A stretch of DNA of 52,728 bases, from positions 1 through 52,728 of the forward strand of contig CANPYI010000008.1 in assembly GCA_947588355.1 (NCBI GenBank), in the 5' to 3' direction. The notes beneath the pieces are model-generated. The model worked only from the letters and a program-made list of their open reading frames with translations. It ran no database searches and was not told where the DNA came from. Of the stretch, positions 1 to 52,728 are shown in pieces; position 1 is the stretch's first letter, and every line of letters begins with the position of its first letter. The stretch comes from an uncultured Clostridia bacterium. GTDB lineage: Bacteria; Bacillota; Clostridia; Christensenellales; UBA1242. A program made the translations under genes and the position numbers.

Positions 1-204
1 TTCTTTATGTATTTTTGCCCCCGCGGGATGCCGCTCTACGCCACCCTTAAATACTGTCCCTGTGGAACAAACTCGTTTGTCAAAGTTTTTATAATCTTTG
101 CAACTTCTCCGTCTAAATTAAGTATCTTTCCGCTGAAAAAGTTTATGCAATTTGAAAGCATTCTTTTTTTTGAGCAAAAATATGTTCGTTTTGAAATAAC
201 GAAG

Positions 205-252
205 TCGAACCCCTTAATGAGCAATTTGTCATTTTGGGGGTTCGATTTTTTT
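205..252 (+). terminator. Rho-independent terminator (plus strand)
   Basis: TCGAACCCC at 205-213 pairs perfectly with GGGGTTCGA at 237-245 and is followed by seven T. The loop is long (23 bases). It would end a plus-strand transcript entering from the left edge of the window. Confidence 0.55.
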
Positions 253-258
253 GTTTTG

Positions 259-294
259 AAAATAAAAATTCAGCGACTAACAAAATCGCTGAAT
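259..294 (-). terminator. Terminator downstream of tRNA-Arg (minus strand)
   Basis: ATTCAGCGA at 268-276 pairs with TCGCTGAAT at 286-294. Read on the minus strand the hairpin is followed by TTTTTATTTTC. It lies about 90 bases beyond the 3' end of the tRNA and probably ends that transcript. Confidence 0.6.
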
Positions 295-386
295 GTCCCT
301 AAAATATCTTAAAAGATATTACTGCGTCATGCTCATTATTGCCCATAAATATGGCAAATTCGCACTCCTTGTAATAAAGGGATTTA

Positions 387-461
387 TGGTGCTCCCGTCA
401 GGATTTGAACCCGAGACCCTCGTTCCGAAGACGAGTGTGATATCCATTTCACTACGGGAGC
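387..461 (-). tRNA. tRNA-Arg (anticodon UCG)
   Basis: Read on the minus strand this is a complete cloverleaf. The 7-bp acceptor stem GCTCCCG/CGGGAGC covers 461-455 and 397-391. The D arm is GTGA/TCAC. The anticodon stem CTCGT/ACGAG holds the loop CTTCGGA, giving anticodon UCG, which reads CGA and, by wobble, CGG. The T arm TCGGG/CCTGA carries the loop TTCAAAT. The discriminator base is A and the 3' CCA is encoded in the DNA at 389-387. A consensus promoter lies about 100 bases upstream and a terminator hairpin about 90 bases downstream, so the gene is probably a single-gene unit. Confidence 0.95.
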
Positions 462-564
462 AAAAAACTTAGCAAAAATAAAGAAAAATTTCAAATTTAG
501 TCACTTTTTTCCAAAAAACGCATTGTCACCATGTTATGCTTTAAAACTAAGCACAAACACTCGC

Positions 565-593
565 ATTATATATGTTTTTTATCTTTTTGTCAA
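565..593 (-). promoter_or_regulatory. Consensus promoter for tRNA-Arg
   Basis: On the minus strand there is a perfect TTGACA (593-588), a 17-base spacer and a perfect TATAAT (570-565). Transcription would start near 558, roughly 97 bases before the mature tRNA 5' end. A weaker TTGAAA-17-TAAGTT pair sits right against the tRNA (494-466). Confidence 0.7.
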
Positions 594-620
594 ATTTATT
601 TGTAAATAAGTTGTGTTTGC

Positions 621-649
621 TTGATTTTTTTGAGATTTATATATAAAAT
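621..649 (+). promoter_or_regulatory. Promoter of the VirD4-like gene
   Basis: TTGATT at 621-626, a 17-base spacer and TAAAAT at 644-649. Expected start near 656, leaving a leader of about 33 bases that contains AAGGAG at 674-679. It is divergent from the tRNA promoter. Confidence 0.6.
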
Positions 650-688
650 AAAATTACTTGGATAAATTCTTTTAAGGAGCAAATGTTG

Positions 689-2701
689 ATGAAAAAGGCT
701 AAAAAACTGATTATTTCACTTGTCATATTTGCGATTTTAGGTTATATCGCGGGTGCAACACTTTGTTATTTCACCGAAGAAGTGGAGTTTATGGAAGCAT
801 TGACGGCATGGGACTATGTCGGTGTTGGTGTGGCAGGCGGAGTGGTTTTGGCACTATTGTTTGTGTTTATGACCAAAAAGAAAGGCTCAGACAAACCAAA
901 AGCCAACACAAAAGGAAAAACGGCAAGCGGTCTGGAAATGGATTTGGCTTACGATGCAAAATGGCTTACTCCAGAAGAAATTGAAAAGAAAAGCGGACTT
1001 ATAACAACGACTTGGTCGCAACTGCCTTCCTTGAAAAACACCGGAATTGTTTTTCAAAATCAGTTGCTGAACGGAAAATATCATATTGGAATGAAGGACG
1101 AATATCACTGTCTTATCATCGGAACAACAGGCTCTGGTAAAACCACCGCGTGCCTTGCACCAACACTGAGGATTTTGGGGCATTCGGGCGAAAAGCCATG
1201 CCTTGTTGTTTCTGACCCTAAAGGAGAACTGTACACCCAAACCAGCAAAGTCTTGGAAGATGAGGGCTATCGTGTGATTTCTCTGGATTTACGTGACACA
1301 TTTTCTTCAACTCGCTGGAATCCTATGGAGCATGCTTTTGAACTTTATCACAAAGGCAAAAATTGCCGAAACAACATCAAAAAATGTTCAAATGGTGCAA
1401 ATCCAAAGGACTTGGGCTTTAAAACTGTTGACGGTGCCAAATATGGACAAGAATGGTTTGGCTTTGAAGGTGTGGCATATCCAGATGAGGAAAGTTTGCG
1501 TGTGGCAGTGAAATCAGCAGAACAGATTTATTGTGACACAGCACAAAGCGAATTGAAAGAAATTTGCAACACGATTGCTCCAAAATCAAAAAGCGCCCCT
1601 GACCCAACATGGGAAGAAGGTGCTCAAGACTTTTTGTACGGCTGTGCTTTGGCGATGCTGGAAGACAGTTTGGATCCCGAACTTGGAATGACCAAAGAAA
1701 AGTTCAATTTCTTTAACTTGTACAAAATAGCGACGTTCCGAGACCCTGACGCAGATGCTCCATTTGAAACTTTGCAAAAATATCTGCTTAAAGGTCGAGA
1801 CGAAACAGTGTCAAATGTGCCAAACCTAACTTCTGCCGTAATCAACAACGCACCTGGCACAACAAAGTCCTACATCGGCGTGTTGAACGGAAAAATTTCC
1901 TTTATGAACGATATCGGAATTTCTTATTTGACATCTCAAAGCGACCTCAATTTTGACGATTTCACATCAAAGCCAACAGCATTTTATCTTGTCATTCCGG
2001 ACGATAGAGAAGAACGTCACAATTTGGCAATTTTGTGTATTTCTCAACTTTACAAACGACTTGTGGACAAGGCTCAAACATATCCAGACAAAAAACTTCC
2101 TCACCACGTTTACTTCCTTTTGGACGAATTCGGCAACTTGCCACCTATTCCAAAATTTGACAGCATGATAACGGTTTCCCGTGGACGAAACATCTTGTAC
2201 GAAATGGTTGTACAGTCCTATACACAATTGGAAACAAAATATGGTCAAGATGCAGCAAAAACAATTATTGGAAACTGCAACGCACAAATCTTTTTGGGAA
2301 CGGACGACCGCAACACCTTGGAGAGTTTTTCAAAACAATGCGGCGAAGTACAACTTATACATGAAGAACAAAACACATCTGAATCAAAAAATGTTGGCGG
2401 AAAAGCAGATGGCGACGGCAAACAAAAAAGCACAAGCACACAAGTTCAGCGTACAACACGCGCTTTAATCACCCCGTACGAACTTGGACAGATTCCAAAA
2501 AACACTGCAATTGTAAAATTATTCCGTTTTGACCCTATGAAACTGCGACAAACACCAACCTACGAAACACCGTTCTTCTACAAAAAGGATAATGTAAAAC
2601 CTGTTGGCGTTGCAAAAAGTTTGGACACACAAAAAGTTTACTACGACATCAAAATGCGAAACAAAAAAGTGCTCAAATCTTCAAATCCATTTGATTTTTA
2701 A
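689..2701 (+). CDS. VirD4/TraG-type conjugal coupling ATPase, orphan
   Basis: The product (670 aa) belongs to the type IV secretion coupling protein family, hexameric inner-membrane ATPases that hand DNA-protein substrates to a secretion channel. Two membrane segments occupy about residues 6-30 and 43-62. The Walker A motif GTTGSGKTT is near residue 145 and the Walker B motif VYFLLDEFGNLPP near 473, followed by a conserved-looking SRGRNI segment. Relative to the family there seems to be an extra stretch of about 55 residues, with scattered cysteines, after RWNPMEHA. The start at 689 is preferred because AAGGAG at 674-679 lies 9 bases upstream; an ATG at 683 is only 3 bases from it. No relaxase, channel subunit, integrase or transfer origin is visible nearby, so its substrate is unknown. 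Family is clear, role is not. Confidence 0.9.
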   Translation: MKKAKKLIISLVIFAILGYIAGATLCYFTEEVEFMEALTAWDYVGVGVAGGVVLALLFVFMTKKKGSDKPKANTKGKTASGLEMDLAYDAKWLTPEEIEKKSGLITTTWSQLPSLKNTGIVFQNQLLNGKYHIGMKDEYHCLIIGTTGSGKTTACLAPTLRILGHSGEKPCLVVSDPKGELYTQTSKVLEDEGYRVISLDLRDTFSSTRWNPMEHAFELYHKGKNCRNNIKKCSNGANPKDLGFKTVDGAKYGQEWFGFEGVAYPDEESLRVAVKSAEQIYCDTAQSELKEICNTIAPKSKSAPDPTWEEGAQDFLYGCALAMLEDSLDPELGMTKEKFNFFNLYKIATFRDPDADAPFETLQKYLLKGRDETVSNVPNLTSAVINNAPGTTKSYIGVLNGKISFMNDIGISYLTSQSDLNFDDFTSKPTAFYLVIPDDREERHNLAILCISQLYKRLVDKAQTYPDKKLPHHVYFLLDEFGNLPPIPKFDSMITVSRGRNILYEMVVQSYTQLETKYGQDAAKTIIGNCNAQIFLGTDDRNTLESFSKQCGEVQLIHEEQNTSESKNVGGKADGDGKQKSTSTQVQRTTRALITPYELGQIPKNTAIVKLFRFDPMKLRQTPTYETPFFYKKDNVKPVGVAKSLDTQKVYYDIKMRNKKVLKSSNPFDF

Positions 2702-2704
2702 CAG

Positions 2705-2731
2705 AAACACGCTTTTTGGCGTGTTTTTTTT
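2705..2731 (+). terminator. Terminator of the VirD4-like gene
   Basis: AAACACGC (2705-2712) pairs with GCGTGTTT (2719-2726) and runs into a T tract to 2731, four bases after the stop codon. Confidence 0.85.
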
Positions 2732-2764
2732 CACAACTAATTTGCAAATTTCATAAAAAAACAT

Positions 2765-3223
2765 ATGGAAAATTATAATGATGAACTTCTGCCTGAAAAT
2801 TTTGAACAAATCGCAAAGGCATATTCAAAAGCACTGAAAAACAAAGGATTTGTGTTTGTAAGGTTGGAAGAGGAAGAATTTAACTTGCTTTTATGCGAGG
2901 TTTTTGTGTTGATCGACAAAATGCACGCATGTTTAAAGCGGCTGAAATCACACCTTGACTCGCATATTTTGAATGAAAAACTGACAGCATCTCGCAAGAT
3001 GTTGGAAGAAAAGTTTGGACAAAAAAATCCACACAAGTTTGTTTGTGTGGAAGATGAGAGTATGTCTTTTTTAAGTTTAGTTGCAATTGAAAACACCTTG
3101 ATTTTAAAACTCATGCTGCTTTCTGTCAAAAGCGGAGAACTGGAGTTGTGCAATCACATTATCACGGCAATTTCGGGTGTTTTTGCGGAAAGTTTTTCAA
3201 CGGAAGGTTTCAGGTTGGAGTAA
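2765..3223 (+). CDS. Hypothetical protein, 152 aa
   Basis: I do not recognise this protein. It is acidic at the N terminus, contains no clear membrane segment and looks mostly helical, with two cysteines in the first half (EFNLLLCEVF and MHACLKRL) and others later. There is no Shine-Dalgarno sequence ahead of the ATG. A weak promoter-like pair, TTCACA (2730-2735) and CATAAA (2752-2757), ends only seven bases before the start, so this may be another leaderless gene, but the hexamers are poor. Its TAA stop abuts the TGA stop of the converging gene at 3224 with no base between them and no terminator. Confidence 0.6.
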   Translation: MENYNDELLPENFEQIAKAYSKALKNKGFVFVRLEEEEFNLLLCEVFVLIDKMHACLKRLKSHLDSHILNEKLTASRKMLEEKFGQKNPHKFVCVEDESMSFLSLVAIENTLILKLMLLSVKSGELELCNHIITAISGVFAESFSTEGFRLE

Positions 3224-3772
3224 TCAACTGACAAGATATTGCACCACTTTTGGCATCGCTTTGTCCATGGCATCAAGAAAGGCTCTGTTGGACCTTGCGC
3301 TGTACAAACTTGGTTTGTTGCTGATTTGAATAAGATTTTTCGGGTTGAGTTGCATTTCGTCCACAATGCCCTCACAAATAATGTTTGAGATCACCATAAT
3401 GGCGTTGTCTTTTGTTATCGCTCGGCTTTTTAAGGCGGCAGTCAAAATTTCCTGACTGTTGATAATTGGCTCCAAAACAGGATTCAGGAAAAATTCCAAT
3501 TTTTCCAAAGCAAACTCGTTGCCGTTTGCCCCCGCCAAAATCTGCCAAGACATGTAATATTCGTAATTAGGTTCCAAGAATCCTTCAACACCTTTATTGA
3601 AAAAATAAGCGACAACATCTTGTGCAACGCAATCGCCTGTCAGCGCAGTTGCGCAAAGATCGGAAAATGCGTCATTGAAATTGCCTCTGTCCGCACTGTC
3701 AATAATTGATCGTCTCATTTTTACAAACGCATTGTAAGCACTGTCTCGACTTATAAAATCTTTATAGTCCAC
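3224..3772 (-). CDS. Hypothetical protein, 182 aa
   Basis: No family is recognised. The sequence is soluble-looking and probably helical; the central region (LCATALTGDCVAQDVVAYFF, then YYMSWQILAGANGNEFALEK) is loosely reminiscent of Sel1/TPR-type repeats, but I cannot assign it. The start is GTG at 3772, chosen because AGAGGTG lies about 6 bases upstream and an extended -10 promoter sits beyond that. The gene converges on the 152-aa gene with abutting stop codons. Confidence 0.65.
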   Translation of the reverse strand: MDYKDFISRDSAYNAFVKMRRSIIDSADRGNFNDAFSDLCATALTGDCVAQDVVAYFFNKGVEGFLEPNYEYYMSWQILAGANGNEFALEKLEFFLNPVLEPIINSQEILTAALKSRAITKDNAIMVISNIICEGIVDEMQLNPKNLIQISNKPSLYSARSNRAFLDAMDKAMPKVVQYLVS

Positions 3773-3792
3773 TTTGCACCTCTTTGCAAAAT

Positions 3793-3820
3793 ATTATATC
3801 AAAAAATTTGTGAAAGTTAA
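3793..3820 (-). promoter_or_regulatory. Promoter of the 182-aa hypothetical gene
   Basis: On the minus strand TTAACT (3820-3815), a 16-base spacer and TATAAT (3798-3793) preceded by TGA, that is, an extended -10. Leader about 14-20 bases with the ribosome binding site. Confidence 0.6.
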
Positions 3821-3822
3821 AC

Positions 3823-3843
3823 AAAAAAGGGCTTTTTTGCCCC
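3823..3843 (-). terminator. Terminator of cls
   Basis: GGGC (3829-3832) and GCCC (3839-3842) with a six-base loop, followed on the minus strand by TTTTTTG. Outer AACAAAA/TTTTGTT pairs extend the hairpin across a small internal loop. It follows the cls stop codon directly and overlaps the next promoter. Confidence 0.55.
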
Positions 3844-3849
3844 GTTTTG

Positions 3850-5298
3850 TTAAAAAATTTGCGAAAATAGTCGGAAAATTGCTTGTGCAAATTTTGTCAG
3901 CCAGCGCTGTCGTTTGAAGTACGAATTGTCTGCCGATTTGCAATGAATCAAATCTTGTGCGTAATACTGTCTATACTCGGCATTTAAATCTTTGGAATAC
4001 ATAATCACTGTGTCTTCAAAGTTCAAGCCAAAACTACGGTGGTCAAGGTTGCAAGTGCCAACAGAAATTTTGTCATCATCGACCACGATCACTTTGCTAT
4101 GCAAAAAACCGTCATAAAGATAGATGTCTGCGCCAAGTTCGGCAAAGTCCTTAAGATAGGACAAAGACACCCAAAAAATTGTGCGATAGTCCGGTTTTGA
4201 CGGGATCATGATTTTCACATTCACACCGCTTGCGATGGCGATTCGCAGTGCACTGATAAATGCTTCGTCTGGCACAAAATAAGGCGTTTGAATCAAAATG
4301 CTTTTTTTGGCATTTGTCAAAAGTTTTATAAACACTTCCTTAATTTTTTGAATCTGACCATCAGGGCCGGAGACAATAACTTGCAAATAGGTGTTGCCCT
4401 TAAGTTCCGCTCTTGGAAAAAGCCCTGCCTCGACATATTTTTGTGGAGTGTAATTTTCCTTTTTCAAATATCGCCAATCGTTGAGAAAGATATTTTGCAG
4501 CGGATATGCTCCTGTGCCCTCAACGCGAATATGACAGTCTCTCCAAGGCGAAACTTTTTTCTTTTTGCCCATATGGTCGTCGCGAATGTTTATGCCGCCG
4601 GTATAGGCAATTTTTCCATCAATAACAACAATTTTTTTGTGATTTCTGTAGTTCAGTTTCAAGTTTATAAGTCGAATGTGTGCAAACGGCGGAAAAAACT
4701 CCGCAACATCGCCACCCGCCTTTCTCAATTTGTGGAAAAAGCGTCTTGGTGCGTGCAAACTTCCAACGCTGTCGTAAATAAGTTTAACTTTCACGCCCTC
4801 TTTTGCTTTTTTTATCAGCATGTCCATAACTTTTTTTCCGACAGTGTCGTCAGCGAAGATGTAATATTCGATATTTATGCTCTCTTTGGCATTTTCAAGG
4901 TCGCTCAGCAGTGCATTGATTTTATCTTCGCCCCAAAGGAAAAATTTGACATCATTGCCGGGACAGAGAATGCTCCCGTACTCGTAGCAACATTTTATCA
5001 GCCCCATGTCGTTTTCGAGTTTTTTCCCGGTATTGTCTTTTGATTCCAAATACTCGGCAATTGCCTCATCATATTCCACTTCGTACAGTTTGTGATTGGC
5101 AATCATGCGCTTTACACGAAGTGACAGCCCGCTTCCAAACACGATATAAAGCAGATATCCAAAGATAGGCAAAACGGTCAAAATAGTTATCCAACTGATT
5201 ATGCTTGACAACTGCCGACGTTCCAAAAACACCATGGACAGAAACAGCAAAAAGTTTACTGAAATATAAGTGATAAAAATCCAAAACCAGACGTTCAT
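3850..5298 (-). CDS. cls: Cardiolipin synthase, phospholipase D family
   Basis: Cardiolipin synthase condenses two phosphatidylglycerol molecules into cardiolipin and glycerol at the cytoplasmic membrane. The 482-residue protein has the usual layout: two N-terminal membrane segments (about residues 3-20 and 34-54), then two phospholipase D domains. The first catalytic motif is HKKIVVID followed by GGIN; the second is HSKVIVVD followed by GTCNLDHRSF. Length matches the family. The ATG at 5298 is preceded by AAAGGTGA. The giant gene upstream ends at 5316, only 17 bases away and on the same strand with no terminator between them, so the two are probably co-transcribed. Confidence 0.93.
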   Translation of the reverse strand: MNVWFWIFITYISVNFLLFLSMVFLERRQLSSIISWITILTVLPIFGYLLYIVFGSGLSLRVKRMIANHKLYEVEYDEAIAEYLESKDNTGKKLENDMGLIKCCYEYGSILCPGNDVKFFLWGEDKINALLSDLENAKESINIEYYIFADDTVGKKVMDMLIKKAKEGVKVKLIYDSVGSLHAPRRFFHKLRKAGGDVAEFFPPFAHIRLINLKLNYRNHKKIVVIDGKIAYTGGINIRDDHMGKKKKVSPWRDCHIRVEGTGAYPLQNIFLNDWRYLKKENYTPQKYVEAGLFPRAELKGNTYLQVIVSGPDGQIQKIKEVFIKLLTNAKKSILIQTPYFVPDEAFISALRIAIASGVNVKIMIPSKPDYRTIFWVSLSYLKDFAELGADIYLYDGFLHSKVIVVDDDKISVGTCNLDHRSFGLNFEDTVIMYSKDLNAEYRQYYAQDLIHCKSADNSYFKRQRWLTKFAQAIFRLFSQIF

Positions 5299-5315
5299 AA
5301 GTCACCTTTAATTTG

Positions 5316-8300
5316 TTAGTTTACATTAAGTGTCAAATTCACTAAGAAGTATCTGTTTCCAATTCTCACGTACAATTTTTCATTAAAGTTTTTAAGCAGC
5401 GAAGAAATAGATTCAAAATTGGTCAATTTTCCGTTATCGTTCAATTTAAAGTATGACACTGCTCCAGAAATATTTGCTTCTGAGCCTGCTTTAATGCTAA
5501 TTTGTTCGGTCACCCAACTGTCAAGGTCATGCATGTTCAGATAGGACATCTCAGGGACATCTCGTGTAAGTTGATAGATTCCGTCGCCCTCGCTTGCACC
5601 TTCGTACAGATAGAACGTCACAGAAATTCGTCGCAAGCAAACTGTATTATCATCGCCCGCATTTTTGTACTGCACAAGGAAGTACTTTTGAATATAGTAA
5701 GAGCCGTTTGGCACAACGAGTTTGTAGCCATCTTTGACTTCTGTCATCACACCATTGTTGCCTATTTCAAAGATAGAGAGTTGTTCTCCCTCTTTAAGTT
5801 GAGCGGCATCTTCTATTTTGAACTTATTGTCAGTGGCTTTCATAACTTCAAGGACTTTGGCGGTCACATTATCAGCAGAAATTGTTCGAACATTATTTTG
5901 CTCTATTGTTTCATCTGCAAATTCGCTAAACACGTCTCTGTCCGAAGAATTTGCGCCTTGAACTTTGAAATCAACCTTGTATCTTGTGACAGTTGTTTCA
6001 TCACTTGAAACAAACACATAGTTGTAAGTCTTTATTGCACCATTTGCTTCGCCTTGCAAAATTTCTGCTTCAATTGGCATTACGTCAGAACTGCCGCCAG
6101 ATTCTTTAATATCCGAGATAATGCTGTAGAATTGTCCACTCTGCCCTGCATCAAGCAAATTTGAAAGGTCAAATCTTTGATTTGGGGAAAGCACAACAGA
6201 CTTGTCGACGTTTTCGCCTGAGTTGTAAACCAAAAATGTCACATCGTATGCACGCTGCGAATTGCCGTTCGTTCCAACAAACTGCATTCTTTGGACGCCT
6301 TTGCTTAAATTCACTTTCCTCTGCTTTTCGTCATTTTCAGTTATCTTTTTCACGCCATTGCCCTCAACTTTGTACCAATCGCTAACATTTTTATCCAAAT
6401 TTTGCAAGTCATAATCAGCAGAATCACTTTCTGTTTCAACAGTCACAAACCTGGCCTGTTGAGAGGAGGATTGATAAACAAGCACATTTGTCGTCAAAAG
6501 TATTCTAACTTGATCAAAACCGTCATTGTCATCCTTTTTTGGACTGCGACCGGTTACAACAAATTGAAGTTCAAAACTACCTTGCGTGCCAAACATATAT
6601 TGGTCGATATTTGTTGTGTGGAAAATATCAATTATATTGTCCCCTTGTTTCATTTGCACAAGATGATATTTCTTGTTGAAGATATCCTTAAGACTTTCTT
6701 CACCATCAAACCAATCATGGAAGTTGACCACAGAGTTTTGTTCAACAGAGAAGGTATTTTTTGAAAGATTTATTGTGTCCTGTATCGTATAATAAAGATC
6801 ATAATCCGACGTTTTTGTTAGAAAAACTTTATATCCTCTTGGAATTGTTAATATTTCATACCTATTGCTAGAAAAAGTGTTTGATGAGTAATTTTTACTA
6901 TTTTCCTTGTCATTAGGTATTCCTTGGCTTATGACGCCGTAGTCGTATTGATAAAGTGACTCATACTTTGCAAAACGCAATCTGTATGTGCCTAAATGCA
7001 AAGCCGGATTTGTGTTATCCTCTTCATACATGCCATTGAAGCCCGATACTTTTTGATAAACATCAACCGTGATTGTGTGTGCATCAAGATCAAAGTTGGT
7101 GTTTGTTGTTACCATACCAAATTCATTTACAAATGCAGAACCTTGCAACATAAACGTATATTCATGTGGACGTGAATATGGTAAGTCTTTATCAAAAAGA
7201 TAATGTTCCGTATTTTTTGTTTGTCCGTTTGTAACATTCGTAGGCGTTAATTTAACCGAATTTCCCCAGAATCTCAATGAAGTAACATAATATGCTGTTT
7301 CGTCATAAGCCTCCTCAACCTTTCCATCTTCGGCTATTGTCTTTGCTTTCACCAATTTAAGATAATCATTGACAATCACATCTTCAACTTTTTGAGAAGT
7401 TTGATATTTTGGTTGAATATTGAAAATCTTGGAATATTGATATGTCTCGCCATTTTGAGTGTAAAGGAAATGCAGGCGTGGTGCACAATTGTTGACCAAT
7501 TTTTCGCTTGGAATGTAAAGTTTTAATGCCCCGCCAGTATTTGAATATGATCTAATCGTGCCAGAATAAACTGTGTACAATGAATTTTGAATTTTTTGAC
7601 TTGATTTGCCATTATCTGATTTTTCGTTGTATATATTGCCATTATACTTAATCTCGTATTCAACCTCGTTGCTTAAAATCAAGATTTTAAAACCTTCTCC
7701 AGCAGTTAGATTTTTCTTCAACATATCGTCAGGGATGCTGTTGGTTATGCCAACATATTCGGTGATTGTGTAAGGATTGTTGTTGGAGAATGATCTGACT
7801 GTGGCGGTGTAAGTTTCTGCGCCTTTTGTGATCAAAGCAAGCCCGTTGTCAATAATGATGTTTGATATATTGTCGGTATCTTTCAGCACGACGAATGAAA
7901 CACTCTCACCTTGGTCAAGATTTACTTCCAAAGTGTCGTTCAAAACAGAAATGCTTTCGTCCTGTTTTGCTTGCGGTTGAGCGCCGTCAATCACGTTGAC
8001 AGTTGACGATGTACCCTCGCCAAACAAGTCTGGAATATCGTGCGTGAAAGCAACCGTACTGCGAAGTTGTGCTTGATTGTTGTCTTTATCCTTGATTGTG
8101 ACAATCATCATAACATTGTTTAAGGTGTTGCTTGAGCCATAAAGCCGTGGATTTATCACTGGAACTTGGAAAGGTGTTTGACCTGACTGTCCAACACCCT
8201 GGCTGAAGGTATATTCTTCAGTATCGCCTTTCTTTTCTTTTGATAAGAATCTGTAATCAGAACTTGTTATTATATTAGGATTGGATACTTCTGCCACATC

Positions 8301-11300
8301 TTCTTCATTACCTTTCTCTGTGCTTTCGCCATATTGCCAGCCGCCAATCCAAGTATCTTGATAGTAGAAGTCGATATCGGTCACTTTCAAATCATTTATC
8401 TTGGAAGTGAGACTCCCCGCTGAATAGGTGTCCACATAGTCTAAATCACTACCAAAGCCATATGCAGAAATGTTGCCTAGCGTTATATTTATATCTGAAT
8501 TTGCACTATCGCCAGTTTGTTGGAAAGGATTTGCAGTTTGACTTCCATAAATTGTGCGCAACGACTTGTTGTCGTATGTGACGGTGTATTCGTCCTTTTT
8601 GCCAACATTGCAAACTTTGAGTTTTAATACAATTTTGGCACCCTCAAGGTCATCTGCAGTAAGTTTTCCTTCCGGTTTTATATCAACATTTTGCGAAGTG
8701 CCTTCCACTATTTTTGTCCAACCTGACAGTTCTGTGAGTTGTATATCAATTGTGTCGGAAAAATCTTTTGTTATTCTGTCTCCTATTACCAGTGTTCCAC
8801 TATTTACAAAATCTCGTCGACTTATTTCTTTGCCAATTGTAATCTCAACCTTGCCAGAAAGTTCTTTAAGCCTTATTATGTTTTTCCCCTGTGTATAGTT
8901 AAACTCATATGTATTGTACGTAATATTATTTCCTTGCTCTGTCTCTGTATTTGGTGATATGACCAAATCTTCATATTTAAAAGTGTAACTTTTTTCTGAT
9001 ATAGCCGAGTTGATTTTGAATATGATTGTAGCACCTTTCAACATCTCATCAGTAAGACCCTTATTTGGATCTAAGTCGACTTTTCCTCCATTTTTTATTA
9101 CTGATGCTTTCCATCCTTTAAGTTCTGTCATATTTACCACAAATGGAATGCCTTTAAATGTACAACGAATTGTACTACCTTTTGGTAGTTTATCCATTGT
9201 TCCTAACTCCTCGTTCGCCGTACTTGTAATAAAGTCTCCGGTAATATCTTCTCCAACAGTCACGTAGATCTCATTTTCAATTTCAGAAACATCTTTAAAT
9301 CCAATCCATATGTCGTTTTGATCTTTCGCATAATCGACAGGCTCATAAACGATATAGTCGCCATCTACATTTGGCTGAACAGTGGTGTACATTGCACCAA
9401 CATTGATCTTGCTGTTTTCCTTGAATGTATTTGGCGAAATATCTGCAATCATTGGGGCAAAGTCAGAAAGTATGCGGAAGAAGAAACGTCCTCTGTATCC
9501 AAACTCATTTTCAAGATCAATATAGAAAAACTTCTCGCCAATTGTCAAATCGAAAACTTGAACTTTCAGGTTTGTTTCGGAACCTTCTGTTTTAGGTTTT
9601 CCTTCATAAACACCACTCAAGGCACTCCAATATCCAGAGTTACCACCTGCATTCGGATTCGAAAACCAATCGTTGACTTTCTGATAATCATTGAAAGTTG
9701 TATTGTTGTAAACCATCTTTTTTGTAGAACTTAAAGGGTATGTGTATGTGAAAGATGATGCAACATCTTCGGTGCCGCCATACATATGTGACTCAACCAC
9801 TCCTTGACTCCAACCGTCAGTTGCATTATTTGTAAACAAATTGAATGAGCCGTGCTCGGCGATGTCCGAAGTGTTGATTGTGTAGTAATCATTGTTTTCG
9901 TTGTAATTGCTTGCAATTGTGTGATTTGTGCCAAAAGTCAAAGAGGTGTTGGCAGAAGCAAGTGCTGTCATGTTTCCGTCGTGATTTTGCTTGAATCTTA
10001 TCTCTGTGTTTGAAGATGGTTTTACAAGGATAAGTACATTATGCAAAATCTCGATAGGCTTTTCATCGCCTATATCAACAGAATATGAAATGCGCAACAT
10101 AACATGGTTGCCGTCATTGTTGCAACCTTGTGCGGTGACAGTGTAGTCAACTTCCTTGCCGACTTCTTCCGTGTCTTTCACACCTTCCAACGTCAAATAG
10201 TTGTAAATGTTTGTTGCATCGTCGCCTGAGGTTGAAGTGATGTTGATATTTTCGCTTGTGCCCCTCTTTGCACGTGGGGAAATTCCGGTAACATATTTTG
10301 CATAGCCGTCTGCCGCTTCTATGGTCGTGTTTTTCAGTTGTTCATGAATTCTGCCCGCCGCTTCGGCAAGTTTGTATGCTTGAGTTCCTTCACCATATGC
10401 TGTCTCCGCGGCCGACTTGTCACCCTCATTATTCGGCCTAACAACAGGGGTGTCGGCAAAGCCGTACAAACTTACTTTAAAGTTGAATTGTGAGCCTCTT
10501 GCAAGTTTGTCACGCAGCATTTTTGATGTCAAGTTTGTGTTGTTGTTGAGTGGACTGTGAATGCCTATGCCGTTTGGACTTAAGTTTTCAAGAAGGCTGA
10601 TTTTTTGATTGTTTGCCTCAATCTCAACAACTGTGCCAATTCCCTCATCGGAGTTGTTTTGCACGTCAAAGTCGATAGAAAGATACAAATTGTAAGTTTT
10701 GTTCATTTCTATAGTGTTTTCGGTTTTTTCTTCTTGCGGTTCATCATCTACAAGAGTTGTTTCTGTGGTGGTCTCAAGGATTGTGATTCCAAAATCTTTG
10801 CATTCATGCAAATCTTCGTTACTCAAAAGCACATCTTTTGCCTCTTTGCCGCCGTACATCAATGTGCGTGTTATTGTGGTGCCTTCGGTTGTGCCTTCCC
10901 CTTCACCAAACACAATTGGAGTGCCGTCATAGTATGTGGCAACAACGCGGGAAGTCAGCACAGGTTTTCCATCATCGGCAAATATGGTTGTATCGTGCTT
11001 AACATATAAGCCATTGGATTGTGTGTAAGTTCCGTCGTATTCATAGCCGTCTTCCAAAGACCTGCCGATATCGATGATTTGCTGCTTGTTGATGTTTGTG
11101 GAGTCAGCTGAAACAGGAATATATGCCGCAGTTTCCTCTTGTCTGTTTTTTGTGAAGCGCACATAGAAGTTGCCGCTTGTTGACATTGTGTACTTTAAGA
11201 TGCGGTTTGGTTTGAACAAATATTTGTCACTGTATCCCGCCAAATCTTCCGCATAAATTGTTTCGGCAGTATTCTCGCCGTCAACAAGTGCATAGTTTGG

Positions 11301-14300
11301 TGAGTTTGTTTCGATCAAAATTTCAGAGCCAGGAACAATCACGACTTTGTAGTTTGCCGAAGCATCGCCAAACTGTGAATTTACGCCGTTCACTTTGATT
11401 GCAAATTCCACTTCGCCTGGCACAAGGTTTGATGTCAGTTCAAACACCAAATCAATGCCAAGTTTTCGGGCAAAATATGCGGCATATTGCTTTCTCTCTT
11501 GTTCCTTTTTATCTTCCTCTTCAATGAGTTCCGATTTGTCAAACAGGCTATTCAAATCTCTTTGGTAAGCCTCTGTGCCTTTTGCGTAGATCTTCAAATC
11601 GCTGACCAGATTTCCGACTGTGGAAAGTGTTTGGGTGTGATAGCCAAAGACGTTGAAAATATCTTTTCGCCAAATCTTGCTTGCCATAACGGTTGTATTT
11701 GTTATTTTTGTGACATCAATTGTTATGGTTTTTGTGATATTGTCAAGTGTGAAATCTTCACTCTCTTCACCTTCCTCTGTAATGTCGGTTTTGCCATATG
11801 ATGCGTCCACAAGAGATTCAAGCGTCAAACGATTTTGCTTTGCAAGATCGGCTTTGCCCACAAAGAAGCCTTCAAGTTTTTTGGTCTGTAATTTGCCATT
11901 GACCTCGGTCGTTCCGATATATTCTGCTTCCGACATATCTTTGTCATTTGGCATTGGATAACTGAGTGTTGATTTGATACTTTGTTTCACTTTTGTTTGG
12001 AAAGTTATGGTGATTTCAAACAATTGTTTTTCATTAAAACTGTAAGCCACTGTGCGAGTGTCAGTCTGCTTTTTGCCAACATTTGCATCATCCGGCACGA
12101 TGACCGTGCTGCTGCCCTCAAGATCTGAAGAATCTTTAAACACAAATTTTCCGCTTGTTCCGACCGTGTTTGGAAGTTTGTTGATGTCGGAAATTTTTAT
12201 TGTCTGATCAACACCAGAATAGCATTCATTCTGACATTCTATCTCATTGTCCACACTCTTGTGTACAACAAGACTGAAATAAAAACTGTAGGTTCGCTCT
12301 CGCTCATATGAAACTTCGGACTCTGTTGTTCTTATTATTTGGCCCTGAAAATCGAGCGTGATGTCCTTGTTGAGATGTGCAAACTCTATTGTTTTTTGTT
12401 CCCATGGCAAAGCAACAACCTCTTCTTCTTCGCCAGGTTGTGTTTCGGTGATTATGTAAAGGTCTTCATACTCTAATGAAGTGGTTTCGTCAAATCTTGT
12501 TGAGCCATTCAAAAGCTTAAGTTTGACATCATATTTGACTTTTGGATCTGATGAATCAACACCTTCAATACTTTCAAAGATTGGTGATGCTTCCGTTCTT
12601 CCGCCAAACGAATAGATTTGTCCACCTTTAAGTTCCGTATTGGAGTAGTGAATAGTGTATGGCCCTGTTACATTCAGTTCAATTCGAAGAATGACACCTT
12701 TCTCGTCGTAGATGCAAAAGTCATCGATAGTATCTTCGTCGATAAAACTTGGAATATTTATTTTCAACCTCTTCATCGGGTTGCCATCTGCAGAAGAGTC
12801 TTTAAGTTCCCAAGAAGTTATTCCTCCCAAACCACGAGGTTTGTAGATGACACCGTAGTTTGAAACACTGGTTGTTCCGTTTGCAACAACCTGATCTAAG
12901 TCAATAGTAAAGATAGCCCACAAGCCAGACACCTGTGCGGATTGTTCAATAACATATTTTGTTTGGTCAACATCTTGCAAACTGCCCGGCGTGTAAGAGA
13001 AGGTGTTGATTGCTTCAATTTGTTCTTGCAAATGCTCTCCACGTCCAAATTCAATATTATATTGATATACATTCCCTTGATTGAAATGGAAAGTATAATT
13101 CAATTCCCCGCCAACGGCATACATTCCATCTACTTGGAAAGACTTTCGGACAATGAATGAAAATGCTTCGTCTGTTTTTGGTTTTATTGTCAAAATGTTG
13201 TTATCGCCGTCTTTTGTGATTGAGAAGTCAAATTTATCTTTATCGTCACCAGCAACAACTTCGTAGGTTGCTTCAACTGTTGCATCGCCAAAATTAGGAT
13301 CGGTGAAACGTGTGTTTTGTCCATCTTTGCCAAATCTGCTGTTTGTGTCGTTCAACTTTTCGTCAAGGTTGATTTTGTATTCTTCTGTTTCACTGTTGTA
13401 CAAATTGGAAACAATGTCCAAATATTCAGCAGTTTTCGCAAATGGATATGTCACATCGCCAACCTCAAAACTTGGCTCAACCTTGATGCGATACATCATG
13501 GAGAATGTGTTTTGACTGCCTTGTGAAAACTTTATCGTCAAAACAATGTATGTGTTTTCATAGCCCTCTGCAAGTGGATTGATTGTCAGTTTGTCGTCAT
13601 TCTTTTGAACAAGGTCTTTTATAGATACTTTGGAGCCGTTTGTTATCCTGTAAACGTCGAATGAAATCTCATATGACACTCCTTGCATTGACTGTTTGTC
13701 ATAGTAAAAGCCATATATATCTTTTTCTGCGTTTTGCAAATCAGAAATGTCATGCAAAATGGTGTAAACTTGCCCTGCTTTTAAGGTTTGATAAACATTT
13801 GCCTTTTCCAACGCATCAAGTCCATTTATGCCAAGCAAGGTTTCAAAATCCACATCTCCAAATGTGTTGTAAACAAGTTGAGGCTCTTGTCCAGGCTCTG
13901 TGGCTTGCGTCTGAGGGTCGTAGTAAACAAACAGTTCTCCAATCCTGCTGACAATAGCATCGATCGTCAAAATCACCGTCAAACTGTGCTCTTTGGAGTC
14001 GTTTATTGTGCGGCTTACTGTGAATGAATTGTCTTTTGAGTAAAGTTGTCCAAAACTTGATGTGTAAATACCTTTTTCGTTGTATTGAGAGCCTTGTGTC
14101 GTCAAGCCTTTTGTTGCCGTAAGAGAGAATTCGTCATTAAATTTGTAATGTTTGTTTGAAGTGAGCAAAACATATGTTTTGACTTTGCCCTCACTCAAAA
14201 CTTTTGCCGTGAGAACTTTGTCTTCAAACACGCTTTTTGCTGTGTCGTTTTCATCATCACCGCCAAAGCCAATATTGAAGGCGATTTTTGCGCCATCTGG

Positions 14301-17300
14301 ATAGGTGATGACATCTGTTGTTTTGCCATGAACACGGAAAGCAACAGCGCCAACCGTTGAAAGAAGTTCATTTTGCAAATGCAAACTGAAAGTTTGAGTC
14401 AATCTGTCGCCAAGTTGGAATGCCACGCTGCCAGAAGAGATAAAGTTGAATTTAAACTCGTCCTCAAAATCTATGCTTATGTATCTTTGAACGGCTGCTG
14501 AAATATTTTCAAATACAAAGTTTTTGGAGTCATACTCCGTTCCTGAAAATGCACTATCTTCTGCTTGATTGAGATAATCGATATAATCGGTTGCACGATA
14601 GAACTTGAAGTTGTCCGAAAGTTTTGCATCGGACATTTTGCTCAAATCCAAGAAAGGCAACTCGTTGTCACCGTTCACCGTTTCAACAATCGCGATATTT
14701 GGGTTGAGATAAAGAGTGATTATGCCGGTGTTGAGTGCATAATAAGAATTTACTCCGTAGTAGATAGTAAACGAAACAGTGGTGAATTTTGTAACTTTGC
14801 CAATCTCAAGATAAAGTTTTTCGCCCTCGCGTTTGATTGAAAGCAATTCCTGTCCAGCGTTGTAGTCAACCAGCAAATTGTTGCTTCCGTCGTTTGCTTG
14901 AATGCTGTCACCATCGTTGTTTAAACTGAGTGCGGTCGCCCAAGAATAATTTCCGCCGTGATTGTTGTTTATGAAGCCAAAATATGTGTCAAGGTCATAT
15001 TTGTTGTCTGCAAAAACACTTGGAGTTTGGTTGTCGCCCGGCATTGGAACAAGATAATCTTTGTAACTTTGTTGATAGTTTGCAAAAGAATTTTCAATAG
15101 AAACCGGTTTTTTGATTTCGTAAACAAGTGATATGGAGTCGAATGCTGACGTCGTGCCAGCATCAACAATAACAAATTCCAAAGTTATGTTACGTTGAAT
15201 TGCAGAAATAGAGAAGGAAATAAGTGAATCTTCTTCAAGATACTGACTCATGTCATTTCCCGCTTCCGTTCTTATATCGTTGCCATCTGCATCTGCAAAT
15301 GTTAACATCTTGTACAAATCTTTTGAACGGTCAGCACTGAGTTTGCTAATGGAGGTGCTAAGTCTGACTTTAAATGTGCTGTAAGATGTTTCAGATGTTT
15401 CGCCGTTTCCAACATACAATTTAAACAACGAACTGAACGTCACCTTTGTGCCCGGTGTGACAAATTGTGAAATTCTTATCAATCCCGTGTCATTGTTGTC
15501 AACATATTCACCTGGCTCATACTGTTCTTTGGCGTTTGGCTGTGCTTGGTCATCAATCTTTTCTATTCTCTTTACGCCCACACTTTTTACTGAGAAATTA
15601 AAACTATATTCAAGGTTTTTTGCACTGTTGTCCTCAACAACTTGAACAACGTCGTTTGGATTGTTTTTGCTGAAAACACGTACATGCAAAGTTGTTGTTT
15701 TTGTTTGATTGTTGGTCGGTTTGATATTCAATAGTCCATACTGGTTGTCATTGATTGCAAGAATACTTGCTCCACCGTTTTGAGGCTCTTCAATAAATTT
15801 TATAACATATTCGCCTTGGTCTGGATTTGTGTTGATTTGTGAGTTGTATTTGTCATAAAGTTTGAAATCCAAAAGGTTATTCAAATTTTCAATAACCTCA
15901 GGCATAGTCATTTTGCCAGAATTTTCAAATGTTTTGTCTCCCCATTCAAGTTTGACACCGCCATTTTCACTTTCTATCACGATGTTTTGATTGCCGTTTA
16001 TTTGTTCGTCACTTTGAAAACCTGCTTTAAGACTTTGCATGCTTGTTGGCATTTGATAGTAAATCGTGAAATGCTCAACAACCTCCTCGCCGTCCCCTTT
16101 TCCGTTAATCTTTTTCGAGAAAGTGTTGTTTGTGCCGTCATTGTATTGCAAAGCAAGATACAAATCGGCCTCGTTGTAAATTCCTTGAGACTGTCTTGCC
16201 TGTGCGGCAAAACGATCTTCATCAATTTCCAAATGACCGGTGTATGTTATTGTGCCGTTGACAGTATCCAAATTGACCGAACCTCTGTCAAGCACCAATT
16301 CCACAAAAGCAATTTCATTGCCTTCGGAATCAGCATACACATTTCCGGCAGCATCTGTGGAAACAACTCTCAAAGATTGATTTTCGCAAGCAGCCTCAAT
16401 CTTTGCCGCCTCTGCAGAAAGCCCAGTCGAGTCGTTTTTGTCAACAAGGTCATTGTATGTAAGACTGAAGTTTATGGCATTGAGGGTTTCGTATGTTTCA
16501 GTTCTGTTTATTGCTGCCAAATGATAAACGCCGTCATCACCTTTCTTTACGGTCGCACCGCTTGCAAAAGAGAATGACACATCCATATTGGCAATAGAAA
16601 GTGTGCTATTGACTGCAATTTGCTTGATTACACTGCAAACTTCCACAATTTTGTACTTAAGTGTTCCATCTTCAGTTGATTCCAAGTCCAAATTTCCGTC
16701 AGCATCGGTCTTGACAATCGCCACAACAACTGCCACACCCATGCTTGAAGAAAGTTTACGTTGTGCCGACAATCTTCCGTCTGTAATTTCGTAAAATTTG
16801 TAACTGTCAACATTTGGTCCAATAATGTTAAGTTTTTCGCCACGATAATCTGTTGTGTACTCCACCGCATCTTTCAGTTGTGGAAAAACTTCTTTGAGGT
16901 TTGAGTTTCCGTTTGAGGCATCGTACAAGAAAAACACTTTGCGTGAATATACATTCCCGGAGATGTCATTTGTGTATTCGTTTAAATTTTCCACTTTGGA
17001 CTGAGGTCTTCCATCTTCGTTGAATGAAAGTTGCAGTGTCAAAGCATTTGTGTTTTTCCAAGATGGAACTTCCTCATCATGAAAATCTGCTTGGAAATTG
17101 AAATATTTTTCTTCATCTTTTTCTTCGTCATTTGTGGCAGGCGTGCCAAAGCCAAACTTAAAGAAGCCTTCATAAAGTCCATCTTTTTCATAAAAGAAGT
17201 TGACCTTCAATGTTCTGAGTTGATTGTCTGAAGCAGCCAATTTCCAAAAGTAATCCGAATTGCTTTGTGTGATGAAAGGCAAAACATAATATTCGGTATT

Positions 17301-18581
17301 TTCATCTGCAGATGCATATTCTTCATACTTTGTTGGATCAAAAGCAAGGCGCGAAATGTTGTAACTGCCGTTTTCAAACACAACTTTGACAAGTTGTCCG
17401 GCAAGCAAGTTGCTTCCGTTTGTGTTTACAATCTTAAAGCCTTGCCCCTTTTCAGTTTCGTTGTATTTTGGAATCTTTATGCCAACATTTCCAAGCAAAC
17501 TATCCAAATTTTCGGAGTTGTTTTCTGATGTTATTGAAAGCCCCAAAAATCCGTTGGAGTTGGAAGACCTTTTTGTTGTGAGAACGAAATATTTGTCCAC
17601 CAAAGGATTTCCGTTGGAAGAATTGAAAGTTGTTTTGTCGGCAATCATTTCAACCTCTCCAATAGAGGCCGGCACAACTTTTATGTCAATGACTTTGACG
17701 AGATATGTGCTTGAGGAAGGCGAAATGCGATTGTCATCAAGATATCTTCGAATATTTGATGCCAAGATTGTTTTGTCATCACTTGGAGTAACACTGTCCA
17801 AAACTTGCTTTTGGAAGTTGGCGTTGGCAAAAGTGTAAACCGACACAGTGTCGTTCATTGTGCCGTTGGATTTTGCATGAAAACTGTTGTTTGTCCAATC
17901 GTAATCCACCGAGTTGTTGGTGGAAATGATAAATGTCATTTTTTCTTGTTTTTCGTCTGAAAAGCAAAATCTGCTTGTCGCCGGTGTGTAATCAATGTCA
18001 AGCGAAAAATCTGAATCTTGATAGACTTGGAAGATTTGTTTTCCATCTTCGTCAGTCTCAACTTTGCTTCCTTCAATCGAAACATCAAATTCATCAACCG
18101 GCACATCAACAGCAACGTCAATAAATTTGTGACCAAGTTGAACATTGTCAGAAATTGCTTCGATTGTTGTAATGCCGCCTTTTATGTATCCATTTTCATC
18201 GGATTCAAGATAAACAGTGAAAGCACGTCCAAGGCTTACTCGTTGCGGAACTTTGAGAATGCCATTTGAAACAAAGCCATTTTCGTCTGCCTTTGAAGGT
18301 GCACCGTTTAAGGACAAAGTCAGCCCACGTTCTGTGACATCTTCTGTTGACGTTGAGATTGTCAAACGGAAATCAGATGCAACATTCAAGCAGTTGTTCT
18401 CGTAATATCCCGAGCCTTCTATCTGTTGTGAAAAATCGAAGTCCTGAGGTTGAACAACCTCCACTTCAGTGCCTCTTGCAAGATAAAAAATAAGCACAGT
18501 TATGCCTGCCAGACCAAGCAGTGCGGCCACCACCAGCACTATGGTCAGCCATAAACTCAAAACGCCTTTTTTCCTTTTCAT
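5316..18581 (-). CDS. Giant membrane-anchored extracellular protein, 4421 aa
   Basis: This single uninterrupted frame covers a quarter of the window. The N terminus is MKRKK followed by one hydrophobic segment (about residues 8-34), best read as an uncleaved signal anchor with almost 4400 residues outside. The rest is rich in Asn, Asp, Ser, Thr, Gly and Tyr with short beta-prone segments and few cysteines, as in chains of Ig-like or adhesin-like domains; I recognise no named catalytic domain. One pair of related domains is visible (residues about 3103-3206 and 3242-3339). There is no LPXTG sorting signal and no C-terminal membrane segment. ACGGAG precedes the ATG at good spacing, and a promoter lies about 70 bases upstream. 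cls follows 17 bases after the stop. A role in adhesion or as a surface filament is inference only. Confidence 0.9.
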   Translation of the reverse strand: MKRKKGVLSLWLTIVLVVAALLGLAGITVLIFYLARGTEVEVVQPQDFDFSQQIEGSGYYENNCLNVASDFRLTISTSTEDVTERGLTLSLNGAPSKADENGFVSNGILKVPQRVSLGRAFTVYLESDENGYIKGGITTIEAISDNVQLGHKFIDVAVDVPVDEFDVSIEGSKVETDEDGKQIFQVYQDSDFSLDIDYTPATSRFCFSDEKQEKMTFIISTNNSVDYDWTNNSFHAKSNGTMNDTVSVYTFANANFQKQVLDSVTPSDDKTILASNIRRYLDDNRISPSSSTYLVKVIDIKVVPASIGEVEMIADKTTFNSSNGNPLVDKYFVLTTKRSSNSNGFLGLSITSENNSENLDSLLGNVGIKIPKYNETEKGQGFKIVNTNGSNLLAGQLVKVVFENGSYNISRLAFDPTKYEEYASADENTEYYVLPFITQSNSDYFWKLAASDNQLRTLKVNFFYEKDGLYEGFFKFGFGTPATNDEEKDEEKYFNFQADFHDEEVPSWKNTNALTLQLSFNEDGRPQSKVENLNEYTNDISGNVYSRKVFFLYDASNGNSNLKEVFPQLKDAVEYTTDYRGEKLNIIGPNVDSYKFYEITDGRLSAQRKLSSSMGVAVVVAIVKTDADGNLDLESTEDGTLKYKIVEVCSVIKQIAVNSTLSIANMDVSFSFASGATVKKGDDGVYHLAAINRTETYETLNAINFSLTYNDLVDKNDSTGLSAEAAKIEAACENQSLRVVSTDAAGNVYADSEGNEIAFVELVLDRGSVNLDTVNGTITYTGHLEIDEDRFAAQARQSQGIYNEADLYLALQYNDGTNNTFSKKINGKGDGEEVVEHFTIYYQMPTSMQSLKAGFQSDEQINGNQNIVIESENGGVKLEWGDKTFENSGKMTMPEVIENLNNLLDFKLYDKYNSQINTNPDQGEYVIKFIEEPQNGGASILAINDNQYGLLNIKPTNNQTKTTTLHVRVFSKNNPNDVVQVVEDNSAKNLEYSFNFSVKSVGVKRIEKIDDQAQPNAKEQYEPGEYVDNNDTGLIRISQFVTPGTKVTFSSLFKLYVGNGETSETSYSTFKVRLSTSISKLSADRSKDLYKMLTFADADGNDIRTEAGNDMSQYLEEDSLISFSISAIQRNITLEFVIVDAGTTSAFDSISLVYEIKKPVSIENSFANYQQSYKDYLVPMPGDNQTPSVFADNKYDLDTYFGFINNNHGGNYSWATALSLNNDGDSIQANDGSNNLLVDYNAGQELLSIKREGEKLYLEIGKVTKFTTVSFTIYYGVNSYYALNTGIITLYLNPNIAIVETVNGDNELPFLDLSKMSDAKLSDNFKFYRATDYIDYLNQAEDSAFSGTEYDSKNFVFENISAAVQRYISIDFEDEFKFNFISSGSVAFQLGDRLTQTFSLHLQNELLSTVGAVAFRVHGKTTDVITYPDGAKIAFNIGFGGDDENDTAKSVFEDKVLTAKVLSEGKVKTYVLLTSNKHYKFNDEFSLTATKGLTTQGSQYNEKGIYTSSFGQLYSKDNSFTVSRTINDSKEHSLTVILTIDAIVSRIGELFVYYDPQTQATEPGQEPQLVYNTFGDVDFETLLGINGLDALEKANVYQTLKAGQVYTILHDISDLQNAEKDIYGFYYDKQSMQGVSYEISFDVYRITNGSKVSIKDLVQKNDDKLTINPLAEGYENTYIVLTIKFSQGSQNTFSMMYRIKVEPSFEVGDVTYPFAKTAEYLDIVSNLYNSETEEYKINLDEKLNDTNSRFGKDGQNTRFTDPNFGDATVEATYEVVAGDDKDKFDFSITKDGDNNILTIKPKTDEAFSFIVRKSFQVDGMYAVGGELNYTFHFNQGNVYQYNIEFGRGEHLQEQIEAINTFSYTPGSLQDVDQTKYVIEQSAQVSGLWAIFTIDLDQVVANGTTSVSNYGVIYKPRGLGGITSWELKDSSADGNPMKRLKINIPSFIDEDTIDDFCIYDEKGVILRIELNVTGPYTIHYSNTELKGGQIYSFGGRTEASPIFESIEGVDSSDPKVKYDVKLKLLNGSTRFDETTSLEYEDLYIITETQPGEEEEVVALPWEQKTIEFAHLNKDITLDFQGQIIRTTESEVSYERERTYSFYFSLVVHKSVDNEIECQNECYSGVDQTIKISDINKLPNTVGTSGKFVFKDSSDLEGSSTVIVPDDANVGKKQTDTRTVAYSFNEKQLFEITITFQTKVKQSIKSTLSYPMPNDKDMSEAEYIGTTEVNGKLQTKKLEGFFVGKADLAKQNRLTLESLVDASYGKTDITEEGEESEDFTLDNITKTITIDVTKITNTTVMASKIWRKDIFNVFGYHTQTLSTVGNLVSDLKIYAKGTEAYQRDLNSLFDKSELIEEEDKKEQERKQYAAYFARKLGIDLVFELTSNLVPGEVEFAIKVNGVNSQFGDASANYKVVIVPGSEILIETNSPNYALVDGENTAETIYAEDLAGYSDKYLFKPNRILKYTMSTSGNFYVRFTKNRQEETAAYIPVSADSTNINKQQIIDIGRSLEDGYEYDGTYTQSNGLYVKHDTTIFADDGKPVLTSRVVATYYDGTPIVFGEGEGTTEGTTITRTLMYGGKEAKDVLLSNEDLHECKDFGITILETTTETTLVDDEPQEEKTENTIEMNKTYNLYLSIDFDVQNNSDEGIGTVVEIEANNQKISLLENLSPNGIGIHSPLNNNTNLTSKMLRDKLARGSQFNFKVSLYGFADTPVVRPNNEGDKSAAETAYGEGTQAYKLAEAAGRIHEQLKNTTIEAADGYAKYVTGISPRAKRGTSENINITSTSGDDATNIYNYLTLEGVKDTEEVGKEVDYTVTAQGCNNDGNHVMLRISYSVDIGDEKPIEILHNVLILVKPSSNTEIRFKQNHDGNMTALASANTSLTFGTNHTIASNYNENNDYYTINTSDIAEHGSFNLFTNNATDGWSQGVVESHMYGGTEDVASSFTYTYPLSSTKKMVYNNTTFNDYQKVNDWFSNPNAGGNSGYWSALSGVYEGKPKTEGSETNLKVQVFDLTIGEKFFYIDLENEFGYRGRFFFRILSDFAPMIADISPNTFKENSKINVGAMYTTVQPNVDGDYIVYEPVDYAKDQNDIWIGFKDVSEIENEIYVTVGEDITGDFITSTANEELGTMDKLPKGSTIRCTFKGIPFVVNMTELKGWKASVIKNGGKVDLDPNKGLTDEMLKGATIIFKINSAISEKSYTFKYEDLVISPNTETEQGNNITYNTYEFNYTQGKNIIRLKELSGKVEITIGKEISRRDFVNSGTLVIGDRITKDFSDTIDIQLTELSGWTKIVEGTSQNVDIKPEGKLTADDLEGAKIVLKLKVCNVGKKDEYTVTYDNKSLRTIYGSQTANPFQQTGDSANSDINITLGNISAYGFGSDLDYVDTYSAGSLTSKINDLKVTDIDFYYQDTWIGGWQYGESTEKGNEEDVAEVSNPNIITSSDYRFLSKEKKGDTEEYTFSQGVGQSGQTPFQVPVINPRLYGSSNTLNNVMMIVTIKDKDNNQAQLRSTVAFTHDIPDLFGEGTSSTVNVIDGAQPQAKQDESISVLNDTLEVNLDQGESVSFVVLKDTDNISNIIIDNGLALITKGAETYTATVRSFSNNNPYTITEYVGITNSIPDDMLKKNLTAGEGFKILILSNEVEYEIKYNGNIYNEKSDNGKSSQKIQNSLYTVYSGTIRSYSNTGGALKLYIPSEKLVNNCAPRLHFLYTQNGETYQYSKIFNIQPKYQTSQKVEDVIVNDYLKLVKAKTIAEDGKVEEAYDETAYYVTSLRFWGNSVKLTPTNVTNGQTKNTEHYLFDKDLPYSRPHEYTFMLQGSAFVNEFGMVTTNTNFDLDAHTITVDVYQKVSGFNGMYEEDNTNPALHLGTYRLRFAKYESLYQYDYGVISQGIPNDKENSKNYSSNTFSSNRYEILTIPRGYKVFLTKTSDYDLYYTIQDTINLSKNTFSVEQNSVVNFHDWFDGEESLKDIFNKKYHLVQMKQGDNIIDIFHTTNIDQYMFGTQGSFELQFVVTGRSPKKDDNDGFDQVRILLTTNVLVYQSSSQQARFVTVETESDSADYDLQNLDKNVSDWYKVEGNGVKKITENDEKQRKVNLSKGVQRMQFVGTNGNSQRAYDVTFLVYNSGENVDKSVVLSPNQRFDLSNLLDAGQSGQFYSIISDIKESGGSSDVMPIEAEILQGEANGAIKTYNYVFVSSDETTVTRYKVDFKVQGANSSDRDVFSEFADETIEQNNVRTISADNVTAKVLEVMKATDNKFKIEDAAQLKEGEQLSIFEIGNNGVMTEVKDGYKLVVPNGSYYIQKYFLVQYKNAGDDNTVCLRRISVTFYLYEGASEGDGIYQLTRDVPEMSYLNMHDLDSWVTEQISIKAGSEANISGAVSYFKLNDNGKLTNFESISSLLKNFNEKLYVRIGNRYFLVNLTLNVN
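8565..9272 (-). repeat. Two diverged domain repeats inside the giant protein
   Basis: Two segments of about 100 residues share a pattern. Copy one (9272-8965) begins IYVTVGEDITGDFI and contains TELKGWKASV, GLTDEMLKGATIIFKI and YTFKYEDL. Copy two (8857-8565) begins VEITIGKEISRRDFV and contains TELSGWTKIV, KLTADDLEGAKIVLKL and YTVTYDNKSL. Start-to-start distance is about 138 residues. The copies are clearly related in protein but not near-identical in DNA, so they are old duplications rather than a recent expansion. Confidence 0.75.
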
Positions 18582-18653
18582 ACAAACTCCGTTAAAACAT
18601 CAATTCAAAATTTTTTAGCAAATTTCCGACATTTAAATTTATCTCTCGCCCTT

Positions 18654-18682
18654 ATTATACACTTTCAGACAAATTTTAACAA
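18654..18682 (-). promoter_or_regulatory. Promoter of the giant gene
   Basis: On the minus strand TTGTTA (18682-18677), a 17-base spacer and a perfect TATAAT (18659-18654). Expected start near 18647 gives a 5' leader of about 66 bases. Confidence 0.65.
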
Positions 18683-18784
18683 GTAATTTTTATATTTTAA
18701 TATAAAAAGGCGATTTTTTTTGAAAAAGACACAAAATATCCTCAAAATCTGCAAAAGGTAACGGCGATTTAAATACAAATTCTC

Positions 18785-18814
18785 TTGACAATGCAACAGT
18801 TTTTGCCTTATAAT
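18785..18814 (+). promoter_or_regulatory. Promoter placing the start codon at +1 (leaderless)
   Basis: A perfect TTGACA at 18785-18790, an 18-base spacer and a perfect TATAAT at 18809-18814. Six bases later is the ATG at 18821, where transcription would be expected to begin. No Shine-Dalgarno sequence fits between. Confidence 0.8.
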
Positions 18815-18820
18815 TGCCCT

Positions 18821-19561
18821 ATGAAAAGAAAAAAATTAAACACAAACACCGAAAAGTGTAATTATCTCAACATTACAAACCGAAAATTAGGAAAACTTTA
18901 CAAGTACAGCGGTTATGATTTTTTGCCAAGCGACTTTGACATAAATCCCGAAAAAATAAAAGAGCGTTTGTATTTGAATGAAATGCAAGTTTCAAATATT
19001 TTTCCATCGTTTATTTCGGAAGAAAAAAAATATATGAAAAAATTCTTCAAAAATTCTTTGAAAAATATCAAAAAAATGCAAAAAAAAGATTTTTCAGATA
19101 TTTTTTCGCACGATTTTACGCAGAAACTTGAAATTTATTTGGATATGCGAAAAGAACTGACAAAAATTCTTCTGAAAGATTTTGGAAGTCAGTCTTTTGA
19201 CGAAGTTGCTATTTTTCAAGAGATACATAATTTGAATCCTGTTTTTGGCGAACTTTTGGAAGAAATGTATCAGCCAAAACTTGACGAAGATATGTTTGAA
19301 GATTTGGAAAACAAATACAACACTCTGTATCTTGAGAAAATCCAAAAACTTGAAAAGAAACAAACAAAGCGCAGAAAAAGACAAAAAACTGCCGAAACGG
19401 AACTTCAAAATGTCGAATCTTTGGACAGAAAAGTTCAAAAAATCGCAACTATAGCAAAAAAGGAAGAAAAAACAAAACAATCTATCCAAAAAATTGAGCA
19501 TATGAAAGAGGTCAAAACTGTAAAGGCACAAAACAAAAAAACTAGCAAGGAGAAGTCATGA
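18821..19561 (+). CDS. Hypothetical coiled-coil protein, 246 aa
   Basis: No family is recognised. The protein is very rich in Lys and Glu; roughly residues 155-246 (for example YLEKIQKLEKKQTKRRKRQK) look like a long charged coiled coil, and no membrane segment is seen. The ATG at 18821 is chosen because the upstream TTG at 18785 lies on the -35 box itself. The mRNA is predicted to be leaderless. The last four bases overlap the start of the ABC-F gene (ATGA at 19558-19561), so the two genes are one transcript and probably translationally coupled, which suggests, without proving, a ribosome-related role. Confidence 0.75.
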   Translation: MKRKKLNTNTEKCNYLNITNRKLGKLYKYSGYDFLPSDFDINPEKIKERLYLNEMQVSNIFPSFISEEKKYMKKFFKNSLKNIKKMQKKDFSDIFSHDFTQKLEIYLDMRKELTKILLKDFGSQSFDEVAIFQEIHNLNPVFGELLEEMYQPKLDEDMFEDLENKYNTLYLEKIQKLEKKQTKRRKRQKTAETELQNVESLDRKVQKIATIAKKEEKTKQSIQKIEHMKEVKTVKAQNKKTSKEKS

Positions 19562-21138
19562 TTCAAGCACTGAACGTGTCGCTGGCATTTGGCGGTCGAA
19601 AACTTTATAAAGATGTAAATTTGAAATTCACCAAAGGCAACTGTTACGGCATTATTGGTGCAAATGGCGCTGGAAAATCCACTTTTTTGAAAATTTTGAC
19701 GGGTGAAATTGAGCCAAACACCGGCGAAATTGTCATAACCCCAGGTGAAAGGATGTCTGTTTTGGAGCAAAATCAAAACAAATATGACAATGAAACTGTT
19801 TTGGACACTGTACTTCTTGGTCACAAGCGACTAATGGAAATTCAAAAGGAAAAAGACTTGTTGTATGCCAAGCCTGATTTTTCTGACGAAGACGGCATAA
19901 GAGCAGGAGAACTTGAAACAGAATTTGCCGAACTTGGCGGCTGGGAAGCAGACGGCGAGGCAAAATCACTTTTGCAAAATATGGGCGTTCCGGAAAGTTG
20001 CTTTTACGACCTTATGTCCACACTTGACGGCAAAGTGAAGGTGAAAGTTTTGTTGGCACAAGCCTTGTTTGGAAATCCAGATATTCTTATTCTTGATGAG
20101 CCAACAAACAACTTGGATTTCAAGACAATCAGATGGTTGGAAAACTTTTTATTGGATTTTGAAAACATAGTCATCATTGTTTCGCACAATCGACATTTTT
20201 TAAACAAAGTTTGCACTCATATTTGCGACGTTGACTTTGGCGAGATAAACATGTATCTTGGCAACTATGATTTTTGGTACGAAACAAGTCAACTTTTGGC
20301 ACGTCAAAGAAAAGACCAAAACAAAAAAACAGAAGAAAGGGCAAAAGAACTTAAGGATTTTATTGCACGATTCTCGGCAAACGCGTCAAAATCAAAACAA
20401 GCAACAAGCCGCAAGAAAGAGTTGGAAAAACTTACTATTGACGACTTTAAGCCTTCTTCACGCAAATATCCATATGTTGATTTTAAGTATGAACAAGAAA
20501 TCGGCAAGGAAATTTTGAAAGTTGAAGGTTTGTCCAAAAAAGGAATGTTCAAAAATTTGTCGTTCACTGTTGAACACGGCCAAAAAATCGTTTTTTTGTC
20601 GTCAAACTCGTTGGTTTTGACCACACTTTTCAATATTTTGGCAGGCAAAGAACAGCCTGACAGTGGCACAATACACTGGGGAAAAACAATCAAAGCGTCA
20701 TACTTGCCGCAAGACAATCGAGAATATTTTGACAACTGCCATCTGTCAATTGTTGACTGGCTCAGGCAGTTTTCCAAAGACAAAACAGAAAGTTTTGTGC
20801 GTGGTTGGCTGGGCAGAATGCTTTTTTCGGGTGAAGAAAGTTTGAAAGAGGTCAATGTGCTTTCCGGAGGAGAAAAAGTGCGTTGCATGTTGGCAAAACT
20901 TATGCTTGAAAGCGGAAACTTTTTGATTTTGGACGAGCCAACAAATCATCTTGACCTTGAAAGCATAACTTCGCTAAACAAAGGCATGACAAACTTTAAA
21001 GGACCTATGCTTTTTGCCACCGGCGACCAAGAAATTATTGAAACAGTGGCAAACAGAATTATTGATATAGTTGACGAAAACACAATTATTGACAAACAGA
21101 TGAGTTATGAAGAGTACATGGAAAAATTCAAGTCATAA
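19558..21138 (+). CDS. ABC-F ATPase of the YkpA/YbiT type
   Basis: ABC-F proteins carry two ATPase domains on one chain without membrane segments; many bind the ribosomal E site and modulate translation or antibiotic resistance. The 526-residue protein has an intact first P-loop (GANGAGKST, about residue 36), a first signature degraded to TLDGKVKVKV, Walker B ILILDEPTNNLD, a basic linker (FSANASKSKQATSRKK), a second P-loop without the lysine (SSNSLVLTT), an intact second signature LSGGEKVR and Walker B FLILDEPTNHLD. The switch histidine is present in domain 1 (VSHNRHF) but replaced by TGD in domain 2. Thus only one composite ATP site looks complete. The linker and overall pattern match YkpA/YbiT relatives. 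GGAG precedes the ATG, which overlaps the upstream stop. Confidence 0.93.
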   Translation: MIQALNVSLAFGGRKLYKDVNLKFTKGNCYGIIGANGAGKSTFLKILTGEIEPNTGEIVITPGERMSVLEQNQNKYDNETVLDTVLLGHKRLMEIQKEKDLLYAKPDFSDEDGIRAGELETEFAELGGWEADGEAKSLLQNMGVPESCFYDLMSTLDGKVKVKVLLAQALFGNPDILILDEPTNNLDFKTIRWLENFLLDFENIVIIVSHNRHFLNKVCTHICDVDFGEINMYLGNYDFWYETSQLLARQRKDQNKKTEERAKELKDFIARFSANASKSKQATSRKKELEKLTIDDFKPSSRKYPYVDFKYEQEIGKEILKVEGLSKKGMFKNLSFTVEHGQKIVFLSSNSLVLTTLFNILAGKEQPDSGTIHWGKTIKASYLPQDNREYFDNCHLSIVDWLRQFSKDKTESFVRGWLGRMLFSGEESLKEVNVLSGGEKVRCMLAKLMLESGNFLILDEPTNHLDLESITSLNKGMTNFKGPMLFATGDQEIIETVANRIIDIVDENTIIDKQMSYEEYMEKFKS

Positions 21139-21140
21139 AC

Positions 21141-21175
21141 AAAAATCCACGGCGAAAACCGTGGATTTTTTATTT
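21141..21175 (+). terminator. Bidirectional terminator
   Basis: AAAAATCCACGG (21141-21152) pairs with CCGTGGATTTTT (21159-21170), with A and T tracts on both sides. It ends the ABC-F transcript and can also end the converging minus-strand gene, whose stop codon (21172-21170) lies within it. Confidence 0.85.
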
Positions 21176-21622
21176 TTCTCTTGTAGGATTTTTTGATGAC
21201 TTTTGTACTTTGTAATTTTTTATATTCTCGCCACCTTTTGCTATGTCAAAAGAAACCTTGCCTTGTATTTCTCCAAAAGTTGTAAAGTTTCCTTTTACAA
21301 AATTGCCTTGCTCGTCTGTTTGCATGGTCAATATTGTTTTTGGATAGGCAATTTTGATTCCGTCATATACTCTGAGATTTTCCAAAGTGTAACCTTGTGG
21401 AGTTTTTTCAAGTTTCAAAATCTCCGAAACCATCTTTATGTTTTTTCTTCCAACAGCAGGACCGTTGACATCTCTTGTCATTCTCAAACAATTGCCATTG
21501 CAAAAAACTCGTGTGGGTTGAAAAAATTCCACAGTCTTTGCAAACGACTGAATCTCCATGACATCGCTTTGCATCATCAAATCTTTGATTTTGTTTAATG
21601 TATCCTTCATTTTGTTTACCAT
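21170..21622 (-). CDS. Hypothetical protein, 150 aa
   Basis: I do not recognise a family. The protein begins MVNKMKDTLNKIKDLMMQ, has a cysteine pair in VFCNGNCLRM and ends in a basic tail; no signal peptide or membrane segment is visible. An ATG further upstream in the same frame is rejected because AAGGTGG sits about 6 bases before the ATG at 21622 and the promoter -10 box lies just upstream. The stop codon lies inside the shared terminator with the ABC-F gene. Confidence 0.7.
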   Translation of the reverse strand: MVNKMKDTLNKIKDLMMQSDVMEIQSFAKTVEFFQPTRVFCNGNCLRMTRDVNGPAVGRKNIKMVSEILKLEKTPQGYTLENLRVYDGIKIAYPKTILTMQTDEQGNFVKGNFTTFGEIQGKVSFDIAKGGENIKNYKVQKSSKNPTREK

Positions 21623-21650
21623 AGTAACCACCTTTTGTACTTGAGTTTTC

Positions 21651-21679
21651 ATTATAATATATTCAAAACAATTTTGCAA
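21651..21679 (-). promoter_or_regulatory. Promoter of the 150-aa hypothetical gene
   Basis: On the minus strand TTGCAA (21679-21674), a 17-base spacer and TATAAT (21656-21651), with a leader of about 22 bases that holds the ribosome binding site. Confidence 0.65.
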
Positions 21680-21717
21680 GACCAAAAGCATAAAAAAATA
21701 AAATTTTTGTTGTTTTG

Positions 21718-21746
21718 TTGACTTTTTTTTAGATTTACTATACTAT
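21718..21746 (+). promoter_or_regulatory. Promoter of the glyS T-box leader
   Basis: TTGACT at 21718-21723, a 17-base spacer and TACTAT at 21741-21746. Expected start near 21753, just before the basal stem of the T-box. Confidence 0.6.
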
Positions 21747-21756
21747 ATAGCATAGG

Positions 21757-21891
21757 TTGTGACGGAATTGGCAACTCCCGAGCCTGACGCTTGTCGGCGT
21801 AAAGACATAATGAAGGTGAGTTTTCACAAAATAGGGTGGAACAGCGGTTTGAAAGGTCGCCCCTATGCAAAAGATGCATGGGGCTTTTTTA
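21757..21891 (+). promoter_or_regulatory. T-box riboswitch (glycine) upstream of glyS
   Basis: A T-box senses uncharged tRNA and permits read-through of a terminator. The T-box sequence AGGGTGGAACAGCGG at 21833-21847 is close to consensus, and its TGGA would pair with the UCCA end expected of tRNA-Gly. The terminator is GCCCCTATGCA (21859-21869) against TGCATGGGGC (21875-21884) followed by a T run. Stem I appears to be closed by TTGTGA (21757-21762) and TCACAA (21824-21829), with a candidate GGU specifier at 21815-21817 preceded by GAA. The stem I region is only about 73 bases, shorter than usual, with a small apical hairpin at 21782-21798. The specifier assignment is inference. Confidence 0.88.
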
Positions 21892-21933
21892 TGTCCCGCA
21901 CTCTGCAGAATATGTTTTGAAAGGAGAAAAAGA

Positions 21934-23313
21934 ATGGAAGAAAAACAGAAAGTGACAATGGACAAGATTGTAAATTTGTGCAAAAACAGAGGATTTATCT
22001 TTCCCGGAAGTGATATTTATGGTGGAATGGGCAACACGTGGGACTACGGTCCAATTGGTGTGGAACTTAAAAACAACATAAAGCGCGCTTGGTGGAAGAG
22101 GTTTGTTCAGGAAAGTCCAAACACTTACGGTGTGGACGCGGCAATTTTGATGAATCCAAAGGTGTGGGACGCAAGTGGTCACACGCAAAATTTTTCCGAT
22201 CCAAAAATGGATTGCAAGTCATGTAAGGAGCGTTTTCGTGCCGACAATTTGATTGAAGAGCATTCTCATGGCAATGTCTCTGCCGAGGGCATGACAAACG
22301 AACAAATGGAAAAATATATTGCGGACAACAAAGTCAAATGCCCGCATTGTGGCAACTTTAATTGGACGCCAATACGTCAGTTTAAACTTATGTTTGAAAC
22401 TTCGCGCGGCACTGTTGACGGCGAAAAGGACATAGTTTATCTTCGTCCAGAAACTTGTCAAGGCGAATATGTAAACTTTCTTAATGTGCAACGTTCTATG
22501 CGTGCAAAAGTTCCGTTTGCTATCGCTCAAATTGGCAAAAGTTTTCGAAATGAAATCACTCCTGGAAATTTTATTTTCCGCACAATAGAATTTGAGCAGA
22601 TGGAACTTCAGATGTTTTGCCGTGAAGAAAATTCCTTTGAAGCATATGAAAATTACAAAAAACAAGCACAGCAGTTTTTGCTTGACCTTAATATCTGCCC
22701 CGAGCATCTGAAATTTCATGACCATGAAAAATTGGCATTTTATGCAAAAGCGGCTTGCGACATTTTCTATCTTTTTCCTATGGGTTGGAACGAGTTGAAC
22801 GGCATACATCACCGCTCTACGCACGACCTTTCCCGCCATCAAGAATTTTCTGGCAAAAGTATGGCATATCTTGACCCCGTGACCAACGAAAAGTTTATTC
22901 CAACTGTCGTGGAATATTCCATCGGTGCCGATCGTTTGGTGCTTGCCATTCTGTGTGAAGCATATGACGAAGAAACCTTGGAAGGTGGAGACACTCGTGT
23001 TGTTATGCACTTTCACCCTGCCCTTGCCCCTTTTAAAGTGGCTATTCTTCCGCTTCAAAAAAATCTCAGCGAAAAAGCACGTGAAGTTTATGCTTTGCTT
23101 TCAAAACAGTTTATGTGCGAATATGACGAGGCAGGCTCTATTGGAAAGCGCTATCGCCGAGAAGACGAGATTGGAACGCCTTACTGTGTGACGGTTGATT
23201 TTGACTCGCTTGAAGATGACACAGTCACCGTTCGAGACCGTGACAGCATGAAACAAGAGCGTGTAAAAATTGATGATTTGACTGATTATATCGCCAAACG
23301 AATAACATTTTAA
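21934..23313 (+). CDS. glyS: Glycyl-tRNA synthetase, single-chain dimeric type
   Basis: This class II enzyme charges tRNA-Gly with glycine using ATP in the cytoplasm. At 459 residues it is the alpha2 type also found in archaea, eukaryotes and many low-GC Gram-positives, not the alpha2-beta2 GlyQ/GlyS type. Visible marks are GFIFPGSDIYGG at the N terminus, two CxxC pairs (CKSC and CPHC) that may bind zinc, the motif 2 block FRNEITPGNFIFRTIEFEQM, and motif 3 YSIGADRLVLAIL; the C-terminal anticodon-binding domain follows. The ATG at 21934 has AAGGAG seven bases upstream; an in-frame ATG at 21865 would lie inside the T-box terminator. Expression should be controlled by the T-box leader. Confidence 0.97.
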   Translation: MEEKQKVTMDKIVNLCKNRGFIFPGSDIYGGMGNTWDYGPIGVELKNNIKRAWWKRFVQESPNTYGVDAAILMNPKVWDASGHTQNFSDPKMDCKSCKERFRADNLIEEHSHGNVSAEGMTNEQMEKYIADNKVKCPHCGNFNWTPIRQFKLMFETSRGTVDGEKDIVYLRPETCQGEYVNFLNVQRSMRAKVPFAIAQIGKSFRNEITPGNFIFRTIEFEQMELQMFCREENSFEAYENYKKQAQQFLLDLNICPEHLKFHDHEKLAFYAKAACDIFYLFPMGWNELNGIHHRSTHDLSRHQEFSGKSMAYLDPVTNEKFIPTVVEYSIGADRLVLAILCEAYDEETLEGGDTRVVMHFHPALAPFKVAILPLQKNLSEKAREVYALLSKQFMCEYDEAGSIGKRYRREDEIGTPYCVTVDFDSLEDDTVTVRDRDSMKQERVKIDDLTDYIAKRITF

Positions 23314-23320
23314 ACATAAA

Positions 23321-23350
23321 AAAACACCCTCAAACGAGAGTGTTTTTTTT
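23321..23350 (+). terminator. Terminator of glyS, probably bidirectional
   Basis: AAAACACCCTC (23321-23331) pairs with GAGAGTGTTTT (23336-23346), with one C/A mismatch, four-base loop and T run to 23350. A tract on the other side would serve the converging small gene. Confidence 0.8.
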
Positions 23351-23358
23351 CTAGACAA

Positions 23359-23592
23359 TTAGTCAATCCAGATAACTTTGCCAATAACAAGAAGTGTGAT
23401 GATATCAACAACCCAAATAATTGCTGGGCAGAAGAACAACATCAAAATTCCAAGCACGATGCCAAGAACATTTTTCTTGTCGATAGAACGGCAAAGACGA
23501 TAAATTGCCCAGCAAATGTCAAGAACTGGCAAAGCCAAAATAATCTTAACGATAAGTGGGAAATTGTCAAATGTCTTAATGATATCCTTCAT
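23359..23592 (-). CDS. Small membrane protein, 77 aa
   Basis: The product has two hydrophobic segments (about residues 13-32 and 41-73, the latter long enough to make one or two helices) joined by a short charged stretch RLCRSIDKKN. I do not recognise a family; it resembles small integral membrane proteins of the PLDc_N or Pmp3 size class, but without their diagnostic motifs. AAGGAG stands eight bases before the ATG, and a good promoter lies upstream, so it is very likely expressed as its own unit. Confidence 0.75.
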   Translation of the reverse strand: MKDIIKTFDNFPLIVKIILALPVLDICWAIYRLCRSIDKKNVLGIVLGILMLFFCPAIIWVVDIITLLVIGKVIWID

Positions 23593-23638
23593 CTCTAATT
23601 CTCCTTTTAAATAAATTTGTAATCTTTGTTACACTTTA

Positions 23639-23667
23639 ATTTTAGATGTTAAAATCAAAAATGTCAA
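23639..23667 (-). promoter_or_regulatory. Promoter of the 77-aa membrane protein gene
   Basis: On the minus strand a perfect TTGACA (23667-23662), a 17-base spacer and TAAAAT (23644-23639), with a leader of about 40 bases. Confidence 0.65.
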
Positions 23668-23795
23668 CAATTTCAACAAAATTATATATGTTTTTTAAAA
23701 TTTTTCTATGCATAAAGTAAAATTCGTTTGTTGTCACAATTTGTCTTATGAATTTAAATAAAAAAATGACACAAACTTTACCTGAGGAGGAAAAT

Positions 23796-23972
23796 ATGGA
23801 AGAAGAACTCAACAGTGGTGTACGTTGCAATGTCAAAACTTGCGTCTACAATGAAAAAGGCTGCAACTGCAACAAACTTGTGATAGATGTTTCGCAAGGA
23901 GACGGACAGCCTATGCCAAACGGCGAAAAAGCACACTTTTGCAAAAGTTTTATAGAAAAAGACCTTGACTAA
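23796..23972 (+). CDS. DUF1540 small cysteine-rich protein
   Basis: This 58-residue protein carries a DUF1540-like pattern: VRCNVKTCVYNEKGCNCNKL followed by IDV, with a final cysteine in HFCKSF. Such proteins are common in low-GC Gram-positives; their function is unknown and metal binding is only suspected from the cysteines. The ATG at 23796 is chosen because GAGGAGG lies about 7 bases upstream; an in-frame ATG at 23748 has no ribosome binding site. The stop codon falls in the loop of the terminator hairpin. Confidence 0.85.
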   Translation: MEEELNSGVRCNVKTCVYNEKGCNCNKLVIDVSQGDGQPMPNGEKAHFCKSFIEKDLD

Positions 23973-23983
23973 AGGTCTTTTTT
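23957..23983 (+). terminator. Bidirectional terminator overlapping two stop codons
   Basis: AAAAGACCTT (23957-23966) pairs with AAGGTCTTTT (23972-23981). The loop contains the start of the TAA of the DUF1540 gene, and the T run holds the stop of the converging peptidase gene (23984-23982). Confidence 0.8.
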
Positions 23984-24707
23984 AGTGAAACAAATGTTCT
24001 TTTCGTGTCAGCATCGTCCAAGAAAGCATTGTTCTTATCAATGTTGCCCAGTAAGTCAATCGGGCGGAATTTAATAGATCTTGGCACAATTTCAATTCAT
24101 CTTCCGACAAGATTTGCCCCAGAAATTCCAAAGCAAAATCAGAAGCCTGGCGCTCAATTTTTATTTCCTTCCACTTTAAGAATATTGCAAACAAAAATAT
24201 CACGAAACTTGCAACAAGCCCCACAGCCCCTGCAACAAGAAAATAAATCTGAGACAACACTTGAAATGCCCAAAGTGCAAGCAGCACAGCACCAACAATA
24301 AAAAGTGGCATAAAAAACAGTCCACATATTCGTCCCGTCTTTCGCAAACGCCAAAATTTTCGTAAAATATCGGTTGTATCTTGCCTTGCATGACCAAGTT
24401 CGTGCGAAACTATTGCAAGCGATGCCAAACTGTTGGAATTCATAGTTTTGTCTGATAGTGCCACAATCCCGCCGCCATAATGATCATCATATTCTTGACA
24501 TCTTGCCACTTGAAGTCTACCCGAAAAATATGTCTTGTTGACCGCATTCACATAGTCCAAAGTCCTTGCACCATATGAATTTGGAATTTGGTCAATTTTT
24601 TTTAATTTTTCGTTGTAATTTTCAAAGGAAAAACTTGCCACTGCAAGCGCAAGGCAAAGCAAAATTCCAAGTCCAACAACAACTCCAACAATAATCCATG
24701 TCCACAT
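23982..24707 (-). CDS. YugP-like membrane zinc metallopeptidase
   Basis: The 241-residue protein matches the neutral zinc metallopeptidase family that includes Bacillus YugP. The catalytic HExxH motif is HELGH in AIVSHELGHARQD, and a likely third ligand is the glutamate in EIKIERQASDFAL. An N-terminal membrane segment spans about residues 4-24, and two more hydrophobic segments lie between the HExxH motif and the third ligand, as in relatives. GGGIVALSD precedes the active site. The start ATG has no Shine-Dalgarno sequence; a -10 box ends exactly six bases upstream, so the mRNA is predicted to be leaderless. The substrate is unknown. Confidence 0.88.
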   Translation of the reverse strand: MWTWIIVGVVVGLGILLCLALAVASFSFENYNEKLKKIDQIPNSYGARTLDYVNAVNKTYFSGRLQVARCQEYDDHYGGGIVALSDKTMNSNSLASLAIVSHELGHARQDTTDILRKFWRLRKTGRICGLFFMPLFIVGAVLLALWAFQVLSQIYFLVAGAVGLVASFVIFLFAIFLKWKEIKIERQASDFALEFLGQILSEDELKLCQDLLNSARLTYWATLIRTMLSWTMLTRKEHLFH

Positions 24708-24713
24708 ATTTAC

Positions 24714-24743
24714 ATTTTACATCTTTTTTCAGTTTTCTTGCAA
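24714..24743 (-). promoter_or_regulatory. Leaderless promoter of the YugP-like gene
   Basis: On the minus strand TTGCAA (24743-24738), an 18-base spacer, TAAAAT (24719-24714), six bases GTAAAT and then the ATG at 24707. Confidence 0.7.
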
Positions 24744-24754
24744 CTTTTTTTACT

Positions 24755-26650
24755 TTATGTCACCAAAAGCACAGTGTCGCCCTTGTATAGATGTGTGCCC
24801 GCCGGCGGAAGTTGTCGCAAAATTATTCCCCCGTCTCCATCAATCTCATAGTTTAAGCCGGCATTTCGAAGCATAATCATCGCATCAGCAAGGCTGTAGC
24901 CGGTCACTTGCGGCATAAATGTTTCTTCAAGCACAACACTTTCATCATCTTTTGGCATGTCGTAAAACTCGAAAAGTTGTTGGAAAAACTGTTTGCCATA
25001 TGGCGCTGCCACAAGCGAGCCATAATAAACTCCGGCACCAGGCTCGTCAACAAGAATCATAAAAAGATAATCAGGGTTGTCCGCCGGATATGTTCCGATA
25101 AAACTCGAAATATATTTTCCTTGTGCAATTGCACCTGTTTCACCATACTTTTGCGCTGTTCCTGTTTTACCGCCAACATTGTATCCTTCCACAAAAGTAA
25201 AGTCTTTTTGCTTGTTTTCTGCATGTTGCAAAAGATAGTTGACCGTGGCGCTTGTCTTTTCGGATATAATTCTTTTTGTTGTCACTTGCGGTGAGTATGT
25301 GATGTTGCCATTTGTATCAACAATTTGTTTTATCACTGTTGGAGTTTTCCAAACTCCTCCACCCGTTATTCCTGCAACTATAGACAAAAGTTGAATTGGT
25401 GTCACTGCGATGGCATGGCCAAAGCCCATACGTGCAAGGTCAACAGTTTTGACATTTTTCTTTGGCATGACAATTCCTCCGCTTTCACCCTTGATTGTAA
25501 TGCCCGTTTTTGTGCCAAGACCAAATTTTTGCATATAGTCATAAAATCTGTCAACTCCAAGCCTGAGCGCCAAATCCATAAAACAACAGTTGCAAGAATT
25601 TGCAAATGCTTCCACAAGATTTTGACTGCCGTGTCCTATGCTTTTCCAACATTTGATTCGCTGACCGTCAATCACACGAAATCCCGGACAATAAAATCTG
25701 TCGTCAAGATGCACAACTCCTGCCTCGAGTGCGGCCGCAACGGTCAATATCTTGAAAGTACTGCCCGGCTCATAAGTGTCAGTGACCGCTTTCATTTTGG
25801 ATTGTTCAAAAAGGGTGGCAAGGTCGCTGCGGGGCGGCTCGTTAAGGTCAAAACTCGGCTTTGAAGAAATTGCCAGCACTTCACTTGTTTTTGCGTTCAT
25901 GACAATTCCGGTCACTGCCTTTGCTTTTTGTTCTGTGTACGCCTGCTGCAAAACTCTTTCAAGCAAAATTTGAATTTTGCTGTTTGCCGTCAAAGTGACG
26001 TCATTCCCTGCCGTGCCACTGAGATAATATCTCAAACTTCCGCCAATTTCCTTGCCTTGCAAGTCGCTTTGCACATAAGAATAGCCGTCAATCCCCCTCA
26101 AATAGTCATTCAGATATGCTTCCAAGCCAGACTGACCGACATTGTCAACAGATGAAAAACCAAGAAGTTGCGTCATAAGATTGCCATAAACATAATATCT
26201 TCCAACATTTTCTGTCAAAAAAATGCCATCAAGTTTAAGGTCATATATCTTTTGTGCCAAATCGCCTTCAACTTGCATTTTTATCAAAACCTCGGAGATG
26301 TTTTTGCGCGAAACTTTTTGCAAAGTTTTGTCATAGTCAAGTTCCAAAAGTTGACTTAAGGCAGCTGCAACTTGCTGCGGCTGTTTCACCTCTCTGCCAC
26401 GCACATAAACATCATAGGTTGTGTAAGAAACTGCCAAACTGTCGCCTGTGACATCAAAAAACTTCCCGCGCGGAGCGGTCAAAGAAAGGTCTCTCGTCCA
26501 CTGGTCAGTGGCTTTTATTTGCAAACTTTTTCCTTGTATGATTTGTACAACAAAAAGCCTGACACTCAGGCTTAATACAACAAAAACAAGCACCAAAAAC
26601 ACTGCTTTGATGCGCTTTTGTAGGGAATGTAGGGTGTAAGGTTTTTGCAT
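24755..26650 (-). CDS. Class B penicillin-binding protein with PASTA domain (FtsI/SpoVD-like)
   Basis: The enzyme cross-links peptidoglycan peptides, here probably at the division septum. The 631 residues comprise one N-terminal membrane anchor (about 11-34), a dimerisation region (TAPRGKFFDVTGDSLAVSYT), and a transpeptidase domain with the serine motif STFK (EPGSTFKILT), SCN in ANSCNCCFMD and the KTG triad in GGKTGTAQ. A single PASTA domain (PQVTGYSLADAMIMLRNAGL) ends the protein. GGAGG lies upstream, and the ATG follows immediately after the TAA of the ftsL-like gene, so the two are coupled. Position after rsmH and the ftsL-like gene supports FtsI; a SpoVD role is not excluded. Confidence 0.93.
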   Translation of the reverse strand: MQKPYTLHSLQKRIKAVFLVLVFVVLSLSVRLFVVQIIQGKSLQIKATDQWTRDLSLTAPRGKFFDVTGDSLAVSYTTYDVYVRGREVKQPQQVAAALSQLLELDYDKTLQKVSRKNISEVLIKMQVEGDLAQKIYDLKLDGIFLTENVGRYYVYGNLMTQLLGFSSVDNVGQSGLEAYLNDYLRGIDGYSYVQSDLQGKEIGGSLRYYLSGTAGNDVTLTANSKIQILLERVLQQAYTEQKAKAVTGIVMNAKTSEVLAISSKPSFDLNEPPRSDLATLFEQSKMKAVTDTYEPGSTFKILTVAAALEAGVVHLDDRFYCPGFRVIDGQRIKCWKSIGHGSQNLVEAFANSCNCCFMDLALRLGVDRFYDYMQKFGLGTKTGITIKGESGGIVMPKKNVKTVDLARMGFGHAIAVTPIQLLSIVAGITGGGVWKTPTVIKQIVDTNGNITYSPQVTTKRIISEKTSATVNYLLQHAENKQKDFTFVEGYNVGGKTGTAQKYGETGAIAQGKYISSFIGTYPADNPDYLFMILVDEPGAGVYYGSLVAAPYGKQFFQQLFEFYDMPKDDESVVLEETFMPQVTGYSLADAMIMLRNAGLNYEIDGDGGIILRQLPPAGTHLYKGDTVLLVT

Positions 26651-27427
26651 TTAGCCTCCAAACAACCCTCCTAAGAAATTGCAAAATCTGTCAAACCAAT
26701 TACTTTTTTCGCCAAGATCACCCGCGTTCAAAAGGTCATCGGGATAAGTTTCCAAAAATTCCATACTCTTTTTTGTGGCATTCAAATTGTTGAGATCTCG
26801 AAGATATTTTTGCAAATTGAAATGGTATGTCTCATCAATTTGAGTGTAAGAAGAACTGAATTGGTCTATCAAAATGCCGTTTGTTATGCAAATAATCGCA
26901 CTTCCTGCAAGAGCGCAAGCAAGAGCAATTCCTGCCGCTTTTTTGGAAAATTTTCTTTTCTTTTTCTGTTTGTTTTGCTTGGAAATTTTGACAACATGTT
27001 TGTTTTCCTGCAACAAGTCATAGTTGGGTTTTTCAATAACAGTCTGATTTTGCTCTGGTGTTTGTTGTACGGGTTTTTCTTGCGTGTTTTGTTGAAATTC
27101 CTCTATTGTCATGTCTGGAGAGTAAAGTTGGTCAATAAGTTTTTCTTTGCGTTTTTCAAACTCGGCAAGATCCTTTTCTTGCTCCTCTTTTCGAATGTCG
27201 GCAACTGTTTTGTTTTCAAACGAACTTAAATAAGAATTTTGCGGAACAACCTCGTTTGTTTCAATCTGCTTTTCAGATTCAACCGAAAAAGTTTCTTCTT
27301 GAAAATCAAGATTTTTTGTGTTGTCAAACACTTGCTTGCGGGCAAGATTCAACGGCTTTTGCTCGCTCTGTTTTTCTATTCCCTTGTCTTGCTCTTTTTT
27401 TTGAGTTGTCACAAAGAGTTTGTCCAT
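26651..27427 (-). CDS. FtsL-like bitopic division protein
   Basis: The 258-residue product has a long, charged and Gln/Glu-rich cytoplasmic part (about residues 1-165), a basic cluster KQKKKRKFSKK, one membrane segment (about 166-188) and a short outside part of about 70 residues with helical character (YHFNLQKYLRDLNNLNATKK). It lies exactly where ftsL stands in division clusters, between rsmH and the septal transpeptidase. FtsL is a poorly conserved scaffold of FtsI and FtsW, so the assignment rests mainly on position and topology. The cytoplasmic part is much longer than in typical FtsL. GGAG precedes the ATG and the gap to rsmH is 28 bases. Confidence 0.65.
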   Translation of the reverse strand: MDKLFVTTQKKEQDKGIEKQSEQKPLNLARKQVFDNTKNLDFQEETFSVESEKQIETNEVVPQNSYLSSFENKTVADIRKEEQEKDLAEFEKRKEKLIDQLYSPDMTIEEFQQNTQEKPVQQTPEQNQTVIEKPNYDLLQENKHVVKISKQNKQKKKRKFSKKAAGIALACALAGSAIICITNGILIDQFSSSYTQIDETYHFNLQKYLRDLNNLNATKKSMEFLETYPDDLLNAGDLGEKSNWFDRFCNFLGGLFGG

Positions 27428-27455
27428 ATATTTTATTTTTCTCCTCTTTTGTTTA

Positions 27456-28391
27456 TTACAATCTTTCCGCTATACGCAGTTTTGCACTTGTGCTGCGGCT
27501 GTTTGCCTTTTGTTCAGTTTCTGTTGCCACAACAGGTTTTCTGGTGACAAGCCTTAGCCTTGCTTTGTGGTGACAAATGCACACCGGCGTTTTTGGAGGG
27601 CAAATACAATCTGTGCTTTCAAGTTTAAAGGCATTTTTAACAATCCTGTCTTCAAGACTATGAAAAGTCAACACGACTGCCCGTCCGCCAGCACTTAGAA
27701 GTGAAATCATTTCTGTAAGAAAAGTATCCAAACCATCAAGTTCTTTATTTACATAAATTCGAAGCGCTTGAAAAACCTTTTTTGACGCCCCTGAGCGTGA
27801 AAAAACAACTTTTTTCGGCATGCTGTTTTCAATGATATCCTTAAGTTGTCCTGTCGTAGAAATTTCACTTTCTTCACGTGCTTTGACTATGTTTTTGGCA
27901 ATACTTTTTGAAAATTCTTCCTCGCCATATTCACGAAAAATCCTTTCCAACTCTTGCACTGAAAGTGTGTTGACAAGTTCTTTTGCTGTAGGCACATTTT
28001 CGGCGATATCCATGCGCATGTCCAAAGGCCCGTCATGGACAAACGAAAATCCACGCTTCCCTTCGTCAATTTGATGACTGCTGACGCCCAAATCAACCAA
28101 AAAACCGTCGATTTTTTGCACTCCAAGTTCTTTCAAAACATGTGGTGCATTTTTGTAATTATCCTTTACAAGTGTGACAACACTTTTGTACTTTTGCAAA
28201 ACCTGAGTGCTTTTGTCTATCGCTTCTTGATCACGATCAAAGCAATAAAGATGTCCGTTTTTCAAGCGTTTTGCAATTTCCAAAGAATGTCCTGCACCTC
28301 CAACCGTGCAGTCCACATATACTCCGTCTTTTTTGATATTCAGCCCGTCAATCACCTCATTCAGCATAACGGGAATGTGTTTAAAATCCAC
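27456..28391 (-). CDS. rsmH: 16S rRNA (cytosine-1402-N4)-methyltransferase RsmH
   Basis: RsmH (MraW) methylates N4 of C1402 in 16S rRNA with S-adenosylmethionine. The 311-residue protein shows the family start HIPVMLNEV, the cofactor motif VDCTVGGAGHS, the block FDRDQEAI, LGVSSHQID, and the C-terminal FHSLEDRIVKNAF. The start is GTG at 28391, preceded by AAGGAG at good spacing. It leads a three-gene division operon with the ftsL-like gene and the transpeptidase gene; no mraZ is seen upstream, where instead a terminator and a new promoter separate it from the CvpA-like gene. Confidence 0.96.
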   Translation of the reverse strand: MDFKHIPVMLNEVIDGLNIKKDGVYVDCTVGGAGHSLEIAKRLKNGHLYCFDRDQEAIDKSTQVLQKYKSVVTLVKDNYKNAPHVLKELGVQKIDGFLVDLGVSSHQIDEGKRGFSFVHDGPLDMRMDIAENVPTAKELVNTLSVQELERIFREYGEEEFSKSIAKNIVKAREESEISTTGQLKDIIENSMPKKVVFSRSGASKKVFQALRIYVNKELDGLDTFLTEMISLLSAGGRAVVLTFHSLEDRIVKNAFKLESTDCICPPKTPVCICHHKARLRLVTRKPVVATETEQKANSRSTSAKLRIAERL

Positions 28392-28408
28392 TCTTTCTCC
28401 TTTGCTTT

Positions 28409-28437
28409 ATCATATCACATTTCAAAAATAAAACAAA
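28409..28437 (-). promoter_or_regulatory. Promoter of the rsmH operon
   Basis: On the minus strand TTTGTT (28437-28432), a 17-base spacer and TATGAT (28414-28409) preceded by TGA (extended -10). Overlaps the T tract of the preceding terminator. Confidence 0.55.
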
Positions 28438-28464
28438 GAAAAAGGACAATTTTGCTTGTCCTTT
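28434..28464 (-). terminator. Terminator of the CvpA-like gene
   Basis: AAAGGACAA (28441-28449) pairs with TTGTCCTTT (28456-28464); on the minus strand it runs into TTTTCTTTG. Confidence 0.75.
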
Positions 28465-28471
28465 TCTTTCT

Positions 28472-31420
28472 TTAATTTACTTTTCCTTGACTTAAAGCAT
28501 CAAGAAAATCTTTGATGGCTTGTTGCATATCAGGATCATCTTTAAATTTCTTTTCTACTTCACTTTCAATTTCCGCTTTGTTATCGTTGATAAAATCTTT
28601 GTCCAACAAATCAGGGTCAACAACATTCAAAACATCTTTTGCTTTCTCGACAACTTCAACAGGGTCAACATCTGGTCCAAGTTCGTCAACCGCATCTTTA
28701 ATGTTTTGAACAAACTCTTCCTCTGTGCCACTGAATGTGTCGCTTGAAAATTTTTCACTAAGGTTTTTTGCCAAAGCAATGATATCATCGGCGGTCTTCA
28801 TGGCCTCTGTAAAGTTGTTGCTTGAACTATAGATGTTTTCTTTGTCTATTGTTATACCAGAGTTTTCCAAAAGTTGTTTGATATCTGCGGCTTTGTCAAG
28901 GTGTGTATATCCTTTGTCGGTGTAAATCTGGTCTGTTGTCAAATCTTCACCTGTTATGTACCAGATCAAGTTGACAAATATGTTGTTGAATATGCCGTCT
29001 TTTGTGCCGTCGTTGTAAGCATTTTCTCTCAATATATCCAAAAGTTGTCCAACAACTTGAAGTTTCATCTGTTGTCCTTCTGGAATTTCAAGATCAAGCA
29101 CGATATCAAGCATTTTTGAGATTGCCTTTATGGCATTTTCACGAAGTTTGTCTTTTGCCTTGTCTGGCGCGTAAGTTTCGTCTGGAATCATTCTCATATA
29201 ATCTGTTTTAGGGTCAACGCCTGTTCGGTCAGTTATTGTTTGGTCAAGATATTCAAACATCTGTTTGTACAATGGTTGGAAAACACGTGATTTAAACAAA
29301 GCCTGCAAAATCATATACAAATCATCTTTTTCTCCACCGCTTCCGTCAGAACGCTTCATAATTTCTTTTAGCAATTTTTGTACATCCATTTCTCCGCCGT
29401 TTTGGTCAAGCAAATATTCTATATACGTCTTTGTTGTTCCTTCAGTTTCTTCAATTTCGCCCCGATTTAAGGTGTTTAAAACTTCGCCGATGTTTTCATA
29501 CTCTTTTGACCATGCGGCAAAGCCATCAACTCCGCTTATGTCAATCACATCTTTCAGATTTGTTGTAAGTTGCGTCTTCACTTCTTCAAACACCAAATTG
29601 TTTAAGTCAAATACTTGCAATCCGTAGAAAGGCATGATTGTTTCTTTCAAAAGATTTGTGTTTTTGCCAAGTTCTGCCAAAATGTTGTCAAGTGCATCTT
29701 TAAAATCCGCCTTGCCATTTGCAAGTTCTAAAAGATTCATCTTTATGGCATTTTTTACCGGTGTTTTGATATGATTGAAAAATTGAGAGTAGTTTTCAAA
29801 ACTCTTTTCGTTGCCCATAGCGTCATAAAATTTGCTTGTCTTGATTTTCAAATCAAAAGTTGACAAAATGTTGTCAAAAACCGATTGTCCTTCGACTTGG
29901 AAAATTTCCATTTCTGCAAAAAAGTCAAAAGTTTCTCCTGCCAAGGTTAAGGCACTTTCAATCTTTGTGCCGTCTTCATCTTGCAAGGAAGTTAAAACAT
30001 CAAGTTTGTCCTCCGCCGAAATCAAATCAGCAATAGGCAATTGCTCATCAAGTGTCAAAAGTTTGTCAACCGCCTCCAAAAGTTTGTCAATGATTGTATC
30101 TGGGTCAACACCGCTGTTGAGTGCAATAATTTTGTCAGGATCCTCATTTTTGATCACGTCTGCAAGTTTTTGTGAGGCAAAGTCAACAAATGTTTCAAAT
30201 CCGTCATGCACAACATTAAGTTTGAAAACATCTTCCGCCAAATCTTTTGTGGCTTGCGATTTACTGTCAACAAATTTCAATATTCCGGTCAAAGATTTGT
30301 CGGTCAAAGACTCATAATCCTTTATGAAGTCATTTTTTACAATTTCATCTGCAGCATCCAACAACTTTGTAATATCGTCCGTCAAATATTTGTACGTGGA
30401 CTTAAATTTTTCACTGTCCTTTATTTTCAAAATCAATTTGTTGAGCATTTCTGGAAGTTTTTCGCTTGTCTCGTAATTGTTGACAAAGTCTGCAACTGTT
30501 TGTGCAACAACCCCCTTAAACAGTCCGTTTTCAATAAATTTTTTGACATTCGCTTTAAGTTGTGTGAGGTCAATCTTATCCCAATTTCTGTCCGAAAAAT
30601 TGTTGTAAACATCAACAAATTCGTCATAAGTCTCAGCAACAACAACAATCTCTTCGCGAAGTTTTATGTTTTCGTCATTTATTTTGACGTTTGAAAGCCC
30701 GTCAAAAAGAGCATCATTCATTCCACCCGCACCCGAAACTTGACCGACAACAGAATGATTGAAGGCAACAATTATTTCGTCCACAGTGCTTGGAATATAT
30801 TCTTTGACATATTCAGAAATAGGTTTAAGTTTGGCATCTGTTTCCTCTTGCACGGAAACTTCTTCGGACGTGCTTGTGGAAGTGTATACAATCTTTTCAT
30901 AAGTTTTGGTCAAAGAAGTGAGCGGTGCAAAAATCAAAAACATAAACAAAAAGCCTTCCACAACGCCAACCGCGCTTCCATACCAACGGCGAGGTTTGTT
31001 TTTGGAAAAATCCACTTTTTTCTTCTTGAACCAAATCCGTGCAACGATAAGATATATTATGTCAAACACAAAGTAAGTCAAAAGAGCCACAAAAATAAAC
31101 AAAATTGGTGAAACGACCGCTCTTGGCAAACTTTTCAAAAATTCGCCTGCTGTTTCGTAGTTTTGTAAATCAAAATTTTTGCTCAAAAGACTGTAAACTA
31201 TAAGGTTCAGTTCTGTTGGAGCACCGTCAATTGGAATTGATATTCCAAGCACTGCAGTTGCGATAGGTTTTGTTATGAAAAATGCCACAACAAAACTGAC
31301 AACAAAAAATATTATGTGCAAAGCCGAACGCTTAAGTCCACGTATAAAACCTGCAAGGAAGCCTATCAGCAAAAACAAAAACAAAATTCCTATACCACCC
31401 CACAAAAAATATGTTTCCAT
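28472..31420 (-). CDS. CvpA-like membrane protein with very long helical tail
   Basis: The N-terminal 200 residues look like CvpA (colicin V production) family proteins: GFIRGLKRSALHIIFFVV, further hydrophobic segments near residues 98-125, and RRWYGSAVGVVEGFLF, about four membrane segments in all. The remaining roughly 780 residues are hydrophilic, Asp/Lys/Leu-rich and predicted helical, with no hydrophobic segment; by topology they could face outward, but this is not certain. CvpA itself is about 160-200 residues, so the tail is the oddity. The ATG at 31420 (982 aa) is chosen because AGGGGTG precedes it and the promoter -10 box overlaps the upstream ATG at 31438. Function unknown. Confidence 0.7.
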   Translation of the reverse strand: METYFLWGGIGILFLFLLIGFLAGFIRGLKRSALHIIFFVVSFVVAFFITKPIATAVLGISIPIDGAPTELNLIVYSLLSKNFDLQNYETAGEFLKSLPRAVVSPILFIFVALLTYFVFDIIYLIVARIWFKKKKVDFSKNKPRRWYGSAVGVVEGFLFMFLIFAPLTSLTKTYEKIVYTSTSTSEEVSVQEETDAKLKPISEYVKEYIPSTVDEIIVAFNHSVVGQVSGAGGMNDALFDGLSNVKINDENIKLREEIVVVAETYDEFVDVYNNFSDRNWDKIDLTQLKANVKKFIENGLFKGVVAQTVADFVNNYETSEKLPEMLNKLILKIKDSEKFKSTYKYLTDDITKLLDAADEIVKNDFIKDYESLTDKSLTGILKFVDSKSQATKDLAEDVFKLNVVHDGFETFVDFASQKLADVIKNEDPDKIIALNSGVDPDTIIDKLLEAVDKLLTLDEQLPIADLISAEDKLDVLTSLQDEDGTKIESALTLAGETFDFFAEMEIFQVEGQSVFDNILSTFDLKIKTSKFYDAMGNEKSFENYSQFFNHIKTPVKNAIKMNLLELANGKADFKDALDNILAELGKNTNLLKETIMPFYGLQVFDLNNLVFEEVKTQLTTNLKDVIDISGVDGFAAWSKEYENIGEVLNTLNRGEIEETEGTTKTYIEYLLDQNGGEMDVQKLLKEIMKRSDGSGGEKDDLYMILQALFKSRVFQPLYKQMFEYLDQTITDRTGVDPKTDYMRMIPDETYAPDKAKDKLRENAIKAISKMLDIVLDLEIPEGQQMKLQVVGQLLDILRENAYNDGTKDGIFNNIFVNLIWYITGEDLTTDQIYTDKGYTHLDKAADIKQLLENSGITIDKENIYSSSNNFTEAMKTADDIIALAKNLSEKFSSDTFSGTEEEFVQNIKDAVDELGPDVDPVEVVEKAKDVLNVVDPDLLDKDFINDNKAEIESEVEKKFKDDPDMQQAIKDFLDALSQGKVN

Positions 31421-31438
31421 ATTCACCCCTTTTGCCAT

Positions 31439-31467
31439 ATTCTAAATTATTTTTTGTTAATTTGCAA
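31439..31467 (-). promoter_or_regulatory. Promoter of the CvpA-like gene
   Basis: On the minus strand TTGCAA (31467-31462), a 17-base spacer and TAGAAT (31444-31439). Transcription would begin near 31432, downstream of the first in-frame ATG, which supports the start at 31420. Confidence 0.6.
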
Positions 31468-31511
31468 GAAAAAATAACCCTTTTTTTGACGAAATTTGCT
31501 GGCAACAAAAA

Positions 31512-32603
31512 CTATTTGCCAAAATTTGTAATTTTTCCGTCTTTGATTGTAAAGATTTTGCCATCTATTTGACGTTCGTCAGTGCAAGTGATAAATGTTT
31601 GCGTGCGACCCACAAATCGAAGCAATTTTTCCTGTCTTTCGGTGTCAAGTTCTGAAAAGACGTCGTCCAAAAGCAAAATAGGATATTCTCCACTTTTTTC
31701 TTTCATACTTTCAAGTTCTGCCAATTTTAACGAAAGTGCCACCGTGCGTTGTTGACCTTGAGATCCAAAGTTTTTCACTTCCACATCATTCAAAAAGATG
31801 TCTATATCATCTCGATGTGTGCCAATTGACGTGTAGCCAAGTTTAAAGTCTTTTTCCAAATTTTTCTTTAGAAGTTTGGACATATTTTCTTCAAAATTTT
31901 CGTCTAACGAAACTCCACAACCGCATTTGTATATCATGTTGAGATTTTCCTTTCCTCCACTTATGAAATGATGTGCTTTTTGTGCGTAAGGCAAAATTTC
32001 TTCCACAAACTTTTTCCTTTCAAACGCAATTGTTTTTGCGGAAGTGACAAGTGCCCTGTCCCAAATATCCACTGTTTCCTTGACGGAGTCAAGAGTGCTG
32101 CAAATTTTGAAGAGTTTGTTGCGATTTGCCAAAATTTTTTCGTAGCGCGTCAGTTGATAAAAATATCTTTTATTTTGTTGACTTATGTCAATATCCATAA
32201 ATTTTCTTCTCTCGTCCGGACTTTCTTTGACAAGTTTAAGTTCTTGTGGCGAAAAGAACACAACATTAACTTGTCCAATAAGGTCACCTATTTTTCTGAT
32301 TGGAATATCGTCAATTTTTACAACCTTTTTCTTGGAAATGTCAAAAATCACTTCAACTTTCACATCAGTGTACAACCTTTCTGCAACAAATTTTATGCTT
32401 GCTTTTTGTGTGTTCCAACGAATTAGGTCCTTGTCCTTACAATTTTTGAAACTTTTGCCAATGCAGCAATAAAAGATACTTTCCAAAAGGTTTGTTTTTC
32501 CTTGTGCATTCTTGCCAATAAAAACATTCACTTTGTCATCAAATTGAACCTTTTGAAAATCATAATTTCTAAAGTTTTTGACTTCCAACTCTTTTACTTT
32601 CAC
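31512..32603 (-). CDS. recF: DNA replication and repair protein RecF
   Basis: RecF is an SMC-like ATPase that loads RecA at gapped DNA with RecO and RecR. The 363-residue product begins with the typical LEVKNFRNY, has the Walker A motif GKNAQGKTN, the block SPQELKLVKESPDERRKFMD, the signature-like FGSQGQQRTVALSLKLAE and the Walker B PILLLDDVFSELD. The usual position is downstream of dnaN on the same strand; here it is upstream of dnaA and divergent from it. The start is taken as GTG at 32603: a TTGTAA-17-TATGAT promoter ends exactly six bases upstream and no ribosome binding site is present, so the mRNA is predicted to be leaderless. Confidence 0.95.
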   Translation of the reverse strand: MKVKELEVKNFRNYDFQKVQFDDKVNVFIGKNAQGKTNLLESIFYCCIGKSFKNCKDKDLIRWNTQKASIKFVAERLYTDVKVEVIFDISKKKVVKIDDIPIRKIGDLIGQVNVVFFSPQELKLVKESPDERRKFMDIDISQQNKRYFYQLTRYEKILANRNKLFKICSTLDSVKETVDIWDRALVTSAKTIAFERKKFVEEILPYAQKAHHFISGGKENLNMIYKCGCGVSLDENFEENMSKLLKKNLEKDFKLGYTSIGTHRDDIDIFLNDVEVKNFGSQGQQRTVALSLKLAELESMKEKSGEYPILLLDDVFSELDTERQEKLLRFVGRTQTFITCTDERQIDGKIFTIKDGKITNFGK

Positions 32604-32609
32604 TTCTTT

Positions 32610-32638
32610 ATCATAGCACAAAAATTAAAGATTTACAA
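32610..32638 (-). promoter_or_regulatory. Leaderless promoter of recF
   Basis: On the minus strand TTGTAA (32638-32633), a 17-base spacer, TATGAT (32615-32610) preceded by TGC (extended -10), six bases AAAGAA and the GTG at 32603. Confidence 0.7.
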
Positions 32639-32676
32639 ACTTGCTTGACATTTTATTTTTGCTTTTTTAAAATATT

Positions 32677-32685
32677 TGATATAAT
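32677..32685 (+). promoter_or_regulatory. Extended -10 promoter of dnaA
   Basis: TGATATAAT at 32677-32685. A TTGCTT at 32659-32664 is only 15 bases upstream and a TTGACA at 32645-32650 is 29 bases away, so recognition probably depends on the extended -10. Start near 32692 gives a leader of about 11 bases with GGAG. Confidence 0.55.
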
Positions 32686-32702
32686 TTGCTTTGGAGATAG
32701 TT

Positions 32703-34055
32703 ATGCAAGATGTTTCATATATTTGGCAACAAGTTTTGGAAAAGTTGGAACTAAGGGTTTCTTCCGTTTCTTTTATGCTTTGGATAAAAACGATAAAACC
32801 GCTTGAAATAGATGAACAAGACAATTTTGTAATCGCTTGTCAAAGTGTGTCTGCAAAAAATCAGATATTAAGAAATTTTATTGACACAATCGGCGATTGT
32901 TGTTTTGAAGTTGTTGGAAAACCTTTAAAGATTGTCGTTTTGGATCAAAATGAAGAAATAGAATTTTTGAAGAAAAACAAAACAACTCAAATTTCTTCTG
33001 ATAAAAAAGAAGAAAAAAATCCGTTTGTGGAAAAATTTACGTTTGACAACTTTGTTGTTGGAAAAAGCAATCAATTTGTGTATGCAGCAGCACGAACTGT
33101 GGCAGAAAATCCTGGCAAAAGATACAATCCTTTGTTTATTTATGGCGGAGTTGGACTTGGAAAAACTCACCTTTTGCATGCAATAGGGAATTTTATTCGT
33201 GAAAACAATCCCGAACTTAAGGTTGAGTATGTGCCTTTTGGAAAATTTACATCAGACTATATTTCTTCCTTACAATCACAAACAAAAACTCAAGCGGTCA
33301 TGGAATTTCGTGGAAAGTATCGCAACTTGGACGTTTTGATGGTTGATGATATTCAACTCATCTCCAACAAAAAAGAAACTCAGGAAGAATTTTTTTTGAC
33401 ATTCAACGATCTTGTTATGAGCAACAAACAAGTTATTATTTGTTCCGACCGACCTCCAAAAGAAATCTCCACTTTGGAAGACAGATTACGTTCTCGTTTT
33501 TCAAGTGGTCTTATTCATGACATTCAAAAGCCGGAAATTGAAACAAGAATTGCCATTTTGCAAAAAAAGAGCCAACTTGAAAAATATTATGTTGACGACC
33601 AAACAATAGAGTATATTGCCGAACATGTGGACAGCAGTGTTCGTGATTTGGAAGGAAAACTTTCGGAAGTTTACTTTCTGGCAACACTTTCTGGCAAAAA
33701 AGTTGCCACTATAGAAGATGCAGAAGAAATTTTCAAAAATCAAAAAGAAGAATTGAAAAATGACCTTACTCCTGACAAAATCATTTCCACAGTTTGTGAC
33801 TACTTTAATGTTTCTTACAACGACATAACCGGAAAAAAGAAAAATAAAGAGATAGTTGAACCTCGTATGATTGCTATTTATCTTATAAGTGAAATTTTAA
33901 ATCTTCCGCTTGTGAATATTGGCAAACTTTTTGGAGGCAGAGACCACACAACAATTATGCATAGTCGTGACAAAATAAGTGAAGATTTGAAAGTAAACAA
34001 AAAAACTCAAACTCTTGTTGACAATATAAAAAATATGTTGACAAGTGGATTGTAA
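32703..34055 (+). CDS. dnaA: Chromosomal replication initiator DnaA
   Basis: DnaA binds DnaA boxes at the origin and, as an ATP-bound filament, melts the DNA. The 450-residue protein has the usual four domains: an N-terminal interaction domain (about 1-80), a linker, the AAA+ domain from about 105 with GGVGLGKTHLLHA (Walker A) and VLMVDDIQLI (Walker B), and the C-terminal helix-turn-helix domain with the signature GGRDHTTIMHSRDKI. The ATG at 32703 is preferred over TTG at 32691 because GGAG is six bases upstream and transcription should begin near 32692. The origin region follows directly. Confidence 0.98.
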   Translation: MQDVSYIWQQVLEKLELRVSSVSFMLWIKTIKPLEIDEQDNFVIACQSVSAKNQILRNFIDTIGDCCFEVVGKPLKIVVLDQNEEIEFLKKNKTTQISSDKKEEKNPFVEKFTFDNFVVGKSNQFVYAAARTVAENPGKRYNPLFIYGGVGLGKTHLLHAIGNFIRENNPELKVEYVPFGKFTSDYISSLQSQTKTQAVMEFRGKYRNLDVLMVDDIQLISNKKETQEEFFLTFNDLVMSNKQVIICSDRPPKEISTLEDRLRSRFSSGLIHDIQKPEIETRIAILQKKSQLEKYYVDDQTIEYIAEHVDSSVRDLEGKLSEVYFLATLSGKKVATIEDAEEIFKNQKEELKNDLTPDKIISTVCDYFNVSYNDITGKKKNKEIVEPRMIAIYLISEILNLPLVNIGKLFGGRDHTTIMHSRDKISEDLKVNKKTQTLVDNIKNMLTSGL

Positions 34056-34062
34056 AAATCAC

Positions 34063-34083
34063 TTTTCCACAAAGTTATCCACA
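34063..34083 (+). promoter_or_regulatory. Pair of DnaA boxes
   Basis: TTTTCCACA at 34063-34071 (one mismatch to consensus) and a perfect TTATCCACA at 34075-34083, three bases apart and in the same orientation. Confidence 0.8.
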
Positions 34084-34113
34084 ATCTTTAAAAGATGTAA
34101 AAAAGGTCAAGTT

Positions 34114-34129
34114 ACACAATATATTGTGT
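34114..34129. repeat. Perfect 16-base palindrome in oriC
   Basis: ACACAATATATTGTGT reads the same on both strands. It lies between the DnaA box pair and the third box. It could be an operator for an origin regulator or simply a cruciform-prone site. Confidence 0.6.
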
Positions 34130-34191
34130 TTTACAATCACAAAAATTACAACATATCTACATCTTCAGAAATCTTAAAAATTTTAAACCAC

Positions 34192-34222
34192 TTTTCCACA
34201 CTGCTAATAAAAATAATAATAA
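34192..34222 (+). promoter_or_regulatory. DnaA box followed by trio-like tract
   Basis: TTTTCCACA (34192-34200), the short GC element CTGC, then triplets TAA TAA AAA TAA TAA TAA (34205-34222). This box, GC element and trio order is the layout described for basal unwinding elements in bacterial origins. Strand polarity was not verified against a known example. Confidence 0.5.
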
Positions 34223-34294
34223 CCTAAATAAAAATTTACATAAAAAAATAAGTGCGCGCGGTTTTTTAAAAAAAATTATATTTGCTTATTTTTG

Positions 34295-34324
34295 TTGGAC
34301 TTAAAGTTTGAATAGTGGTATAAT
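34295..34324 (+). promoter_or_regulatory. Promoter of dnaN
   Basis: TTGGAC at 34295-34300, an 18-base spacer and TATAAT at 34319-34324 preceded by TGG (extended -10). Leader about 30 bases with AAGGAG. Confidence 0.7.
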
Positions 34325-34360
34325 AAAGCCAAATAAAATTATTGTTCAAGGAGAAGAAAA

Positions 34361-35461
34361 ATGATTGTAAGTTGCCATGGAATAGAACTTTCAGATGCTT
34401 TTTTGAGTGTAAGTAAAGCAATCTCAAACAAAATCACAAACCCTATATTGGAGGGCATAAAAATCATTGCTGAGGACGATACATTAACTTTCAGCGCCAC
34501 AGACACCGAACTTTCTATTGAAAGAAAGATAAAGGCAAACATAAAGGAAGAAGGTGAGGCTGTTGTTCCAGGAAAATTTATTACTGAATTCATAAAAAAA
34601 TTGACAAACGAGATGATAGAACTTGAACTTAATGACAAAAATCAGATGATAATAAAATATGATGACAGTCAATCAACCATTCAGTGCTACAACGTTTTGG
34701 AATATCCTGCTTTCAAAAAACTTGAAAGTGAAAACTTTTTTGGAATAACAAAAAAGGACCTGAAAACACTTATTGCAAAAACAATTTTTTCTGTTGCAGT
34801 TGATGACAGTCGCCCGATTTTGAAGGGAGTTCTTTTTGACATCGACAAAGACACAATAAATGCGGTTGCTTTGGACGGTTACAGACTGGCAAAGGTAAAG
34901 AAAAACATCTCTTCAAACTTGACAACAAGTATTGTTGTTCCGGCAAAAAGTTTGAATGAAATTTCAAGACTTTTGGACGACAGTGACGATATAATAAATG
35001 TGTATGTTGACAAATCAACACTTATGGTGGATTTTGGAGAGACAAAACTTACATCAAGGCTTTTGGAAGGCGATTTTGTAAATTACAAACAGATTATTGC
35101 GGCAAACTATGAAACAATTTGCGTGATAAACAAAGTTCAGTTTGAAGATGCACTTGAAAGAGCCTCACTTCTTTCAAAAGTTGGACAAGGAAATTGTGTG
35201 AAGTTTGAAGTTAAGGAAAAAAATTTGTGCATAACTTCAAATTCTGAACTTGGAAACATAAAAGAAAATGTTCCTACAAACACCACCGGAAAAGAACTTC
35301 TGATTGCTTTCAATGCCAGATATTTTATTGAAAATTTGCATGCCAACAGCAATGAATTTGTCAAGATTTGTTTCAACTCTCCGGCAAATCCTTGCGTTAT
35401 CGTTCCGGTTGAAGGTGATGAATTTTTGTATTTGATTTTGCCGGTAAGAATGATAGGTTAA
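34361..35461 (+). CDS. dnaN: DNA polymerase III beta subunit (sliding clamp)
   Basis: The beta clamp is a ring-shaped dimer that tethers the replicative polymerase to DNA. The 366-residue protein has family length and the three-domain layout. Recognisable blocks are VSKAISNKITNPILEGIKI, SIVVPAKSLNEISRLL and the C-terminal NPCVIVP with FLYLILPVRM, the part that forms the partner-binding pocket. AAGGAG lies about eight bases before the ATG. It has its own promoter inside the origin region and a terminator right after the stop, so it appears monocistronic; the usual partners recF and gyrB do not follow. Confidence 0.97.
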   Translation: MIVSCHGIELSDAFLSVSKAISNKITNPILEGIKIIAEDDTLTFSATDTELSIERKIKANIKEEGEAVVPGKFITEFIKKLTNEMIELELNDKNQMIIKYDDSQSTIQCYNVLEYPAFKKLESENFFGITKKDLKTLIAKTIFSVAVDDSRPILKGVLFDIDKDTINAVALDGYRLAKVKKNISSNLTTSIVVPAKSLNEISRLLDDSDDIINVYVDKSTLMVDFGETKLTSRLLEGDFVNYKQIIAANYETICVINKVQFEDALERASLLSKVGQGNCVKFEVKEKNLCITSNSELGNIKENVPTNTTGKELLIAFNARYFIENLHANSNEFVKICFNSPANPCVIVPVEGDEFLYLILPVRMIG

Positions 35462-35487
35462 AAAAACACCTGAATAGGTGTTTTTTT
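35461..35487 (+). terminator. Terminator of dnaN, probably bidirectional
   Basis: AAAAAACACCT (35461-35471) pairs with AGGTGTTTTTT (35476-35486) around GAAT. The converging gene's stop codon (35488-35486) lies at its edge. Confidence 0.85.
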
Positions 35488-35857
35488 ATATAAGTTTTTC
35501 TCTGTAAACCTCTTTAAGTTCTCTGTTCACAGAAGAGACTGTTTTTTCATCTGGCAAGCCTATGCTTGATTGAGAAAGATATTTTTGTTCATTGTTTTGT
35601 CTTGCTACAACAACACGTCCTGTTTTTTCAGGCTTTTCTTTTTTAATGTTATTTGTTCTTCCAGATTTTTTTGCTTTTGAAATACGTTTTCCAAGTTTTC
35701 CTTCGTCCAAAGTTTCAAAGCGAACTTTTTCAGAATTGTTTCTGTAGCAATTTTTATACACTGCCTGAGCATGTTTGCACATACCCTCTCTTCCACTTAT
35801 TTTTGATCCTTTTTCAGTGTCTTCACATTCGTAGTTTTCAAGATTTTTTATTTTCAT
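35486..35857 (-). CDS. Hypothetical basic protein, 123 aa
   Basis: I do not recognise this protein. It is small, soluble-looking and strongly basic, with a cysteine-bearing stretch MCKHAQAVYKNCYRNN and a Lys/Arg-rich middle (GKRISKAKKSGRTNNIKKEK), the kind of composition seen in nucleic-acid binding proteins. AAAGGAG precedes the ATG and a good TTGACA-17-TAAGAT promoter lies upstream, so expression is likely. It is on the opposite strand to its neighbours dnaN and rpmH, and sits within about 1.5 kb of the origin. Confidence 0.7.
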   Translation of the reverse strand: MKIKNLENYECEDTEKGSKISGREGMCKHAQAVYKNCYRNNSEKVRFETLDEGKLGKRISKAKKSGRTNNIKKEKPEKTGRVVVARQNNEQKYLSQSSIGLPDEKTVSSVNRELKEVYREKLI

Positions 35858-35887
35858 AAGATATTTCTCCTTTAGTTTGATGCTTAT

Positions 35888-35916
35888 ATCTTAACAAAAA
35901 ATTCGACACCTGTCAA
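35888..35916 (-). promoter_or_regulatory. Promoter of the 123-aa hypothetical gene
   Basis: On the minus strand a perfect TTGACA (35916-35911), a 17-base spacer and TAAGAT (35893-35888). Confidence 0.65.
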
Positions 35917-36011
35917 TAGTGTTTTTAAAAAAATTTAGTCAAAATGTGGCAATAGTCAACATAATAATTTAAGACTTGTGGCAAATTAACAAAAAATCAC
36001 GACGTTTGTGG

Positions 36012-36040
36012 TTGACAAATATTTTTTTTTCCTTTATAAT
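36012..36040 (+). promoter_or_regulatory. Promoter of the rpmH-rnpA-yidD-yidC operon
   Basis: A perfect TTGACA (36012-36017), a 17-base spacer and a perfect TATAAT (36035-36040), as expected for a ribosomal protein gene. Leader about 48 bases. Confidence 0.85.
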
Positions 36041-36095
36041 AAAGCATAATCTTTTTGCAGTAGGAAATTTTTGCAAAAAAAACAAGGAGAAAAAT

Positions 36096-36230
36096 ATGAA
36101 AAGAACATATCAACCAAAGAAACGTCAAAGATCCAAAGTTCATGGTTTTCGTGAAAGAATGAAAACCAAGGGCGGAAGAAATGTTTTGAAAAGAAGAAGA
36201 AACAGAGGAAGAAAGAAAATTTCTGCTTAA
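36096..36230 (+). CDS. rpmH: 50S ribosomal protein L34
   Basis: L34 is a short basic protein of the large ribosomal subunit. The 44 residues [20 protein letters not shown] and on to the C-terminal [12 protein letters not shown] match the family along its whole length. AAGGAG lies six bases before the ATG. It leads an operon with rnpA 8 bases downstream, the classic arrangement near the origin. Confidence 0.98.
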
Positions 36231-36238
36231 GGTTTTTT

Positions 36239-36568
36239 ATGGATCACAGACTTAAAAAAAACAGTCAATTCAATTTTATTTACAAAAAGGGTGAAAGAGT
36301 TTACACAGATAATTTCACTCTTTTTGCAGTTAAGAGCAAATTTGAGATATACAAAATAGGTTTTTCTGTCAGTAAAAAACTTGGCAAGGCAAACAAAAGA
36401 AATCTTTTGAAGCGAAGACTTCGAGAGATAGTAAAAAATTTGGACGTTCCAAATCACTTCAATTATGTTTTGATGGCAAAAGAAAATTCAACAAGCCTTG
36501 AGTTTGACAGCCTTAAAAAAGAAGTTTACAAAATTTTTGACAGGTTTAAGGCAAAGGTTTTGAAATGA
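36239..36568 (+). CDS. rnpA: Ribonuclease P protein component
   Basis: The protein subunit assists the RNase P RNA in removing 5' leaders from precursor tRNAs. The 109-residue product shows family marks: LKKNSQFNFIYKKG at the start, FSVSKKLGKANKRNLLKRRL with the RNR-type basic motif, and a C-terminal helix. A TAAGG, formed partly by the rpmH stop, precedes the ATG. The last four bases overlap the start of yidD (ATGA), so translation is probably coupled. Confidence 0.96.
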   Translation: MDHRLKKNSQFNFIYKKGERVYTDNFTLFAVKSKFEIYKIGFSVSKKLGKANKRNLLKRRLREIVKNLDVPNHFNYVLMAKENSTSLEFDSLKKEVYKIFDRFKAKVLK

Positions 36569-36852
36569 AACAACAGACAACCTCAACAAAACATAACAGC
36601 AATTTTATAAAAAAAATTTTTTTGTTGCCGGTTTATTTTTTTAAGTACTGTATCTCGCCGATATTACCTCACGTTTGTCTGTTTGTGCCAACTTGCTCCA
36701 ACTACATGATTTTGGCTGTCAAAGAGTTTGGAATTTTTAAGGGATTCTTTTTGGGCACAAAAAGATTATTTAGGTGTGTTCCGTGGCAGAAAAAACGTGG
36801 CTATGACCCTGTACCTATAAACATAAAAGGAGAAAATATATGGATTTTGTAA
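36565..36852 (+). CDS. yidD: Membrane protein insertion efficiency factor YidD
   Basis: YidD is a small peripheral membrane protein that aids YidC-dependent insertion. The 95 residues carry the family core FKYCISPILP, then PTCSNYMILAVKEFG, GTKRLFRCVPW and GYDPVP. The three cysteines of the conserved block are mostly kept (VCLFVPTCSNY and FRCVPW). The start overlaps rnpA by four bases and its end overlaps yidC by 13 bases, which indicates tight coupling in the operon. Confidence 0.95.
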   Translation: MKQQTTSTKHNSNFIKKIFLLPVYFFKYCISPILPHVCLFVPTCSNYMILAVKEFGIFKGFFLGTKRLFRCVPWQKKRGYDPVPINIKGENIWIL

Positions 36853-38153
36853 GCACAAATCTTGTTGTTTTGAAAGCACCAACTGGCATGTGGCAATCAA
36901 TATTAAATGCTTTTCGTGGTGCATTAGGGACATATATTTTGGCTGTCATATTGATTGCAATTATCGTAAGAGTTTTGTTTGCACTTGTGGATATTGTAAA
37001 CAAAAAGGTTTCCATGAAAAATGCCGAAATAAGCAACAAAATGAAGCCGGAACTTGACGCAATAAAAGCAAAGTATGGCAATGACCCGGCAATGATGCAG
37101 CAAAAAACAAGCGAAATCTACAAAAAATACCAATTTAATATGATGAGCAGTTGTTTGCCAATGTTGGTGGCCTTGGTGTTGCAGTTTACGGTGTTTTTGA
37201 CGCTTTGGAATGCCCTTCAGTCTGTTTCAAATTTCAATATTGTTGAAAAATACGAAAATGTTAAAAATGTGTATACCAATGTTTTGACCTTAAACGAAAA
37301 AGAAATTGTTTTGGACTCAATAACTGAAAATTTTTCAGATGGTGATCAAATTTCAGTTGAAATCGTTGAAGGTGAGCAAAAAACATTTAATGTGTATGTT
37401 GTAAATTACGAAACAGAAAAAAATATCAAGGTTGCCGAAAACTTGCCTTTCGTGGAAGATTTTGCAAATGCTGATGCACAACTCACATCAAACGAAGTTG
37501 TTTATGGATTGATTGAAAAATATGTTTCACACCCAGAAAATTCCGAAGAATCAGAGCCTTCCGAAATCGACTTTGTGCGTGAAGCAATTCAGTCCGCCGC
37601 TGAAAGAGAGGCCGCCGAAAGATATCTTGAAACACAAGAGGGTTTTTTGTGGATAAAAAACATCTATAAAGCAGAAAGTCCAACAAGTCCACTGTTTACT
37701 GAATCAGAAATTAAAACCTATCTTAAAGAGTTTTATTCAGACGCCGAAAAGATAGTTGAAGAGCAAAATGATTTTGAAGGCAAAATCTTCAACAATGTTG
37801 TTGCCGGAATTGACACGCAGTCGCTTGGAGTGAACGGATATTACATTTTGACTATTATTGCTGTTGTGACCTCGGTTTTGTCTATGTGGCTTTCAAACTT
37901 TTTGATGAGAAGCAAAAATCAACCAAAACAAAAACAGTCCTGGGCAATGTATGTGATTATGCCAATCATTATAGGAATTTTCACCTTTATGTACACAAGT
38001 TTGTTTGCAATTTACTTGATTGTCGGTCAACTTATGATGTTACTGATCACCCCTCTTACAACTTTGATTGTAAAAAAATGGAATGAAAAGGACATAAAAA
38101 AGAACAAAGAAAAAACCGAAGTTGTTGTTGACTATCGAAGAAAAGATATTTAA
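36840..38153 (+). CDS. yidC: Membrane insertase YidC/OxaA with a large external insert
   Basis: YidC inserts proteins into the cytoplasmic membrane with or without SecYEG. The 437-residue protein has the conserved arginine in the first core helix (AIIVRVLFALV, about residue 44), the cytoplasmic hairpin (MKPELDAIKAKYGNDPAMMQ), the helix MLVALVLQFTVFLTLWNAL (about 107-126), and C-terminal helices GYYILTIIAVVTSVLS and MPIIIGIFTFMYTSLF. Between about residues 128 and 329 lies an acidic insert of roughly 200 residues in what is a short outer loop in Gram-positive YidC proteins, which are usually about 250-290 residues. No lipobox is seen. AAGGAG precedes the ATG inside yidD. Confidence 0.93.
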   Translation: MDFVSTNLVVLKAPTGMWQSILNAFRGALGTYILAVILIAIIVRVLFALVDIVNKKVSMKNAEISNKMKPELDAIKAKYGNDPAMMQQKTSEIYKKYQFNMMSSCLPMLVALVLQFTVFLTLWNALQSVSNFNIVEKYENVKNVYTNVLTLNEKEIVLDSITENFSDGDQISVEIVEGEQKTFNVYVVNYETEKNIKVAENLPFVEDFANADAQLTSNEVVYGLIEKYVSHPENSEESEPSEIDFVREAIQSAAEREAAERYLETQEGFLWIKNIYKAESPTSPLFTESEIKTYLKEFYSDAEKIVEEQNDFEGKIFNNVVAGIDTQSLGVNGYYILTIIAVVTSVLSMWLSNFLMRSKNQPKQKQSWAMYVIMPIIIGIFTFMYTSLFAIYLIVGQLMMLLITPLTTLIVKKWNEKDIKKNKEKTEVVVDYRRKDI

Positions 38154-38162
38154 AAATAAAAG

Positions 38163-38191
38163 ACCTTATATATGTTATATAAGGTTTTTTT
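38163..38191 (+). terminator. Terminator of the rpmH-yidC operon
   Basis: ACCTTATATA (38163-38172) pairs with TATATAAGGT (38176-38185) around TGT, followed by a T run. The A tract on the left may let it serve the converging amidase gene too. Confidence 0.85.
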
Positions 38192-38210
38192 ATGCAAATT
38201 AAATCGGAAA

Positions 38211-39236
38211 TTAGTTTGTAAGGGCATTCCAAGTATTTGGACCAACAATGCCATCAACAGCCAAACCATTTTGTTGTTGGAAACTTCGAACGGCGTTTTC
38301 GGTGTTTGTTCCAAAAATTCCATCAACACCTCCAACAGGCACAAGATTGCTTTCCAAAAGACTTTGCATAAGTTTTACATATGCACCCCTGTTTCCTTGA
38401 CGCAAGGTTGGATAAGGTGCAAGTGTAAGCAAAGTTTTCCAAGTGTTTTGTCCGACGATGCCATCAACATTTAAACCGTTTTCTTGTTGAAAATTTCGCA
38501 CAGCATTTTCGGTGTTTGCTCCAAAAATACCGTCAACTGTCAGGTTTGCACCATATTGATTTAAGATAAATTGCAACAAAAAGATAAAATTGTTGTCAGA
38601 GCCTCTACGCAAAGTAGGATAATTTGACAAATTTCCGCGCGGAATATATTGCACGCCCAAAAAGTCACAAACACCCTGACACGCCTCTTCGCCAACTTCG
38701 GTTTGGAAAAGTGGATTTATCATTTTGCGGGCTTCGTTTAAGTTGGTCATAAACCCGGCTTCAATAAGCGCCGAAGGACAATTTACGCTTGAAAGCACAC
38801 CGACGTCCAAATTTTTTACTCCTCTTCCGTTTTGTGCTGTGCCCTGCAAAAGACGATTGTATATATCTTCTGCCAAAGTGCGACTTTGAGAAGCACGAGG
38901 ATTTGTTTGTGAATAAAAAACCTCCACGCCAGAAGTGTTGTTGAATTCCGTTCCAAAAGCATTGTAAGCAAAAGTGACCAAAGCGGTCAAATTTTGGCGA
39001 TTTATTCTGACCACCCTTTGCGTTATGGAAACATCTTGGTCTTCTGGCTTGACATCATAAACCGAAAAACCTTGCCTTAAGCATGCTTCCAAAAATTTGT
39101 TTTTTGCCGCACGATTGAACTCGTTTTCATAGATTGCACGATTTAGTCCTGGCACAATCGGTGTTCTTTTTCCGGGCGTTGGAGGATTGACTCCGTGTTC
39201 GTCATTTCCGCCAATATAATAATCAGAATTTGGCAT
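38211..39236 (-). CDS. Amidase_3-like protein with two peptidoglycan-binding domains
   Basis: N-acetylmuramoyl-L-alanine amidases of this family cut the bond between muramic acid and the stem peptide. Residues 1 to about 185 follow the family: a histidine in GGNDEHGV (H14), a glutamate in YENEFNR, INRQNLTALVTFAYNAFG where the usual SIHAN block stands, GVEVFYS, and the catalytic glutamate in ALIEAGFMTN. The third zinc ligand, the histidine of the SIHAN block, is alanine here (about residue 90), so activity is doubtful. Two tandem peptidoglycan-binding type 1 domains follow (YPTLRRGS... and YPTLRQGN...). No signal peptide is present, so export would need lysis or another route. AAAGGAG precedes the ATG. 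Confidence 0.85.
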   Translation of the reverse strand: MPNSDYYIGGNDEHGVNPPTPGKRTPIVPGLNRAIYENEFNRAAKNKFLEACLRQGFSVYDVKPEDQDVSITQRVVRINRQNLTALVTFAYNAFGTEFNNTSGVEVFYSQTNPRASQSRTLAEDIYNRLLQGTAQNGRGVKNLDVGVLSSVNCPSALIEAGFMTNLNEARKMINPLFQTEVGEEACQGVCDFLGVQYIPRGNLSNYPTLRRGSDNNFIFLLQFILNQYGANLTVDGIFGANTENAVRNFQQENGLNVDGIVGQNTWKTLLTLAPYPTLRQGNRGAYVKLMQSLLESNLVPVGGVDGIFGTNTENAVRSFQQQNGLAVDGIVGPNTWNALTN

Positions 39237-39268
39237 AAAAATCTCCTTTAAAAAATAGTTTCAAACTT

Positions 39269-39297
39269 TAAATATGTTATTTTCACGAAAAATGCAA
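39269..39297 (-). promoter_or_regulatory. Promoter of the amidase-like gene
   Basis: On the minus strand TTGCAT (39297-39292), a 17-base spacer and TATTTA (39274-39269). It is divergent from the promoter at 39318. Confidence 0.55.
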
Positions 39298-39317
39298 CAC
39301 AAAAAACAAAAAGGGAC

Positions 39318-39346
39318 TTGAAAAATGACAAAATTTGTGATATCAT
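39318..39346 (+). promoter_or_regulatory. Leaderless promoter of the 188-aa gene
   Basis: TTGAAA (39318-39323), a 17-base spacer, TATCAT (39341-39346), six bases GACAAT, then ATG at 39353. No Shine-Dalgarno sequence. Confidence 0.7.
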
Positions 39347-39352
39347 GACAAT

Positions 39353-39919
39353 ATGAAAGGAAAATTTTTTAAAAATCCAGCCTTTGTGGACATGGAATTT
39401 TACAAAATCATACGCAAAGCCTTGCGCAAAGGCTATGCTTTGAAGTTTGATGAAAACTTTTTTGATTTGTTGGCAAAAACAAATGCAAGATTTGCAAAAA
39501 TTTTGAAAGAAAACTCAACAAGTGGTCTTTGTTATGGCTTTGCTTTGTTGCTTGCAACAAATATTCCAAATTGCACCCTTGTGCATGGCGTGCTTGAAAA
39601 ACTTCCTTGCATAAGCGAAAACGAAGGGTCTTATTATGAATTTGAGCATGCATGGGTGGAAAAAGGCAATATGGTTTTTGACACTTCTGCAAAATGTGTT
39701 TTCGACAAAGAAAAATATTATGAAATGTTTGGTGCAAAAACTAAACAAACATATACAAAAAGCCAACTCTCAGACGAGGCAACCTTAAAAAGTCTGTGTT
39801 CACATGTTCTGTGGCTAAGGCCGGAGATGTCGGAGATAATTTATTCCTTTGAGCCGTTTTCAAATTTTGATAAAGAAAAACTTTCAAAGTCAAACAACAA
39901 TTTACAAATGCAAATTTGA
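39353..39919 (+). CDS. Putative papain/transglutaminase-fold protein, 188 aa
   Basis: I do not recognise a named family. The layout suggests a cysteine-histidine-aspartate site: TSGLCYGFALLLATN (cysteine at about residue 60 on a helix), then FEHAWVEKGNMVFDTSAK with histidine and a following aspartate at typical spacing for transglutaminase-like or papain-like folds. There is no signal peptide or membrane segment, so the protein should be cytoplasmic. The gene lacks a ribosome binding site and appears leaderless. Catalytic activity is inference from the motif pattern only. Confidence 0.65.
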   Translation: MKGKFFKNPAFVDMEFYKIIRKALRKGYALKFDENFFDLLAKTNARFAKILKENSTSGLCYGFALLLATNIPNCTLVHGVLEKLPCISENEGSYYEFEHAWVEKGNMVFDTSAKCVFDKEKYYEMFGAKTKQTYTKSQLSDEATLKSLCSHVLWLRPEMSEIIYSFEPFSNFDKEKLSKSNNNLQMQI

Positions 39920-39928
39920 CTTTTGTAT

Positions 39929-39957
39929 TTGACTTTTTGTTTTGATTGTTGTAATAT
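39929..39957 (+). promoter_or_regulatory. Promoter of the LtaS-like gene
   Basis: TTGACT (39929-39934), a 17-base spacer and TAATAT (39952-39957). The leader contains AGGGGAAA before the ATG at 39976. Confidence 0.6.
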
Positions 39958-39975
39958 CTTTTCATAGGGGAAACT

Positions 39976-41958
39976 ATGAAAAAAGAAAAAAGTAAAGAGA
40001 TAGCATTAAATCAAATAATATTTCCTTTGCTGTTTATTTTTCTCTCACTTCTGTTGGAAATAATAAATTTTATAGTAATTGACCTGAAGATGAGCGGCAC
40101 CGTGACACAGATATTTCCAAGAGAATGGCTTTTTGATGTTGGAGCGGTTTTGATAATCGCTGGACTTATATTTATTGTGAAAAATCAAAAAGTATCTTTG
40201 GCGCTTTTTATTTTTTTTATCTTTGCTCAAGCATGTTTAAACACCCTAAACGCCAACATTTTTGAAGTGTTTGGCGACATGTTTACAGCGGACTATTTTA
40301 TACTTGGCGATGAGGCTTTTGCGGCAATTCGTTTTGAATTTATTGATTTTGCCGTGATTGCAATGTATCTTTCAATTTTTGCAATGACAGTCACCTTTGC
40401 AGTTTTGTTGTACAAACGTAACAAAAAAACAATCAGGTTGAAAAAACTTTCTTATTTGTCTTTTGCTTTGGTTTTGCTCCTTTCAATGGAAAGTGTTGGA
40501 GTGACGCTTTATTCCTGTGAGATTGCAAACATCACGCAAGCAAAGTCAGAGACAATAGAAAACAACTTAAATTATCTTTACGAAAGTTTTCAATTCAAGA
40601 CGGAGGCTTATCAAAATTTTGGATATTACGGCTTTTATACAAAAAATTTTCTGGACGCAATTTTTGGAAAAACAAAGCCTAGCACAAAAGACAAGGAAGA
40701 ATTGATAAATTACATAAATGAGGGAAAAACACAATTTCCTGACCTTGACGGCAGTTTAGCAAACGACAACCTTATCGTAATTTTGTGTGAAAGTCATGAA
40801 TGGTTTGCTTATGACGAAATAAACACTCCGTTTGTTTGGAAACTTATGACACAAGATGCTGCCGCATTCACCGGTTTCTACGGTCACAACAAAACAAATA
40901 TCAGCGAAGGAATAGTTTTGTCGGGCAACATGCCTCAGCAAACAACTTTGGAAAGTTTAGTCAGCGGAAAGGAAGGATTTGACTACTCCTACACCCTGCC
41001 AAAACTTTTTAAGCAAGCACATTCAAACGAAAAAGTTGTTGCAAACTATTTTCACACATGGAAAAGATATTTTTATTCCCGAGATGACACTTACTTGCAA
41101 GATGGCATAGGGTTTGACAATTTTTACTCTCACGACAATTTTTCAAAAGCGGACTCAGAATTTTTTGGCGATTGGATAAGAGATAGCGAATTTGTGGAGG
41201 AGTTTGCAGATGAATTTGTTCCTGACAAAGACAAAGCGGACAAATTTATGTCGTTTTTTGCTACGATGACAACACACGGCCCTTACACGTATGAAAATCC
41301 AAGATTTGCAGATTTGTATCAGAAATATGATGAAAATTTGGAAGAATATAAAACATGGCTGAAAAACTTTACTGGCGAAGTGACATTTCCAGAAAATGAA
41401 GAAGATGCAGCACAGTTGCGTAGATACAAAGTTGGTGCAATGGAATTTGATAGGACAGTTGCAAAGATTTTTGAAATTTTGGAAGAAAAAGACAGACTTG
41501 AGGACACCACGATTGTACTTTTTGCCGATCACAACAGTTACTATGACAATATGACCTACAAATTGAAAGGCGTTGACAAAACAGACTACTCCAATATTAA
41601 AGTTCACAACATTCCTCTTTTGATATACAATTCAAAGATAACGCCGGGAGTATACACGCAGTTTTGCAACACATATGATATCTTTCCAACAATATGTGAG
41701 TTGCATGGTCTTACATACAACAAAAATCTTACTCAAGGATACAACATTTTCTCTGAGGATATAAAGAATTCCTTCTTTGCTTCACATCTTGGCGGAATGT
41801 TCAATGAAAATTATTTCAGTAAAAACATTTCTGATGTTGTTGACTTGAAGGAAAATCTTTCGCAACAAGATTTGGAAAACTTTAAGCAGTGTGCTGAAAG
41901 ATTTTATCAAAGACAACGAAAACTTGAACAAATTTACAGTGAAAATTTGGCAAAATAA
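39976..41958 (+). CDS. Lipoteichoic acid synthase-like sulfatase-fold membrane enzyme
   Basis: LtaS-type enzymes polymerise or transfer glycerol phosphate from phosphatidylglycerol on the outer face of the membrane. The 660-residue protein has about five N-terminal membrane segments (within residues 10-185), a linker and an external alkaline-phosphatase-fold domain. Marks are NLIVILCESHEWF (metal-binding glutamate), the presumed threonine nucleophile in HNKTNISEG, MTTHGPYTY, and FADHNSYYDN where relatives have a DHG-type metal site. AGGGG stands before the ATG. Which polymer it makes cannot be told; related phosphoglycerol transferases share this layout. It is flanked by its own promoter and terminator. 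Confidence 0.88.
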   Translation: MKKEKSKEIALNQIIFPLLFIFLSLLLEIINFIVIDLKMSGTVTQIFPREWLFDVGAVLIIAGLIFIVKNQKVSLALFIFFIFAQACLNTLNANIFEVFGDMFTADYFILGDEAFAAIRFEFIDFAVIAMYLSIFAMTVTFAVLLYKRNKKTIRLKKLSYLSFALVLLLSMESVGVTLYSCEIANITQAKSETIENNLNYLYESFQFKTEAYQNFGYYGFYTKNFLDAIFGKTKPSTKDKEELINYINEGKTQFPDLDGSLANDNLIVILCESHEWFAYDEINTPFVWKLMTQDAAAFTGFYGHNKTNISEGIVLSGNMPQQTTLESLVSGKEGFDYSYTLPKLFKQAHSNEKVVANYFHTWKRYFYSRDDTYLQDGIGFDNFYSHDNFSKADSEFFGDWIRDSEFVEEFADEFVPDKDKADKFMSFFATMTTHGPYTYENPRFADLYQKYDENLEEYKTWLKNFTGEVTFPENEEDAAQLRRYKVGAMEFDRTVAKIFEILEEKDRLEDTTIVLFADHNSYYDNMTYKLKGVDKTDYSNIKVHNIPLLIYNSKITPGVYTQFCNTYDIFPTICELHGLTYNKNLTQGYNIFSEDIKNSFFASHLGGMFNENYFSKNISDVVDLKENLSQQDLENFKQCAERFYQRQRKLEQIYSENLAK

Positions 41959-41961
41959 ATG

Positions 41962-41983
41962 CGGACAAAATTGTCCGTTTTTT
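41962..41983 (+). terminator. Terminator of the LtaS-like gene
   Basis: CGGACAA (41962-41968) pairs with TTGTCCG (41971-41977), followed by a T run to 41983. The mnmE -35 box begins six bases later. Confidence 0.75.
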
Positions 41984-41988
41984 ATTTG

Positions 41989-42017
41989 TTGCATTTTTTT
42001 TGTGAATTTGCTAAAAT
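41989..42017 (+). promoter_or_regulatory. Leaderless promoter of mnmE
   Basis: TTGCAT (41989-41994), a 17-base spacer, TAAAAT (42012-42017), six bases ATCCGC and the ATG at 42024. No Shine-Dalgarno sequence. Confidence 0.7.
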
Positions 42018-42023
42018 ATCCGC

Positions 42024-43358
42024 ATGGAAAAATGCATAGCCTCTGTTGCAACTCCGCTTGGTCGAGGTGCAATTTCAATAATAAGGTTGAGTGGCAAGGA
42101 CAGTTTGAATATTGCCCTTAAGGTTTTTTCGTCAAAAAACATAAAAAAACAAGTTTTGCCGCGATTTATGTATTATGGAAATCTGAAACTTGGCAACGAT
42201 TTGTATGAGCAATGTCTTATGGTATTTTTCAAAGCACCGTTTTCTTACACCGGAGAAGATGTGGTGGAGTTTCAAGTGCACGGCGGTGTGCTTTTGGCAC
42301 AAAAGGTTTTGGAAGAGGTTCTTGACGCTGGAGCAATTTTGGCAGAGCCTGGAGAATTTTCAAAACGGGCATTTTTAAATGGCAAAATCACACTGGACAA
42401 AGCGGAAGCAATAATAGGCGAAATAGATGCAGAAAGCGAGGCGGAACTTTCGTCAAGCCTGCAAGTGACCAACGGAAAACTTTCAAACAAAATTTTGCAA
42501 GCACAAGAAAAACTCAAGTTGTTGTTGGCAGAACTTGAAGTTGGAATGGATTATCCTGACGAGACTGAAGAAACAAAACTTAAGGAAAACATTTTTGAAA
42601 GCCTTGACAATGTTTTGAGCGAAATTCAACAAATTTTGTCCAATTCAAACAGTGCAAAATATTTGAAAAACGGCATCAATGTTGCACTTGTTGGAAAAAC
42701 AAATGTTGGGAAAAGCAGTATTATGAACGCGCTTTTGGGTGAAGATCGGGCCATAGTGACCGATGTGCAAGGCACAACAAGAGACCAAATAACCGAAACT
42801 TTTTTGTATGATGGCATCAAGATAAATCTGATTGACACTGCTGGGATACGCAAAACAGATGATAGGGTTGAAAATCTTGGAATTCAAAAAAGCAAATCCG
42901 CTCTTGCCTGTGCAGACGTGGTGTTGTTTGTGCTTGACGGAAGCGAAAAACTGAGTGAAGATGACAAAAAAATAAAAAATATGGTTGGACAAAACACGAT
43001 TTTTGTGATAAACAAAACAGACAAAAAAAGAGCGTTACAACACTTTGAAAACGAGATCGAAATTTCCGCCTTAAAAAACACTAATATTGAAAATTTGAAA
43101 AAGGCAATCAAAGAAATGGTGATTTCAAATGAGATTGATTTCAACAAACTTGTCATCACCAACGAAAGACAATATTCAATTTTAAAAGATGCGGAATCAA
43201 TTTTGCAAAACATACAAAAAGATGAGCAAATTCTCTCTTTGGATATTTTGGCGATGCAAATAAAAAAAGTTTGGCAAACCTTGGGAAAAATTACAGGAAA
43301 CACGGAAAACGAGGATATAATTGACCTTATTTTCAGCAAGTTTTGTTTGGGGAAATAG
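42024..43358 (+). CDS. mnmE: tRNA modification GTPase MnmE (TrmE)
   Basis: With MnmG this GTPase makes the 5-carboxymethylaminomethyl-type modification at wobble uridine 34. The 444-residue protein has the N-terminal folate-binding domain (IASVATPLGRGAISIIRLSG), a helical domain interrupted by the G domain (G1 GKTNVGKSS, G2 region GTTRD, G3 DTAGIR, G4 NKTDKK), and the C-terminal family motif FCLGK with the reactive cysteine. The start has no ribosome binding site and lies six bases after a -10 box. mnmG begins eight bases after the stop. Confidence 0.97.
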   Translation: MEKCIASVATPLGRGAISIIRLSGKDSLNIALKVFSSKNIKKQVLPRFMYYGNLKLGNDLYEQCLMVFFKAPFSYTGEDVVEFQVHGGVLLAQKVLEEVLDAGAILAEPGEFSKRAFLNGKITLDKAEAIIGEIDAESEAELSSSLQVTNGKLSNKILQAQEKLKLLLAELEVGMDYPDETEETKLKENIFESLDNVLSEIQQILSNSNSAKYLKNGINVALVGKTNVGKSSIMNALLGEDRAIVTDVQGTTRDQITETFLYDGIKINLIDTAGIRKTDDRVENLGIQKSKSALACADVVLFVLDGSEKLSEDDKKIKNMVGQNTIFVINKTDKKRALQHFENEIEISALKNTNIENLKKAIKEMVISNEIDFNKLVITNERQYSILKDAESILQNIQKDEQILSLDILAMQIKKVWQTLGKITGNTENEDIIDLIFSKFCLGK

Positions 43359-43366
43359 AGTAAAAT

Positions 43367-45223
43367 ATGGAAAAATTTGACAGTATTGTTGTTGGTGCAG
43401 GACATGCAGGCTGTGAAGCAGCCTTGGCTTTGGCACGCACAGGAAACAAAACTCTTCTGCTTACGATAAGCCTTGACGCCATCGCCTTTTTGGCATGTAA
43501 TCCTTCAATCGGCGGCACTGCAAAAGGACAACTTGTGGCAGAGGTTGATGCCCTTGGCGGACAGATGGGCATAATTGCCGACAAAACCGCTTTGCAAATA
43601 CGCATGCTGAACAGTGGCAAAGGACCTGCCGTGCAAAGTTTACGCGTGCAATCTGACAAAAATGCTTATCACACTGAAATGAAAAAAGTGTTGGAAAACG
43701 AGCCAAATCTTTTTGTTAGACAAGGTGAAGTTGTGGAAATAAAGGTTAACAAAAACCACAAAACCATAACCACTCATCTTGGCTTGAAATATCAAGCAAA
43801 AAGTATAGTTTTTGCAACAGGCGTTTATTTGAAAAGTGAAATCATCATAGGAAAATCTCGTGAAAAAACAGGTCCAAATGGCTTTAAGAACTCTTCAAAA
43901 CTTTCTGACAGTCTGAAAAAGTTAGGTATAAAACTTTTGCGTTTCAAAACTGGGACTCCACCCCGCCTACACGCCAGAAGTGTCAATTTTAAGAAAATGG
44001 AAATCCAAAATGGTGAAGAAGATATACTCACCTTTTCTTATATGACACAAAAAAAAGTTGAAAACAAAGCAGTATGTTATCTGACTTACACAACGCCAAA
44101 AACACATGAGATTATCAAACAAAATTTGGGCAAAGCCCCTGCCATATCTGGCGAGATAAAAGGTGTCGGGCCAAGATATTGTCCGTCCATTGAAACAAAG
44201 GTTGTCAGATTTGCCGATCGAGAAAGGCATCAACTTTTTCTTGAGCCGGAAGCCTTGGACACTCAAGAGATGTATCTGCAAGGCTTTTCCACTTCTATGC
44301 CGGCAGATTTGCAACTTGAAATGGTGCATTCGGTTGTTGGATTGGAAAACGCTGAGATTATGCGTGATGCGTATGCTATCGAATATGATTGCATAGAGCC
44401 AACTCAGTTGAAGCCTACATTGGAACTGAAAACAATTCCTGGTTTGTTTTTTGCAGGACAAATAAACGGCACAAGCGGATATGAGGAAGCGGCCGCACAA
44501 GGAATTGTTGCTGGCATAAATGCCAATCTTTTCAACAAACAAAAACCTCAACTTGTCTTGAAACGTAGTGATGCTTATATTGGTGTTTTGATTGACGATA
44601 TTGTCACCAAAGGCACAAACGAGCCTTACAGAATGATGACAAGCCGTGCAGAATATCGCCTTCTTTTAAGACAGGACAATGCTGACATGCGTCTGACAGA
44701 AATTGGCAGAAAAGTTGGACTTGTCAGTGATGAAAGATATAAAAAATTTCAACAAAAATGCAAAAAAATGGCAAAAATTGAGAAAATTTTGCAACAAAAA
44801 GTGAAAGTCGATGAAAAATTAAAAGATTTGTTTAACAAAAACGGAGAGCCTATTCCAAAAGAAAATCAACGTTTTTGTGATCTTATGAAACGAACAAATA
44901 TTGATATTTTCAAGATTGATGAAACCTATCATTTGTTTGATAATTTTGATAAACATCTTCTGGAAAATGTCAATACAAAAATCAAATACGAAGGATATTT
45001 GAAACAACAGCAGGAAGAAGTGGAAAGAATGCTTGCGAATGAAAACGTTTCAATCCCCGAAGATTTTGATTACAACTCAGTGAAAGGACTTCGAGTTGAA
45101 GCACGTGAGAAACTTTCCACCATAAAGCCCTTAAATCTTGGACAGGCCTCTCGTATTTCTGGCGTCTCCCCTGCGGACATTTCAATACTGTCAATTTTGG
45201 TCAAAAAACAAAAAAAGAAGTAA
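43367..45223 (+). CDS. mnmG: tRNA uridine 34 modification enzyme MnmG (GidA)
   Basis: MnmG is the FAD-binding partner of MnmE in wobble-uridine modification. The 618-residue chain starts with the dinucleotide-binding motif VVGAGHAGCEAALALARTG, followed by NPSIGGTAKGQLV, FKTGTPPRL, GPRYCPSIE and FAGQINGTSGYEEAAAQG, all typical. The C-terminal helical domain is complete (LRVEAREKLSTIKP). The gene follows mnmE in the same operon; only a weak purine stretch precedes the ATG, so translation may depend on coupling with mnmE. Confidence 0.97.
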   Translation: MEKFDSIVVGAGHAGCEAALALARTGNKTLLLTISLDAIAFLACNPSIGGTAKGQLVAEVDALGGQMGIIADKTALQIRMLNSGKGPAVQSLRVQSDKNAYHTEMKKVLENEPNLFVRQGEVVEIKVNKNHKTITTHLGLKYQAKSIVFATGVYLKSEIIIGKSREKTGPNGFKNSSKLSDSLKKLGIKLLRFKTGTPPRLHARSVNFKKMEIQNGEEDILTFSYMTQKKVENKAVCYLTYTTPKTHEIIKQNLGKAPAISGEIKGVGPRYCPSIETKVVRFADRERHQLFLEPEALDTQEMYLQGFSTSMPADLQLEMVHSVVGLENAEIMRDAYAIEYDCIEPTQLKPTLELKTIPGLFFAGQINGTSGYEEAAAQGIVAGINANLFNKQKPQLVLKRSDAYIGVLIDDIVTKGTNEPYRMMTSRAEYRLLLRQDNADMRLTEIGRKVGLVSDERYKKFQQKCKKMAKIEKILQQKVKVDEKLKDLFNKNGEPIPKENQRFCDLMKRTNIDIFKIDETYHLFDNFDKHLLENVNTKIKYEGYLKQQQEEVERMLANENVSIPEDFDYNSVKGLRVEAREKLSTIKPLNLGQASRISGVSPADISILSILVKKQKKK

Positions 45224-45227
45224 TAAC

Positions 45228-45935
45228 ATGAAAAAATTGCAAGATTTATTTAACAAATACAACATTATTTTAAGTGAAACTCAAACAAAACAGTTTGATT
45301 TGTTTTTCAATAATCTTGTGGAAACAAACAAACTTTTCAATTTGACTGCTATCACTGAAGAAAACGAAGTTGCTATCAAGCACTTTTTGGACAGTGCGTT
45401 GCCTCATACCATTTTTTCACAAAATGCCAAAGTGATAGATGTTGGCAGTGGCGCGGGCTTTCCGGCAATTCCGCTCAAAATCGTGCGTCCTGACCTGGAC
45501 ATTTGCATGATTGACAGCCTCAACAAACGCATAAATTTTTTACAAGAATGCATAAAACTTCTCGATTTAAACAAAATTTCTGCTGTTCATGCACGTGCAG
45601 AGGAATTTGCGCAAAAGCACCGTGAAAGTTTTGATTACGCTATTGCCAGAGCGGTCGCCCCGCTCAACACATTGGTCGAATATCTTTTGCCACTAATAAA
45701 AGTCGGCGGAAAAGCAGTGATCTACAAATCCTCAAAACTTGAAGAGGAAATTGTCGAAGCCAAAAATGCCCTTCAAATTCTTGGAGGAAAAATAGAAACT
45801 GTTTTGAATTTTGAAATTGATGAACCAGATTTTGATAAAATTGAACGAAAGATTTTGATAATAAACAAAATTAAACAAACGCCAACAAAATACCCTCGCT
45901 CAGCAAACAAACCCAAAACCAATCCACTTAAATAA
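45228..45935 (+). CDS. rsmG: 16S rRNA (guanine-527-N7)-methyltransferase RsmG
   Basis: RsmG (GidB) methylates N7 of G527 in 16S rRNA. The 235-residue protein has the family's N-terminal segment (FNLTAITEENEVAIKHFLDS), the cofactor motif VIDVGSGAGFPAIPLKI, MIDSLNKRINFLQEC and AIARAVAPLNTLVEY. The ATG at 45228 lies four bases after the mnmG stop; an upstream in-frame start would overlap mnmG by 30 codons and is unlikely. The ribosome binding site is weak (AAGAAG). A hairpin terminator follows the stop. Confidence 0.96.
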   Translation: MKKLQDLFNKYNIILSETQTKQFDLFFNNLVETNKLFNLTAITEENEVAIKHFLDSALPHTIFSQNAKVIDVGSGAGFPAIPLKIVRPDLDICMIDSLNKRINFLQECIKLLDLNKISAVHARAEEFAQKHRESFDYAIARAVAPLNTLVEYLLPLIKVGGKAVIYKSSKLEEEIVEAKNALQILGGKIETVLNFEIDEPDFDKIERKILIINKIKQTPTKYPRSANKPKTNPLK

Positions 45936-45973
45936 GAAAAATTGTGTAAAAAGGCAATTTTTCTTTATTTTTT
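45936..45973 (+). terminator. Terminator of the mnmE-mnmG-rsmG operon
   Basis: GAAAAATTG (45936-45944) pairs with CAATTTTTC (45955-45963), followed by TTTATTTTTTT. Confidence 0.65.
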
Positions 45974-45986
45974 TAACTATTTATTG

Positions 45987-45992
45987 TATAAT
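45987..45992 (+). promoter_or_regulatory. Putative -10 box of parA-parB
   Basis: A perfect TATAAT. Only a poor -35 (TTTATT at 45964-45969) lies 17 bases upstream. Start near 45999 gives a leader of about 37 bases. Confidence 0.45.
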
Positions 45993-46035
45993 TTTAATGA
46001 AATTTATCTTTTTTGTACAAAAGGACTTGTTTTTT

Positions 46036-46872
46036 ATGGGAAAAATTATCGCGTTTGCAAACCAAAAAGGTGGAGTTGGAAAAACAACAACGTGTGTCAA
46101 CGTGGCAACATATATGGCGTTGATGGGCAAAAAAGTGCTTATTTTGGACGTTGACCCACAAGGCAATGCCACTAGTGCCGTTGGTGTGAACAAAACAAAA
46201 GATTTGAAAACCGTTTATGACCTTATTGGTGGAGAAAGCAATTTTGACGAAGTGATAAAGCCTACAATCGTCGAAAATTTGTATATTATTCCTTCAACAG
46301 TTGACCTTGCCGGCGCTGAAGTGGAACTTATTCAAATTCCACAGCGTGAAAAAGTGATAAAGCGTATTTTGGACGAAATTCGCGATGCTTACGATTTCAT
46401 TTTGATTGACTGCCCGCCATCGCTCGCACTTATCACAGTCAACGCACTCACTGCGGCTGACAGCCTTATCGTGCCAATACAGTGCGAATTTTTTGCACTT
46501 GAAGGTTTGACGCAACTGATGAACACTGTCAGACTTATAAAATATCACCTTAATCCAAATTTGGACATAGAAGGTGTGGTCATGACCATGAAAGATAAAC
46601 GCTATAATCTTACAAATCAAGTCAGCAACGAAATAATAAAATTTTTCAACAAAAAAGTGTACGTCACAACAATACCAAGAAACATCCGACTTGCAGAAGC
46701 ACCAAGCCATGGATTGCCTGTTGCATTGTATGACGCAAATTCAAAAGGTGCAGAAGCATATTTGAGTTTAGCGGAAGAAATTTTAAAGCGTGACAAAGTG
46801 CCTTACACAAAAATATCCAAACTTAGAAAAATAAAATTCAGAAGTGAAAATAAGGAGGAAGAAGATGAATAA
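46036..46872 (+). CDS. parA: Chromosome partitioning ATPase ParA/Soj
   Basis: ParA is a deviant Walker ATPase that binds DNA in its ATP form and positions ParB-bound origins; the Soj homologue also regulates DnaA. The 278-residue product begins GKIIAFANQKGGVGKTTTCV, with the deviant P-loop KGGVGKTT, continues with LILDVDPQGNATSAVG and LIDCPPSLALITVNAL, and ends in a basic tail. The ATG at 46036 is chosen because the family starts here and AAGGA lies upstream, though at a long spacing of about 10 bases; an ATG at 45997 would add an unusual hydrophobic prefix. parB overlaps the last 8 bases. Confidence 0.96.
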   Translation: MGKIIAFANQKGGVGKTTTCVNVATYMALMGKKVLILDVDPQGNATSAVGVNKTKDLKTVYDLIGGESNFDEVIKPTIVENLYIIPSTVDLAGAEVELIQIPQREKVIKRILDEIRDAYDFILIDCPPSLALITVNALTAADSLIVPIQCEFFALEGLTQLMNTVRLIKYHLNPNLDIEGVVMTMKDKRYNLTNQVSNEIIKFFNKKVYVTTIPRNIRLAEAPSHGLPVALYDANSKGAEAYLSLAEEILKRDKVPYTKISKLRKIKFRSENKEEEDE

Positions 46873-47803
46873 CAAGGGACTCGGCAGAGGCTTAAACGCT
46901 CTGTTTGGCTTGTACGATGAGGAAGAAAGTTATAAAAATGTAACTAATCAAAACAAAAGCGAAAACGGAGTTTTGGAAGTTGATATTGACAAAATCAAGC
47001 CAAATCCAAACCAACCACGTAAAAACTTTGACGAAGATGCATTAAAAGAATTGGCAGCCTCAATCAAGGTACATGGCATTGTGCAGCCTATCGTTTTAAA
47101 CAGACAGCCAAATGGCGAATATCTTATTATTGCTGGTGAAAGAAGATGGCGTGCGGCAAGACTTTGTGGCTTGACAAAAGTTCCTGCCATTGTAAAAAAT
47201 TATACAGACAAGCAAATAAAAGAAATAAGCATAATTGAAAATTTGCAAAGAGAAGATCTCAATCCAATTGAAGCCGCCCGAGCCATAAAGCAACTTATGG
47301 ACGAATACAATCTCACTCAAGAAGTTGTTGCTGAAAGAATCGGTAAAAGCAGATCAAACATAGCTAATACACTTCGTTTGTTGACTTTGTATCCTGATGT
47401 ACTCAAATTGGTTGAGAGCGGTAAAATTTCCGCCGGGCACGCAAGAGCGCTCGTTGTGGTCGAAGATCAAAATGAACAAATTAAATTGGCGCAAACAATA
47501 GTTTCTAAAAATTTAAGTGTGCGCGATCTTGAGAAAGCAGTGAGGAATTATCTTAATCCTGCCAAAAAGACCCCTGTCAAAGAAGAGCAATCTTTGGAAT
47601 TGAGGGAACTTATAAATCAAATGCAAAAAACTTTCGCAACAAAAGTGTCAGCTATTGGCAATGACAATAAAGGCAGAATATATATTGACTATTACACAAG
47701 AGACGACCTTGACAGAATCGCTGAATTGCTTGAATTGTTAAACAAAAAAGAGATGACTCTCCAAGATTTGCAAAATTACAACAGACGCAGAGGAAAAAAC
47801 TGA
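46865..47803 (+). CDS. parB: Chromosome partitioning protein ParB/Spo0J
   Basis: ParB is a CTP-dependent DNA clamp that loads at parS and spreads, recruiting condensin and stimulating ParA. The 312-residue protein has the N-terminal KGLGRGLNALFG motif, the ParB nuclease-like domain (IKPNPNQPRKNFDE, GIVQPIVLN, LIIAGERRWRAARL), a helix-turn-helix region (LTQEVVAERIGKSRSNIANTLRLL) and a C-terminal dimerisation domain. AAGGAGG precedes the ATG at 46865, which overlaps parA. Its target sites lie just downstream. Confidence 0.97.
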   Translation: MNNKGLGRGLNALFGLYDEEESYKNVTNQNKSENGVLEVDIDKIKPNPNQPRKNFDEDALKELAASIKVHGIVQPIVLNRQPNGEYLIIAGERRWRAARLCGLTKVPAIVKNYTDKQIKEISIIENLQREDLNPIEAARAIKQLMDEYNLTQEVVAERIGKSRSNIANTLRLLTLYPDVLKLVESGKISAGHARALVVVEDQNEQIKLAQTIVSKNLSVRDLEKAVRNYLNPAKKTPVKEEQSLELRELINQMQKTFATKVSAIGNDNKGRIYIDYYTRDDLDRIAELLELLNKKEMTLQDLQNYNRRRGKN

Positions 47804-47863
47804 GATTTTAACAAAATTTTCTTAAAAAGCAGTAACAAACAAAAAATACTGTTTTTTTTAAAT

Positions 47864-47879
47864 TGTTTCACGTGAAACA
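47864..47879. promoter_or_regulatory. parS: parS site 1
   Basis: TGTTTCACGTGAAACA, a perfect palindrome matching the Bacillus-type ParB target. Confidence 0.97.
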
Positions 47880-47927
47880 ATAAATCCTGTATTATGTGAC
47901 AAATATTTTAATTGGTTTTTGTGCAAA

Positions 47928-47943
47928 TGTTTCACGTGAAACA
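47928..47943. promoter_or_regulatory. parS: parS site 2
   Basis: The same 16-base palindrome TGTTTCACGTGAAACA, 64 bases after site 1. Confidence 0.97.
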
Positions 47944-48005
47944 CAACATGTATAACATATCTACTCAAATTGTATTTTAGTGCGTCTATAATAATATTCG
48001 CGAAA

Positions 48006-48021
48006 TGTTTCACGTGAAACA
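48006..48021. promoter_or_regulatory. parS: parS site 3
   Basis: The same 16-base palindrome, 78 bases after site 2 and 29 bases before the rubrerythrin -35 box, so bound ParB could affect that promoter. Confidence 0.97.
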
Positions 48022-48049
48022 TTTAGATTTTGCCACAATTTAAATTTAT

Positions 48050-48078
48050 TTGACTTTTAAGTGTGTTTTTACTATAAT
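48050..48078 (+). promoter_or_regulatory. Promoter of the rubrerythrin gene
   Basis: TTGACT (48050-48055), a 17-base spacer and TATAAT (48073-48078), with GGAGG in the short leader. Confidence 0.75.
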
Positions 48079-48094
48079 TTATCCGGAGGTAAAA

Positions 48095-48637
48095 ATGAAA
48101 ACATTAAAAGGCACAAAAACTGAAAAAAATCTTATGGAAGCATTTGCAGGTGAAAGTCAAGCAAGAAATAAATATACTTACTATTCATCAAAAGCAAAAA
48201 AAGACGGATATGAGCAAATTGCTTCTGTATTTGCAGAAACTGCAGATAATGAAAAAGAGCATGCAAAAATATGGTTTAAGTATTTGCACGGCGGAGATGT
48301 TCCTGCAACTTTGGAGAATTTGATAGATGCTGCTGCCGGCGAACATGGTGAATGGACAGAGATGTACAAGCGTATGGCAAATGAAGCAAGGGAAGAAGGG
48401 TTCAACGATATCGCATTTAAATTTGATGCTGTTGCTGAAATTGAAAAAAGGCATGAAGAGAGATACAATAAATTGTCGCAACTTTTGAAAGATAAAAAAG
48501 TGTTTAAAAAGTCAGAGAAGAAGATGTGGATTTGCAGAAATTGTGGGCATATTTATGTTGGAGAATCTGCTCCAGAAGTTTGTCCGGTTTGCAACCATCC
48601 AAAATCCTACTTTCAAATTTTTAATGAAGAGTTTTAA
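48095..48637 (+). CDS. rbr: Rubrerythrin
   Basis: Rubrerythrin is a non-haem di-iron protein that reduces hydrogen peroxide in anaerobes, taking electrons through its rubredoxin domain. The 180-residue protein has the ferritin-like four-helix domain (AFAGESQARNKYTYYSSKAK, then ADNEKEHAKIW and EIEKRHEERY, which provide the carboxylate and histidine ligands) and a C-terminal rubredoxin-like domain with two cysteine pairs, CRNCGHIYVG and CPVCNHPKSYF. GGAGG precedes the ATG. It suggests an anaerobic or microaerobic life style. The gene has its own promoter and terminator. Confidence 0.96.
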   Translation: MKTLKGTKTEKNLMEAFAGESQARNKYTYYSSKAKKDGYEQIASVFAETADNEKEHAKIWFKYLHGGDVPATLENLIDAAAGEHGEWTEMYKRMANEAREEGFNDIAFKFDAVAEIEKRHEERYNKLSQLLKDKKVFKKSEKKMWICRNCGHIYVGESAPEVCPVCNHPKSYFQIFNEEF

Positions 48638-48646
48638 TAATAAAGG

Positions 48647-48672
48647 GCGTCTTATAGTGAGGCGCTTTTTTA
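48647..48672 (+). terminator. Terminator of the rubrerythrin gene
   Basis: GCGTCTTA (48647-48654) pairs with TGAGGCGC (48658-48665), with two G-T pairs, and is followed by a T run. Confidence 0.75.
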
Positions 48673-48791
48673 TTTCATTTAAAAATATCTTTTTAATCTT
48701 ACGCGCTTGTTGTCTTAATATAGTTATAAAAACATAACATATATAAAACTTATAATCATCAATATGTTTCTTTTATTTTAAATTTATATCT

Positions 48792-48821
48792 TGACAAAAG
48801 GTCAAATTTGAAAGTATAATT
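48792..48821 (+). promoter_or_regulatory. Promoter of the M60-like gene
   Basis: A perfect TTGACA (48792-48797), an 18-base spacer and a perfect TATAAT (48816-48821). GAGGAG stands before the ATG at 48843. Confidence 0.75.
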
Positions 48822-48842
48822 TAAATAATATGAGGAGTTCTT

Positions 48843-51800
48843 ATGGAATTCAGACAATCAAACAAAAATTCAAATTCTGTTAAAGTTACAGCAAAAGGCA
48901 CAAGCCAAAAGAATGTTCAGACGAACAATTCAAAAGCCAAGCCGTCAAACCTTTCTTTAAAAAGTAATGTAAAGAGTGTTGGTGTAAAAAAATCAGTTGC
49001 TGCAACTCATTCAAAGCAAGTTTCAAATGCCAAAAAGTCTCAAGTTCAATCAAGCAGCAAAAAAGTGAGTTCAAACATCAAAATTTCATCAAATAATATC
49101 AAAAACACGCAAAAAAAGCCCAAAAAACGCAAAAAAATTGATTTTCGTTATTCATTTTACATGATTGCAACAAGTTTTGTACTTGCGGGAATATTTTTTC
49201 TTTGTTCATTTTTTCTTTTGTTGAAAACAGACAAAAACAGAACTCAATTGCAAAGTACTTATGCAAATCAAAGCGAGTCAGATCTTGTTTTTCCAAATTA
49301 TGATAGTGAGGAAATTTTGGGCGTTGTCAAAAAGCCTACGACAACGGAGTTTGGAAAGCATGAAAAAAGTTACTATCCGTCATACTTGAATCCATTGACA
49401 AAAATGACGGATTCTCAAAAACAAGAAATTCTTGCCGAAAACCAAGAAATTATTGCGGAAACGCCATCAAAGGTGGAGTCTGGAGAACTTCAAAAACATG
49501 TTTCCGCAGATGGGCAATTTTTTGCCACTGTTTCTGATGAAACATCTCGAATAATAAAAAGGATAAACATAAATCATGTGGCTCAGCGACGTCACTCGCT
49601 TGGACTTTTTGCACCAGCCGGAGAAATTTTGACTGTGACGATTGACGAGAGTCTTGTCAACTCTGGGCTGACGGTTATTGTTGGATATCCATATGTTGAA
49701 AACAATATTTCAAATATAGGCGCTATGGTTTCAAACAGAATGCCAAATTTGTATGTAGATTTCAAACTGACAAAGACTGTCACGAAAATTGGTTCTCCTT
49801 TTGGAGGAATGGTTATTCTGGATAGCCCTGGTGGTGTTTCCAACGATTTTTCAATAACAATTTCAGGTGGTGTTGACAGTCCGGATTATAAACTTGGAGT
49901 CACAACCAAAGAAGAATGGAAAAATATTTTAAAAACGCCCGGATTTGTTTGGCTTATTTCACCATATATCTATCATGTTGTTCCGAAGGTATTTTTGAAA
50001 AACATAGATGACCCTTACAATGCTTTGCTGCTATGGCATAAAGCCGCCTCAATGTCTCTCTATACGATTGGACGGGAGAATTTCAACACACCTGTTGTGC
50101 ATGTGTATGATTCCTATGTTCCTTCTGGTGGAGCGGTTGCATATGTTTGGGCTTTCTTCTCTATCTTGCCTACCGATTGGGGCGTTTCTGCAATGAATTA
50201 TCAGTCGCTCATGAATGCTGGAAATTGGGGTAGTTTTCATGAATTTAATCACCACAACCAAGCCATGTCGTACTCATCTAATCAATGGGGCGTTGGTGAA
50301 AACGGCGAAGTGACCAACAACGTTTTGAATGCCCTTTCATATATTCTTTTTACAGATATAGCAATGAATCGTACTGACGAAGCAGGCAGCCTTAGAGATT
50401 GGAATGTTTGTTGCGACCCTTATCAAAACTACGAAAAACTTTTGTTGGAAAGTTCAAAGGTTGACAACTTTGAGGCACTTGGCACAAACAAATTGTTTGC
50501 ATACATCGATCTTGTGCACAATTTTGGTGCAGATAAATTTTGCAAATTTGTGCGCGCTATGTATGGGCTTGACTATCCAAATGAAAATAGCCTTGCCAAA
50601 AACAGTATTTTGAAAAATCAAGACGAATTTACGATTTTTGCATCCAAGTTTTTTGGCAAAGATTTTACTTCTTATTTTAAAAAAGTTTGGAAATTTGATC
50701 TGTCGGAAAGCACAATTTCGCAAGTACGTGCTTTGAATTTGGAAGAATTTTTCTCGCTTACAAATGTGTACAGCGTTGGTTTGAAAGGCGTTGAAACGGG
50801 GCGGGAGTATGCTGTCAATTATGGCATCGATAATGTTTTGGATTTGGAAGGAAAAACATTGTGTAGTGCCGATTTCTTTATTTTGAAAAAGGTCGGAAAG
50901 CCACACAATGGCGTGCTTACAAAACGTCAAGACGGCAAGTATATTTACAGATGCAATCCGGGGGCAAAAGAAGATTCTTTTGATTTGGAATACACAGTGA
51001 CACTAAACAGCAAAAAATTCACGTGTGTTTTACCTGTCAAATTGGTTTTTAATGCAAACTACGTCAAGGCGACAACCTACACAATCGACAAAAACAATTA
51101 CTCAATTTTTGATGCCGTAAAGAACATTGATTTGCAGAACAAAACTTCTGAAAAAACTTTGCAAAATGTCACAAACTCTGTCGAAAACGGTGTCAACATA
51201 ACTCATTTTGAAACGCAAGTAAGATTTTCGGAAGATAAAGATCTTACATTTATGGTGTATGGTGACGATAAAACTTTGCTGGAAATTGGTGAAAAACAGG
51301 CTTATACAAACAACTATATTGGAGACCTACAAACAGCAATAAATCAGAACGGCAACAAAATACAATTGCATGTTCAAAAAAATATTCCGATTCTGATTGA
51401 AGCATATTGTTATAACGTTGGTGGTATTGGAAAAATGAATTTGCTTGTTTCGGAAGATGGCGTAACGTACAGCAACATTGCAAATCAAAATTTTTATGCC
51501 ACGTATGTGTCCGAAAACGACATTGAGGCTTTGCAAAGAGATGTCAATATTTATCCATTTGCTTTTAATTTAAGCCAAAATTATTTTAAATTGTTTTACG
51601 CTAACAAAATAAATATAAGCAGACATATTCAAAACATCAAAGTTCAGACTTCTGACGGCCAAGAAGTGTTGACAACACCAGAGTCAAGATTGGAAAATAT
51701 GTTTGACGGAAGTTTAAACACGCATTATCACACTGCGTGGCGAGGGAAGATCACTCCGTTTCCGCATGAGTATATTATAGAATTTGACCAACCGCAATTG

Positions 51801-52520
51801 TTTGACCAGATGAAAATCTACTTTTGGAATAATGCTGGTGAAGGCGGTTATGCTATGGGCGATTTTCAACTGCTTATCAGCCAAGACGGACAAGAATTTG
51901 ATTTGATTTTGGAAGACAAAAACTCAAAAACAGTTTGCGTTTTGGATCTAGAAAAAACATATAAAGCAAAGTATGTCAAACTTGTGATCAAATCAAGCGC
52001 TAAACAAAAGAATTTTACGTGCGTAAGCGAAATCGAATTGTGGCAAAATACAAATTATGAGAATTTTAATGTTACTGCGTCAGACAGCAACTCGATTGTT
52101 TATCAGGGTGATTGGAAATCACAAAGCGGCAATTTTTTGAATGGAAAGGCTGCTAAATCATTTTCAGGTACGGCAACGTTTGTTCTAAATGGCACCGATC
52201 TGACTGTTTACAGTTTAAATGAAAATTCAAAAATTTATATAGATGATCAAGAGTATATCATCAACAAAAACGAGCAAAGTTATGCTCCAAGTTTTATTAT
52301 TTCGGATTTATCACCACAAAATCATGTTGTCAAAATTGTGGCAAACGATATGACTCTCAATGGGCTTGCAACAAGTGGAAGGATTTTTTCGATCAATGAC
52401 TTAGGAAGCGGAATCCTCAGTTTGCCGGTTATTATCGTTTTGTCTGTTTTGATATTTTTGATACCTTCCGCTTGTTCAATTCTACTTTGTAATGCGTTTT
52501 TAAAAAGAAGAAAAAAATAA
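48843..52520 (+). CDS. M60-like surface metallopeptidase with membrane segments at both ends
   Basis: M60 (enhancin-like) zinc peptidases often attack mucin-type glycoproteins. The 1225-residue protein has a basic, Ser/Lys/Asn-rich cytoplasmic tail (1-103), one membrane segment (about 104-127), then an external region. The catalytic motif HEFNH (in SFHEFNHHNQ, near residue 464) fits HExxH, and GEVTNNVLNAL about 20 residues later supplies the probable third ligand; this TNN block after HExxH is typical of M60. A region near residues 930-1070 (ENMFDGSLNTHYHTAW, then VCVLDLEKTYKAKYVKLVI) looks like an F5/8 type C carbohydrate-binding domain. A second membrane segment (about 1187-1217) ends in KRRKK. 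GAGGAG precedes the ATG. Host-glycoprotein degradation is inference. Confidence 0.88.
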   Translation: MEFRQSNKNSNSVKVTAKGTSQKNVQTNNSKAKPSNLSLKSNVKSVGVKKSVAATHSKQVSNAKKSQVQSSSKKVSSNIKISSNNIKNTQKKPKKRKKIDFRYSFYMIATSFVLAGIFFLCSFFLLLKTDKNRTQLQSTYANQSESDLVFPNYDSEEILGVVKKPTTTEFGKHEKSYYPSYLNPLTKMTDSQKQEILAENQEIIAETPSKVESGELQKHVSADGQFFATVSDETSRIIKRININHVAQRRHSLGLFAPAGEILTVTIDESLVNSGLTVIVGYPYVENNISNIGAMVSNRMPNLYVDFKLTKTVTKIGSPFGGMVILDSPGGVSNDFSITISGGVDSPDYKLGVTTKEEWKNILKTPGFVWLISPYIYHVVPKVFLKNIDDPYNALLLWHKAASMSLYTIGRENFNTPVVHVYDSYVPSGGAVAYVWAFFSILPTDWGVSAMNYQSLMNAGNWGSFHEFNHHNQAMSYSSNQWGVGENGEVTNNVLNALSYILFTDIAMNRTDEAGSLRDWNVCCDPYQNYEKLLLESSKVDNFEALGTNKLFAYIDLVHNFGADKFCKFVRAMYGLDYPNENSLAKNSILKNQDEFTIFASKFFGKDFTSYFKKVWKFDLSESTISQVRALNLEEFFSLTNVYSVGLKGVETGREYAVNYGIDNVLDLEGKTLCSADFFILKKVGKPHNGVLTKRQDGKYIYRCNPGAKEDSFDLEYTVTLNSKKFTCVLPVKLVFNANYVKATTYTIDKNNYSIFDAVKNIDLQNKTSEKTLQNVTNSVENGVNITHFETQVRFSEDKDLTFMVYGDDKTLLEIGEKQAYTNNYIGDLQTAINQNGNKIQLHVQKNIPILIEAYCYNVGGIGKMNLLVSEDGVTYSNIANQNFYATYVSENDIEALQRDVNIYPFAFNLSQNYFKLFYANKINISRHIQNIKVQTSDGQEVLTTPESRLENMFDGSLNTHYHTAWRGKITPFPHEYIIEFDQPQLFDQMKIYFWNNAGEGGYAMGDFQLLISQDGQEFDLILEDKNSKTVCVLDLEKTYKAKYVKLVIKSSAKQKNFTCVSEIELWQNTNYENFNVTASDSNSIVYQGDWKSQSGNFLNGKAAKSFSGTATFVLNGTDLTVYSLNENSKIYIDDQEYIINKNEQSYAPSFIISDLSPQNHVVKIVANDMTLNGLATSGRIFSINDLGSGILSLPVIIVLSVLIFLIPSACSILLCNAFLKRRKK

Positions 52521-52634
52521 GGTATAATATTCCTAAAATTAAAGTGTTTTTTACTAATTTTAAGCAAAAAAAACACATTTCGACAAAGTCAGAAATCTGA
52601 TGTTAAAATATTTTGAATTATTTTGTAAAATTAT

Positions 52635-52663
52635 TTGTAAATTTGTCGCGACCGTGATATAAT
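52635..52663 (+). promoter_or_regulatory. Promoter of an unseen downstream transcript
   Basis: TTGTAA (52635-52640), a 17-base spacer and TATAAT (52658-52663) preceded by TGA (extended -10). The transcript would start near 52670 and run out of the window. A weak AT-rich hairpin (52544-52576) lies between the M60-like gene and this promoter. Confidence 0.65.
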
Positions 52664-52728
52664 CTTTTTGTTTCCACAAGCAACCGGTACTTGAGGAAGA
52701 ATATTTGACCTTGATTTTATTCAAAATT

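Follow-up and report, generated by a model that had tools for sequence, protein, structure and literature searches.

Sigma-A-type promoters six or seven bases upstream of start codons suggest leaderless mRNAs in an uncultured clostridial lineage

Translation from a 5'-terminal start codon is established in systems other than the one described here, and IF2/IF3 and MazF-type mechanisms for regulated leaderless translation are known. Among the closest described systems, Zheng et al. 2011 (PMC3160421) reported leaderless genes with a TANNNT motif approximately 12 bases upstream of the start, listing 56 of 209 Firmicutes genomes (mean 4.2%), with TAtAAT as the form in low-GC genomes and, among the Firmicutes, a predicted concentration in Lactobacillales and Mycoplasma. 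In streptococci, dRNA-seq identified 8.6-9% of mRNAs as leaderless, and 81% of the leaderless cases of S. pyogenes are also leaderless in S. agalactiae (PMC6431027). Capp-Switch data from clostridia place leaderless cases at 2-4% of start sites or transcripts, with the leaderless genes of C. phytofermentans generally retaining a second, upstream start site and a ribosome-binding site (PMC5171806, PMC9045289). In Deinococcus-Thermus, leaderless expression is driven by a mutation-tested -10 motif lying just a few bases ahead of the ORF and involves approximately 30% of ORFs, and RecF of D. radiodurans is among the displayed cases (PMC12340547). The view in the initial annotation that leaderless genes are not common in low-GC Gram-positives is at odds with these streptococcal, Lactobacillales/Mycoplasma and clostridial reports.

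The genes described here resemble those of Zheng et al. (PMC3160421) in their motif, its distance to the start and the absence of a Shine-Dalgarno (SD) sequence, but they belong to a Clostridia lineage, in which they make up some 5-9% of genes, rather than to the Lactobacillales or Mycoplasma in which that survey found the concentration. Their relatives are labelled Clostridia, as are the Capp-Switch organisms (PMC5171806, PMC9045289); unlike the reported C. phytofermentans genes, however, this class carries no SD and its geometry is conserved between species, and the 2-4% and 5-9% are not strictly comparable because the methods differ. The streptococci (PMC6431027) represent another branch of the Bacillota and were mapped experimentally, whereas the present class is known from sequence alone. 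Deinococcus-Thermus (PMC12340547) shares the -10 motif a few bases upstream of the ORF, but the proportion of genes is smaller here and many of them have a -35 box and a TGn element. The literature on leaderless genes contained nothing on this lineage among the matches listed. While the leaderless class itself is known and minor, the lineage and the gene-specific conservation are new.

The initial annotation of the window (the whole stretch of 52,728 nucleotides that was analyzed) described five gene starts at which a -10 box is followed by six bases and the start codon. All five were confirmed at their coordinates with the claimed hexamers and spacers of 17 or 18 bases, and were found again by pattern search. 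On the plus strand, the first (18785..18823) combines TTGACA (18785-18790), an 18-base spacer and TATAAT (18809-18814) with the ATG at 18821 of a 246-aa gene (18821-19561), for which a family search found no family. The same was true of the 188-aa product of the fourth gene (39353-39919), also on the plus strand, whose promoter (39318..39355) has TTGAAA (39318-39323), a 17-base spacer, TATCAT (39341-39346) and an ATG at 39353. The second lies on the minus strand (24705..24743; TTGCAA 24743-24738, 18-base spacer, TAAAAT 24719-24714, ATG 24707) and precedes a gene for a 241-aa putative zinc peptidase (PF04298; 24707-23982). The third, also on the minus strand (32601..32638), has TTGTAA (32638-32633), a 17-base spacer and TATGAT (32615-32610) before the GTG at 32603 of recF (32603-31512), and the fifth, on the plus strand (41989..42026), has TTGCAT (41989-41994), a 17-base spacer and TAAAAT (42012-42017) before the ATG at 42024 of mnmE (42024-43358). 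On its own, the box and start pattern TANNATN6RTG shows no enrichment in the window (17 found, 12.65 expected; at least 17 in 12 of 100 shuffles). With TTG added, there were three matches at spacer 17 (0.44 expected) and two at spacer 18 (0.42 expected), and these five matches are the five gene starts.

Gene counts for this genome cover 452,728 of the 928,187 bases (49% of the 0.93 Mb MAG), made up of the window and 20 further 20-kb stretches, in which 359 genes were called with starts from a crude caller built for this analysis. The caller put the recF start at a TTG at 32621, which leaves recF outside the class defined below. A gap of six bases between -10 box and start was found in 22 of the 359 genes, while 300 dinucleotide shuffles gave a mean of 5.9 and a maximum of 12; among the 157 non-SD genes, these 22 compare with 3.1 per gap at gaps 12-45. 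Nine genes have a gap of seven, which exceeds the same non-SD background (Poisson p 0.004) but not the shuffles (mean 5.8, maximum 13). The spacing used is thus six, and probably seven as well. Across the whole genome, TTG-spacer-TANNNT-6-ATG had 61+47 matches, compared to 21+15 for the reversed pattern. The resulting class (gap 6 or 7) comprises 31 of the 359 genes, one of which, L018 14073 with its TTG start, is questionable and was left out of the family scan described below. Approximately 12 of the 31 are expected from shuffles, and background subtraction leaves about 19 to 25 genes, equivalent to some 5-9% of the total. An SD precedes more than half of the genes in this genome but none of the 31 class starts, largely because the -10 hexamer already takes up the positions that an SD would need. 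The initial claims of a missing SD and of a genome-wide mode therefore hold, the former being largely forced by the geometry and the latter resting on the enrichment of the six-base spacing over shuffles and other spacings.

The class has the layout of a sigma-A promoter, with a TTGACA-like -35 box 16-18 bases upstream of the -10 box and an optional TGn. The TGn element was present in 21 of the 31 genes (shuffle mean 2.0, maximum 9), and a -35 box with at least four of six matches was likewise found in 21 (shuffle mean 7.8, maximum 15), the remaining boxes having three matches in nine genes and two in one. The base preceding the ATG was C or T in all 22 gap-6 genes, compared to 113 of 202 SD genes (p 1e-5) and 73 of 126 genes with neither signal (p 4e-5), and was C in 13 of the 22 but only 14 of the 202 SD genes (p 1.4e-8); in pooled orthologues, which are mutually related, C or T preceded 81 of 87 gap-6 starts and 67 of 98 SD starts. 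Class genes accounted for 30 of 233 genes at transcription-unit starts (upstream neighbor on the opposite strand or separated by 40 bases or more) and one of 112 inner genes (p 7e-5), with 14 of the 359 genes having no neighbor in their stretch and counted in neither group. Leaderless and SD genes did not differ in the folding of the first 40 nt (p 0.98), and looked alike in base composition downstream of the start.

The best explanation for these patterns, to which we assign a probability of roughly 0.88, is that about 5-9% of genes are transcribed from sigma-A promoters into leaderless mRNAs. A sigma-A (sigma-70 type) promoter, often with an extended TGn -10, would be positioned close upstream of the start codon, with +1 at the A of that codon or off by a base or so. 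The resulting mRNA would have neither a 5' leader nor an SD site, and the ribosome would have to initiate at a 5'-terminal AUG or, rarely, GUG. The sequence supports this reading of the starts; the +1 position and initiation at the 5'-terminal codon are predictions, with N-terminal homology supporting the start codon of MnmE and RecF.

The geometry is shared by related genomes. In 36 same-genus relatives, TGNTANAAT-6-ATG had 881 matches compared to 314 at gap 10, with gap 6 the larger in 36 of 36, and the reversed pattern had 79. Orthologous loci were analyzed for mnmE (130 given, 114 unique and placed), recF, miaB and uvrB (50/50 each) and the SD-led control leuS (30/30; mixed orthology, identities 83 to 43%). 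"Close" denotes at least 52% identity, or 70% in the case of uvrB, over the best aligned segment; as this cut-off admits two recF, seven uvrB and most miaB order-level loci, genus-only counts were also made, the 30 genus loci being the gene itself plus its 29 best-scoring relatives and not the whole genus. Of the close orthologues, 41 of 46 for mnmE (control gap pairs 3-8/46) and 27 of 32 for recF (3-6/32) have a box at gap 6 or 7, as do 27 of 30 recF genus loci, and in both genes the spacer bases vary while the box position stays. For uvrB and miaB, 13 of 30 genus loci each had the box while 11 and 13, respectively, were SD-led; leuS had the box in none of 30. Among order loci, the box was present in 4/20 (recF), 5/20 (uvrB) and 4/20 (miaB), and distant orthologues had it in 22/68 (mnmE), 5/18 (recF; controls 0-3/18) and 2/13 (uvrB; controls 0-2/13), the control counts for recF and uvrB being of similar size. 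Outside the genus, only mnmE thus retains more than a weak signal. The predicted leaderless state thus persists across most of the genus for mnmE and recF and, in the case of mnmE, to some extent outside it, in agreement with the earlier claim that conserved genes use this geometry, and the uvrB and miaB loci suggest that single genes can switch between leaderless and SD states in evolution. Although orthologues had both signals in only 3 cases, one alone in 126 and 72 and neither in 63 (p 8e-23), this mutual exclusion was dropped as evidence, since the two signals take up one and the same stretch and the orthologues share ancestry.

There are several potential alternatives to leaderless initiation. 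AT-rich intergenic DNA is full of TA-rich hexamers, and six-base cases could have been cherry-picked from it; the unenriched box and start pattern in the window and the dozen class members supplied by shuffles are what such chance matches would produce. However, the gap-6 count exceeded all 300 shuffles, the boxes come with -35 and TGn companions and a pyrimidine before the ATG, and mnmE and recF keep the box well above control gap pairs, which refutes chance as a general account and makes it scarcely credible, even if individual sites could still be chance. It is also very unlikely that the promoters are real but serve short-leader mRNAs translated from an internal, in-frame, SD-led start, with the leaderless calls being start-calling errors. 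Two of the 31 class genes do have a downstream in-frame ATG preceded by GGAG or GAGG, but both motifs encode glycine-rich stretches (GGG and GGGG in protein letters), the proportion is lower than among SD genes (14 of 105), and alignments of RecF and MnmE orthologues begin at query residues 1-6, leaving a later start codon hardly possible. Unlikely, finally, are very short SD-less leaders, with +1 preceding the start codon by one to five bases. The start sites of sigma-70 promoters vary by a base or two, gap 7 is in use, and the base before the start is A at the recF GTG in the window and G in 5 of 10 close gap-7 recF orthologues, so a leader of a base or two is possible on some transcripts; the pyrimidine in 22 of 22 gap-6 genes nevertheless points to the A of the ATG as +1.

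Another possibility, which we consider quite unlikely, is that RNA-modification and DNA-maintenance genes form a co-regulated class kept leaderless so as to be translated under special initiation conditions (IF2/IF3 ratio, 70S or specialized ribosomes). Such genes encode 12 of the 30 scanned leaderless proteins (MiaB, TadA, DusB, MnmE, RluA-like and TlyA; Xer, DnaQ-like, Ogg, ScpA, TatD and UvrB) but only one (RNase HI) of 30 controls drawn randomly from SD-led transcription-unit-start genes (p 0.001); cut-offs were E 1e-3 for leaderless proteins and 1e-30 for controls, all 12 pass 1e-30, and matches at 1e-30 only give 12 of 19 leaderless and 1 of 15 control proteins (p 0.001). However, the categories were picked after the list was seen, in a single genome, and the control set contains ribosomal proteins S12 and L13 as well as three tRNA ligases, so a difference between low and high expression accounts for the result just as well. 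Initiation factors and bS21 are also retained: within the genus, including this genome, bS21 and IF3 occur in 37/37 genomes and IF2 in 36/37, and in all genomes searched the counts are 60/61 (bS21), 59/61 (IF3) and 59/61 (IF2), so that loss of any of the three as a cause was not seen among the 61. The IF3 C-domain has diverged, its score in order-level relatives being lower where leaderless usage is higher (rho -0.55, p 0.0075, n 22). L14, for which we know of no role in start selection, is nearly as strongly correlated (rho -0.51, p 0.016, n 22), compared to IF2 (-0.32, n 23), S21 (-0.20, n 23) and the MnmE score (+0.24, n 22); IF3 divergence, which is inseparable from relatedness and probably reflects it, was therefore dropped as a driver. 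Given the retained factors and the L14 result, no evidence was found for the growth-state or ribosome-composition control proposed in the initial annotation. We also regard as unlikely the broader reading that selection has made leaderlessness a gene-specific trait of a core set of low-abundance maintenance genes (tRNA/rRNA modification, DNA repair) in a reduced-genome Clostridia family, in which fusion of promoter and start codon would be kept over deep time in an expression class that is distinct from the SD-led translation genes and governed by initiation-factor balance.

Of the original interpretation, the leaderless start, its genome-wide occurrence, its use by conserved genes and the kept spacing have the support of the sequence, while the view that such genes are unexpected in low-GC Gram-positives and the tie to growth state or ribosome composition do not find support. 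With leaderless mRNAs from sigma-A promoters, an uncultured, small-genome gut clostridial lineage that has a functional SD system would join the bacteria in which leaderless and SD-led genes coexist, with two conserved genes, mnmE and recF, holding the geometry across many species. This geometry aids the calling of gene starts in such MAGs. In addition, miaB and uvrB provide natural orthologue pairs in which one species has the predicted leaderless form and the other the SD-led form; such pairs could be used to test what causes a gene to change its state.

The metagenome-assembled genome (MAG) comprises 928,187 bases in 15 contigs and is 94.98% complete, with the window as contig C8; judged by MnmE, the named records closest to it are MAGs from the gut, for the most part bearing the label uncultured Clostridia, and some further ones are labelled Christensenella. 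For the gene sample, 359 genes were called across the window and 20 other stretches, together making up 49% of the genome; the caller used a coding score and ignored upstream sequence. A -10-like box was defined as TAnnnT with at least one additional consensus match. The hexamers, spacers and six-base gaps that the initial annotation had described at five gene starts (18821, 24707, recF at 32603, 39353, and mnmE at 42024) were all found in the window. The pattern TANNATN6RTG alone was not enriched there (17 seen versus 12.65 expected); requiring a TTG box as well, with a spacer of 17 or 18 bases, gave 5 matches versus 0.86 expected in total, exactly the five gene starts. Across the whole genome, this composite pattern occurred 108 times, compared to 36 for the reversed pattern. 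The proposed scan against shuffled upstream regions, run on the gene sample, also revealed enrichment of the six-base spacing: 22 of 359 genes had a box at gap 6, versus a mean of 5.9 and a maximum of 12 in 300 dinucleotide shuffles, a peak beyond chance. Nine genes had a box at gap 7, a shoulder that exceeds the non-Shine-Dalgarno (non-SD) background, yet not the shuffles (mean 5.8, maximum 13). For the class formed by these 31 genes, subtracting the shuffle background leaves about 19 of the 359, and subtracting the background at non-SD gaps leaves about 25.

An extended -10 element (TGn) lay 5' of the box in 21 of the 31 class genes (shuffle mean 2.0, maximum 9), and 21 had a -35 agreeing with the consensus at four or more positions (mean 7.8, maximum 15), mostly at a spacer of 17 or 18 bases. 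Thirty of 233 genes at transcription-unit starts belonged to the class, compared to 1 of 112 inner genes. A pyrimidine immediately preceded ATG in all 22 gap-6 genes (113 of 202 SD genes), and this base was C in 13 (14 of 202); it was less uniform in gap-7 genes (pyrimidine in 7 of 9), and in the MAG's own recF an A precedes GTG. Because RNA polymerase favours starting on a purine that follows a pyrimidine, and given the usual distance from the -10 box, the A of ATG is likely +1 in gap-6 genes; certain gap-7 transcripts may carry one leader base. At the level of sequence, these genes display a fusion of promoter and start codon, and the mRNA would be leaderless, with translation beginning at the AUG of its 5' end, a mode of initiation already established for other bacteria. 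Alignments of RecF and MnmE orthologues begin at query residues 1-6, so a later start is hardly possible, and an in-frame downstream start with an SD-like motif occurred in 2 of 31 class genes, the motif lying within glycine-rich coding sequence. Separately, 126 of the 359 genes, among them 90 of the 233 that open a transcription unit, had neither an SD nor a box at gap 6-7; part of these are probably miscalled starts, since 34 have an in-frame downstream start with GGAG/GAGG.

The proposed check of the spacing in related genomes was positive within the genus and mixed beyond it. In 36 same-genus genomes, strict TGNTANAAT-6-ATG gave 881 matches versus 314 at a ten-base gap, with the six-base gap more frequent in 36 of 36, whereas 24 genomes from other families of the order were mixed, some strongly enriched (32 versus 5, 24 versus 4, 19 versus 3) and others not (3 versus 14, 4 versus 12). 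Among close mnmE orthologues, 41 of 46 had a box at gap 6/7 (control gap pairs 3-8) and 0 of 46 had an SD at the start; among distant orthologues, the box was found at the nearest start in 22 of 68 and at any candidate start in 24 of 68 (control gap pairs 7-11), and 29 of 68 had an SD. The bases between -10 box and ATG differ among mnmE orthologues, but their number is mostly constant. The box was present at 27 of 30 genus and 4 of 20 order loci for recF, 13 of 30 and 5 of 20 for uvrB, and 13 of 30 and 4 of 20 for miaB, compared to 0 of 30 for the SD-led control leuS (SD in 26 of 30). Because uvrB and miaB loci are split between the box and an SD (SD at 11 of 30 genus and 6 of 20 order loci for uvrB, 13 of 30 and 7 of 20 for miaB), these genes switch between the leaderless geometry and SD among species. 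Beyond the genus, by these motif counts, mnmE alone clearly exceeds its controls.

In addition to mnmE and recF, the class takes in MiaB, TadA, DusB, an RluA-like synthase and TlyA; Xer, a DnaQ-like exonuclease, Ogg, ScpA, TatD and UvrB; and Der, RsfS, MurG, FolD and Lgt, among others, with names taken from family matches that in some cases fall under the curated cut-off. Of the 30 class proteins scanned, 12 belong to RNA modification or DNA maintenance, versus 1 of 30 SD-led transcription-unit-start genes (p 0.001, with categories defined post hoc). Expression level is the simpler explanation for this excess, since the SD set includes two ribosomal proteins (S12 and L13) as well as three tRNA ligases. 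Of the 437 positions in the MiaB model, the MAG's own MiaB (374 aa; 3277-4401 of sampled stretch L001) covers just 1-373 and therefore lacks the C-terminal end; miaB open frames span 375-455 aa in the genus versus 427-561 aa in other families of the order. For two of the five leaderless-type genes in the window, 18821-19561 (246 aa) and 39353-39919 (188 aa), neither NCBIfam nor Pfam gave a match at E 0.001. Pfam likewise gave none at this cut-off for a 4421-aa open reading frame (5316-18581, minus strand) occupying a quarter of the window.

A search of 61 genomes for loss of bS21, IF3 or IF2 found none: bS21 was detected in 60 and IF3 and IF2 in 59 each, and the genomes missing one were all outside the genus, bar one IF2 case. 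Over the IF3 genes of genus and order (L201-L240), the C-domain scored lower in the genus and several leaderless-rich families than in the rest of the order, a difference not separable from relatedness. Growth-state control, raised as a possibility by the initial annotation, found no support in this analysis. TANNNT about 12 bases 5' of the start is described as a mark of leaderless genes; the same source lists such genes for 56 Firmicutes genomes out of 209 and finds that they cluster in Lactobacillales and Mycoplasma (PMC3160421). In streptococci, 8.6-9% of mRNAs are reported as leaderless, and 81% of S. pyogenes cases are common to S. agalactiae (PMC6431027). For Clostridia with mapped start sites, 2-4% is reported (PMC5171806, PMC9045289); the predicted leaderless share of this lineage is apparently higher, though measured from sequence here and by start-site mapping there. 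Among the matches listed in the literature searched, none concerned leaderless genes in this lineage. Leaderless TANNNT genes are thus already known as a kind; what is new, as read from upstream regions, is the lineage and the clear gene-specific conservation.
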